From Panopea generosa (taxonomy: Eukaryota; Mollusca; Bivalvia; Adapedonta; Hiatellidae), in the NCBI GenBank assembly GCA_029582155.1, contig CM055896.1, forward strand, positions 30,991,609-31,055,608: a stretch of 64,000 bases of DNA. Reading direction: 5' to 3'. This document shows positions 1 to 64,000 of the stretch, piece after piece (within the stretch, counting starts at the first letter, position 1; each line of letters starts with the position of its first letter). A program made the position numbers and the translations under genes. The notes under the pieces are model-generated. The model did no database searches. It was given only the letters and a program-made list of their open reading frames with translations, and was not told where the DNA came from.

Positions 1-97
1 ATGAAATCAATATAATTTAAATTTTATAAAATATCTGTACTCTTTGTTACATGTATTTTAATAGATAGTATTTTCACTATACATAATTTATTTATAG

Positions 98-157
98 TTC
101 CCCATGAAAATTATGCAACAGAAGAAGTTACGCAACTCTGTGAAGAAACTAGTGAAG
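98..157 (+). CDS. Penultimate exon of the plus-strand gene
   Basis: This 60-base exon has phase 1 at both ends, lies between a TATAG acceptor and a GTAAAC donor, and encodes a peptide reading PHENYATEEV and then LCEETSE. There is no stop in the used frame. Confidence 0.55.
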
Positions 158-1212
158 GTAAACATATTTGTTACTAATACGAAATTAATGAGAATAAAGA
201 ATAAATTTTATTGTGTAAACAGGAAAATACTTTGAAATAAAATTTAATGTAATTCAACATAAATAGAACTTAATATTCATACTATACATTTCCGACTAAA
301 TACAGCACCATGAGTATGATTACCCTCCCAGTTTGATATTATATCATTGCAAGAGGGTCACAATGAGTATAAATCGCCCACCTGTAGTGCAGTATACCAT
401 ACTAAAGAAGGCGGATACTACTTCAGACATTAACAAGATTACATTATAGATATATAATTACTGTATTTCGCAAAATTCAAATAGTTCAAATAAGGATGAT
501 TGAATTGTCGTAACACGGCCATTGATCGTCCGATTTGAACAGTACAAAACTTTCTCCATAGTATCATGAAATAATGCTGCACACAAAGGCAAATAAAGCA
601 AAATTTTATAATTAAGAGCCACAATACATACATAGCTCTCCGAATTGACTTGTTCAAACCTTGTCCGAGGTCTTATGGTATACAACTACAACTACAATGA
701 AACATATTCAGGTGATGGGGAACGCATTTGATTTTGTTGTGATTCGTAACCTAAACATTATTTATCATATTTGGCCTGTTAAAGTGTTGTTTTTTTCTGA
801 GATATTATATTTTATATATATTCACATACTTTTTAACAATTCAAGGTATTTATATAACTCTGACATAAAATATTTGATTAAGTCAGTTCAATACGTTTCC
901 TTGATACTGTAATTATAATTACTTTGCAAGTTTAAAATGCGAGGGCTAGAGTGCACATAACCAAATGTTAACAGACAGAACAATGCGATCTGAATAGCTC
1001 ACTTGAGTTTTGTATAATACAGAAACAGTTATATGATACTAAATGTCCATATAGTGTTATGCATTTATGCCACTGTTAACCTAACATTCACATTACTTTT
1101 TTCAGAGTTTACTTTGAAAGAATATCCATATTTTGTCGATATGGACATGTGGATATCAGTGCGTCCCTCAACAGACACAGACGGTGATAAGTGGATAGAG
1201 GAAGTAACTTAG
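98..1212 (+). CDS. 3' end of an unidentified plus-strand gene (last two coding exons)
   Basis: Two exons that splice in frame are visible: 98-157 and 1106-1212. The first follows a TTTATAG acceptor and ends at a GTAAAC donor. The second follows a pyrimidine-rich TTTTTTCAG acceptor and ends with TAG at 1210-1212. Joined through a phase 1 intron they encode about 54 C-terminal residues, acidic and with several tyrosines (ENYATEEV, LKEYPYFVDMDMW, ending KWIEEVT). I do not recognise the family. The 5' part lies outside the window. Two AATAAA signals follow within about 180 bases of the stop. The gene converges with the minus-strand receptor fragment at 4.1-6.9 kb. Splice and frame agreement supports it; the product is unknown. 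Confidence 0.6.
1106..1212 (+). CDS. Terminal coding exon of the plus-strand gene
   Basis: This 107-base exon starts after TTTTTTCAG and ends in TAG. It completes the split Glu codon left by the exon at 98-157 and encodes 34 residues, starting FTLKEYPYF and ending IEEVT. Confidence 0.6.
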
Positions 1213-1343
1213 ACCAAAAAGAAGATGATTAATTTTAAATGGCTATTCAATAGAGAGGGGATATATGTTGACTGGTAGTGGTGTAATGACCAAAAGGTTG
1301 AAAGTGCAATGTACCAGATATAATGGCATCATTTAATTATTCT

Positions 1344-1349
1344 AATAAA
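1344..1349 (+). terminator. AATAAA polyadenylation signal
   Basis: AATAAA lies about 130 bases after the TAG of the plus-strand gene. A second AATAAA at 1383-1388 could serve instead. Confidence 0.45.
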
Positions 1350-1382
1350 AATGTTATACCAAAAGAACTAAAATTAAGATTA

Positions 1383-1388
1383 AATAAA
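1383..1388 (+). terminator. Second AATAAA polyadenylation signal
   Basis: This AATAAA lies about 170 bases after the stop codon at 1210-1212 and is an alternative 3' end for the same gene. Confidence 0.4.
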
Positions 1389-1399
1389 TATGGCTTTAT

Positions 1400-3110
1400 T
1401 AAATGATTTTACAAAAAGAATCGTTATTTTGAAGTATATACACGTTGTCTATCCCGTCTCTACAATTGATAAAGGGGATTGGGCTAGCTAAATGCTAGTC
1501 ATAAGCTCATTTTTCCAAAGAACCAAATGGATTTTACGATCGCTTTTCACAAGTCCATTTCAATATATATATGACTTTTATTACTCTGAGACTCGTGTGA
1601 TGTACCCAACGTAATGTTAAAGCAGCGTTGGATAATATTATAGCAAAGTCCTAATTGATGATGTAATATAAACAAGCACTTAACATAGTTCATAATGAAT
1701 ACTTATCCCTCTTCACATTTGCAGTTATTTTGTTCAAATGACCTGGCTATAAATGTTTGTAATTTTATTGATAGGCAAGGAACTGTTTGAATATGATTTA
1801 AACTATGTTGTATTTTGTTATATCCAATAGAACAAATAATATATCTGAATGTAATGCATAACATGTCTTTTAGCTATAGTATGAAATAAAATTGTTATAT
1901 ATTACATTGTTTATTTCGTAAATTATTCCTTGAAGAATTACATTCTTTCTTTAAATCTGCTATTCTATACATGTATAAATTTTGATTGCAAAGCAGACTG
2001 CACTTAAAAGTACCCAATCCTCCAAAGTCTTTGTACCATTTTAAATTTCAACCACCAATATGGTGGTCCATTTATTCAACATGTTATAGGTGTATGAGGA
2101 CCAGGATGTAATACAAAAGAAGTATATATGATTATGTTGTAATAGAGTAAACCATGTTTTCATTTCATTTATCATTCAAATAAGCTATTGTTTTTTCTTC
2201 TTTTCACCCTTTTTTCTTATGTGTAGTGTTATCTAAAACAATATTTCTGAAGTTTTTTAATCACATAATTTAGATATGTATTATACTTAAGCATAAGACA
2301 AAATAAATATTTTGTATCGGTTGTTTCCAGTTTACATTCTTTTCTTATACATATATGGAGAGACAAAGATTTATTTATTTATTTTATTTATAAATTGTAT
2401 CTATGTATCGTACATGTATGAAACATAACACAAAGATTTTTGCAAAATGTGTTTCATTGCAAGATGGATTAACATACAAGGAAAACTCGGCATTATTGTG
2501 ATTTTGAAAAATCTATTTGAGTTCCAATCAAGTGTATATATGTTGTTTTAAATATATTCTTTTTTTTCATTTTTTCCCCTACTTCAAAGTTTAATTAATT
2601 ATTGTGTATGATATATAAACTGAGAGTATGAGCATAAATCAAATATATTAAAATAATATTCTATTTGCACTTAACTCCATCGAACCAGTAACTCTGGTCA
2701 TTATGGCATTAGTTCTTAATTTTAGCAGATAGATTGATATCAAAAAAATAGATAGTATCAAAACAAAAACCTCCATATCAATTTATATTATCTGTTGATA
2801 TCATTTGTAACCAATATTGTTTCAGTATGATCTATTCATTAGAAGCTACTTTATATTCATTCAAATCAAACAGCTTTATTTGATCCATGCATCGTGCATT
2901 TGGATTTTTTGTTTGATTTATATTATCATATTACAGGGAAAGTATCCTACTAATTTTGTGCTAGGATAGTATTTGTTAATATTTTCGTTTATATATTAAA
3001 AGGTCGTCGTACCTTTTTGCTGCATTCCGTCCCTTGTTAACCTACTGAAACAGCTTGAGAAACAAAAATCAAATTAAAGAGCTCACAAAATTATCTTACA
3101 GATAAATGTG
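1400..3110. other. AT-rich intergenic stretch, nothing recognised
   Basis: No open frame with splice support, no tRNA-like head and no clear tandem repeat was seen. It is AT-rich sequence between the plus-strand gene end and the palindrome cluster at 3.1 kb. Confidence 0.5.
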
Positions 3111-3117
3111 ATGCTAC

Positions 3118-3306
3118 TGACTGAATTCAGCCAAGCATATTTTACAGAAGAACGATATGAAATGTATAAAATACTTTCCGTAGTTTTCATGATGTATTGT
3201 GAGATGCCCAATACTGACTGAATTCAGCCAGCAAGCAAAATGGTTTCCTTCAAAAGCAGAAGTTGCAAACTGACTTCTAAATATAAAGTTTGGCTGAATT
3301 CAGCCA
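3118..3306. repeat. Three spaced copies of a 16-bp palindrome (TGGCTGAATTCAGCCA)
   Basis: Copies lie at 3118-3133, 3215-3230 and 3291-3306. The third is a perfect palindrome; the first two differ at one base (TGACTGAATTCAGCCA). Spacings are 97 and 76 bases and the sequence between them differs, so this is not a simple tandem repeat. Confidence 0.6.
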
Positions 3307-3409
3307 GTGAAGAGCTGGAATGGCAAATATCGATTTTATACGCGAGAACAGAAGTTACAAATATCAATAGTTTTGACCTTTTCAGAAAAGGGTCAATCTG
3401 AATCAGAAC

Positions 3410-3660
3410 GTGTTATGTGTTGTTTCCCTTTTATATACTTTCAGAGCATTAAACAACAACCTGCTGGCCACTTTTGCTCGTTCCCTTCACAAGAATATTT
3501 TGGCTAAAATTGACAGTTTAAATATGTCAAACTAAGTTCGGGCAGATTATCTTAAGAAAATACTGTCATTCGGTCGTATTGTTATTGCTCTGACGACCAC
3601 CGGTCTCATACGCCTGTCGTATCTGTACCCAAACTACCCTCTTGTAAACGCCAGAGTTAG
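3410..3660 (+). repeat. Dispersed repeat, copy 1
   Basis: About 240 bases are near-identical to 9911-10229 in the same orientation, including TTTATATACTTTCAGAGC and CTGACGACCACCGGTCTC. Copy 2 has about 70 extra bases after GTCATTCGGTC. No coding content or terminal inverted repeats were recognised. With copy 2 it brackets the partial receptor copy at 4.1-6.9 kb. Confidence 0.75.
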
Positions 3661-4120
3661 GGTCTAATCGACAAAGTCTGTGGTGAAATGTAGATAATAA
3701 AGATACTGCACGAATATATGGATACAAACCAACATAACGTGAACCCTCCATTTGGTTATACGTTTAATCTGAAGCTGAAAATGACTTCGCATATCAGCTA
3801 ATTTTGATGTCATTTATATTGTTTATAAGTAAAGCAAAATAAGATATCAAAAAAAGATAAAATTTTAACGGATTAAACTGAAATTGCAGTTCAATACATG
3901 TATATACTTCAGAGAATATAGGTAAATTAAATACACTATCAAACATAGTGTATATTATTGATTTTGATATGTTAGTTAAGGTATGAACCGAATTGGTGAA
4001 GCTTCATGGCTAGTAATCAAACAAAATAATAATCTGACAAGCTGAAATCGTCGATATTGTGTACAATATTTTTAAATTGTCTTTAAATTATGTTATGAAC
4101 TGTTAATGTGAAACATTTAC

Positions 4121-4258
4121 TTTCAATATAAGTGTCACCACTCCAACCTGGCGCACAGCCTCTTGAGCATAAACCATTATTCTTCTGACATGGAAAACGG
4201 TCTTTACAACTTCCACATGTTTCTTTACATTTTGAGCCATATGTTCCATTACCGCATG
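4121..4258 (-). pseudogene. EGF-like exon (equivalent of main exon 8)
   Basis: This 138-base segment is the same length as main exon 8, with a TTTGTAG acceptor and GTAAAT donor. It encodes CGNGTYGSKCKETCGSC through GCAPGWSGDTYIE. Seven of eight expected cysteines are present; the last is replaced by Tyr (GDTY where main has GQTC). Confidence 0.7.
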
Positions 4259-4478
4259 CTACAAATACAAACACTGAGCTATAGGTGTTGTGTCTTTATT
4301 TGATATGAATTAATTGAATAGGCAGACAAGTCCTTGCAAATTATCTGTTCATTGATGTATACATGTAGATTCCTTCGATGTTTGACAATAACAATATCAT
4401 ATTTATATACATTTTGATACTTTTTATTACAGCGTATTCGAAGATGACTCTATATTAAGTAAAAACAATTGTAAATAC

Positions 4479-4561
4479 CTGTTTTACATGTACGCTTCTG
4501 TGTTGATACAGTTCCTACAAAGAAAAAATCATAATCTGGACCCCATCTACCAGATGTACAT
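4479..4561 (-). pseudogene. Truncated EGF exon remnant (equivalent of main exon 7)
   Basis: The frame reads CTSGRWGP and ends KRTCKTG before a GTATTT donor, matching only the two ends of main exon 7 (CNASRWGI and TACESG); the middle is missing. The acceptor AG is lost (ACAAAA where main has ACAGAA). A fallback acceptor, TTTTTTCTTTGTAG, would define an in-phase 36-base mini-exon at 4479-4514. Confidence 0.55.
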
Positions 4562-4725
4562 TTTGTTAATTAGCTCATATAAATGCCAGCACCACAATGT
4601 GATAAAATATATGCAAATATGTATTATATCATATATATCATTTTACTTGGTGTAATTATAACATGAATAACAACATGAATACATTGCTCAGTTTTGATTA
4701 CTATACTTGATAAATGTCAACATAC

Positions 4726-4911
4726 CCCCGAATATTTCAACTTCACATACTATAAGCTTCACAAATTGTTCCGGACTATACAGTCTCAGGTTACGTGCTT
4801 GTATAAATAAGGTGAGGTTTCGTGTTGGAGAAGTCTTCCCTGTGTCATCATGAACTGTTATCCATGTGTCACTAGAATCATTTCTAGCTTGCATTTGGAA
4901 GTTCAATAACC
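4726..4911 (-). pseudogene. F5/8-type domain second half (equivalent of main exon 6)
   Basis: It encodes LLNFQMQARNDSSDTW through LIVCEVEIFGG with a GTATGT donor and phase 1 ends. The acceptor is a CAGCAG pair, so the exon could start at 4911 or 4914, adding or omitting one Ala without a frame change. Confidence 0.7.
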
Positions 4912-5551
4912 CTGCTGAAAAATGTTAAGCCGTAGCACAACATTGTAATGAGACATTTCTTGTATCAAAATAAAATTGATTTTAACGACAATTTACTTTT
5001 AATCTAACGTTAATTTAATATGTATCTAAATCATTTAGCATGAGCTGGATAATTTTTAAACAGCTACATAAATTTATTATTTTTATCATTGATATATTGT
5101 ATATAATACGGATTGTATTGTACAACATACGCAAATAATTGACATTTCTTTGTACAGTCATTCGGTTTTCAAACGAGTGTATAGAAGTACCGATACATAT
5201 AGTTCGAAAATTCAAATTTCATTGGTTACAACATGTTTCTGTAAAATATAACTTTAGACGTTTATGTTATTTACTTGCTTCGGGCTTCTTAGAAATTTAT
5301 TGTATGTTAGAATTGAAGTTAGTAATACGAAACTAGATTTTCGCTGTAGGCGTCCTTCTGGAATCACTTCGTTCATGCATTCTTCTTTTGTAATAGTATG
5401 GTATTAAACTATCTCCGATTAATGCCAAACCATAATACTAATACTACTGATTAAATAGTAATTAATAAAGTTTTGACATTTACATCTGAAAGCCCAATTG
5501 AAAATTCCACGAAATACTTAAGAAACATATGTACACACGTGTAATGCTTAC

Positions 5552-5755
5552 CATCTGTATATGTTGTAATGTGTACAGCTTGTATACTCATTATATGGCC
5601 AAGGTCAATACTCCACCATGGTTGGTTTTGTTGCTCTGTAGCGCTACATTCATTAGGAGAATGTCCAATCACACCATCTACCGTTAATGCGGATACGGAA
5701 TCAGATCCGCCGTATGTACTTTGACGTGTTTGCTTACCAAAAGCCAAATTCTTTC
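5552..5755 (-). pseudogene. F5/8-type domain first half (equivalent of main exon 5)
   Basis: Acceptor TATTTAAG and donor GTAAGC are intact and both ends are phase 1. It encodes NLAFGKQTRQST, then VDGVIGHSPNECSA, then PWWSIDLGHIMSIQAVHI, the start of a fucolectin-like domain. It aligns along its length with main exon 5 ([19 protein letters not shown]). Confidence 0.75.
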
Positions 5756-6634
5756 CTTAAATATATTATTTGGAAAGGCTAACTAAAGGAACAGTTACTG
5801 TAGAGATAGGACATTTTTTAATAAGCTAATATATCTTGCGAAAATGCTGAAAATAAACAGCACAATAAAAGAAACTCAAAATCGAACATACTGTTGTTGT
5901 TATCGCATTGCCTATTCTTTAAACAAAAGCGACATGTATGTTGAACATATTAAGTTCCAATTAAAATTGCTAATTTTGACTTAACTTTGAATGTACACAA
6001 CAAACATTACGCAATGATACGTTTGCACTGACGCATGTTTGATATACATGTATATATATACACATGTATATAATTTCATCAAGTCTACATATTTGGAATG
6101 AGCTATGTTGAACAACAAAGAACAAATAATAGAGTTACAAAACTATAGCTAATAATCTATAAACCTTAGACATAAATACATACATTGTGCCATTGCTATA
6201 ACACATCATATCAAAATGTCATTATTCAAGAACGATTATATTGGATACTAAATAGGTTTACTAAAATAAAAGTATGCAACTTTAATAGTTAAATTTAATA
6301 TTGTTTTCCCACATTACTTCTTTTTAATGAAAAAACAACACAGTGACAAATAAAACATAGAATATTATTTATTGAAATACTTGATCAACTTATATATTTG
6401 CTGCAAATAAATGGTGTTTCTATTACCAATCTTTATAAGTGAACATATTTAATATTTCTTTATGAAAATACCCTTTTTATAGGGTTTGCTTCTCTTAGAT
6501 ATAGTTCATTGCTATACATTATGTACAGTATTAATACATATTCAAGTGGTTTTGTTCTGTATTTTTGTGAATGTATTGTATTTATTGGCGTCATGTACTA
6601 TGTTTATAGAGAAATTCAATGAAAAATGTGTTTC

Positions 6635-6859
6635 CTCCATAAACCCTGAAATCACATATGACAAGTTGTTTTGGTTTACCCTCTAAACTGACCCTGACTT
6701 GGTTTTCCATCAGTGGCTGGTTACATGTCACTTCTATTGTTTTACTGGCTGGGATCATACCAGAATAAGAATAACACGTATGTTGGCTGGTAACTGATGA
6801 TGAATTGGGTGGTCTGCTGTTGTCGTTTTCGACAGTTATTTTAACCGTTTTGAAATTTA
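6635..6859 (-). pseudogene. F5/8-type domain half (equivalent of main exon 4), donor lost
   Basis: The segment starts after TTTCAG and is phase 1. It encodes the C-terminal half of a discoidin-like domain with the landmarks CYSYSGM, IEVTCNQPL and QLVICDFRVYGG. It matches main exon 4 closely ([21 protein letters not shown]). The position of the 5' splice site reads GGAG then GAAACA, so the GT is missing; reading through reaches a stop after about 15 codons. Confidence 0.7.
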
Positions 6860-6899
6860 CTGAAACCAGATATCAAACTGATAAACAAAATACATACAA

Positions 6900-9700
6900 A
6901 ACAAAAAAAAAATAAAACCTTTGAATATGTAATTATTAACGGAGTCGTTTACTCCTATGGATACTTGACTACTGTTTATAAATAGTTTAAAGTCTATTCT
7001 AACGAAATACTTGAAGCCGCCATTACTACGCACAAAATTGTGACAGTAGCACTACAAAAATTTCATTAACGAAGGACATATATTGCCGAAATCACAAACT
7101 CAACATCGAAAGACAAACAGTATACAGATAATTGTTTATGATATTAATATCTCTGTTTCAAAATAAAACAAAATATTATAAAGCCTTAATAAGTGCCGAA
7201 ACTAAGCCTCGTATATATTGAGTTTGGCTATATGGACCGAAAGGTCGCAAGAAAAAAAAACTCGTTACTGTTAAAAACGAGGACTAGTACGGCATATCAG
7301 AGTTTTTTTAGAACCATTTAACTATATTACCATCAATGCTCAACCTATATTGTGATGCCTACAAACGAAAATTTCCCTTTGTTTTGATTTTGTCAGGTGA
7401 TTTCTTTCTTCTGTTACACTGCACTATGCAACTATTATCACATTCATGTTACAATACGTATATTACACAAATTGTGCCAAAATCTCAAGTATGTGCAATA
7501 TTGATATAAAGCAAACCGAGTCGATGATTTTGATCTGGTACAGAGTCCGCAACTTCAGATTGGTTCAAAGAATTGAAACCTAATTGTGTCCTATTTTGAG
7601 GATCACAGACGGTCCACACCTCCCTGATCAGTCTGATCCCATTATCAAGTCAAACCTGATTACTGAACTGCATGCAGGTTATTTAAATAGGAAATGTATG
7701 TTCAGTGTGTGCCATCATACCTGAATGATTTAACGGTTCTGAAATTCTAACAAACGAAAAATTATTATAATTTTGTTTTCGGAATATACATTGATTTACC
7801 ATGGGCAACAACAAATTAATTAAATACGTTTTATTATTATAAAAAAATATAGTTTTACTGTTATAAAATTAATTTGTGTAAGAATGACCATTTTTATCAG
7901 TGACAATTAATAGTTACTAAAATAAACTCGAAAAACACATGAACACATTTTTGTGTAATGTCCATGGTAACGGTGAATTCTATACAAAGGACAAATTTAG
8001 AAATCCGTTGGATCATGAAGATACAGTGAATTGATATGCATTTTATTACATAAAGGGAGTTTATATAGCATGTGAGTAGTCATGAATCATTAACTGGATC
8101 GTACTCATATAAAGCTATAAGTTCATGTATGTAAATTTGACCACCCTGTCCAGATGTGTTGCATGTAATTCCATAGCATATAAGTCATGGTCGACACCAA
8201 ATTTATTGGTTTGGCAGAGGCCTTGATATTGTATCTATGGTTTGCATTGTAGCTAGGCGCACTTGCCGTAGTCTGGTCTGTACATTTATGTCTTGGTTAT
8301 TCACAAATAATTATCTCCATATATATATTATGCATTGTGAATGAGCATTTGAAAATATCCCAAAAAATCGTAAATTGTGAATTTATTGTGAATTTAATTA
8401 CCTCCCTTTATATATATAACTTGGTAAGTATGACAGGATATGTCAATAGCTTTAATTGTACAATTAAGTGTTTGATATGTTTTGTCCCACACCCCAACCA
8501 CCGTATTTTTCAAGTAATATAAAAATAGTTTCACTCACATACAGGCACACACATGGTAAAATAACATATATTTTCTCTTGAGCATTTAAGCCAACATAAC
8601 GGTTTTGTGTTTTTGATAAAAAACTTTTTCATAAAATATGTTGCTTATATTTTGGAAACAAGATTAATGCTACATGTTATAATTCTTATATTTTTACATT
8701 TCTTTAATAATTTTTCTCTGGATTTAATACTCTCTGTTCCAAAGTAAACTTGACAAAATGTTAAAAACATTAGATTTCAACCATAAAATACTTTTGTAAC
8801 GAATAGAACGTTTTCGAAGATTTTCACAAAAAGGATAGTGTACTTATTTTAACTACACATGGTAGGAATATAAGTTATTCAAAGACGCATAAAGAAGTAA
8901 CTTTGATATGGATGATGACAATTCTATGTCAAACATATAAAAATATGTTTGATTAATTGATTTACAATCGGAGACATATAAGAAAAAAATATCATAAAAC
9001 AAAATAATTTGCAAATCCATTCGTTTGACGCAAAAATCACAAACTGTGTTAGCTCAAAAGGACCTGTGTTGGCCAAATTTGGATGATAACTCAAAATGTG
9101 CCATCTAAACTTTAACCACATATCGGTTATTGTATAATATGTTCAATTAGGAATTATGTTTATCAAACAATTTTAGATGTATTGACAAGAAAAGATAAAT
9201 GTATTTTAAACTATGCATTAATGTTGTTTGGTTATGTTTAAAGTTGGACATATTACAGAAACAGTTACGTTTATAATAGCAATAGTCAGCACTTTTGAAT
9301 CATTACAGTAATAAATGCATTATATAAACATACATAATATAACTGAATACAAGTGATGGAACTGGTAAAGTAAAAATAAACAAAAACAGAGTGTCATTGA
9401 CTGTTTCTGTAATGTATTCTTTAGAGTTATTCAGATTAATTTTGTGGAAAATATGTTCTTATAAAATTGCGAATGTTGCGAGTAACTAAACATGCAGCTT
9501 CACGAAAACATAGAAACATGTTGTCAGTTAGCTCAATAGTGTTTGTTGCAAAGTTTTGATTATTTTAACAATACTTAATATTCAATGTACAGTTTAAAAA
9601 TAATATATATATCGAGAGCTAAATGCAAAAGTAGTCAAGCTCAATATAATCAAAATATGCACGAGAGTAGATTACGCAAGCCTTCTATATCGATCCATTG
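6900..9700. other. Intergenic stretch, nothing recognised
   Basis: The minus strand was checked for the missing 5' exons of the partial receptor copy (PWWR-type F5/8 start, first EGF, signal peptide) and none was seen. Plus-strand open frames here lack splice or family support. Confidence 0.45.
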
Positions 9701-9707
9701 GTGCAAA

Positions 9708-9750
9708 AAGGTACCAAGTGCCTTCTTATTTTATACACACTTGGTACCTT
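9708..9750. repeat. 13-bp inverted repeat (hairpin)
   Basis: AAGGTACCAAGTG at 9708-9720 is matched by its exact reverse complement at 9738-9750, with a 17-base loop. Function unknown. Confidence 0.55.
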
Positions 9751-9910
9751 ATTGCACTTATGATTACGATAAGCTCTTTAAATATTCTGCTAGTATCTCG
9801 AGAACAGCATATATTTCATTATATGTATAAAAAATATGTAACCCATTTTTATATTAAGTCAAACGTGTATAAGCGGGAACCTCTATTAAGTAGTCACTTG
9901 TATTAAACAG

Positions 9911-10229
9911 ACACATGTGTTGTTTCCCTTTTATATACTTTCAGAGCATTAAACAACAACCTGCTGGCCACTTTTGCTCGTTCCCTTCACAAGAATATTT
10001 TGGCTAAAATTGACAGTTTAAATATGTCAAACTAAGTTCGGGCAGATTATCTTAAGACAATACTGTCATTCGGTCATTAACCTTCGTTTTTTAAAAACTA
10101 GTGTGCCTCACCGTTCTTTTTTGTTGTTGTTTTTACATAATCTGATCGTATCGTTATTGCTCTGACGACCACCGGTCTCATACGCGTGTCGTATCTGTAC
10201 CCAAACTACCCTCTTGTAAACGCCATACC
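9911..10229 (+). repeat. Dispersed repeat, copy 2
   Basis: This is the second copy of the element at 3410-3660, same orientation, with about 70 extra bases (around 10076-10146) including a T-rich run. It is almost identical outside that insertion. Confidence 0.75.
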
Positions 10230-10670
10230 CTTATATATATGTCATTAGTATATTTAATTATTCTCAACTATAAACAAAACATATTGCAAAGAAAATCCAA
10301 TCAGGTACATGAATACTATCACCTGCAGTCATTAGTCGGCGTTGATCGTTAAACGTGATCTATGCAACTAGAATTGAGTATCGATACAATTTAAACAGAT
10401 AATAAACAATTTTATAAGTGTTGTCATAACTGATGTTTTACACAATATGCTAAATATTTATCATTTTGAGTTAGTATCAATATGAACTGATAGAAATAGC
10501 AAGTAAACTGACAAAAACTTCGAATACCTGAAGCCCATGCATTGAAGACGCATCATCTATGTATTGTAACATTGAAAACCAACTACCGTTCATTATATTT
10601 TACATTTTTCTTAACCTAAATGTATCACATTTCTTGAAATTGAAGGATATGTTTCTTTTTTCTCTTTCAG

Positions 10671-10734
10671 GAAAGAGGCCAAATCTATTTATGAACTTGT
10701 AAAGATTATTGGTACGTTAAGGAAAGAGAAATAG
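10671..10734 (+). CDS. Candidate plus-strand terminal exon
   Basis: A strong acceptor (TTTTTTCTCTTTCAG) is followed by 20 open codons, KEAKSIYELV then KIIGTLRKEK, and a TAG at 10732-10734. AATAAA follows at 10776-10781. An alternative donor (GTACGT) lies at 10712. No upstream partner exon was identified and the family is unknown, so this may be chance or a relic. Confidence 0.25.
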
Positions 10735-10799
10735 CATATATGCAAACCGGGGAACAAGAATTTTGTTATAAAAATAATAAATACTAATGATCCTCATTA

Positions 10800-13770
10800 A
10801 TGTGTATGGAGAAAATAATTAATAGGAAAAAAGGAAAATAAAGACAAATGTAATGTACAGGTACATTGTACAGTTGCTTGATGTAGTATGATAGTTGCGT
10901 ACCGTTACTTTGTCACCAACACATATGTTATATATACTTATATAAATGCAATGTCACGTGTAAACATGTATGCAAAGAAATCATACAATACTTACCTTTT
11001 ATGATTGATTTGTTATATATTCACTCACATTATTTATCTGCAAAACCCAAACGTTGTCAATATACAGTTACTTCGAATTCCGTGAACAATTTTACTGTTG
11101 CGAAAACACAAATCACCAAAACAAATACATCATACCAGCAGAGTTGCAAGATCGCTAAAATTAATCCTTAATTTGAATGTATCGGTATTACCATATCATA
11201 TTCAAATACTATCTCTATACTCACGTTTTCCACCAAATGTACGTGTCACTAGCATTTTAAGATAGTATAACGTATTTCGTTTTTCTTGATTTGAAAAATT
11301 ATTTCTAATAATTATGTCACTTAGGGAGTCTAACTTATGATCAAATTATATTTGTATGTCTAATCTAAGTGAGTATTTGAAAAGAAAAAACAAACCTGGT
11401 GTATTTAAAAAAACAGTAAAGATAGACATATTGCAAATCACTAAAACGTATTTAACCACTACAAACAAACATTGACAAATTCAATATGCGCTCCTAACCT
11501 AACGAAACTGGACACACCAGTTTTCACATCAATTGTAAAAATAGGAAATTAAATATATAATGAACAAGAGCGGTAGCATTTAACGGACAGAGCAACGAAG
11601 GCAGCATAAATACACTGATAATATAAGATTGTCTACAATAAGTACAACACAGACATAAATAAGAAACGACAAACGGTCCGCTAGAAAAACAGTCAGTTGA
11701 TAATGATGATTTGTAAATAAGAACTTTTACATTCATGTGATTTTCGTCTTGCTCGGTTAAATGTATGTCACTTTTGATTTATTTAGTCTATCATATTAAA
11801 TGGACACTGCAATACAATACTACTGGTGGAACTTTTGATATATGCTTTATTCTGAAACTGGGGATCACTGACTTTAGAAGAAACACCTGCGGAAAAATTT
11901 ATGCATATGCTCTCATGATTTGGTCATTTATGTAATGACAGAAATGCATCTTCGAATTCATATTTGAGTTAATTATTGACAGAAAGGGTAAAACGTATTC
12001 TATATTGATCAGTTTTTATAAGTTTGATATTAACCCTAGGAAATATCATTTGTATTTGTTTAATGACATCTAATAATAGTTGCAATACTAGTATGACACA
12101 AGTATGTTTTAAGACCACTAAACACGTGTTGATGAAAGGGACATATAATTTTTGTAAATGGTTGAAAGAAAACAGTCGTATTTCGCATATTCCTGGTTAC
12201 ATATGGCAAAAATTGTAACTAATATTTAATTTCCACCATCTTGTGTTGGTATGATACACGAAGAAACAATCCAGACGGTCGTCAGTTTGTATATACACTA
12301 CGAAAAATGTTAAGCGCCCCCTGAATTTGCCCACAATTTTAGCCGGACCACAACTTCAATTTCTAAAATCGTTTTGGTATTAGAAACAACATCATAACAG
12401 TAGTCTTGCACCGAGAATGGCAAAGTTTACCCCAGGATTACTGGTGGCCTGAGGAGGAAGGTTGAGGCTGTCATCCGGGTACGTGGAGGCTATTCACGTT
12501 ATTGAAGATTGCGTCACAGTATGTCTTGTTGGGGTAATATCCGTCATTTTTAGTAAAAAAATATCGACTTGGAAACGCCTTTTAAACTCTACAGCTCAAT
12601 ACTTCAAACATGACTGTATATTTTTGGTAAAACCACAACATTTGTGCTTCGATATTATGATTAGAAGGTACACTAAACTGATAAATGTGCATGTTTCTAA
12701 TTATTGGAGGGTTCTCGCCACATATCACATTAGTGTCTTTCTTAGCTCAATTTGCCGGTCATCTTATGACAGCACTTGTGTTCTCATTCATTGTCAAATT
12801 TATGGGAGGTGGGGGACTTTTTTTTCCAGGTGTTTATTTTAAGAACGCAACTGGCTTTATTTAAATATGATGTGTCGGATACATGTGGTTATATTGCGTG
12901 AGCAAGAGTAACAATCGATTTAAACATTGTCACGTTTCCCATTTACAAATTAGAATAATAATCTACGCATTAGTGGCCGTTGTCCTTTTTATATAAAGCA
13001 TCGCACATGTCTTATCAATCAGTTGATCTAAATTCACTGACGTACATTTTATTCCATTTTTATGCATTTTATTCCATCATATGCAAATGTAACCACTAAA
13101 ATCCATTAGTCTAAACATGTGTATTAAAATAGACCTTTCAATCAAAAGCAAGCATGTATACCGAACCTTTATTAAATGTTTTGTATGTGTCGTTAATCAT
13201 TTACCTGCAAAGACTTGTAATAGCATAACATTGAAAATGACGCATCACTGTCGAACTACTAGTGTCGCTAACTTCCATTAATACTCATTATTTATCATAA
13301 TTACTAAGGTAAGCACAGCAGGTTAAAAACATTATACAAACACCGCCTTGTATTTTTTTATAATTGTTTTCATTTAAAAAAACAGAAATCGACTATTGAT
13401 TTGTACTTATTTTAATGTCATTTTATGACAACATCAAAACGTATTCAACAAACCGTAGAAGAGGGGATCATCAGTTTGAGGATATGTGTGACCAGGGTCT
13501 GTTATATTAATCAGAACAACACGATCGTTTGAGGGTTTTTTCCGGTCTATGCAATGTCTCCGTTAAAGTACTATCGCATAGAATACGAAACAAGAACCAG
13601 GTTGATCATCGAAGTAGTAACAACTTTTAATAAATATTCATAGATTTTCTAAGGAGTTGATGGTGCTGTGGCTTTGACTTGTTCTTCTTCTTTTACAGTA
13701 CAAAATTGAACACTGAGGCATAATCGTACAATTTAGTGTATGATAAAAGATGCGAAGCGCGCACATGTAC
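10800..13770. other. Intergenic stretch without recognised genes
   Basis: A 126-codon plus-strand frame at 12462-12842 exists but has no recognisable domain or splice context. A slightly GC-richer patch at 12.3-12.5 kb may be an old mobile-element piece. Confidence 0.4.
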
Positions 13771-13809
13771 AGGTTTAATAACGACAAAAACGATGCCCTT
13801 GCTTGGTGC

Positions 13810-14175
13810 TTAGACCAGTTCTCCCCCGAAAGCCTCTAGGCTGTAGGCTGTGTCGATGCGCTCTAGAAGGCTGTTCAGCAGTCTGGTGTTCGGGGGAAAA
13901 AAGGAGTGCCGGTAGATGATAACTCTGCAGAAAGGGACCAGGGCATTCAGTGTTGAGGGACGCTGGTTGGAAGAATGTTGAGGGGATATCTATGAGTCCA
14001 TGGACGATTCATTACACCACCACAAGCTTCTAATGGACGCGGCTTCTTGCAATGTCTTCCAGCAAAGTTCATAAATCATCTGGCTGATACTGCTTTTTGT
14101 CTTGTAGTCGCCCATCTAACAATTTTGTTCATTATGTCATCAGCCGAAATCATCAGATTAGACGTTATTCACGTG
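13810..14175 (-). mobile_element. Decayed non-LTR retrotransposon, reverse transcriptase C-terminal fragment
   Basis: Minus-strand frames carry, in the expected order but across frameshifts, the C-terminal landmarks of LINE reverse transcriptases: an RWATTRQKAVSA stretch, then MIYELCWKTLQE, then VHGLIDIP with FQPASLNT, then IIYRHSFFPPNTRLLNSL, ending in TAA at 13810-13812. At least two frame changes are needed. It is a 5'-truncated dead copy inserted in the same orientation as the receptor gene, downstream of it. Confidence 0.7.
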
Positions 14176-14259
14176 AAACGTTTGATTTTGCCAGACTGCT
14201 CATTCCGCGAGAGACTCAGAAGAGTGGAAGTCAAAGTCCGTTGAGTTATTATCCAAACC

Positions 14260-15600
14260 AAATCAATATAACTTATAAATGTATAATAAATCAATTGTGC
14301 ATATACGAATAACTTCTTGAGAATTGTTGAAGATCATTCTCAGTCTATTCATCAATATTGCCTTTTCGCAAAAGTGTATTTACCTAGTGTCATCAATGCA
14401 ATGTAACTATACGTATTGCGGCAAGAACGTTTTCTTTACGCACGTGTTTGTGGATTAACACATGAGTGGTTTTGCTTTATTATATATGTAAATGGAGGAT
14501 CAATTACAGAAACATAAATGTTTACTCTATTTATTATAATAATCAAACATATTAAATGTTTACAAGCCACATCAGTGTTAACACATTGAGTATCGTTGTG
14601 CCGTTGTTCATCTTCGTACGTTCAAATGTTTCAATTGTGCTTGTCGTAATGTTATTTGATAAAAATCGGCACTTAATAATATAATGCAATAAAGTATGTA
14701 TCTTCACATTTTTAATCTATAAATAAATCAAAGTATTTAATAGTGAATCTGTGTGCAACATCGATTTACTATATATCTCATACAACAGCAACATGCGTAA
14801 CAATCTGATACCATTTGCATGAGAGTTACGAGCCATTTCTCTTCAACTTTCTGTTCGAAATATTAAGAATTCAATTTGGTTCTTATTTAAAATAACAAAA
14901 ACATCCAAAATAGGGATGTGAGGATTGTGCATGCTATATATGATGTAGTTATGATGTCAAGAACTTGCTAAAAGAATGAATCAACTTTGTAGTTCAGTCA
15001 GAACTGAACGTTGATCATATTATAATAAATCTGCTTACATTTTGAATAAAAGGCATTTTTGTCCTAAACAACCATTTAAATACGAATAATTATATGAAAC
15101 ACATTGCAAATTATTCAATTAATTACATGTATTAGGACAATATCTTACACTATGTATCAATTATATAATTATCTTATTAAAAACATACACTTAAACAAAA
15201 GTCATATCAAACATAAGGATCAGAGGTTAACGTATTATAATCGATATTAAGTACTAAGTTGTATACGAAAGCCATTAGTTATATATTATATAGATTCTAA
15301 AAAATGTGCATTTCCCATTCCTGTCCTCATAACGGAACTACAAAGTTCCTTCAATGTGTACGTACACATATATATAAAACTATGGGTATATGTATTGTTT
15401 AATAAACTTCATGTTATGTATAGTCTCAGTATTTTCTTTTGTCCAGTTGATTTTATGTCAAGAAATGATATTTTAACATTTGAACATTTTAATTATTATT
15501 ATTGATAGTAACGTAACAAACACATGATGACAACATATATGTATTTTCTGGAAAATTGAATATGAGCAATTGACCTAATGTACATGTATATACATACATA
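14260..15600. other. AT-rich intergenic stretch, nothing recognised
   Basis: No supported coding, RNA or repeat feature was seen between the LINE fragment and the MITE. Confidence 0.45.
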
Positions 15601-15602
15601 TT

Positions 15603-15800
15603 CAGTAGAACTTCGTTAACAGGAACACGGATGGCTACAACACCACATATAGCTCGAACCACTTATCTAGTGTCGGCAGAATTCCTATTCCGATATATAT
15701 TCATGTATGGCATGATGTTGAACAATAGTTGGCTCGAACAACCCTTAAGTCGTACTATTTTGTCCAGTCCCGTCAGTTCGAGGTACCTGAAGTTCTACTG
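15603..15800. mobile_element. MITE with pogo/Tigger-like terminal inverted repeats
   Basis: The 198-base element begins CAGTAGAACTTC and ends GAAGTTCTACTG, perfect 12-base inverted termini starting with the CAGT typical of pogo-type elements. A TA follows the right end; the left flank reads TT, so the TA target duplication is imperfect. It has no transposase frame, so it is non-autonomous. Confidence 0.7.
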
Positions 15801-16094
15801 TATATCCAATACACACATCATGTGGTTATAGTGGGGATATAACCCACAGAAGCAAATCAGTCCAAGTATCGATTCCTTCTAACAATGGCGCAAACATGGT
15901 CTGTCGCCACACGTTTGTTAGGACACTGAGTTGCACATTATCATATTACAAAAAGTGACTGTAATAAATGGAACAAGCCGTCTTGAATCAGTTGCATATT
16001 TGTGTGGTTTTGTATGATTTTTGTATTAATTTAACAGAAATAAGGTAAATTGTTTACTATTTGCAACCAATATGATGAAAAAAAGTATAAAAAC

Positions 16095-16316
16095 GTGGAT
16101 AGCATGGTTTAGTCGTATAACATCAGGACCAGGAACGAAACGTCCTGGGTCCGATCCTCCGCGACGACTAAGTGTGTTGTCTTTAAAAAAGACACAGACA
16201 CATTATCGTCATATGTTTACATGAAGTAATGGTTCTACCCGGAAACAATTCGGGTATAAATCGTGTAAAGTTGTGATAACTTGTTTTACAATCGATGTAA
16301 AATTAATGAGTTTAAT
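16095..16316 (+). mobile_element. tRNA-derived SINE, family 1
   Basis: A tRNA-like head (GCATGGTTTAGTCG as A box, GGGTCCGATCCTCC as B box) is followed by a body with GGTTCTACCC and a 3' end ACTTGTTTTACAATCG. The body matches copies at 31.0 kb, 43.6 kb and 53.6 kb. It lies just downstream of the receptor stop codon, opposite in direction, so the 3' untranslated region may run into it. Confidence 0.7.
16311..16316 (-). terminator. Possible ATTAAA polyadenylation signal of the receptor gene
   Basis: This is the first common poly(A) signal variant found downstream of the stop codon, about 290 bases away and within the 3' end of an inverted SINE. It is a weak call. Confidence 0.2.
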
Positions 16317-16603
16317 CAAACAGTTACTATAGATATTACTTAATTGCTGTGTTATCCTGTGAGTGTAGTTTACATGTCTGTAACATACGTTTTACTAAAT
16401 AAAGTAAAAAATAACACATGTCATATTCTCAGTATTTAACACGTGCATTGGTAGATATAATAAAATCTTCTGTCTAAATATGTATAATTAGTGTAGTGTC
16501 AAAGCTTTATACATGCTCAATATTTGGTAAACGGAAAACAGTGTCTTTTAAATTCTTGCCATTGTCATATGCCATTTTGGTACACACAATGAGATTGGAT
16601 ATC

Positions 16604-16675
16604 TCACACATTGGCATATGTGCTGGTATCCTGTATGTGCCGAAGAACAGCCTCATGGCAGAACTTGTATTGTTC
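16604..16675 (-). CDS. Receptor exon 30: C-terminus and stop
   Basis: 72 bases, acceptor TATATTACAG. It encodes [14 protein letters not shown], then STYANV and TGA at 16604-16606. No AATAAA was found in the first few hundred bases; the nearest variant is ATTAAA at 16311-16316, inside the SINE. Confidence 0.85.
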   Translation of the reverse strand, partial: EQYKFCHEAVLRHIQDTSTYANV

Positions 16676-17868
16676 CTGTAATATAAAAATATAATAGAAT
16701 TATGATAATAATGCAAACAATAAATAATTATATCCACTTGTGTTTGTAATATTTAGTATCGTATGGCAAATATGCTTATTATTTAATACAAATCAACAGT
16801 GTCAATCATTATGCTAAAAAGTATGTACATTCCTTTATATTCAATAAACGTTATACCAATCGTAAACCAAGCACATATAAACAAATAGTACAAAAGAAGC
16901 ATAATTGTTAATGCTCATTCCTATAACAATTTTATAAACAATATTATAGTTTTATATACAAAAAAAACAATATTAACGTACAAAGTTTGGTATGATCTGT
17001 TGACGAATTTGCCTCAAGTTTCTGATCACAGGCGGAATGGCGACCTCTTGTTCAATCCTCATTCTTTCCAAAACATTCATCAGAACAACAAACATACCGC
17101 TTCTCTCAGCTCCGTTCCTAATAGTAAAATGTTCACAAAAGGTTATTAATAATTTTTTATTGACTAAGTGCCTGTGATTTTATAAAATAAAGATTGGCAA
17201 TAACAGTCAAACATGTGATTCATTATGGTTCTGTTAAAGCGGCATAACAAGGTTTATTTTTAATAACAGAAAACACATCATTGTGTTTATCAACAACAAC
17301 TGGCAGTTTCTAGAGAAACTTTTATCAAATAATTGCATCAGATTATATCATAAATTGTTTCTGCGCAGTGTCCAAAGTATGCACAAGCAAATGCTATGCT
17401 AAATGACAGACTGCGAATTTATTATGCAACTCTACTCACACATCTGAAGTTATAGTCATATAAATTGGGACGCTGCACAGTGGCATATGAGATACATAGA
17501 AATATGCAACACTCTGCCGATTCTCACATGATATCTACGAGAATAACAATTATGAAACAGCACACACACCACACACAGATATTATGTTAGAGTTTTAAGT
17601 ATTATGAAAATATAACACTATATGAGAGATGTATATAAATATCTATTTTTTTGAATGGGGTTAAACCCAGTTTTAAACACATTTCGGGTTATATATGTCA
17701 TATCCAGTTTAAAAATTTACTGGTCGAGGAAGACCTCAGACTGAGTAGAACCACCGTCCTTCCGCAAATAACTGGGAACCTTCTCACATAAAGATTTTAG
17801 AATAAGCAGGACTCGAACCTACGACCTTAGCGGTGAGATGTAAGTGATCTTGAGACGGCGAATCAGAC

Positions 17869-17929
<61 letters not shown>

Positions 17930-20900
17930 ATATACAATTATTTTATCTAACAACATTTACATGTGCATATATAGTAAAAACGTTTTTGGCTTACAAGCAC
18001 TGAACAAGAATGGGGTTATTGTCTGACTGGCGTTGTTGTTCTGTAACTTCCTGTATGAGACTAAGTATGGCTTCATGGTCATGTGGTACTGTCTCTACAC
18101 GTAACCATTGTGTGAACAAAAGCTGCTTTACTTTCTGCTCCTTTTTCTGTAATCATATGTTATCAAAATACTTTTAAGTTATTACTTTTAAACGGCATGT
18201 CTGATAATTGGTTATTTGATATTAAAGGAACGAAAGAACTGAATATTTGTATTCATTTTATCTCGTCGTACATGTGCCCCTTTCATTAGTGTTAAGGTGT
18301 CTGTACCTATGAAAGTTACGCCTCCTGTCCAAAATCATTTTCTGTTTTTTTGTTATTTTTTTAAAAAAAATGTTGCTACTCGCATGTCTATGGACTCGGT
18401 TTGATTACATAATGCAGCGACAGGATGAAATATTTAACAGGAACGTTTACTTTAATAATTGATTATTTATATTTGTTCATCATTTGTTCATCAATTCAAT
18501 TTATATCTTTTATAGAAGTAAAATACATTTTGTTACGGTCAGCAGTAAATTAGTACATTGAATGTATTAAATGTCATAATGACATGATTTGAAAAATCAT
18601 ATTAACGTGGCGTAAATCTGTTAGTCCTTTGAACAACTAGGTCCTGGTGATAACCTATGTTATCATTTCATATGTTGTACATTTATTTATTATGATTATT
18701 TATACACTGATATTTTTATTTTGTTATGTTTGCTGTTTGTTTATAATGCTACCTGTACGACTCACGTTGTACTCAAACACATATATCAACATTGCATATA
18801 CGAATAATCATGAAAATGTGTACACGTATTCGAAAAACCTTAATATTAGTTACCTTGAACTGCATGCTGTAATTTCTAATCGTATAATTTCTTCTCTTTT
18901 CCTCTGACACTAGCTCCAAATGAAAGTGGCTAGTAGTTAAACTGCCCTTGTCTGGCAAATACATGCCAATCTAAATAAGAGAGAAATATCAAACAGAAAA
19001 AATATATGTCTCCCGAACAAATACACAATTCCTACTAACATTTGTTGCGTTGAGTTTATTGATTCAGATTGTTTTGATTTTGTCTTCTAGACGGAGACCT
19101 AACAAATTAAGCCTTTACAATTATAATAAGCTTAATAGCAATATAACCGTACATATATATGTAAGAGATTTAAATAAGCATGCCATATATACATGTATGT
19201 TTTTTTTTATAGAAATGCAAGCACTACGTAATTCACAAAACAATGGATAACATTTAGATAAAACTGTTTACAAAACAATATTAACGATAGAATATGAATT
19301 TTGAGACAAAAAAAGTATATTTAAAATAGCTCTGATACATGTATATACGATACTAAATGATTCAAGCATCTCACCTACATGTAACAGCAAAACAGAACAA
19401 ATTGAAAGCTTTATAATAACGGGAGAGTATTATCATATTTGTTTGGTGAGAATTTCAGAAATAATATTTTATTGAATTATGTTTAAATCAGTTGAGTTAA
19501 TAATTATGAGTTTTATGTTCTTTATCACATATAATCCAGCCGTTTCATTGGAGGTTTTAAATTATGTCTTACGATACAGACTTGATATTCATGGTGATCG
19601 AAAATGCTTGCTTTAGAAAAGCAAGCGTCTAATAAACAACAACATACATGTATCTCTTCATTGAATGGAAAACCGAACGATGCAAGTTTTAAATATGTCT
19701 ACTATTGCGGAATTAATATTAATACCACCGCATCAGCAGACGTTTTTATATTACTCCAGACGAAAATGAACTGCGATTTATACTCGAGAATGTTTCGAGT
19801 AAACAATGTATTCCGAAACTGTTTCTAGGTAAACAATTTTATAGCAAATAAAGTAAACTATGTAAAAAGTATTTTTTTATAATGATATGAACTACATTGA
19901 ATTGATAATTTATGGAAACTGAAGGTTATTATCTTTATTATATATTTTTTTCTCACCAGCTGTGATGTAGGGGTCTTGCCTTTATATTGACATTCATGAC
20001 ATTTTTTTCTATTACCTTTTCTGTTCCATTATCAGCAAACGTGACTATCACGTGTATATTCCGCTCATGGACAAGTCTGCAGCAGTCAATCGCCGTGTTC
20101 TCTAGTGGTGCTTGTGTTACAATAAAACCACGAAGTTTTCGATAACTCTGAAAAATCATAACATTTTATTAGAGAGACACATAATGATAAATCTGTAATC
20201 AAACATAATTATCATGATAGTTTAAACAAAACAATCGATGTAACATTAGCAAATATATGTAAAAAACCAATGGTTGAGATATTTAATGAATTAATAATTT
20301 ACTTCCCAAATTGATATTATTAAAATATGACGTGTAATAACTAACTAATAAACATTGTTTTCATTATCAAACAATCATACACAATACCAATAAACATCAC
20401 ATCATATGTTAGTTTTATTCATTTCAGTCAAATGAATTTTGAATAAGATATATTCATTCCTTAGAAACATCTCAACGTATGGAATGTCAAGACGTCAATT
20501 TATTTTACGACAATACATACATAACAGCTGAAGGTCATACTTACTGGTATGTAAACAGCGTTGATATAATCGTTACATCCAGGAACATGCGTCGATAGAA
20601 AATGTCGGTATTTATCAGCTGTAGAATAAAAGTAATAGTTTTACAAAATCAATAATACATTAAAATAAATACATATATACTACAAACCTGCATTTGTATA
20701 TTTATTGATTCTGTTCATGAAACGAACTGTTCAGGAACTACCAGTATAAAATTGTATGTTTATCTGTTAGGTCAATTTATGAATCATATGACCCAAGACC
20801 GTATGAAAATATTACTGTTCAATAATCAGTAACTATTTCAACATGAAATAATTATATTAATGGCAATTTTGTTATATTTCTAATCACGATCCCAAAGTAT

Positions 20901-23900
20901 TTTGCTTTCCAATTGTAGCGTACTTCAGTTTATTTCGTCCAGGAAGTAACATTTAGGGATGGATCTTCGATATTCATCAGCTATTAAAAGCATTAGTTAT
21001 ACAAGTAATACAATGGAAATACTATACAAAACTAAAAACTAGCGCATGGTAACATTGTATTATTTTATTATATAGCGTAAATTGTTATTTCAAATATAAC
21101 TATATACGTAGTTATAAATGCCATTCATGAAACAAACTGTTTAGTAATGACCAATATAAACTTGTTTAATGCTTACCTGTTATGTAAATAAATGAATGAT
21201 TTGACCCAAGGTCATATGATAATCATACTATTCAAGAATCAATACTTAATGATTCAATAAGAAATTATTTAATCGATGACAGTTTTATATTTGTTTAATT
21301 TCGTAATCACTAATATATTGTTCCAGGTCTTACCATAAGGCCGTTAGTTAGAATTATACATGAAGTTCATTATTAATTGATATTTGATATAACAATGCAA
21401 ATGATAAGATTAACAGAACAAATATAAATTATTGATGAAGTCTAAAATGTAACCAGTTAGTTAACACGAACACAAAGTAATTTTTAGTAAATTCAACTTA
21501 CACGCTAGGATATTGTTGTATCTGTTCTTGACTTTATTCTCGGGTAGTTTGGCCGTAGTGTATAGATCAACGTCATCGGAATGTTCTTTTTCATCAATAT
21601 CTTTTTTGGAAAGATAGACAACCTCTTCTTGCATCTGCATAATGGACAATATGTATGTATGGAACTACAAAATTATGTATTAAAACAATAACTGTTTGAC
21701 TTCAGTTAATTTATATATTTATCTTTTTTTGCAAGCATACTTAAATAATATAGCTAGGAATAACTTATTTTTATTGCAAGATAGAGACTAAATACCATGC
21801 TTACATTTACAAAAAGTGTTGTTCAAATTCAGTTATAGTTATATGATACCGACTTGTTATATAATCCTTTAACAATCATATATCTGTAGAAGTATAATTG
21901 AAGTTCGTATTTATGGAACAAGTTAACCACTTTGTGTGTGTCAGGTAAAATACTTAATGTCTAACTGCACTATCATTGCCATTAAATACTTTGGATCTAC
22001 ATGTAGACATGATGGAGATGCATGTACAAATAATAGAAATATAAAATTCCTTTTTTTCAGAACTTGTATTGAATTGGATTATTTATTCCCATCATTTGTG
22101 GAATAGCCTGTTTCCAAAAAGTAACCAGTGCAATGATATGAGATTTACACAAATCATATCGTGGTCAGTTTGTTAGCATATTATTTCTGCAAATTGATAT
22201 GTTAAAAAAAATTAGGTCACAAGATCACTGCTTTGTTCTGTTTATACTTGCAGATATTATATGTGCACAGAATAAAAATATTGCAGATTTCATTTTTTTT
22301 TTATAGAAAAATGAAAATTAACTTAACCATGGATCCCGATGGGGAAATGTAATATAGCGTCGAACCGTTCAGTTGTGCAATATATAATTACTTCGATGCC
22401 GATGAATATTACGACAAGATATATACTTAAAATTAAATTGTTTCAAAGCATAATTAGTATTTCTTTCTTACGTCAATTAGGCAACAAGTGATACTTACCT
22501 CAAACTGGGACATAAGACATGTCATTCCTGTCTGCTTGTCTATCTCTATCAGTTTTCTATATTCGTTTTCAAAATCAGATAAACGTATTTGCAGGCTGGG
22601 TAAAACCAGGGCCTCATAGACGATCTCGTGGAGATAACGATATTGACTCTGTTTTAGATAGTTTGAAATCTACATTCTATGGTTATCATTTCAAAATTGT
22701 AAGAATATTTCATAGGTTTGAGGTTCTAATAAAAAAAATCGCACCGAGGGTTAACGGTTTTGGTCGTTATTTCTTGGAATGACATTTTTTATCCAAACCA
22801 ACAAAATCCTGTCTGATTCGTTTTCTTGAATATGTTTATCTTATAAATTGTTTTACCACAACATCAAAAAGTATAAGTTTCGTCACATTTGTTTATACGT
22901 CAAGTAACAGCGTGAGTAGAGTAGAACATGCACGTGGATGGAATGTAGACAGTCATTCTTGATATGCAAAAAATCTATTTTCAGACATCAGCTCGAAGTT
23001 CCCGGAACCGGGTATCTCACGGGCTTTTTACAAACCTAGTTACATGTACAGTAACTACGGTCTCGAGTAATTGAATATTCTAATCCTAACTAATACCCAT
23101 TGTTTATTACATGTTTTTTACATTCCACCATTTTGTTATATAATGTATTCAATTGATACTTAAATACATGACGTCATCAAATAATATAGCTAAACCAGAA
23201 AAAAAACTTATTTTTCTGCACCTAAAAAGATGCAATTATGTATTTCTATATATTTATAATATTTCGTAAACATATATCATCTATTAATACTGAACTTTTT
23301 TAACGTATTCTTTATGCATTCTTTAAGCTAATTAGTTTGTGAGTCCGTATTAATAATGTCGGCTAATACAGAATTATAAACACTTAACACCTTATTAAAT
23401 ATACCTTTGGTTAAAACATCATTTTTACTTTAGCACTTACATGTTAGATATTAATGTACCGTACCTGAGTTTGAACCATGTTGACACGTTGCTGTCTCAG
23501 TTCCCGAACACACTGGTTCACGTTCACATACTCGAGTTGTCTACCCTGTTCATACAGGATATCAAGGGCGATAAATGTTCCAGTCCTTCCTACTCCAGCA
23601 CTAGACAGAGTGAGGTATAACTTTAACTGTCTCATATTTGATAATTATGCCTAATAGTTTTTGTACCATAATGTTCCAAAATGTATAAAAAAATTGATAT
23701 ACACCAAGTTTCTATGGGTAAAATATATATAGCAATTCTATCAAATTTAAAATATAGGATTATACGACATGGCCATATCATCTGTAATAATTAAACTTTA
23801 AATGCAGTGAAACAGTACTCATAGAAGGTATTGCATTACAAATACATTTTATAAAAAGAAGGAACTGAAACAAAACTTTGTCCTCTATGATAGACTTATC

Positions 23901-26900
23901 TACGCTCGTGCTCAATATCATTAACATCTCTCCGCTACGGTCAAAGGTTCGAGTAAAGTTCAGTCAAAATACTGAAAAATATTTTCCATTTATTTGCGAG
24001 AGCGCGGTTGATCTACTCAGATCACTGTCCATGAGTGTTTGTTTTTTCTCTACCAGTTAAACAGATTGTCATATACAATATGTTGAAAAGGGCGTTATCC
24101 CTCTCTATAGTAAATCAAATCTGGAAACGAAGTTACATGTAATCAGGTGGCTGGTACATGCTGTATGGAGTAGATAATTGGTTTATAATTCTGTTTTCTA
24201 ATACTTCTATAATATTAATTATGAAACGAAACACAGATATAAAGTCAACCTACATGATTCGTTTGAAAGATATACCAGACAAGTAGGACAGTATAACAGT
24301 ATATACGAATGGCTTACTCGTAGGTTTCATTTACATGTATTTATACAGGACCGGCCACAATGGCGTTTTATAAACCGACGAATGATGACATTCGTATACA
24401 CAAAAACAAATGAATCACGTGTTTGGTATGGCACTACAATGAAGTGCAAGTCACATAGGTCATACAGATGAAAGAGACGATATGTACCTGCAATGGACAA
24501 GCCAAGGGTGGGCAGACTCCTTGTCATCCATACGAACTTTGGACCAGAACTGTACCAGGCCTGTGTGTCCATTTGGTATACTTTTATCCGGCCATGCAGT
24601 GAACTGATAGTGAGTTATCGTTCGTAGTTTGTTCTGTGGTATCTGAAACGTTTACAGAACATTTATTTGGATTTATCTTTATTACCAAAATTATGTTTTC
24701 ATTGGAATCCTCATTCATCGGAAGGTTTCCAGGAACAAATGGTGAAATATACAGAACGCCACCAAGAAATATGAACATACATCACATCTTTAGTAGTTTT
24801 GTGTCCTTAATGTTTGTTTACACGTTCAATGCTTCCATTGCGTTTATATATATAAGGTCCTCCATGTCCGAAAGGTCTACGGAACTGTCGTCTAAAAACA
24901 TATTACCTATCACCGTTTTACTCAGATTCATTCTTGATACATGTATAATATAATATGATTTTTATGTGATATAAGTGGCATTTAAGTATATATCGAAAAT
25001 GTATAGATTTCGTTTTCAGATTAGTCTTTATATATATAATGTAAGAAATATTGCACTTTTTAGAAATTGAATTTACTTGCCTCATTGGTATATATATGAA
25101 CCTATACATGTGTTTTTTTATCTTAAAATAGTAATAATCATTGTATTTGAAAATGCCTTGTGTATCATAGCATTTAATTGTAAATTATTATCTAGTACTG
25201 TATATTTATTGTGTTGACTGCATAATCTTAAAATACCTGTTAAGTAATTGATAAGAACAACCCAGTTATTCCCCTTTTACACAAGTGATTCTGTTTTCGT
25301 TACCACTCACCGATTTAACACTAAATGTTCTTATTGTGAACTCCGCCATTACTTCCTCGGAGGTGACTGTTACCGATAGGGAGTCATAAAAATTCGGTTT
25401 ATCACTGTTCCAATACTGCTCACATTTATCCTATATAAATACAAAAAGTGACTAAATAAGTGATATTTTCTTTTTATTCGCCATGTGCTTTTGACATTTA
25501 CAATGCAATAGTATTTACACAGAAAACAAATGCTTGGAATACATGATTATTATTTATGCGTTATAAATGTACCATATTCAATAGCTTTAAATACTGTAAA
25601 AGTTGCTAGTAATGTGTTACCTTTCCCTCCTCTACAACGTTCGTTACCATGACAATTTTAGTAACATCCTTCTCCCAAATCATCCTCCAGAAATCCAAAA
25701 TGTTAACTTTCGTTGGTCCTGGAGTCCAAATTGAGACGCAAAGCATATCAAATTGAAACATATTGTGAGTGTAAGGAATTCATAAATTAACAAATAAGCG
25801 TTATGTGACCAACTATATAATTAGAATAGATGTGTTAAACATAAATCTACTGCATTGTATAACGAAAGTAAGATATTCGTACTTTATACGGTAATCAGAA
25901 TGCCATTTTTGAACTTCATAAAATAACAAAATCTTTTTTTTTCTAAGCGCGATCTATTAAAATAGGATAAGGATACTCACACATTTCGTTATATTTCATT
26001 TATTTCTATTTCAGAAAAAGTATAAAGAATATTGATATTTCATTATGCATTATTTATTCAAAGACGTGTACAAGGACACAGTAGTACGAATCTTGACATT
26101 ATGTGAATATACATATAGGCAACAAGTATTTTCATTGGAAAACAATTTTAGATACATATATGGTGGCATTGGGTAAAAATTCAAAAGGACCTTTGGAAAA
26201 TGTTAAAGTAACTGTATTCAATATATAAACGAAAACCACACATTAAATACAATTCAAATGTTGTTACTTATTAAAATTTATGTATATGCTGTTTTGTCAT
26301 CAACGAACTTATCTGTGCACGCACAGATATCAAACAAATTTAAAATATTAACAGATCTTCTAAATTATTATTATTTACGAAATTTGTTACAGAAAGTGTT
26401 TATGAATTATGCTTATAAATTCTTCGGATGCAATACCTTGTGCAGCAATGTATGCTTTCTCCATGCTGTGTCCCTAAAGAGGAAATGATACCACAGATAG
26501 TGCAAACAAATACTTCGCTATAATGTGTTCATAAATAACAAATAACAAGTTTACCAAGACGATCCTACTGATAGAGTAGCACTTGGGTTTGATATATTCA
26601 CATCCCAAAGTTATGTTGATAACATAAGCATGTTTCGTTAATGTTCGATCCATCAATATTCAGTAAGAAATATGAGTGATAGATGAGGTACAAGTTAATA
26701 TTTTTACCATAGGTCTAGACGGCGATTTGAAAAACAGCCAGAAAATTCACGTGTTTGACTCAATGAGCTAATGACATGCTTTTATAATTCTACAATACCT
26801 ATTTATAATATTACAAAGTTCAACATTTTCCTAAACCTTATTATATACATATATTTATATGAATAAGATGTTAAATAAAGAAAACCAATGTCATCAATTA

Positions 26901-29900
26901 TATAAAAGGTATACGTACATATAATTTCAAACACATTTTCAACAGGATTAACAGACTTACATTGATAAAAGCAGCGTTGATATAATCAGAGTCTGGCTTT
27001 CCAGGTATTTGCTGTAGGACAACTCTCGAGTGGTCATCTAGAAAAAGTATTCTTATTTACAATGTAGTTTAAACACGCAACATAGGTTAAGAATAGCATT
27101 AAGTAAGAATTGAGATCATATTTTTATCTCGCAAACTATTATTTGAACTATTTGATAAAAAAGAACATGTTGATAAATATGTGCATATATCTAAAATTGA
27201 ATATACTTAAATAAACGTGAATTGTCGTTATGCAAATACTTGTATAATATGTGATTAAATAATGTTCATGCCGTGTATACAACTATTGTAATATCAATTT
27301 AGACTTTCCACTTTAATAAGAACGTTTTACTTTGTTATATTCATTAGCAAAACACTTACATGCGTATAGCTCCTTATATCTGTTCTTTGGTCTGTTTCTA
27401 GGTTTTAGCGCCACAGTGGTCGGGTGCATCAGAGCTTTAGGCAGTGACTGTAATGCAACAATCACTCGTCGTACAGCAGCATATTTTATTTCAACGACAC
27501 ATTTGCATAGATAAACATACATGAATATATTCATATACTTTCTGTGATAACATTTAGTCATTACATAATATGAGACAAGATTTGGGAGACAGATTCACAA
27601 AAGCTGTAAGCTTTTTTCTGAATCCCTTTCATAATTGTATACACATGTGTTAACTAATATGTGATATTTTCAATGTAATTGTATACTATTTGTGAATAAA
27701 ATATGTTTAAACTAGACAAGACAAAATATATAATTCAATAAAGGAAACACAATCTGTTTATATTTCTCATCTAAAAAGGGTACATTAGGCATATACATGT
27801 TAGGTATATAAAGCGGGAATATGGGTGGTGAAATAAATGTACATGTACATTTTATGAATACCAAACGCCAACTTACAATGAACTGTTCATGGAAGATGTC
27901 GTCTTGTGCAGTATTACCGCCGATATATTCTCTCAAGTTTGACAGCCGTATCGCACCCTTTGGAATGTCCCTTTGTACTGATGTATTGTAATACTCACTA
28001 TCGTTACCATTATCAGCTACAGCGACATCCGACTGTAAACCTGACTTAATAATACTTGTCCCAGGTTTATTGTTGTCGGTGTCTGTTAAAATACAGTTTT
28101 GTCTCGATGTACAATTCATTATAAAAGTAAATGATAAATTGTATATCAAGTATATGTAAACACATTATACAACTACAAAATGCTCGGTTCGATCCCCGAC
28201 CGGGTCATACCAAAGACTTTAAACATGGTACTAAAAGCTTCCAGGATTGACAGTCAGCTTAAGAAGAAAGTTCTAGGTCTGGTCGCCCGGTGTCAGCATA
28301 ATGTGACTGGGTGGGGTATCATTCCATGTGTCTGCGGCATGATAATCCTGTGTGACAGCGCTCAGATAACTGTCTCAAGTAGACACCGTTGCGATATGAC
28401 TGAAAAATTGTTGAAAGCGGCGCTAAACACCATACAACAACAACAAAATGCTCGATGTTGTTGTTAATAATTACGACTCTTATGAATCAAGGAACTTATT
28501 CAGTGTTGCTAAAAATAGTATTTTATTATTCTTACTTATAGCTCTGATGAACATATTCATTAAAACCTTATCTGCTTCTCTGTTAGTGTGGATGCTTTCT
28601 TAAAGTCACTTTGTGTCCAATGGGCTCTTTTTGTCATTTATTATCAAGTAATGACTAAGGAAGGACGGAATCGATAGAGTCATTAGTCATAACAGTGATC
28701 AAGGAGATAAGCAAACGCAATGTTTCTAACTGTGAGCTTCATATGCAAACTGACACTTTGAGTAAAGTAGTGCATAAACATATTGAATAGTACCGTATGT
28801 ATTACGAAGAGAGAGAAACACATCGGAGTTCATGTAAATGTTTTCTCTTTTACTAGTAGATGGTTTAGATCTAGCTGGTTCAACTGCGTCAATATCAGTG
28901 TCAGAGACATCACGAGACGCATCTGTTAGGTCTCCCGAAAAAATAGTGGATGGTTTTTGGTTCCTATAAACGATTCAAAGCAATGACAAATACAATCTAC
29001 AATCGTTTGAAGACATGTTCAGATTCTATATAGTTTATATAGAAATTAAAGAACATCGTGGTCTACAAATATAAGACTCTATAAGCAAAAAGATTACGGA
29101 ATTTTTTTCAAATTTAATGAATTAGTAAATAACTGTTATTATTGTTTGTAAAATTGTTTTCTTCACAAATTAGATAAAATGCACGTATTATTGATATGCT
29201 AATATATCTTTATCTTTAAATTTCTACATGGTTGAAAGACATAGTTTTAACTTTGCATTTGCATTAGTAATTGTCAGACTACAATTATTATTTTTAATTT
29301 TTTTTTTATTTCATTTTAAGACAATAAACCTTATAAGTTAGTTTACCTATTATTTCGTCGATATCTAAGAAACAGTAGTACCAACAGAACGGCAACAATA
29401 ACAACTATGGCAGCGACCACACCACCTACTATTGCTGTAACCGGTGAATCTTGAGATGCTGACAACTCTGAAACTTAATGTAGAATTTATTTTCGTAAGA
29501 TCCCTTATAATATACATAGATAAACAAGTGAATAATATATTTCAGATTTCAAGAATTGAAACACTTTCAGGATTCTTGGTCCATCACTTCATACGATCCT
29601 GTATTATTCTTTAATTAACTTGACTATTCACTCATGAAATAATACACATTATAAATATAACTTGGCGGCGTACATGGGAATGTTAATGATAATGTACAAG
29701 TAATATTTACTTCGGCCAAAACCGAGTGATTGTCTCTAGACAACAATGATAAATATGTGTCAGTTTAATCAATTCACCAACTGTAACCTTTTGCTTCTGA
29801 TAGCCCTGGCGCAGCATATCTTCAAAACTCTTCCTGCCCTTTGCTGACGCCATATAGAACCTACAGATTTATAGCTCTTAAGTCCATCTATTCCACTGTT

Positions 29901-32900
29901 ACCTTGTACTTTTGTAACACATTCGTCAACTTCCTGCATTTCTAGCGCGTCTATTGATCTGTGCCGTTGTGAATGGTGTCACTAAGGGGTGCCTATTAGG
30001 GATAGTTTTTATCTGTCAATAACTCATATTCGTCCGAGAATGTTAATTCATTGCCACCAATGTTTTTCATCAAATTGAACTGTTGCGCGTAATTAAAATG
30101 ACCAAAAAATCCTGACTCTATATGACAAAATATGCCCTCAAAATACATGGAGCTTGTGCGCTCAAATCAGCTTTTTAATAGAAAATATGACTAAAAAAGT
30201 ACCAAAAAAATTTGCTGCATTGCAAGTTAGTATATACAGCTTTGACTAACAGTATATGAATCAAATGAGGTTAATCTAGCATTGTATACATGTGCTGTGT
30301 CAGTTAAAGCCTACTTAACAATTTATTTACAACTCAAATTTGAAAATTCTGTCCGAAAAATGACTATTTAGTCGTGCCTGCCTATGTTCATCTTTACGCT
30401 CGGTCACACCTCTTAGTAACGCGGTCGCCCATGGTGAGATTTTGATATTAAGATAAAGTAGTTCGACATACAACACCTGCGTCGCCTAACAGTGTGCATC
30501 ACGCTTTACCCCACCATGATCTATGTATAGCGTTTCGGGTTGAAGGAAGGCATAATTACATATATGTTAAGTGTATCGATAAAAAATATGATATGAGAAT
30601 GCCCCTAACCACCGGCCCCGAAACCAGCGTAATATATTTTCATTGACGTAGTCTTGTATATTAATATTAACGCCCAAAAGGTATAATTAGACATTTACAG
30701 TGAGTGTATAGCGAGCGGTCAGAAGCTAGCAGTCAGTAAGCTTAGAGAAATAAACATATAGTAACATTCGAGAGAATAAGAAAGCAAAATCTGTGACTGT
30801 TTATTTGGTGTAGTTAAATTGTTTGAAGTGTTTTCTCTGATATGCTGAAGTGATATTACTTTTAAAGTATGTACCGAACGTTCATTTTAAAGAGAGTACG
30901 CGTTGAATAATTGTAGGTGGTTTATGGGTGAGTTCAGATGGTAATCTTTTCAACATAAATTTTATTTGCAAGTCGTTTGTATATTGATTCAACTATTACT
31001 GAATAATGTGCATATAGCGAGTCATGACATTAAGCTAGTTTAGTTTAAACTTATTTATTTTACTTCGATTGTGAAACAAGTTCTTACAACTTAGACAAAT
31101 CACGCTCGAAGTCTTCCTGGGTAGAACCAGTACAAAGCATATGTGGAAAAAGTGTCTTGCTCAAGGACACCACACATGGGCGTGGCGGAGGATTGAACAC
31201 ACGACCCTCCGATCATGGGTTCGGTGCTCTACCACTAGACCACGCGCTCCACACCTTAAGCTGGTTGATAATACAATGAGATGTCATTCTTATACATTCT
31301 AATAGGAGCTCGTAGTATGTGATGTCGTTAAATAAGATACATTATATGTGGTACATGTATAACAAGTATAAGTCACGATGGAGACCTGGGTGATAACTGT
31401 TATAAAATGTCATTTGTGAAGAGATGAAATAACCGCTGTGGTACTCTAAAATATGCTATGTCGGTAGTATTAGATATAAGTAATACTATACATTTCAGCT
31501 GTGTAATACATACACTTACATACTTAGAAAACTGAAAATGTATAAATTTGTTTAAAGAATCCGAAGTAAGATTTTATTATTATTATTGCAGATATAATAG
31601 TCAATTCCATAGACAATATCTGGGAAGTTTCATGGACTAATTCTTAATAATAACGAGTCTAAAAACAATTACATCACACTACCGAAATAAACACACATAT
31701 CACATATCAATATCTCGTACGAACCATTTGCATCTATGCAAGCAATGTAACGACGCCTTGTCGATAATGTTGAAACGCGTCTATGGCATGTTTGCCCTAT
31801 TATTGGAGACTAAGACATGACGCAACTGTGGCAGTGTACGAGATAAGGTACACGTGCATGCACTCGGCGTCCATCCGACGATAATTTTCCTGCATTGATT
31901 GCTGGTGGCTGAAAGCGATCTCTTCGGTGTAGCATGCGGATTGCTGCACCCTGCCTCCTGGTTGTAACAGGTGGTTGGTTCGGTCTTAATGACAGCCCGA
32001 ATGATCAGACCTGCTTGGAGCATATCAATCGTTTCAGACCAATCGCTTCGCTATCGTGCTGTTAATCGATGTTATTTCAAGTTTTAAATTATCAGCAAGT
32101 AGTTTATGTGTATAAACATATCGATATCTCGTGTTACTCGAGTTCCACGTGCGAAACTTGGTAAAAGTATGTGCCATGTTAATGGGCACTACACATCGTA
32201 AAAGTTATAACGAAAACGTAACATTGATACATGTAAGCTTATCAACTAGAAATAATAAATAAATCATATAATTACTATTTCATTAATTAACAAATAAAAG
32301 TGTTTCGTTTCTAAAGTCCGTAAGTGTATACAAAGAGAGAGAAAGAGAGAATTTATCGGGAAACCTATATGGTAATAGCTGATAAACTTTGAAGCTAGAG
32401 AACGCCACTGAGTGTAGTCTAGTGGATAATTACAGGGAACGCGTGATGTTTTACCATTGTCGATTTTAACGTGTTTAATTCATTTACGATTATAAAAGAC
32501 ATAGTTAGTATTCTGTAAAGGTCTGTGTTTATCCTATTTTACAATTAATTTACAAATAAAACTATCAACATTAACATCATTGCTGTTGATTTTATAATGA
32601 TATTTAATGATAAATCTGATTGCAAGTGTAAATTTCAACCACTATTACGAACAGAATACGCAAAAACCAAGTCTCATCGATATTGTCTTAACTTCAACGG
32701 ATGTACTCTTTTATGTTTTAATAAGGCAAAAACGTCGATGGAAAATAGAGGTATCATAATTAAAATAGTATCATAAGTCCATGATCATCAACTTACATGT
32801 ACCTAAGAAGGAGTTTACAAAAGTAAATGTTAGTATTGCTGTCATGAAATTTACCATCTACACAGCGTGTTGTATTTTTGTACCCCGCCATACAACCACC

Positions 32901-35900
32901 GTTACAGTTACCGGAGACTCTTTCACATGGATCATGTAAGCACTGACCACAAAGCTGGAGGCAGTTCTCTCCAAACGTTCCATTTTCACATCCTGTAAAC
33001 AATCATCAAACAAACATTAAACTTAAAGATTGTAAATACGTTTAGTAAATAAGAAGTTCATTCCAAATGAAAAATCCGTTTTTGGACATCGACTGTATAC
33101 ACATACAAACCTAGTATGATACACACTATAATAAACATCCGTATGTAAGTTTTTTAATGACTTTATTGCGTATTACGCTAAGTTCATGAAGTGATTGTTT
33201 TTATTAATAACTGATTACATACTATTGAAACACAGCTTCATATATTACAACTGTTCCATAAGCATGTATTTTTGGCTGATTGTATTTGTTATACACAAAG
33301 CACCTCACTCACATACACATTTACACACGACCAAAACATGACTTTTACTATATTTAAAGGTTTAAGATTTTCATTAAACACCAATAATACTATTTCGCTA
33401 ACTGATTTAATACTACTGATTCTGGTTAACAGTATATTTCAGAGCGCATCATTTTGTAAATTTTATGAAAAACCCAAAGTTAAACGTTAAACTAGTGAAA
33501 CTAATCAAATATGACCAAACAATAAAAATGTATACTAAAGTAAACTAAAAGTATAACTTGACATGTTTTGAAGTTATGTTTGAAGCAGATTTTGTAAACA
33601 ATGATACACGATGTCAAGCTTGAAGGAACTTAATCAGATAAACACACTACAATTTTCTTAAAACAATAAATTATTTTTAAATGGATAAAACGCATCTCAT
33701 TATCAACAATGAATAAAATGCGAATTGTTCAGTATACCAATCCACCAAAAGGTGACAAAATTGATATCTAAATTTGAGGTAATAGCTTGAAACAAAATCC
33801 TCTTTAAAAAAAGACATCACTTAAAAACTGCTTGACGTTCTTCACACCATTATACTGACTCTTTCAAATACGAAACACTGTTAATTTGTGTAATCCTGTG
33901 TAATGAATCAATTAAATCACATGACTCATTTAATGCATTTCAAAATATGTTGCAATTTTAATAGGACAATCTATTTAAGTCTAAGTTAGGCGCTTTGACA
34001 AAGTTAGGAAATCCTTTTTAAATATATTACTTTGGCATGTTTATATATTTGTCCTAAGGGCAATATGGGGTCTTTGAGTATTTGAAAATATTGTGTTTAG
34101 TCAATTTTAAAAGTTTTAAAAGTAAAATCCTGATAGAACATAGACTTTAGTGCATTTTAATATATCTCGTATTTACACCCTTTAATAACTTTATATATAT
34201 ATCATATAGTTAGAGTTTGATACACCCACCTTGGTCACACAGCACTTCCTTCCATCCCGCCTCACACAACTGATCACAAGTACCGTTGACTTTATTACAG
34301 TTACCGTATCCGCCTTTACAGTGGTCGCTACAATTCTGACTGCAGTTATCACCAAACGTGCCGGGCACACATTCTATAAAATAATAAATGAGATAAATTA
34401 GAAATATATGGCCAGAAATGGGCACCTTTTAATTTCTAATAAATTATATTAAGTTATAAAATAATATCTTTAAAATAAACGTTTAAAAAACAACCAAGAC
34501 ATCTTGGCAACTTTCATCTGATGCGACAACTTTCACTTTTTTACTTTCGATCGTCTTTGTTTCTATTTTAAACATCTCTAAGATATCATCCTATAATTGA
34601 AAACAATTTGTTTGCATTAAATAAATAGTTTAGTTTTGTAACTTTAAGGACATCTGTATTATACTTTTACTATTAATACATATTACTAGCGATATGTAAA
34701 TAGCCTTATATTATAGAAAGAATAATTCAGAAAAACATACCTTAAAAGAATTATATATAATATATAATTGTAAAAGTATGTGTGTTTATATGTGTATAAT
34801 ATAAAAATGTCAGTGCTGTAAATTATACATTGTAAATGTTTGATGTGAATAAAAACAGTATTGAGAAAAAAAATAGAAAGGGTATTGTTATGCATTCAAT
34901 ATACTACATAATATCGGTAATAAATATGTTATGCATACACTTATAAGCGATTACTGTACATCCTTTCGTTCCGATTATCGTTAATTGATTTAATTGATTA
35001 TCTTTAATTGGTTAAGTTTGATGTTTATTGAATAACAGATGCATTTGTAACGCTGTTTTCAACAAACGTGTGTTTTGGTTTGAAATTTAACGTAAATATA
35101 TGCCAGACAACAAATCTATCTCGGAATGCATGTATAATGGGTCATTTTCAAAATATGTATAAAAACGTTATTATATTTGCTGATAGAAACAATATAACAC
35201 CTAATGTTATGCTAATGCTTAGAACCAACTCTAACAAAAGAGAACTTTATAAACATACACTTCTTATAGAATATATCGAAGGTCAAATAGGCAATATCCA
35301 CAGGCAAAGCCGCATCCGAACGCTTAGGTATGGTATGTCACAAGGAAATATCTCTATAAATCCATATTTTCTTCTTCAATTGTGATATTTGGTTGAATAT
35401 AATGTAATCAGTATTGAAAATATATAGGGTAACAATAGGTCCCCTGATATGTTGCAAACAATATCTATCTCAATCAATAAACCAGTCCATTACTTAATGT
35501 CTCACCTGTCACCATTATGTAAAATTGAATGGGATCTCAGAATTTCCAAAAACAATATCTTAAAATAAGCGTCCTAAACAGTTTATATTTTTGGGTAGTT
35601 TTGATATCGGGAAGGAATTGGTTGTAGAAAAAATGGACAATCGCATTATATATAATTTTCAAGTCGGTCTGCTTGGTTACCTTTGGTACGTGTCTATTTT
35701 GTTGCCATTCTATTTTGCTATTTCTATCATCAAATCAATTAATGGCATTGACGAACAATCAAAATTAAACAGGAAATGATCAACATAATCTCCACATCAT
35801 TCCTTGATGCAAAAACGCAGTATCATTATCAAATGTGTGATAGTTACCATTCTGTTATCGTTTCTTCTGTCACCCCTCAAAAAATAACAGAACTGATGTT

Positions 35901-38900
35901 TTAGTAACAGCAAGTTCACTTGAATGAAGCAATATATATGATACAGAAAAAAATCACAGTTTCAGACTGGTAACTAATTTTGCTAATTGAAACAACCATG
36001 TGATGAGTCATGGTAGTGTTATTATTAAAATTATTGTTTTCGGATGTTTATTTTTCGAAGATCTACTTTGCATAGATTATGAAAGCTTAAAGTTTATCTT
36101 ATCTGATATTAATGAAAATAGGTGAAAATTAATAAAACTATTTATTTACGTCTTCAAAGTCTCTTATTTGTGATAGCAACAGTAATATAAATGCTCAGAT
36201 CTAATACAGAAAACATTTGAAAGCAGTGCAAAACATGTTTCAATTGCACTGAATGTGAAATTGGAACATAGTCATACACTGTTTTCTGCATTGCCAGAAA
36301 ATGCAAGCAAATGTACCTGAAATTAAAAAAAATAAGATATGCTTTTAGAATCGAAGAGTTGAAAAAAGGACAGAATAAGTAGAATACCGGAAAATGTATC
36401 AATATAAATTTGAACATATTTCAGTTAGAAATAACCCTTATACCGGTAAAGAAGCATAAAATAATCCCGGTGAGATATAATAATTTGCCATGTATGCAGA
36501 AGAATATATTCCTGACATATCTCTCACAGACGAGTTGATAGGGTCCATCTATGAGTAGGAAGCGATGAACATAACGCGACCGAAATAGTTTATTGATGTT
36601 TGACAAATGTTTGCATTAGGAAGTTTGTACCATATTCTATTTTAATTTGTATAATCAATGAAAATAATTCCATAGGTCCGTAAAGATCTTTATATATTAA
36701 CTATGCGAAAATGCTGGACTTTAATAAGAACAGACGTGCCATTTGCAGTTTGGACATCAATTTATTGTGTCCCTGTCCTTAAAACTGAAAAGGAAGAAGT
36801 GACGGAGAGGAGACACTGATAACAAGATAGACAAAGAGGCTTAAATGATGGGAAATATGTCGCTAGTAAGAAGAATGGAATGGGATGAAACCAACATGAT
36901 ATTGGACAAAACGAGAGAAACCTCAGTGACTGCACAGATGAAAGGAAGTGCCAGCTAAACCAAAAACTGAGAACAAGAGTGATATTAAGGGTGAACATGA
37001 GGTAAACTCATTGAGAACGAGTAAATGTTGGAAAACAATGTTCTGGCGGAAAACGAAGACATGGTCAAGAGAGATTGGACAGATGAACAGGAATTGGAAA
37101 AAAAAACAACAGAAAGTGACAACAGGATAGATGAACATGGTGATAATGATAAAAGAATAGTGATATTGAGCATGTGAGAATGTTTGAAATGGTTGAGAAC
37201 AAGGATAAAGCCAATAGAAAGTGTAAAGCCGAAACACATGTGACAAAGAATACATGCATAGAGATGAAGATAGACGAAAAGAGAGACAGGGAGTGAGAGA
37301 GAGAATAAGAGGGAGGTTTTGATATATTCACGAGAAAAAATGGTCTGCATAGATGAACAAAAAGTGCTAGATAAATAAAAACAAAGAACGGATAACACAA
37401 GTGACAATAAGGGTGAGAATAAGGTACACGATATCAGCATTGAGAACGCGTTAGTGTTTCAAAACAATGTACTGGTGGCCAATGAAGACAACCAATAGAG
37501 ACTGGAAATATAACCAGGAAGTGGAAGAAAAATCAGGAAGTTACAACAAGATATATGAAAATGGTGATAATGATGAAAAGAATAGCAATATTGAGCATGT
37601 GAGATTGTTTAAAACGGTTGTTAACATGGGTGTCAATAGAAATTGTAATGGGACAAAGAACACATGCATAGAGATGACTATCGACGAAAAGAATAACAAG
37701 AGAAACCGAATAGGTTGAGGAACGATTGAGTCAAGTTGACGTGGAAGAATGGATTACACAGATGAAAACAAAGTGCCAGATAAACCAAAACCGGAGAACA
37801 AGAATGACAATAAGGGTGACAATGAGGTTAATGTTATCAGCATTGAGAGCGGGGATTTGTTTGTGATAGGGACAAACAAAGACACAGTCTATAGAGAATA
37901 GGCTGAAATAAAAGAAAATGACAACACAAGTAAAAAAGACTATACAGATAAACAAGAAATGACAGATAAACCAACAATTGAGAAAAAGAGTGCCAATTAG
38001 GGTGGCAATGAGGTAAAATGTATCAGCACTGAGAACAGGACACTGTTTGAAAACAATGTGCTGGAGGCAAACAAAGACAGACAGTCAGTGTTGTAGTTTT
38101 TGGACACTGGCTATAAAGAAACGATTGACTGCTATAAAAAAAGAATACTACTATTAAAACTGAGTCAACGGAGACTGCATACCAATAGACAGCTTAGAAA
38201 AGTATGCGATTGTCCTTTATGATAAGATCCATATCCTAGATGCGTAGAGAATAAAAATTTAATGACATGTATGTAAACTGTATGCATCACGTTGGCAAAA
38301 TGACTTATATCAATTGGGAACCTGCACAAACAGAAGGGTATTTCTTCCATTTCATGGTGGTCTTAAATTCTGGGGGAAAATTCTTGAAATACTCGAAGTT
38401 GGCAATCTGCACAGTGAACAATGATAGTAAACATAACTCAACTGTATGCAACATCGACAGTTAAGTCGGCCCGTTTAACATTTTTCATCGGTATACGTTT
38501 GAACCAAGTCGTATATTGTCTTTAACTTCAGTCAGTGTACTTTTTATATTTTGATATAATGCTTTAATTCACTGTTAATTAAAAGAAAAACATGTCAATG
38601 GAAAAAAGAGTTACAGAATACTTAAAATATTGTCATAATGCCATGACTATGGTGGTTTATCATTTTACCATCAACATACCGTAGACGGAACAGTACTGTA
38701 AATGTTAGTATTTAATTTACCATCCACACAGAGTGTTGTATATCTGTATCCCGCCATACAACCACCGGCACAGTTACCGGAGAATCTGTCACATGGACCA
38801 TGTAAACAATGACCACAACGCTGGAGGCAGTTCTCTCCAAAACTTCCGTTTGCACATTCTGAAAACAATCATCAAACAAACATTAAACTTAAATACTGTG

Positions 38901-41900
38901 AATATGTTTTGTAAATATGAAGTTAATACTGATGATCATCGATCAAAGTCGAGCGGTTCCAACAGTGGTATTCGTTTTGAAACTACAAAGTTTATTCTAA
39001 AAAGATAAATCGCTTTTGGACGGCGAATACGTATAAATTTAAGCCTATGATACATATAGTTAACATCCGTGGGTGAGTGTTTTTACAATAATTTTATTGC
39101 TAATTATGAAATTAAAATTTAAATTAATCAATAATTACATACGGCAGTTATCTAACTTAGTTATTGTAATAGGGTTGATGACTTGGAAGACTTGTGTAAA
39201 GTTTCAATCAAATACATTGAGTGGTTTGTGATATATGGACTTGTTGGTACTTGCACGCAAAACTTTAACCAGAATGTCTAAGTTAAACAAGGGTAATAAT
39301 TTGTATCATATTCATGCAAGAGTTATTTAACTTGGTTACTGTAATATGTTTGATGACTAGGAAGGCTTGTGTAAAGTATCAAATCAATACATACATTGGT
39401 TACTGAGATAGGGATTTGATGGTATATGCATGCAAATCTTTAACCAGAATTTCTTAGTGAAACAAGGGCAATAGTTTGAATTGTATTCATGCAAGAGTTA
39501 CCTAACTTGCATGCAAAACTTTTACCAGAATTTCTAAGTAAAACAAGGGCAGTAATTTATATTATATTCATGCAAGCGTTATTTAACTGAAGTATTGTAG
39601 AAGAGTTGATGACTAGGAAAGCTTGTGTAAAGTTTCAATGCCATACATGCAATGGTTACGGAGATAGGGATTTGCATGCAAAACTTTAATCAAAATTTCT
39701 TAGTCAAACAAGGGCAATAATTTGTATTATATTCATGTAAGCGTTATCTAACTTAAGTATTGTAGAAGAGTTGATGACTATGAAAGCTTGTGTAAAGTTT
39801 CAATGCCATACATGCAATGGTTACGGAGATAGGGATTAGCATGCAAAACTTTAACCAAAATTTCTAAGTCAAACAAAGGCAATTATTTGTATTAGATTCA
39901 TGCAAGAGTTAGCTTAATAAGTTACTGTAGTAATATTGATGATTAGGAAGGCTTCTGTAAAGTATCGAATCAATACATACATTGGTTACTGAGATAGGGA
40001 TTTGATGGTATATGCATGCAAATCTTTAACCAGAATTTCTTAGTGAAACAAGGGCAATAGTTTGAATTGTATTCATGCAAGAGTTACCTAACTTGCATGC
40101 AAAACTTTTACCAAAATTTCTAAGTAAAACAAGGGCAGTAATTTATATTATATTCATGCAAGCGTTATTTAACTGAAGTATTGTAGAAGAGTTGATGACT
40201 AGGAAAGCTTGTGTAAAGTTTCAATGCCATACATGCAATGGTTACGGAGATAGGGATTTGCATGCAAAACTTTAACCAAAATTTCTTAGTCAAACAAGGG
40301 CAATAATTTGTATTATATTCATGTAAGCGTTATCTAACTTAAGTATTGTAGAAGAGTTGATGACTATGAAAGCTTGTGTAAAGTTTCAATGCCATACATG
40401 CAATGGTTACGGAGATAGGGATTAGCATGCAAAACTTTAACCAAAATTTCTAAGTCAAACAAAGGCAATTATTTGTATTAGATTCATGCAAGAGTTAGCT
40501 TAATAAGTTACTGTAGTAATATTGATGATTAGGAAGGCTTCTGTAAAGTATTAAAGCAATACATGCAATGGTTACTGAGAAAAGGACTTCCAAGCAAAAC
40601 TTTAACCGAGTGTGACGCCGACGCCCGGGTGAGTAGAAAGAAAAGCTCTTTTTATTCTCCGAATAGTCGAGATAAAAAAGATAAAAATGGTAAATTAACT
40701 GAAAGTACAATTTGTTTGGTTTGAAATTATGTTTGAAGTAGATTTTGTAAACAAGAATACACGAGGTCAAGCTTGAAGGGAGGTTATCAGAAATTAAACG
40801 CTACAGTTGTCTTAAAACATTAAAATATTTTTCAAATGAATAAAAAGCATCTCACGACCAATAAGAATGAAATACGAATGGCTTGGTATGCCAAATCCAT
40901 CAAAACTTAACAAAATCAATATTTGAATTGGAGTGGTAAACTTGAAACGAAATCCCCATTCTAACAATACACAACACTTAAAACTGCTTGTTAACCTTCA
41001 CATTGTCATACAGACTCTATCTAAAATGAAACAATGTTTACTTGTACACCTGTATAACAGATCAAGCTGAAATCAAAATGAAACGACATAACTAATTTAA
41101 TACGTCACAAAATATGTTGCATTTTTAAGCGGGAAATATATTTAAGTCTAACCCAGGCCCAAGTTAGAAAATCCCCTTTCAATATTTTATTTTGGCATTT
41201 TTAAATAAATATATTCTTTTGGCAATACGGGGCATAGCCTGATTAAATAAGGCGTGAATGGACAGCTTTTTTATTATTTTAATATCTGATCTGCTGTCCA
41301 TAACGCCTTATTGCGCTAGACCAATTTATGTACTGGAAAAAAAAATCCACCGACACCGCTTCGCTGTGTATGTCATTTAACGCTGTTATACGGCATGACA
41401 ACATAAACAAACTGTTGAAATAAATCAATGAAGTATTAATTTCTCAAACGGTATAAATGAAATGCATCATTTTGTTGAGTTACAATGAAATTATTAACAG
41501 TTTACTGGGTGGACCATCAAAATCATAATCACGAACGAAATTTTAGCGTCACGCGCACCTGTTACGGAAATGAATAATTGTCCACCGTGAACAACATATA
41601 ACGGAGAAGATTTGATGTACACACAGTTGAAGCGAAATACACACAGAAGTTTATTTTTTTTTGAAAGTTGGTGCATAGTAATCATTCTTTGTTGTTATGA
41701 TTTAAATATTATGAAATGGTTATGAATAAAGAAAATAAAATACGTTACCATGTATTTTTATAAGGATTTGCAATCTATATAGCATAAGCAGTGACTTAAA
41801 AATACTTAATGGATAGGTCACTGATATAAGTCCTTGAGAATTTGGTATTTTACATACATTATAATGGTTTAGGGTTTAGGTGGTCATTCTAAAAATATGA

Positions 41901-44900
41901 TTTAACATTTGACCTTTTTAAATAATAAAAACAATACGGATCTAGTATATAATTACCCCAGACAACTTCCTCTTATTTTATAGGAATGAAATATAGCTGA
42001 AATACGAATAAACGCGTGCTGAGAATGTATTACATCTTTTAAAATAATAATTTGAGGAGTGGGTGCTTTTACACTTTTAAATTATTATATAAATATATTT
42101 TCTATATGAAACATAATCCTAATTACCCCCAGAAAACTTTACTTATTTCTAGTTTTCTTGACTGTAAATTTAGAAAAAGGGTTATTGCTTCAATACGGAT
42201 ACACGCAATGACCCGTTTATGATACATGTATTACTCTTTATGTGTTGGGTAATTTTTTTTACAAAAACAATATTAAAAAAGTACCTAAAAAACTATTCAA
42301 ATAGTAGCAGTTCGAGTATCTTGGGTGCGATATCAAACAATAACTACATAATATCGTACATATAGATACCTATGTGCCGCAGAGACGTACGTGTGTTAAA
42401 CCAAGTCACTGTCTGTTGTGCTCCTATATGCTCACTCAGATATTAGCTATCTAAACTTGAAAGAATTGGGGTTTTGGGGGGATTTTTTTCAAGAATTATG
42501 TCCATTTACAACAAAAACAACTTACATAAAGCTACCTACATACAGAATGCGAAAATACTGGGTCTGAAAAAAGCGAACAAATAAATTTTGATAGCAAAAA
42601 AAGGTACGGAAGTAAAGAAAGTTTTTGTATACTATGCCTCGCGGCACCGTAAAGGTCACTTGTGTTATTGTCAGTCACTTCAATCAATTATTGTATTCTG
42701 TTGTTAGTTTGATATTGTAAAGTTTAAACCCAATATATAATTATGTGGGATATTTCATGGTTAAGATGAGATTACAAAATATGCAGTGCAAAGCGGAAAT
42801 ACTTCAGAGGTCACTTGTCACAAACTAAATTTAAATGTAACTTGACTAAAGATAGTACTATAAACTGTGTATATGGGCATTTTTGAGGAAATTGAATATA
42901 AAAATAGTCAGGAAATATATGCATCAAAATGTGAGAGATTGATGAGCTGTCACGGTAATTAGCGGGTGCAAGCTGCGAATTTTTAAAAAGTTAGTCAGTT
43001 ATACTTGGGAAAGCAAGGTATACGGTCATGTAGGAATTTTGGACAGTTTTATTTTGGAAGGCCAGGTGGACGGTCATGTAAAATTAAGACTTAACATGGG
43101 GAAGACGGGTTGTTCAGATGGGTTTTAGATGGTTGGATGTTGTAGAATTGCAAGTTGAGTTGCATGATATGATCGAGATAATGGGTAATGTTTGAATGGG
43201 AACTGATACAAAAATGGGGACATATTTTGAACTTTATTTTAGAAATTGCACATGTGTTGAATAGAATTCATTAAAGTTTAAAATGACAGTTGTAACAACG
43301 TAAGAAATAAATGTATATAGAAAATCGTGCGTTATGTGTTAATGATGTGCGATGGTGAAACACACTTAATATGAGCCAGTAAATAGGTCGACAAGATCAC
43401 ACACTGTGTGTATAGCTGAAATCGCTTGTACTCTAACTGAATTCCACTTGTCATGAAGGTGTTGAACAGGCATTTTACATAAACTTCTTTAAAACGAAAG
43501 CGAATGGCCGAGCACGAAGACTACACACAAACGTGCAACCTAGTTGTAAGCTTATTGAAAACATAATTTTAACTGTCGTGTTTGTTGTTATGCGAGTTAC
43601 CAATCTGACCATTACGGGGACTTCCGTACAATAGAGTGTTGGGCCGTTGTGTCATTAAGCAAGACACCTTGTCCGTAGTATAAGCTTAGTACTGGATCTA
43701 CGCAAGTATTCTTCAAACATGATCTGTTGTAAGCAATTGTTTCTCAATCAAGGTAACATAAATAAATAAATCTATATTTGCCATTTTAAGGCGACTTCTG
43801 TCTGTAAAAAGACTTAAATATTGTCTATTTACATGAACATGTTTTCATTTTTCATAAAAGAAAACAATATAAAGAGAAAGAGAAGATTATAATCGTGTAA
43901 ACAACTATCGTCGATATTATGTTCAAGTTTTAAACCTTTATTTCTCTCAAAAAGTCACCCTTGCTATTACAAATAACTTGTTCAATTAGAGAATAATTCA
44001 ATATTCTGCCGAAAAAGTGACTTCGGCATCGAACTTTCATTGTAATATATCACTTATTAAATTCTTCGAAAAGTAATATATATATCCTATATCAGAGACC
44101 CATATACAGAGATAAGTGATTGTATTTGCTTGTCTAAATTTCTGATGGCACATTTGGCGCTCGGCTGATAAAACATAGACTTTAGTGTATCTACATATCT
44201 TTCGTATTTACATATTTTATGTATGTTATATATCGTATTGTGATATTTTGATACACCCACCTTGGTCACACATCACTCCTTTCCATCCTGCCTCACATAA
44301 CTGTTCACAAATACCGTTGACGATACTACAATTTTTGTACCCTCCTTTACAGTGGTCGCTACAATTCTGAATACAGTTTTCGCCATAGGAACCGGGCAAA
44401 CATCCTATAAAATAGTACAAAGTGGTCATCCAATATATATCATGCAACTATTCCTATAACCTATAACTATAACCTTATATATGAAATGTCCTACTGGTTC
44501 GTTCAGTCTACATGATTATTCGAATAAAGCATATATATAATCACTCTCTAACAACTATTCAAACATGATACAAACTATAATGTAAAAATACAGTTAAATA
44601 TATCTAGATATTCAAATTATATGTTTTCTCTGTCAGAGAAGATTATTAAAATGTATCTTAAGGTATAATTATTATTGTCATATTTATAATTCAAGTTTGT
44701 CTTTGTATTGTTTTATAATACGAATAATAATAATAATGATAATGATAATAATAATACCTGTATTTTAAGAAGGTAACATATTAAGATCGTACAACAGTAA
44801 AAGTGTATCTACCATAAAGACCTTCAAAATTACATTAAAGTTATACAAACATAGCACATTTGAATAACTGGAATAGAAATAGAAAGCTATATACGAGATT

Positions 44901-47900
44901 ATACATGTTATAAAAGAACAACAACTGCAGCTTAAGAATGTTATTCTGGTTAATAAAAACACTCTATAATAGAGTGTAAAGAAAATGATAACCATACTTG
45001 TACAAGAATAGCATTCCCAACATCCATGCCTACATTAGTAAAATAATGAACATTCTAAAACTTAACTGAAGTTGAATGAATGCAGTATCTTTATTTTCAG
45101 CTGATCGCAAATTGTATATTTTCTTTTTTGATACCATTTAACTACTAATATAATAAGGCGCTAATTTATTAAGTGCTTGTATACAATTAATCCATTTTGA
45201 TATTTGCAACGTTCATTAAACGATAATCATCCCGTTTGAATTGTGTAAATTGATTGCTAATGTACATTAAAATTAACTTCATGTATCATCGCTCATAGGA
45301 TTATGCTCACATTTATCAACTGCCAATGGCAATATTAATATAACACTCATATATTATCAATTACAGATCGTTAGTTCTGTGTCTTAGTGCAACGTGAGAT
45401 CTGCTGCTTTTAATTCTTGTCATTATACTGTGCTAAATTCCTAGCCGGAAAACGATGTTGAAATATTTTGTGAATCTGGACTCTAAATTCACGTTTGGAA
45501 TATAGTTTGGTATTTTAAATTAATAACTTCTAACTAAACAATCGAGTTAAATAAAAAAAACAAACAGCAATTCAAACGGAGATGAAAGATGGAATCATTT
45601 CGTTGCGCACTCGAAAAATGATGTATACAAATAATTACGTACGTTCTTCACACGTCTGCCCACGCCATCCTGGAGAACAGCCGTTCGGGCATATACCATT
45701 ATCCTTCTGACAAGTTGCATTTTCTTTACAATTGACACATACTTGGCTACAGTTTGATCCATAAGTTCCATCATCGCAGACTATCAGAGAAAAAACATTA
45801 AATAATATACTAGTATATACGATTTGGTATCGTTAATTTGTTGGATACTTTATCGATTTCTGTATAATTTCAAAGTATAATGATTTGTGATAATTAATAT
45901 AATGAATGCATGGACTTATAAACTGCATGTAGCTGTACGAATAAGTGAACCATGAATGGGTCCATATAAATATTTACTAGTTGCATGTTAGTTTTCATGG
46001 ATGTTCATTCCTTATATATATTATCGAAGCATACATTCTACAGCGGTAAATTAATTAGTGTATACATTATTAAAGTGTAGGTCATTTAATGGTACATCAA
46101 TATAAACATTTCTATTTTGTACTCCCGCATCTATAACACTTACTAAGAAATGTCATATTATATTAAACGGAACCAAATAACCTATACTATATCTGTTACG
46201 CCGTTTTATTGTATCATCTACAAAATCAAAAGTTGCCGTTGTCAGGTATGCATTTATGTGTTATGAGGAACAAATGTATATATAATGGCCTAGATCGAGG
46301 TCGCATGCGATTGGCCCAACAACTTTTAATGGCCGCCAAACAACATGCACCTACTTTCAGGCCGATCCCGAACAAAAAATCTGGTAGTTCTGTATTATAC
46401 GTTCAATAAAAGAATTATGTCACGAACATTAATTGTGAATATAATACAATGTGTTATAAATGATACGATTTACCTGGTTTGAATATTGGTTATTTACTCA
46501 TGAATTATTTGAAAGCTATTTATTTATGAAAGACATGTACCTGATTCACATGCTGTTGTGTGTTTATATCCATATTTGCACCCTTGTGGGCAGTGTCCTG
46601 TTTGGACACTACATGGTCCTGCGTTGAGACAATTTCCGCATAAATTATCACAACTTATACCCCATCTACTTGCATTGCATTCTGTAGTATAAATAGAACA
46701 TACCACCATCACATGTGTAATAAATAGTGTGTGATTATGTATGATACATTATCATAAACATGTAAGCATTACATTATGCATGTATTAATTACTGCCTGTA
46801 AAGATATAAAGAATATGCGACTGTCTGTTTTATTTCAAAATGCAAACAGAAAGTATTGTAACTCTATATAATAAAAATATATATATTAACATGAATGTAT
46901 GCAGAATAGTAAATTGAATACATTATTCGTCTGTAATTAAGTGTACAATCAAAATCGTTTCAAACAGTTATTATAATAATAATAATATTAAAAATAATAA
47001 TGATTTAGAAAAATAATAATTTTATAACATCATACCTCCGAATACTTGAACTTCACATATCTCAAGAGTCACATTTCCCATACTGAAAAGTCTCAAATAA
47101 CGAGTATTTGCGACCAGTGTTAAATACTTTATAAAGGTATTATTCCTGTAGCCGTCATAAAGTGTTGTCCAGTTGTCATTGGAATCATTTTTGGCATGTA
47201 ACCTGAAGTTCCTTAGTCCTTTTGAAATATATTAAGACGTCAGTATGAGTATTTAATAACAGTCAAAAAGTAGAAACTGTGTGTATTCCTACACAAATTG
47301 CAGCATTGAAGAAAGATTCACGAAACTCCACACACAAGTTAAACATAATACAATAGTGAGTCAAGGGCAAAAAGTAAATGAGAACAAAAACATTTTATGA
47401 AACTTCATACAGAATGAGAATGTCACGCCTAACAATCAATCATTTCTTCGCCTGTAAAAGTCATCGTTAAATAGTACAATGTCGCTTTTCAGCATTGTGA
47501 ATGTTGAATATAAAGAAATAAGAGAAGACTCACACGACGACGCTTGATATTGATGGATTTTCATGATAGTACACACGACAGGAAAGTCTACCAATAAGTA
47601 TATCTTGTCACATTTAGGATAAAATACTAGTATTTAATCATGCATGTTACATGTGAACTGGCGAATATTTAACAATTATATCATTACCTAATAGATGATC
47701 AACCAAATCGTGATGATAATATTATAATAGTGTATAATGTATCTACTACTCTAACATACCATTTGTTGAAGTCAAAATGTGTACAGCTTGGATATTCATT
47801 ATATAGTTGAGGTCAACACTCCACCATGGATGATTCTCTTGTTGAGTAGAGCTACATTTATTTGAAGAATATTCTATAACGCCATCTACCGTTACAGACG

Positions 47901-50900
47901 AATTAGAACTAGTTCCGGCGTAGTATGAGCTCTGATTTGTTTGTTTTCCAAAAGCCACATTTTTACCTTAAATATATTGTTTGGATATGTTCACAAAGGA
48001 AACAACATATTGAGTAAGAAGACGCTCCATTGCTGCTATATAAAAAGCAGAAGTCAAAAACGTAACGTCCTGTAGCGGATACGATAATTTATGAAACACA
48101 CATCTTTAAACAAAATCTTAAGATAATATTATGTTTGTCAATTGTAAATTAACACCGCTGTTGTTAAAGTATACTCAAAATAAATAAAAAGGTTCGTTCT
48201 TCTGTTCATGTATGTTGTATATGCGTATATTTCATGTCTACACAATTGGTATGCGCCATGGAATCTACGAAATGAACAACCAATAAAAAATGTTATTTGA
48301 AAGTTAAAAGAAGACATTAAGACATAATATTTTGTCGAGCATATTTAATTCATATGCTTGAACACTCTGCTTTCGTAAATTTTGAAGTATATTACACAAA
48401 TATTAAACAATTAAAAAAAATATTAAAAGTAAAAAAAATAATTTGTCACAAATCGAATGTATTAAGTATTAGTTTCCTTTCAGTAAAGGTTAAACATTGT
48501 ATTTTAGTATACTTAATTAAGAAATACTGTTGGTTAAAAAACAGAACGTGTATACCGGTGGAAATAATAGTTAGTATGTAAAGTTATGCCTCTTAGAAGT
48601 GACGGTATAAGTATTTTAACCACATATGTGTGTGTTATTGGAAATATAACTGACATACATTAATAAACGACATATCGTTTCAGATTTTATTAATAGTTGA
48701 AAAAATATTTATGAAATTATGTGTATTACCATTGATATAGTATATATACATAATTTATCATTATTATATTTATACATGCGTTTATGAATATTTGCCAAAA
48801 CTCAAACTTCTTTAAGAGGTTTAGTACAATAAGAAAGAAAACAGAATATAACACCATACAGTTTTTTTTAAAAAGATGTTACCTCCATAAATTCGGATGT
48901 CACATATGACAAGTTGTGTAGAAGAGCCATCCAACTGTATCCTGACTTGGTTGCCCACCAGGGGTTGGTCACATGTTACTTCTATAGTGTTACTGAGAGA
49001 AGTCATATTAGGATAAGTGTAACACAGCTGTCGTGTGGAGGAATTCGGTGACTTAATAGTTGGTTCTCTAGAATCTTCTTCCACCGTGACATTAAATTTT
49101 TTAAAATTATCTGAAATAAGAGAGTATATACCCTGCTATTGTTGTTCTTAATGAATACTGCGTTTATGTATAAATAAAGGGAGATAATCGAAATCACAAC
49201 AAACTGCATCATCTTAGTACTTCCAGTTATGTATTTTATACAGTGTGTGCGTATTTACAAATCGTCTACATTGCAATAAAACAGTTTAAATTTCATTAAG
49301 TGTCCAAGTTAACTGCATGTATATTATATTTATAAAATGTTTTAAAAATACAAACATCTGCTTGTATCAAGAAAAGGAAAACACAATGAAATTTAAGCAG
49401 TATTAATTGCCAAACATTTTAAAAAAACAATACGATACGTGAAATCACTCAAAACTATACTGTAATGATGAAACTTGCGGTTCTCTGTCAACCATATCAT
49501 TTGGTTACCGGTTGCCATGTACACATTTTACTCAATATTGTCTTATTTTTCCATATTATGAACATTATGAATCCAACGATTTAATAAGTTAGACACAGAG
49601 GACAAGTATGACAAATTTCAGGGTTGTTTCTAATGTAATGGCCAAATAATAGGACTTAGACGATAATCGGCAGTGTACTGCAGATTGAAAATGATCTCAT
49701 AAAGTTGTACAGGATGTTGCATTCGCTTGTACTGAGGATTGATATTTAAAAATGTGATAATTAGTGTTTATTATGCCATCGATCTGCATTCCTAAATCCC
49801 AGCAATCACATTTCATTGATTAAGAGTTGCGCATGTTACGTGTAGACTTAAAAAGTAATTCTTTATGATATATTATCTTCATTATCAAAAAGAGAATAAT
49901 AATTAACTATTCGCTTTGTTTCAATGCAAATTAAATATTAAACATTTAAATATAAATTATTATTTCTAAGAATTTTACATTTACAGCATGATTCAATTTG
50001 AATTGACGTTTTGAAAATCACTGTAAATACATCGTTCCGAAAATTGTCGTATTTGCCGAATTTCTGTATTGATGGTTAGCAAATGCGAGTAAATCACTAA
50101 ATATACAACTAGTTGTAATCTGTAATAATAATAAAATAATACATTGACACAAAGTCATATTGCATGACTGATAGTCTTAAGCATCTTCGTCGCTGGATAT
50201 TTTTTAAACTGACCTCCACAACGGCTATTTCAATAAAATGAAGACACATTTTCTTCCTAGGAAAGAGTGATTGATTGAATAGATGGTGTCAGTTATATGC
50301 CATCGAGAGTCAAAAGACGATCAGTTAGCCTAATCACTATTTCCGGCGATCCTTGAAGGTTAAGCCGTACTTGAGCACATCAATCTCCGCCAATAACTGA
50401 TAACTTCCTCACTTGAGTCAGGGTGATAGACGAATGGTATTGAGTCACAATCCGTTTATTAATCATCATTGATACTGTGGCCGGTTGGGATTCGAACTCA
50501 AGACCCTTTAATGGTTAGTCAGACGCGATACCGAATGAGGCAACCGGGCCCGGACTATTACTATGTCTATTTTTTTTATCAAATAACATTAAATTTAGGC
50601 CAAAAAAAAAAATATAAAAAAAAAAGAAGAGATAGAAATTAAAATAAAGGAGATAGTATGAGGAAATATTATGACAATCAGAATCCCATTACATTTTTTT
50701 TTTCAAAAATGAAATTTTGAAGACGTTTGTTTTTTACGAATACAAGCGCCTAACATTATTAAGATAAGTATGTCAGAATCCTCTTTTGACTCACGTACCC
50801 GGGGTCAGGGGTGGGGGTGTGTGTGTGTGGGGGGGGGGGGGGGGCTGGGTTGGTGGGAGAGACACTTGACCCAAATATTGGTACATATTTGCTCTGTAAA

Positions 50901-53900
50901 CTCTCTTATAAGGACATCATTCAGTTTTATACGACAAATAAAAGACCTGTGTTTTATTTTTGCAAATGTCAAATTACTTTGTAATGCACCATGTCTAAAA
51001 ATATATGATTAAACCCACCCTAGCAGCAATTTCCGAGCTGGGAGCTCATTGAATAAGACCAAGAATCGTAATGTTCGGACCCTATTGTCGATGCGTCTCC
51101 GTTTTAAACTTATCTATTTCAATCCATTCGGTCCCATGATTTCATTACAAGATTATGCATTATAATGTGCTTTTTTTTAAATACTTGGACTACGATTTAA
51201 CATCTTTTCGTTAGATTTATCGGGAATTAAGTAGCACGTATGTAAACACTGCCATTACTGTACCAACATGAAATGCATTTTTGAAACGTCTTATGAAAAA
51301 ACAAAAGATTCGTGAAGACATGTTCATGACGAATCCACGTTGGGCATGGTGTCAGCAAGTCACAAGGACTCACCAAGTCACTAAGTCCACTTGTAATTCA
51401 ACCTGGACGACCATCCAGCCTACGTGGTGCAAGGCGTCAGCAAGTGAATGGAGTCAGCAAGTCTACCACGACTCACCAAGACACCAAGTCTACTTGTAAG
51501 TCAACTGGACGACCATCCAGCATACGTGGTGCATGGCGTCAGCAAGTCCACCACGACTCACCAAGTCACCAAGTCCACTTGTAAATCAACCTTGACGACC
51601 ATCAAGCCTACATGGTGCATGGCGTCAGATAGTCCATTACGACTCACCAAGTCACCAAGTCCACTTGTAAGTCAACCTGGACGACTATCCAATCTACGTG
51701 GTGCATGGCGTCAGCAAGTCTACCATGACTCACCAAGTCACCAAGCCCACTTGTAAGTCAACCTGAACGACCATCAAGTCTACGTGATGCATGGCGTCAG
51801 CAAGTCTACCACGACTCACCAAGTCACCAAGTCCACTTGTAAGTCAACCTGGACGACCATCCAGCCTACGTGTTGCATGGCGTCAGCAAGTCCACCACGA
51901 CTCACCAAGTCACCAAGCCAACTTGTAAGTCAACCTGGACGACCATCCAGCCTACATGGTGCATGGCGTCAGCAAGTCTACCACGACTCACCAAGTCACC
52001 AAGTCCGCTTGTAAGTCAACCTGGACGACCATCCAGCCTACGTGGTGCATGGCGTCAGCAAGTCTACCACGACTCACCAAGTCACCAAGTCCACTTGTAA
52101 GTCAACCTGGATGACCATCCAGTCTACGTGGTCCGTCAGAAATTACATCTGATCGGTCATTTATTTCACCTGGTCCCCTCACAAGTACACCGAGAAGGTG
52201 TATTTCCAAATATAACAGTATGTGTGATCACTGCGAATAAGTTTTCAAATAAAGATTTGGATGGTCACATCTTAAAAATAAATAAATATGAGGACGTGTG
52301 AAATACGTGGGAAATGCTATATTCAAAGTATACAATTTCAATTCACGTAACAAATGCATGATATTAACGAACCCTTGTCAGCCAGTCCTAGTATTTTCAA
52401 GGCAGTTGAAATATACCAGTTTTCATTTGATCTGTCACAATTACATCAAATGCACTCAAAAAAGGGACAATCATTTTTCTGTATTTTTTTGTATTTCAAA
52501 TATACTTTATGATTTTTTGAGTAAATAGTGGTATTAAACATCACTTATCACATAAAAACGGGAGTTATCATTCTTCCGAATGTCAAATTACATGTTTGAT
52601 CCTAAAACAGAACAGTGGGGTATGATACACACCGCATTGCTTTTGTTATATATATCTGCAAAGTTTCTATCAATTAAAATTTATTTAACCGTTTAATGTC
52701 CATGTAATTGTGACTACACAACTGCTTCGTACATTATAAAGCAAGATAAATGCATTTTATCGTTAATGTTGGCAAGAAAACTTATTTACCATTGAAGCTA
52801 TTCCAAGTACTGTATAACTGGTTACAGATCAATACCCAGTACAAATAAATGCTATACCCAATACAACACGATTTTCACATGGCAAAAATAAGACGTTATT
52901 GAGTAAAATGTACACATAGAAACTGGTTTTTGAATGTTAAGGTTAGCAGAGAATCGCATGTTTCATCATTAAAGTACAGTTTTGAGTGACAACTGTAATA
53001 CTGAACTTTAGAAAAAAGAATAGGGCATTATCCGCTGTACGTTGTACCATCGTGATAATAAATTAACACAGTTTTCTTTCAAGCACAGAAACCAACAACA
53101 CATATTTAGTGTTTTGTCGCAATTTAAACATTATGAGATAACTTTGTATGTATTTCACGAAAAGTCATTCGGGGCCAAAATTCGACCCTTATCTTACCTG
53201 GTTCTTTATAAAATGAACCTACCTGCTTATTCGATAATGTCATGAACGGAGCGCTGTATTATAACTTATCTTCATTATACAATTGTACACATATGTTTGA
53301 GATATTTTATAACTCCATTTACCTAATTTGTTTGTGTCTGTTACCAGCACAAGTCCCGTGATAAGTTCCTGCCGAGGTAGCCAGAGTCTCCACCAAGGGA
53401 AGCTATCATTTGTCGATGTCCTGCTGCACGTTGTTATGTTACCATCTATGGCTCTCTCAGAATACTGAGGTGGTTTAATGTTACTACTATGCTGACTTTT
53501 TTCCATGGATGTAATATCTCCTGTATCGAGGGTCACAGCAAATAATAAATATACACTTTTGATTTATTTTACTACGATTGTGTTCATTACGACTTATATA
53601 AATAACGTTCGAAGCCTTCCTATGTAGAACCAGTCTGAAGCATATGCTTATATTTAGTGTCTTGCTAAAGGACACCACACGTAGCCGTGATTGGGGATCA
53701 AACCCACGACTCTTCGATCCTGGGTCCGATGACCTACCACTTGACCACGCACTTCAAACAGATAAATAGACAACTATTAAAAAATCCATGAATACATCCA
53801 ACTGGTATGGTTTGAAAAGCACCCTATCTGTGAATAGTTGACGCAGCATGTCAAATATTTCACAATATGTCTCAAATACATCTATTACAAATTGCATTAT

Positions 53901-56900
53901 AACAATACTGTAAATTATATAATTGATATAAGTAAATAATGCCTAGAGTCTACAAACATTCAGATACCCCCCTCGCACTATTTAACACATATCAGCTCTA
54001 AGAACAGCTAAATGATATTAAATATACCGGTGCTTTATCAACAGCTATATAAGTGTGCAAATACAGGTTTTCAACAAAAAGCTAGAGAATATTATATACA
54101 TAACCGTTTGATAAACTGCTAGATGATATAATAATGTTCTATGAAGAAGTAAAGTATACCACACATATAGGAACATTTCAAACAGATGAAACCAACGTTG
54201 AACCTCTCAGAGGTAATATGTTTGTGCTTGAGACGGATATGTTCATTTAATTTACTTGGTTTTGTATTACTAAATTAATTTGTATTTACTTTACTTCGGT
54301 AAATCATTGATATTATATTGCCAAAGAAATATTGTAAAAAAATAATTACAATGGAAGTTATATCGATTTTATTAATATAACACGGTCTACCGTAACTAGT
54401 GACTTTAACGTCAGCTAAAACTTCGTCAGGCTGTTATCAACAGCTGGGAAGCTGTAAAATCTGAGAATGATTGAACCCTACTGTTAATAATGGTGAAAAT
54501 TCTACGAACTGTATTGACATCCAGGTCCCATCCAAGCATTAGCACATCCGGAAGTATTACAATTTCCATCCATTTCATCACATTGTTCCGTTACATTATT
54601 ACAGTGACACATGTGGTTGCATGTGGATCCGAATCGCATCAGTCCATTTGTATCTGATTGACATGTGGCATCTGTAAGACACAACGACACTCTTTATCAA
54701 TCTGCAAGTCTGCAAAATAAATCTGTAAAATACAACAGTCTCCATCAATAATTATATAATTTTTGTTTTCATCCTATACTAATACTAAATATATATCTTA
54801 ATAAATGCAATTCTGTATTTGATAACAATTGATACATCTCCAAGGACGGCATACTGACTATACTATAAACGTAAAAAAATATGGTCTGTTAAGGCAAACA
54901 TCGTTTAAAGATGATCATTGAAAACGTGCATAACAGCATACTATAGCCAAGCGTCTAATAAATATCGGATTATTTAAAACACTACATTATGACATCAGTA
55001 AAAGTAATTTGGTATATTTATTGTAATTAAATGTTATTTAAAACGCTGTGTTTTCAACCAAAACAGTGTTTATTTCAAAATCATTTAGTTATTAGCAATT
55101 GTTTACCCGAAAAAAGTGTATCAGGACTTAACGCTATAAAGTTTTTGACAAATATATCAAAATAGATAAAAGCATATCAGTATCATTAACAAATATAAAC
55201 CGTATAGTTCAGTCTGTAAAATCCACCTAAATGTAAAAAAAATCGATATGTAAATTGGAATTGCAAATTTGAAATTAAACCCCAATTCTAAAAATATACA
55301 TCACTTAAATACTGTTTGAAGACCTTCGTATCGTCACTCTGACACTTTGTTTGAAGAAACAATGTTACTACGTATAAGCCTGTAAAAAGGATCAAATTGA
55401 AATCAAAGTGAAACACCGAGACTCATTTAATATATCACAAAATATATTGCCATTTAAAACACGAAATCTATTTTTGTCTAACGTAGGACAATCCGTTTCA
55501 ATATATTATTTTGGCATGTTTAACCAAATAGTTTTGACAATACGGGGTCAGTGAGTATTAATAGCCACAGTATATTGGCAACCAAATCATTTCAGCTACT
55601 TTTGAAATTTGAAATAAATCCTGATGTATTCTCTTTAACTTTACAAGACGCAGCATTGGTTTAAACGATAGTCGAACGTTTTGCAGTTTATGAGTATTTC
55701 CTGTTACACAGATAGTGTCTTAATGCAAAGTATGTAAATAAACAATTGTTGACTCAAATAACTATGTATATTCTTGTGTTAAAACGAAGTTTATTATCGA
55801 GTGCCCTTTAAAAGCATATTGGATCATTTGCATCTGAAAATGTTGCATGTTTTTTATTTTATGAAAGACATTCGTTTTAGATAATTGCAGTGACTATATG
55901 AAACCTTATTGATTAAATAGGTTGATAACATACCAAATTCACTACCTTTCGTTACACCAAGTAGGTGAAAATACCACAACGATCTAACTGTTCAGTTCAT
56001 TTTAATATGCACAAAGTAAATGAACTATTACAATCGTTTGGTTGATTATTTATTTCATAACTAGATTTGACACAATACTTATACTTGAGTTTTTTTTATT
56101 CCTTAAATATATATCTACCATTTATATTTTACGTATTTATAAACAGTGGGCGAACTTAGGTGTCATTGATCTCGGTTATGATCTAAAATGAATTGAACAG
56201 GTTTACCTTTTAACTACAAAGTAAATATATCGATCAAAAGTATGTACACCAGACACAATTCAATATAACTATGCATTGTATGTAAATCTCGCATTCTTAC
56301 GTGCTTACCGGTAGATATATAATAGCGTTAAAGGCTTATTGTATTGAAAAAACGAAGATTTAGTTATAAAGTGAGTCCCTATCATCCTTTCAAAGCGCAG
56401 ACGAAATGTTTATTTAACAAAATTGAATATGAGAAAATATTTTTGATGGTTCAAAGTTTGGCTCAATGCTCTCGTATGGTATGGCAACAACCTTATGTTT
56501 CAGACCCAAAATATAGATGATTCTACAGCGTTTAATCGGAATTAAATGTAGATACTGTTGTATTGATTATGGTTCTTTATGATATGCCTATTTTAGGATT
56601 ATCTCCGTCTAAATTACAAGTTAATTTAAACCGTTTACACACTTTTTTCGTGATGACCGATACTTAAAATTTAATGCATCAAAAATGATATAATTTAGAG
56701 AACGCCGTTGATTATCACCAAATGAATCAGGGACTTATAGCTAGCAAATTATAGTAGCTGATACTTTTATTTAACTTGAAAACATAATTAATTTTATTGA
56801 AGGATTTTCCGTTTTTAAACTTAAATACATGCTTATATTAACTTCTGTATAACTACGTGTCACCAAAAAACTTAAATGGTAGGCCTTTAAGTATTAGTGA

Positions 56901-59900
56901 CATTATGTAGAAAGGTAAGACGACAATACAACACCCTACTTACTGTAATTGAAAGTTAAAATACCCATTCGATCTGATACACCAGTGAAACTAAATGATG
57001 CAATTTTGTCTGACACATTATAATACCAACGTATTTAGTTTAATTTACTAATTATTCAACCACAGCGATGGTGTAGAGGTTGAGCGTTAGCCTGGTATGT
57101 GGACTGCCGTGGGTTCAATCCCGGGCCGGCTCATAGCAAAGACTTGGAAAATAACATTAGAAGTTTTCTAGCTTGGCGTTCAGCATTTAGAGGATAGTTC
57201 TAGGTCTGGTCGGCCCAGTGTCAGTATAATGTGACTTGATGGGGTATCATTTCATATGTCTGGAGCATGATAGTCCAGTTTGGCAGCGCTATGAATACTG
57301 TTTCCAGTAGATACCGTCCAAATATAACTGAAGTATTGTTGGAAACGACGCTAATCACCATACAACTATATAGAGGCGGCTGATTTTTTTAAGTAAGCAC
57401 GTCGTTTACAATAACCAATTTCGAGTCCGTGCCAGGTGTTGAACTTACACTATGTGTTGTTCTCGAAACGTCATCGGATTGGGCGTTGGTTCAAACCCAA
57501 GACCTCTGGTTGAAACTATTGTAACAGCTGATATAAATAAACATAATTTAAACTAGTTATCTTATTTCGCCTACTACTTTAGAACAGCACAGAGGTGCAA
57601 CGTAAACATATACTGTAATTAGAAGTTTGTTTGGTTTACGACTTTAATATTTCAATATTTAAGACCACTTTGTAACTCTTCAATATTAGAAAAGGAAAAG
57701 GAAAATTAAAGTGAAATGATAAAATGTCAATTAAAAATGTTTCATATTAAACGAAAAAATAACATACTGCGATAACGTTAGTTAACGTTCGTGAATGTGT
57801 TTTGTTTTATTTATTTTTTAACGTTTATCGTAATTGTGTATGCTTTTAGGGCTAACTGACAAAGCCACTCTTAAACGGGATCCTTGGAAGTTAATCAGAC
57901 CTCGAGCAAACCCATCTCCGCAACTAACTGATAACTTTCCCACTTGAATCAAAGATAAGAGACGAATAATAACGAGACACTAAAACCCTACACGAATAAT
58001 CACAGAGACAGTGGCTGGATGGGGTTTTCGAATTTACAACCCCTGGATTGATAGTCGGATACGCTCTCGTCTGAGCTAATCGGACCAGACTTAACCTAGT
58101 AAATGTGTACTCCGAATAAAAGATAACCAGTTTGAGTCAAAATGCCAGAAGTCAGTGTTAAAAACACTGGATTTATGCAAACAATGACAGGGGCGGTAGT
58201 GTAGTGGATAAAGTAGTGGCCGCTGATGAGGGTTTGATCCCCAGATCGACCAGTAATATCTAAAACATAACTCTGTACTGGTTCTATACAGGAAGCGGTA
58301 TTGAGAGAGGCTCGTATATGCTCTCAGCTTTCCATGAACTCATGCTAAATATACATTAGTATAGATTTAATAAATGCACTGTGCTAATGTCGCGTGTGCG
58401 TGCATATAATTCAGTGTTCTTCGTTGCCAAAATATCTTATCACGTCTAAAACAAAAAAAAACAAAAAACAATTCATATCAACACGAGAGAAGTGAAATTT
58501 GACATTTGTATTTAAGGCATGAGTGTAATATATAAGCGAACTGGAAGTACGAAGGATCGGCTCTATAGTGAACGCTCATGTAACAACGCGCGTTCGTAAT
58601 CGTCAAGCAATCTCTGACAGAGAATACTATCGATCTGACATACTATATACCTAACACACGAATAATATAAGTAGAATAAATGTGTCGGGTTTTACATTGA
58701 CGGACGTTTTCCTTTTGCTTAGTATATATAAAAATAACAGTCAGATATATTACATCAGATTAAACATATTTTATTTCAAATAGTTTGAAATAGGGCTGGG
58801 TCACAAGTTTTTCCAAATTAGATTCGGCCGTCCTCCTACAAGTAACAAGTTGACAGTGTATAACATAACAAATTACATGTTTATGTTAATACAAACAATT
58901 ATAGTGTAGGTGATTGAGTTAGAGAAAAAAACGACGAGAGATGATAAAAGAGATAGAGGAAGTGAGAAAGAGAGAGAAACGTTTAATAAACAGAGTAAAA
59001 AGAAGCTTATGGTTAATTTTTCTTGTCTGCCCCCATGAAAGGCATTCGCATATTTTATGACTTTATATTTTGGACAGGAAACACTAGCACACGAATGGGT
59101 GCATATGTTTAATCTAATGCATAATAATTATCATTATATTTAAATGAAAAACTTTCGTAGACATTAATTCATAAATATCTATTTGAGAAGGCACACAAAT
59201 ATATTTTATTACAATTAACTATAACATGCGACCTTATACGTCAATAATGATATAATACACTTGTTTAATTCCTGTAAACGTGTTAAATGTAAAAATGCAC
59301 TAACAGGTATAACGACCCTCCATAATCCACATTATAACAACGGTCGAAATAAACACTATAATTGTTTCGTCCATTGTAGTATTTAATAGATGTGCATCTT
59401 CCTTCTTTTCCCACGTAATTAACATATACGACACTGCTTTAATACATTTAAATTTCGTGTGGTTTATAGATCATATAGGAAGTAAAATTCGCGATTGCGT
59501 TCACCGACTCGTGTGTGTTTTGTTTCCTTTCAGAGTTGTGTGTATTTACACATATATGTTGGGACTATTATAATGATTCAATTTTTTGAAATCTTAAAAC
59601 GCAGCGAACAGCTTCAAACATAAAACATCAAGAAAATTGATAATAATGAAATAAACAGATATAAATACTCGTTCAGGGCATACACAAGACTCAAGAGTAT
59701 GTAAACATAACAAAAGTTAACTATTAAACATAATTTGATATTTATGCGCACGGTAGGTACAGATACAATACATGTTTTGATAGTGCTGCTTAAAAAAATA
59801 ACAGGTAAGTTTCGGATAAAGTTGATGTAGTAGTGACAGATGCAAATTATTATGTAGACTGTGAGGAAACATAACAATGATTATTCTTATTCTAGCAAAC

Positions 59901-61113
59901 GAGCGACGAATTGTTTTATTTTAAAGAATTTATGTGTACAAGACAACTAAATACAAATTATATTTCAGACTACGGAAATGACAAAAACGTTGCAAAAGTA
60001 GTTGAGGATCGTATTAACTTTACAACGAGCACCACTTTATTTATAAATACGGTTATCTCCTGGATGTCTATATACTTCGCTTTGAATAGTTTATACATTG
60101 ATAATGAACTACATCAAGTTACTGTTGGCAAACGGAGTGCCTCAAAAAGAGAAAATGCAAGAGACAGTTGGAATTCAACAATTCTCATCAAAACGACGAC
60201 GACGGGGATGCCTTTGAAATTGAGGACATATTGGAATATAATAATGGATTAAAATCTGATATTTTATATTGAGTTCAGTCATCATCAAATACAGATATGG
60301 CACATTGAGTAGATTATAAGACACATATAAATCACATGCACAATCATTCACATCCAGGAAAGTTTACTGGACAACAAAATCTATATAAAGTAGACTAAGT
60401 GCAAGACGAAATCAAATTTAAAAGTACGTTTGGTTTCGACCTGTTCACAACAAAACAGAGAAAGTAGATGTGTGGACTATTAGCGGAGCGGTTGTGCAGG
60501 CGATTGCATGACGGCCAATCACGCCATAGGCTGCAAGTTCGATCGTAAGCATTGTCCGATGTTTCCAAAACACTCAGTAATGGCTCTGAAGCGGACTCGA
60601 GAGCGTTTCATATCATCTCTGAGTTTTTTTTCACAATAAATTGGCATAAACTTAAAAAGCGCAGTACATACTAATGTCGATTTGCGCTTGTACATTAAGT
60701 AATTCGGTGTTATTCCTTGCTTAAACTTTTTATTCCACTTTATATTAATTCATATCATGCGAAAGTTATAATGAAACGCACACCAGACCTTCACATCATA
60801 ATAAGCCCATCTCTGTCAGGGACTACTACCGCAGCAAACATATCATGTGCACATAACAAGTTTATCAGCTACGAGTAGATAAGCGTTAATGAATTATTCA
60901 GTTTTATCTGCTCTGTCTTTTTGTAATTGTTTAGTACACGAATTATGAACAAAAGATCAGACAGATATATTGAATGCGGCATATTTTAATAATACTCGTT
61001 CATTACACTTAGTCTAGGTAAATCAATTTAAAAATGCACTTACGTGTATAACGAGTCTTGAGGACAAACATTGTAAACAAGGTATAAACTAACACTATCA
61101 TTTTCCCGTCCAT
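16604..61113 (-). CDS. Receptor-type tyrosine phosphatase with EGF and F5/8 (fucolectin-like) ectodomain
   Basis: Thirty coding exons, each with AG/GT borders and matching phases, total 4,053 bases and encode 1,350 residues. In order: signal peptide (about 1-22); EGF-like module (24-77); two F5/8-type discoidin domains (78-219, 220-349); six EGF-like modules (350-630); membrane helix (about 641-664) followed by basic RYRR; juxtamembrane region with IYMN (Tyr714) and YYN (Tyr754); phosphatase D1 with KNRY (813-816), WPD (Asp951) and [10 protein letters not shown] (Cys983); D2 with CLNGAERSG (Cys1281, Arg1287) but WLR in place of WPD. It ends TYANV. D1 should hydrolyse phosphotyrosine at the inner face of the plasma membrane; D2 is probably regulatory. 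The ectodomain suggests glycan or protein ligand binding. Transcripts could start at either of two first exons. No orthologue is named because this domain order does not match a vertebrate RPTP I know. Confidence 0.9.
16982..17117 (-). CDS. Receptor exon 29: D2 P-loop equivalent
   Basis: 136 bases, phase 2 in and 0 out, acceptor ACTATTAG, donor GTACGT. It encodes [14 protein letters not shown] and ends RQQIIPNF. Cys1281 and Arg1287 of C-x5-R are kept but the loop is CLNGAERSG instead of CSAGVGRTG. Confidence 0.87.
17700..17870 (-). mobile_element. tRNA-derived SINE, family 5, in intron 28
   Basis: The minus strand shows a tRNA-like head with GGTTCGAGTCCTGC as B box and GGTCTGATTCGCCG near the 5' end, followed by a body with CTGAGGTCTTCCTCG. 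A long TA microsatellite adjoins its 5' end. It lies inside the intron between exons 28 and 29. Confidence 0.55.
17872..17927. repeat. (TA)n microsatellite
   Basis: About 28 uninterrupted TA units adjoin the SINE at 17700-17870. Confidence 0.9.
17995..18146 (-). CDS. Receptor exon 28: D2, degenerate WPD region
   Basis: 152 bases, phase 0 in and 2 out, acceptor GATTACAG, donor GTAAGC. It encodes [15 protein letters not shown] and ends NPILVQC. The WPD motif reads WLR, so the general acid is missing. Confidence 0.87.
18854..18970 (-). CDS. Receptor exon 27: D2
   Basis: 117 bases, phase 0-0, acceptor CTTATTTAG, donor GTAACT. It encodes [10 protein letters not shown], then [14 protein letters not shown], equivalent to D1 exon 20. 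Confidence 0.85.
20016..20147 (-). CDS. Receptor exon 26: D2
   Basis: 132 bases, phase 0-0, acceptor ATTTTTCAG, donor GTAATA. It encodes [19 protein letters not shown], then [13 protein letters not shown]. It covers what two exons (18 and 19) cover in D1. The DFWRM core is replaced by DCCRLV. Confidence 0.85.
20545..20618 (-). CDS. Receptor exon 25: D2
   Basis: 74 bases, phase 1 in and 0 out, acceptor TTCTACAG, donor GTAAGT. It encodes SDKYRHFLS, then [11 protein letters not shown]. The usual YD-x-SRV is changed to SDKYRHF. Confidence 0.85.
21502..21634 (-). CDS. Receptor exon 24: start of D2
   Basis: 133 bases, phase 0 in and 1 out. It encodes [20 protein letters not shown], the D2 counterpart of the KNRY loop. 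Its 3' border has the same phase as exon 16 of D1. Confidence 0.85.
22499..22648 (-). CDS. Receptor exon 23: end of D1 and linker
   Basis: 150 bases, phase 0-0, acceptor CTAAAACAG, donor GTAAGT. It encodes [14 protein letters not shown], then linker sequence [11 protein letters not shown]. With exon 22 it makes the QTQ-x-QY element. Confidence 0.88.
23465..23600 (-). CDS. Receptor exon 22: D1 P-loop
   Basis: 136 bases, phase 2 in and 0 out. It encodes [14 protein letters not shown], completing [10 protein letters not shown], and ends [10 protein letters not shown], the start of the Q loop. All key catalytic residues are present. Confidence 0.92.
24488..24642 (-). CDS. Receptor exon 21: D1 WPD loop and catalytic cysteine
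   Basis: 155 bases, phase 0 in and 2 out, acceptor CGTTTCAG. It encodes [18 protein letters not shown] (general acid Asp951) and ends HPWLVHC, the nucleophile Cys983. Confidence 0.9.
25311..25430 (-). CDS. Receptor exon 20: D1
   Basis: 120 bases, phase 0-0, acceptor TTTATATAG, donor GTGAGT. It encodes [10 protein letters not shown], then [11 protein letters not shown], matching the KC-x-QYWP region of PTPs. Confidence 0.9.
25621..25718 (-). CDS. Receptor exon 19: D1
   Basis: 98 bases, phase 1 in and 0 out, donor GTAACA. It encodes [14 protein letters not shown], then [15 protein letters not shown], the conserved DFWRM and VMVTN strands of PTPs. Confidence 0.9.
26437..26473 (-). CDS. Receptor exon 18: 37-base microexon of D1
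   Basis: Between CTCTTTAG and GTATTG lie 37 bases encoding [12 protein letters not shown] plus one base of Gly. It supplies the missing YIAAQG that must precede [10 protein letters not shown] of exon 19, and the phases fit (0 in, 1 out). Without it D1 would lose a core strand and the frame. Confidence 0.85.
26961..27037 (-). CDS. Receptor exon 17: D1
   Basis: 77 bases, phase 1 in and 0 out, acceptor TTTTTCTAG, donor GTAAGT. It encodes [13 protein letters not shown], then [11 protein letters not shown], a canonical PTP segment. Confidence 0.9.
27360..27447 (-). CDS. Receptor exon 16: D1 phosphotyrosine loop
   Basis: 88 bases, phase 0 in and 1 out. It encodes SLPKAL, then [14 protein letters not shown], the KNRY substrate-recognition loop of classical PTPs; YDHSRVVL follows in exon 17. 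Confidence 0.9.
27877..28082 (-). CDS. Receptor exon 15: juxtamembrane region and start of D1
   Basis: 206 bases, acceptor TTTTAACAG, donor GTAAGT, phase 1 in and 0 out. It encodes [10 protein letters not shown], then [10 protein letters not shown] and DDIFHEQFI, the helical segment that precedes phosphatase domains. Confidence 0.85.
28179..28445 (+). mobile_element. SINE, family 2, 5'-truncated, in intron 14
   Basis: It begins within the tRNA-like B box (GGTTCGATCCCC) and continues through GTTCTAGGTCTGGTCG and GGTGGGGTATCAT-type body sequence to a CAACAACAACAA tail. The body matches the fuller copy at 57.06 kb. An open frame here is incidental. Confidence 0.75.
28806..28963 (-). CDS. Receptor exon 14: juxtamembrane region with IYMN motif
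   Basis: 158 bases, phase 2 in and 1 out, acceptor TTTATAG, donor GTAATA. It encodes an acidic and Ser-rich stretch ending [12 protein letters not shown]. Tyr714 in YMN fits the pYxN consensus for Grb2-type SH2 domains. The borders are fixed by phase agreement with both neighbours. Confidence 0.75.
29347..29467 (-). CDS. Receptor exon 13: transmembrane helix
   Basis: 121 bases, phase 1 in and 2 out. After [10 protein letters not shown] comes a helix of about 24 residues rich in Val, Ile, Leu and Ala (641-664) with a GG near its outer end, followed by basic RYRRNN as stop-transfer. This sets the ectodomain outside. Confidence 0.85.
29480..31030. other. Intron 12, distal part
   Basis: No receptor exon was found here. 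A GC-richer patch at 29.77-30.0 kb has a minus-strand open stretch (for example [18 protein letters not shown]) without family match or splice support. It may be an old mobile-element piece. Confidence 0.35.
31042..31252 (-). mobile_element. tRNA-derived SINE, family 1, in intron 12
   Basis: The head reads GTGGTCTAGTGGTAGAGC (A box) and GTGTTCAATCCTCC (B box), then a body with GAGCAAGACAC and TACTGGTTCTACCC, ending near ACAATCGAAGTAAA. It is the best-preserved copy of this family in the window. Confidence 0.8.
31740..32040. other. GC-richer patch in intron 12, unidentified
   Basis: An 80-codon minus-strand frame spans it but shows no recognised domain, and the surroundings lack exon borders in phase with the receptor. 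It probably derives from a mobile element. Confidence 0.3.
32855..32992 (-). CDS. Receptor exon 12: EGF-like module 7 (type B)
   Basis: 138 bases, phase 1-1, acceptor TTTACAG, donor GTAAAT. It encodes [17 protein letters not shown] through YKNTTRCVD, the partner of exon 10 and the last extracellular module. Confidence 0.85.
34230..34373 (-). CDS. Receptor exon 11: EGF-like module 6 (type A)
   Basis: 144 bases, phase 1-1, acceptor TTTATAG, donor GTGGGT. It encodes [18 protein letters not shown] through [12 protein letters not shown], the partner of exon 9. Confidence 0.85.
34880..36740. other. Intron 10, proximal part, nothing recognised
   Basis: AT-rich sequence with several chance open frames on both strands; no exon with usable borders and phase was seen. 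Confidence 0.4.
36750..38090 (+). repeat. Purine-rich degenerate tandem repeat, unit about 400 bases
   Basis: The anchor AGGGTGAnnATnAGGTA recurs at about 36989, 37411, 37814 and 38001, followed each time by a GAGAAC-type and then AACAATGT-type string. A second motif, GGTGATAATGAT then ATTGAGCATGTGAGA, occurs at about 37140 and 37560. The plus strand is strongly A/G-rich. Long open frames on the minus strand are by-products of this bias. Confidence 0.65.
38721..38858 (-). CDS. Receptor exon 10: EGF-like module 5 (type B)
   Basis: 138 bases, phase 1-1, acceptor TTTTCAG, donor GTAAAT. It encodes [17 protein letters not shown] through YRYTTLCVD. It is a near-copy of exon 12. Confidence 0.85.
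39140..40625. repeat. Nested tandem repeat: 165-base units in a 586-base higher-order unit
   Basis: GAGATAGGGATT occurs at about 39404, 39661, 39826, 39991, 40247 and 40412, giving spacings of 257, 165, 165, 256 and 165. The pattern repeats every 586-587 bases, so two near-identical higher-order units lie head to tail. Common strings are GCAAAACTTTAACCA and ACAAGGGCAATAATTTG. It lies in the intron between exons 9 and 10. Confidence 0.85.
40600..40680. repeat. GC-rich end of the repeat array
   Basis: After the last unit comes GTGTGACGCCGACGCCCG and then CCGAATAGTCGAG. I recall similar strings as ends of common dispersed repeats in bivalve genomes, but this is not verified. Confidence 0.4.
41246..41312. 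repeat. Inverted repeat with 20-base arms
   Basis: AATAAGGCGTGAATGGACAGC at 41246-41266 pairs with GCTGTCCATAACGCCTTATT at 41293-41312, differing by one or two bases, around a T/A-rich loop. It sits at the left edge of the unmatched stretch. Confidence 0.65.
43610..43782 (+). mobile_element. SINE, family 1, degenerate, in the exon 9-10 intron
   Basis: The body strings AAGCAAGACACCTT and TACTGGATCTACGC, then TTGTTTCTCAATCAAGGTAA and a TAAATAAATAAA end, match the 31.0 kb copy. The tRNA-like head is poorly preserved. Confidence 0.55.
44261..44404 (-). CDS. Receptor exon 9: EGF-like module 4 (type A)
   Basis: 144 bases, phase 1-1, acceptor TTTTATAG, donor GTGGGT. It encodes [18 protein letters not shown] through [12 protein letters not shown]. 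It is a near-copy of exon 11. Confidence 0.85.
44724..44757. repeat. (AAT)n-type microsatellite
   Basis: An imperfect run of AAT and ATG units in the intron between exons 9 and 8. Confidence 0.6.
45643..45780 (-). CDS. Receptor exon 8: EGF-like module 3
   Basis: 138 bases, phase 1-1, acceptor CTGATAG, donor GTACGT. It encodes [17 protein letters not shown], then [18 protein letters not shown]. There is no in-frame ATG, so the exon is easy to miss. Confidence 0.85.
46541..46681 (-). CDS. Receptor exon 7: EGF-like module 2
   Basis: 141 bases, phase 1-1, acceptor TACTACAG, donor GTACAT. It encodes [17 protein letters not shown] through [13 protein letters not shown] with eight cysteines. Confidence 0.85.
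47036..47218 (-). CDS. Receptor exon 6: second F5/8-type domain, C-terminal half
   Basis: 183 bases, phase 1-1. Acceptor TTTCAAAAG, donor GTATGA. It encodes [16 protein letters not shown] through [10 protein letters not shown], closing the second domain. Confidence 0.85.
47760..47966 (-). CDS. Receptor exon 5: second F5/8-type domain, N-terminal half
   Basis: Acceptor TATTTAAG, donor GTATGT, 207 bases, phase 1-1. It encodes [39 protein letters not shown] and VHILTS, typical of fucolectin-like domains. Confidence 0.85.
48883..49110 (-). CDS. Receptor exon 4: first F5/8-type domain, C-terminal half
   Basis: Acceptor TTATTTCAG, donor GTAACA, 228 bases. It encodes [28 protein letters not shown] and [12 protein letters not shown]. 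It completes the domain begun in exon 3, 4.2 kb upstream. Confidence 0.85.
50320..50553 (-). mobile_element. tRNA-derived SINE, family 4, in intron 3
   Basis: The minus-strand head shows GCCTCATTCGGTATCGCG and GAGTTCGAATCCCA (A and B boxes) followed by a body containing CAGTTATTGGCGGAGATTG. The same body occurs at 57.85-58.09 kb. Confidence 0.7.
50829..50844 (+). repeat. 16-base G run next to (GT)n
   Basis: An uninterrupted run of 16 G follows GTGTGTGTGT. It is capable of quadruplex formation in principle. It lies in intron 3. Confidence 0.8.
51330..52135 (+). repeat. 86-base minisatellite in intron 3
   Basis: GGCGTCAG recurs at 51535, 51621, 51707, 51793, 51879, 51965 and 52051, exactly 86 bases apart, with more diverged units on the left. 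Each unit carries CACCAAGTCCACTTGTAAGT and GACGACCATCC. About nine units are present. It splits the two exons of the first F5/8 domain and produces open frames that are not genes. Confidence 0.92.
53323..53520 (-). CDS. Receptor exon 3: first F5/8-type domain, N-terminal half
   Basis: 198 bases, phase 1-1. It encodes the discoidin-like start with [13 protein letters not shown] and PWWRLWL followed by [11 protein letters not shown]. Donor GTAAAT is good. The acceptor (CCCTCGATACAG) has a poor pyrimidine tract, and a SINE begins only about 40 bases upstream of it. Confidence 0.8.
53561..53757 (-). mobile_element. tRNA-derived SINE, family 1, beside exon 3
   Basis: The head shows GTGGTCAAGTGGTAGGTC and GGGTTTGATCCCC; the body matches the copy at 31.0 kb. 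Its 3' end lies about 40 bases upstream of the exon 3 acceptor, in the same orientation as the gene. Confidence 0.75.
54510..54671 (-). CDS. Receptor exon 2: first EGF-like module
   Basis: Acceptor GTCTTACAG, donor GTTCGT, phase 1-1, 162 bases. It encodes an eight-cysteine EGF/laminin-type module ([24 protein letters not shown]). It is set apart from the other six EGF modules by the two F5/8 domains. Confidence 0.8.
55100..55635 (-). repeat. Third copy of the EGF-pair intron block
   Basis: This stretch matches the intron blocks at 33.63-34.13 kb and 40.78-41.23 kb, with landmarks such as CAATACGGGGT preceded by TTTTGGCATGTTTA, and AAATCCTGAT at the end. It lies about 430 bases upstream of exon 2, as the other blocks lie upstream of type B exons, so exon 2 may be an older relative of them. 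Confidence 0.7.
55640..57050. other. Intron 1, nothing recognised
   Basis: AT-rich sequence with no EGF-type or other exon on the minus strand that fits the phase 1 frame of the receptor. Confidence 0.4.
57058..57371 (+). mobile_element. SINE, family 2, near full length
   Basis: A tRNA-like head (GATGGTGTAGAGGTTGAGCG and GTGGGTTCAATCCCGGG) precedes a body with GTTCTAGGTCTGGTCGGC, AATGTGACTTGATGGGG and a 3' end near CGACGCTAATCACCATACAA. The copy at 28.18 kb shares the body. Confidence 0.8.
57848..58092 (-). mobile_element. SINE, family 4
   Basis: It shares body strings with 50320-50553, such as ATCTCCGC followed by AACTGATAACTT and CCCACTTGA. The tRNA-like head on the minus strand is degraded. 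Confidence 0.6.
58190..58385 (+). mobile_element. tRNA-derived SINE, family 3
   Basis: The head shows GTAGTGTAGTGGATAAAG and GAGGGTTTGATCCCCAG; the body has GTACTGGTTCTATACAGG and GTATTGAGAGAGGCTCG. The copies at 60.47 and 61.98 kb appear related. Confidence 0.65.
59305..59374 (-). CDS. Receptor exon 1b: alternative signal peptide
   Basis: Same length (70 bases) and phase as exon 1a. It starts MDETIIVF, has a hydrophobic core ([14 protein letters not shown]) and ends GRYT, where 1a ends TRYT. The donor is GTTAGT, weaker than that of 1a. It joins exon 2 equally well (Tyr at the junction). It is either an alternative first exon or a decaying copy; the open frame favours use. Confidence 0.6.
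59400..59560 (-). promoter_or_regulatory. Putative promoter of first exon 1b
   Basis: Sequence upstream of exon 1b is recognisably homologous to that upstream of exon 1a at the same distances, including an ETS-type AGGAAGTA at 59477-59484 and a shared ATTCGC just beside it. The leaders are similar too (TATTAAATAC before ATGG). Promoter function is inferred from conservation between the copies. Confidence 0.4.
59911..60252 (+). other. 113-codon open frame between the two first exons, probably not a gene
   Basis: No domain, signal or codon pattern was recognised. The overlapping frame to 60270 contains [18 protein letters not shown], which faintly recalls a chromodomain strand; neither frame has splice support. 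Confidence 0.15.
60475..60655 (+). mobile_element. tRNA-derived SINE, family 3-like
   Basis: The head shows TTAGCGGAGCGGTTGTGC and GCAAGTTCGATCGT. The body shares GGACTCGAGAGCG and TTCATAT then TCTGAG with the inverted copy at 61.98 kb. It lies between the two alternative first exons. Confidence 0.6.
61044..61113 (-). CDS. Receptor exon 1a: signal peptide
   Basis: ATG at 61111-61113 opens 23 codons with a hydrophobic core ([13 protein letters not shown]) and ends phase 1 at a consensus GTAAGT donor. It joins exon 2 to give a His codon. A paralogous exon lies 1,739 bases downstream. Confidence 0.75.
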
Positions 61114-61139
61114 TGTTGTATTTAATACGTGTATAGCTT

Positions 61140-61300
61140 CTTTCTCTCTTTGTCACGCCACTGACAAATACAACACTGTTTTAAAAGTATATTTCTTGTG
61201 GTATAATGATCAAACAGGAAGTGTAATTCGCTATTACAATCATTGATCCTTGTGCGATTGATTTGCCTAAGCGTTCAGCGTATTTACACCTATTATAGTT
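61140..61300 (-). promoter_or_regulatory. Putative promoter of first exon 1a
   Basis: It contains the ETS-type AGGAAGTG at 61216-61223, exactly 1,739 bases from its counterpart in the 1b promoter, plus an AT-rich TATA-like stretch near 61180-61192. The start site cannot be fixed from sequence alone. Confidence 0.4.
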
Positions 61301-61974
61301 CGTTTATTTAACAATCAGGACACAACAAACCAAATTGAATGTAAAATCTAACACAGCAGTTGATAATTGTAAACTATATCGACGTTCTTACATGAGTGCT
61401 CATTTATAATTGAATTGATTAAACGAATTGGCATAACATATTATGTTAAGCGAGATTTATGTGTAACGTGTTTAATAAATTATATAACAAACAAGAACGA
61501 ATGTAAGATTCATTTTATATCATAATTCAGAATAACAATACATTTACCATTTATTTAACATATCATATCTATAAGAAGCAAGAAAAAGTCCGGCATATTT
61601 GTTTCCGTCATTTGTGGTATGATGTAACGTTTCAATATGTCATGGGTGTATTACACTCGTGCACCATAAAATATATGATAATTGATATGATAAATTGTAC
61701 CGAGCACAACTGAAATAGATCACTTTGTAGTTATGTTTGAAGAAAATAAAATGTTTGGTATAGGTTAGGAAACAAGCGAAACTTACTATTTTGGCGGTGA
61801 GGAATCATAAATAATAAATGATTATCTACTCTCTATGTGCTATTGATTACATGTAACTTGAAACGTGCGAACCTAGATTCATATGCTACCATACTTTATT
61901 GATATAATGTAAATACATGTATGTCTATCTTATAGTTACTATAATATATTTTGGTTCGATTATGAAGAAGCTCA

Positions 61975-62120
61975 GAACTTATATGAATCGCTCTCGAGTC
62001 CGATTTATTGGTTAAACCAGTACTGAACGTTATTTTTGAGATACTATCATATCGAGTCTGTGATTGAACCCGTTGTCTCTATCGAGATTAACTTTATCTA
62101 CTGCACTACCACCACCATAA
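61975..62120 (-). mobile_element. SINE, family 3-like
   Basis: The minus strand reads GTGCAGTAGATAAAG and GGGTTCAATCACAG as tRNA-like boxes, followed by CAGTACTGGTT and GGACTCGAGAGCG. It lies upstream of exon 1a. Confidence 0.6.
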
Positions 62121-62304
62121 TTGTATTCTTAAATACAATGTAAAAATATTTTTTCGTTTTCTAACTTTTCTTCTATATCGTGCTTTGTATGTAATCTCTG
62201 TGTAGAATCTTCTTTTGTATTCATTACTTAAGATTGTTAAAACCTAATACAACAGAACGGACTCAATTTATAGTCTGCTTGAGCGATTTACAATAACCTC
62301 GGTC

Positions 62305-62305
<1 letters not shown>

Positions 62306-62337
<32 letters not shown>
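62306..62337. repeat. (TA)n microsatellite
   Basis: About 15 TA units upstream of the receptor promoter region. Confidence 0.85.
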
Positions 62338-62342
<5 letters not shown>

Positions 62343-62349
62343 CTATTCG

Positions 62350-63880
62350 GGGTTACAGAAATTTGTTTATTGTATTCACTTTTTTCTAAAAAATAACTTT
62401 GAATTTGCGTAAATTATGTATGAATCAACTCATCTACGCATTTAAATAGTTAAAATACATCACAACGTGCATCGTTATTGGCATGTACGTTCGCGCTTTA
62501 TTTAAATCAGTTAATGTTCTCATAATCATTACAGTTGTGAGGTCCATGGTGGTGAGGGAATATGGCCATTTTCACAGTCTAGTACATGTTCTACTAAGTA
62601 GTTCTTCACCAGTATTTGCCTTTTTTCATTATCATTATTAAGGCGTTATTGTGTTATTGTTCAAACAAAATAGTTTAAGTGATTCAGTGGTGAGTGGTGG
62701 ATGTTTGTGGAGGGATAGAATGTCTATCCTCCTCTGAATCCACTTGTGAAATTATTTTGATATCATTTAAAATATTAGAGGTTTATATGCTTAAAATGAT
62801 TATTATCCTTTTTATAATTGTGTGTGATTTACCCGATGAAGACCATAACTTGTAATGAAAGACGCTGAACATAACACTTATTATCCTTATGTTTTTATAT
62901 GAATTTTCTTCAAACGATCATTTAATATAAAACATTGAACATAACAAAAAGAGTAAACATACACGTAGATTCAAACAGAAACCATAGTATAAGCAGGGTG
63001 GAAATTAAAACGTTACAATATTGATACAATTTTGTCATACCTTTCTAGAGAAAATTATCGTTACATCAATCTAGAAGGAAGTAAAGTTTAACAAATGTTT
63101 GTTTGTGGCAAGTATATCTGTTTTCGTTTATTTGTGTTCTTTAAATACAATGAGAACAACTACACACACAATCTATCACGGTAAGAATTTTAACAGTAAA
63201 TTAATTAATATCATTGTATCCGTTTCTAACACAATAACTTAATTGAAAGTAAAACTATCAGTTTTTTGTTTAAAAAGTGTGTTTTTTTTTAATTCACAGA
63301 ATTTTCGTGTTTTATTTCATGAAAATCAATCAAGTTTTCAAAAAGTAACATTTTTATTTCAATTTGTGTAAAAGAACAATAAGCCTATGATCGGACTGTA
63401 CATGTACATCATAAGTTATTAAAGTGTTTAATGTAGCGCAAGAAAATGTTTGTGACCCGAGCGCTATGAACTTAATGTCTAATGAATGTTAACTTATGTT
63501 AACATTAACGCAGTTCAATATTTGGAATGCACATGTTGGTCGTAGTAGGTATATATGATATGTTGCCCAGTGCATACTGTCTGACTAGTTCAGAATATTC
63601 CATTACTTCCTCTAGATTTGTTTGGACGAAAGTGTAAGAACGTTTATTCATGCTGTATGTGACCGTCATTTTAGTTCTACATTATGATAAGCGAAAATAC
63701 ATTCATACTATTGAAATGTAGTTGCCTTTTTAGAGGTATCTGACAAATCAAAGCTTTATAAATGGCAATTAATAGTCAAGAAATAAATAATTTTTAAAGG
63801 CAAACACCTTGTAAAGCTTGTAAACGAAAAACCATCGTTACCATTGTTTGACGATTCTATCTATAGATCAAATACTTTTG
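62350..63880. other. Upstream intergenic sequence, nothing recognised
   Basis: No exon, tRNA-like head or tandem array was found. The last 100 bases or so (to 64000) become GT-rich with GTGTACGTGTG-type strings. Confidence 0.4.
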
Positions 63881-64000
63881 TGTAAAGTAGGTGCTTGTGT
63901 TTGAGTCTGAGTGAATGTGGACATGCGTTTGTATATGAGTGTAGCGTAGGTGCTTGTGTAAGTGCGTTTGTTTGTCCGCCTGTGTGTACGTGTGTACGTG

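Follow-up and report, generated by a model that had tools for sequence, protein, structure and literature searches.

In the window, the 64,000-nucleotide stretch analysed here (C3:30991609-31055608 of a 1.47 Gb assembly), the main locus is, by its gene model, an intact receptor-type protein tyrosine phosphatase (RPTP) gene. It lies on the minus strand and runs from an ATG at 61113 to a stop codon at 16604 in 30 exons. The model was obtained by anchored splice-junction scoring, in which exons were anchored on peptides from a six-frame translation and GT-AG pairs that keep the phase were then scored. The scoring covered 28 junctions, and the junction between exons 1 and 2 was only checked on joining. 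All 29 introns are of the GT-AG type with agreeing phases, and the coding sequence of 4,065 bases (1,354 residues) contains a single, terminal stop. The initial annotation had proposed one receptor phosphatase of thirty exons at 16604..61113, and our model has the same ends and exon number; all phases close, and paralogues repeat the exon order. The length of 1,350 residues given there became 1,354 on joining. The acceptors of exons 13 and 21 were placed at 29467 and 24642, though 29458 scored higher and 24633 slightly higher, the uncertain exon 14 donor was placed at 28794 with 28854 as an alternative, and the exon 29 donor was set at 16982 on homology, though 17030 scored higher. In view of these four choices, the length of the protein may differ by some residues from 1,350. 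The exon 2 donor and the exon 5 acceptor are weak. The least certain part of the model is exon 1 (61044..61113), which supplies the ATG and a hydrophobic N-terminus (putative signal peptide), together with its 6.4 kb intron. Counterparts of this exon are present in two paralogous copies, in C at 95% over 20 aligned residues of 23 and in C' at 100% over all 23. A single-frame search of the window gave no match to the phosphatase signature, because an intron splits it, and an Rfam search of the window gave none at gathering scores.

The predicted ectodomain follows the order EGF - F5/8 - F5/8 - EGF x6 that was originally read from the sequence, and this order is borne out in the joined protein by two Pfam F5/8 matches and seven eight-cysteine modules. 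Exon 2 (54510..54671) encodes the first EGF-like module. The first F5/8 (discoidin) domain (48883..53520) is split between exons 3 and 4 (53520-53323, 49110-48883), and the second (47036..47966) between exons 5 and 6 (47966-47760, 47218-47036). The six distal EGF-like modules (32855..46681) occupy one exon each, namely exons 7 to 12 (46681-46541, 45780-45643, 44404-44261, 38858-38721, 34373-34230, 32992-32855). Every exon from 2 to 12 is flanked by introns of phase 1, a symmetry that is typical of extracellular modules which have been shuffled. In the joined protein, the two F5/8 domains were detected by PF22633 (2e-16) as well as by PF00754 (1.2e-12). On separate pieces, PF22633 matched the first with 5.1e-08 and the second with 8.4e-10, and the first domain alone scored 26.0 bits against PF00754, below the cut-off of 28.2.

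The assignment of the small modules as EGF/laminin-type stands for its EGF part, but not for its laminin part. Each of the seven modules has exactly eight cysteines, and the distal modules 1-3 match the EGF modules of Tie2 in the PDB (2.7e-12). No Pfam EGF model reached its cut-off for any of the seven, the best match being the stabilin EGF model to the first module (E 0.18). The EGF stretches of the window gave nothing with the laminin-type EGF model PF00053 up to an E value of 5, in a search that did detect this model in the C14 paralogue. The EGF type is all that the gene has in common with Tie2, the angiopoietin-1 receptor, a kinase that also carries Ig and FN3 domains. The EGF pairs of exons 9-10 and 11-12 look like a duplication, with equal cysteine spacing and similar sequences; paralogue D carries a further repeated pair of this kind, and copy C has no exons 9-11. 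Tandem repeats were seen in two introns: eight copies of an 86-base unit between exons 3 and 4 (51346-52132), also present in C and C', and units of about 165-175 bases between exons 9 and 10 (39146-40607), repeated in C'.

The suggestion of a lectin-type receptor is not supported. The nearest solved relatives of the second discoidin domain are F-type lectins (FBP32, 1.8e-07; Sm-hPAF, 5.8e-07), for which the fucose motif HX24RXDX4(R/K) has been described (PMC5712786). Even in a relaxed pattern, this motif was found in none of the four complete domains, two from the window gene and two from D, nor in three single exons, each of which is too short to hold the whole motif. The likeness to F-type lectins lies in the similarity of the second domain, whereas the window domains lack the fucose-binding motif and are embedded in a transmembrane enzyme. 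Since the motif is missing in both domains of both genes, a role as fucose lectin appears unlikely, while a protein, a lipid or another glycan would be candidate ligands.

A single transmembrane helix, recognized by eye in exon 13 (29347..29467), separates the ectodomain from the phosphatase part, with agreeing phases on both sides. It is followed by a juxtamembrane region in exons 14-15 (27877..28963; 28963-28794, 28082-27877). Exons 16-22 (23465..27447; 27447-27360, 27037-26961, 26473-26437, 25718-25621, 25430-25311, 24642-24488, 23600-23465) encode the phosphatase domain D1 (PF00102 6.8e-77). Exons 23-30 (16604..22648; 22648-22499, 21634-21502, 20618-20545, 20147-20016, 18970-18854, 18146-17995, 17117-16982, 16675-16604) encode the end of D1, the second phosphatase domain D2 (1.3e-50) and the stop. 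Together, the two Y_phosphatase domains match PF00102 with 4.6e-125. D1 spans the whole model and contains KNRY, WPD and HCX5R, which we take to be the classical PTP motifs. D2 has WLR where WPD is expected and has thereby lost the acid (WPD) loop, but it retains the CX5R pattern in QCLNGAERSG. In RPTPs, D1 holds the activity and D2 regulates, and ligand binding or clustering alters substrate access.

The cytoplasmic part is closest in the PDB to RPTP-alpha (1.9e-121) and RPTP-sigma (3.2e-119); the single-domain chains of kappa and mu scored 248.8 and 247.5 bits. A transmembrane helix followed by D1 and D2 is what the gene shares with the two-domain vertebrate RPTPs of groups R2B, R4 and R2A, which we take to comprise kappa, mu and rho, alpha and epsilon, and LAR and sigma, respectively. 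It differs from them in the WLR of D2 and in its ectodomain: FN3, Ig, MAM and carbonic anhydrase domains, one or other of which marks the subfamily ectodomains of vertebrate RPTPs, had no Pfam match at E up to 0.1 in the joined protein. The initial remark that vertebrate RPTPs carry other ectodomains agrees with a review of these regions, in which a term search gave no occurrence of EGF or discoidin (PMC10815196). Automatic protein-database annotations may well hold proteins of the architecture described here. Among the titles and abstracts listed in searches of mainly open-access literature, no description of a discoidin/EGF RPTP or of an array of such genes was found. By term searches, two clam genome papers do not mention phosphatases (PMC7831173, PMC11592408), and a paper on R3 RPTP evolution uses EGF once, and discoidin and mollusc not at all (PMC5336234).

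The joined model rests on genomic sequence, and it could be argued that ectodomain and phosphatase are separate neighbouring genes that were joined by hand. The paralogues speak against this. Paralogue D (31.40-31.46 Mb), 0.4 Mb from the window gene, can be joined through 31 of 31 junctions in phase and without a stop, and has the order EGF-F5/8-F5/8-EGF(9)-TM-D1-D2, with nine distal EGF modules instead of six; its exon 1 was not found in the region read. Copy C (31.19-31.23 Mb, minus strand) and copy C' (31.23-31.27 Mb, plus strand, head-to-head with C) repeat the order with losses. In C, EGF4-6 are absent, the reading frame is broken in EGF1 and EGF2 contains a stop. In C', no counterparts of exons 18-20 and 22 were seen and exon 21 is split in two. 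Both copies lack most of exon 6. Finally, the order discoidin, TM, D1, D2, taken from the nearest markers on the same strand, was found at 14 of 14 D1 loci in C3:29.5-32.6 Mb. The exon chain of D and this constant marker order make two separate genes unlikely. As the phases of the window gene also close throughout, with the transmembrane exon between the two parts, an artificial joining is in our opinion hardly credible.

The comparison with the paralogues gave different answers in different parts of the gene. Measured against D, the synonymous divergence of the window gene reaches 1.26 and 0.83 in its first and second discoidin domain and 1.23 in EGF2-3, and falls to 0.63 in the transmembrane and juxtamembrane part, 0.20 in D1 and 0.015 in the D1 end and D2, with zero synonymous change in exons 25-30. 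The fall is not smooth, with 0.32 in EGF1, 0.45 in one F5/8 exon and 0.45 in EGF4-7, where pairings are not one-to-one. Several EGF pairings with D, like those of EGF4-6 with C, are best matches only. In total, 169 of 352 synonymous sites are changed in the ectodomain, and 3 of 198 in the other part (Fisher p 5e-37). At the DNA level, introns included, identity to D is 96.3% over 13741..20407 (6,686 aligned bases, unstranded; the compared D block stops there) and 88.8% over 20410-24720, and beyond about 27.5 kb little except exons aligns. For C, there is no such fall along the gene. Introns align over most of its length in pieces of about 80-95% identity, reaching 98.6% in a 5.5 kb piece at the 5' end, and exons with a true counterpart have synonymous divergences of 0 to 0.35 throughout. 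The ectodomain excess calculated for C (p 5.6e-06) is inflated by EGF4-6, which are absent in C and were paired with other modules. Paralogue E (C3:32.53 Mb) was read in one tract only, 3,000 bases long and covering the D1 end with its introns (21726..24723, unstranded). There it is 99.4% identical to the window, but has only 89.7% identity to D and 89.8% to C. Its discoidin exon is 58% like that of the window gene and 86% like that of D, which is likewise only 58% identical to the window exon. The D2 exon of E is 90% like that of the window gene, and that of D 94%.

The window gene is thus a mosaic, with an ectodomain like C, part of D1 like E, and a D2 region like D. The grouping of the window gene, D and E changes from ectodomain to D1 and again to D2, which simple duplication along a tree would not produce, and because different parts are closest to different paralogues, genes of the array appear to have exchanged segments. 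The exchange may have occurred by gene conversion or by unequal crossing over, which the data do not tell apart. Assembly is difficult where tandem copies are long and nearly identical, and uncollapsed haplotypes or misjoined copies might imitate a mosaic. Haplotypes, however, would match along the whole gene, whereas the identity seen here shifts within the gene and differs by partner, and we consider an assembly artefact very improbable.

The extent of the array was assessed in whole-genome searches with one marker exon each for discoidin, TM, D1 and D2. On C3, the count of phosphatase genes came to 14 or more, one of them with a visible break in D1, and that of discoidin units to 58 or more. 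The first exon of the second discoidin domain has 63 matches in the genome, 57 of them in C3:28.9-32.6 Mb, one at C3:27.3 Mb and five elsewhere. Among the 58 exons on C3, seven contain a stop and one is a fragment. This number is a lower bound, since a search with the exon of D adds more broken pieces in the array. By position, 14 units belong to phosphatase genes and 44 do not. The 14 D1 loci consist of 13 whole exons and the two pieces in C', and the array holds 14 of 16 genomic matches of the TM exon, one counterpart at each locus. For D2 the share is 18 of 24, including four orphans, two of them with a stop. Genome-wide, scoring 150 of 169 candidates gave at least 119 matches of the D1 exon, and other clusters of them lie on C1, C14 and C19.

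Seven of the 14 loci share D1 at 94% identity or more. The six of them other than the window gene have TM exons at 92-95%, and four of these six have discoidin exons at only 58-64%. At ten loci, E among them, the discoidin partner was assigned as the closest unit upstream. Five loci (29.5-30.5 Mb) have diverged throughout (TM 49-74%, D1 76-82%, D2 65-80%), and the near-constant phosphatase is therefore a feature of only part of the array.

The excess of discoidin units could also be accounted for if one phosphatase served several upstream ectodomain units, selected by promoter choice or alternative splicing in the manner of the clustered protocadherins. Ectodomain modules that all have phase 1 would be interchangeable at splicing, and a hand count of same-strand discoidin units upstream of the seven phosphatases at 31.02-32.53 Mb gives 3, 3, 3, 3, 4, 3 and 6. 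The other seven loci, however, have 1, 1, 1, 1, 2, 3 and 7, so that the pattern is irregular, some distances between unit and phosphatase exceed 100 kb, and the window gene and D each own a complete chain. Moreover, four units are followed by a TM-like exon of another type. Exons of this second type lie at C3:30944706, 31160113, 31478043 and 31835492, and in each case a discoidin unit without an assigned phosphatase stands 7 to 18 kb upstream on the same strand. Over 26 of 35 residues, three of these exons share 96% identity with the fourth. On balance, a shared phosphatase appears improbable. The window itself contains part of a neighbouring discoidin/EGF unit on the minus strand (4139..6859, exons near 6859, 5732, 4911 and 4258), for which no phosphatase exon was seen in the next 60 kb downstream.

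The array may alternatively be an ordinary family of adhesion-type RPTPs, in which tandem duplication and concerted evolution are neutral and the outer domains are under relaxed constraint, without any repertoire. Against D, pieces of the ectodomain have dN/dS values of 0.24-0.61, and the overall value against the broken copy C' is 0.78; the value of 1.48 for the D1 end and D2 against D comes from three synonymous changes. The ratio of nonsynonymous to synonymous changes differs weakly between ectodomain and phosphatase in the comparison with C' (58:19 vs 9:9, p 0.046), and not in that with D (p 0.24). With dN/dS below 1 in the ectodomain and a weak or absent excess of amino-acid changes, diversifying selection is not supported. 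The broken copies C and C', the stops in seven of the 58 discoidin exons and the five loci with diverged TM and phosphatase parts also fit a neutral family, as do RPTP clusters with FN3 or EGF ectodomains elsewhere, which suggest that RPTPs expand generally in this genome. Such a family must nevertheless explain why four of six loci with conserved D1 and TM exons have such different discoidin exons. We regard it as possible, but less likely than not.

The reading that we consider likely is that the window gene is an intact RPTP gene of a tandem array whose members exchange segments, and that this array would provide receptors which differ in specificity but have their output in common. Segment exchange would leave several copies with nearly the same transmembrane and phosphatase part under strongly differing discoidin domains. 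The ectodomain, a discoidin pair on an EGF stalk, would bind a cell-surface, matrix or microbial ligand, and occupancy or clustering might move or inhibit D1, with D2 in a regulatory role. The array would then be a germline receptor set of different specificities with a common, dephosphorylating output. The recognition or immune role proposed in the initial annotation is supported circumstantially by the existence of the array and by its mosaic copies, and not by the domains, and a diversified recognition family would fit the array. More tentatively, and with considerable doubt, the array of more than 3 Mb could be a germline recognition repertoire that signals by dephosphorylation, in which the TM-phosphatase part is recombined under diverging ectodomains and the 44 of 58 phosphatase-less units act as decoys, partners or ectodomain donors. 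A family with a shared phosphatase and divergent discoidin/EGF ectodomains would be a testable candidate for invertebrate recognition by dephosphorylation, and its mosaic copies allow the process of exchange to be measured.

The other RPTP clusters were each sampled in one 10 kb stretch. The C1 copy has an FN3 domain (Pfam fn3 3.8e-10 in an open frame), whereas on C14 and C19 very long open frames encode ectodomains with many EGF modules (PF00053 8.1e-31 for C14). By eye, the C14 and C19 copies resemble the window gene in the succession of EGF-like ectodomain, TM-like stretch and phosphatase exons, and no discoidin domain was noticed in the three stretches. In a search for linked tyrosine kinases (PF07714, 147 of 784 candidates scored), none of the matches listed falls in C3:28.9-32.6 Mb, the nearest being at 28.64 Mb.

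Some observations concern neighbouring parts of C3. In the block at 30.93-30.99 Mb, no phosphatase exon was found behind the discoidin unit. Its TM-like exon and three further copies were considered as the family TM exon and rejected, as the resemblance falls in another frame. Within C3:30931609-30991608, at about 30.948-30.953 Mb, long open frames unrelated to the family lie between the EGF exons of another unit. Two of these frames had no Pfam match, and the run is perhaps a mobile or virus-derived insertion. Beside two D1 loci (C3:29577864-29578428 and 30225280-30225834), three phosphatase-like stretches, each with a stop, stand in a row within about 570 bases, which perhaps reflects exon multiplication.
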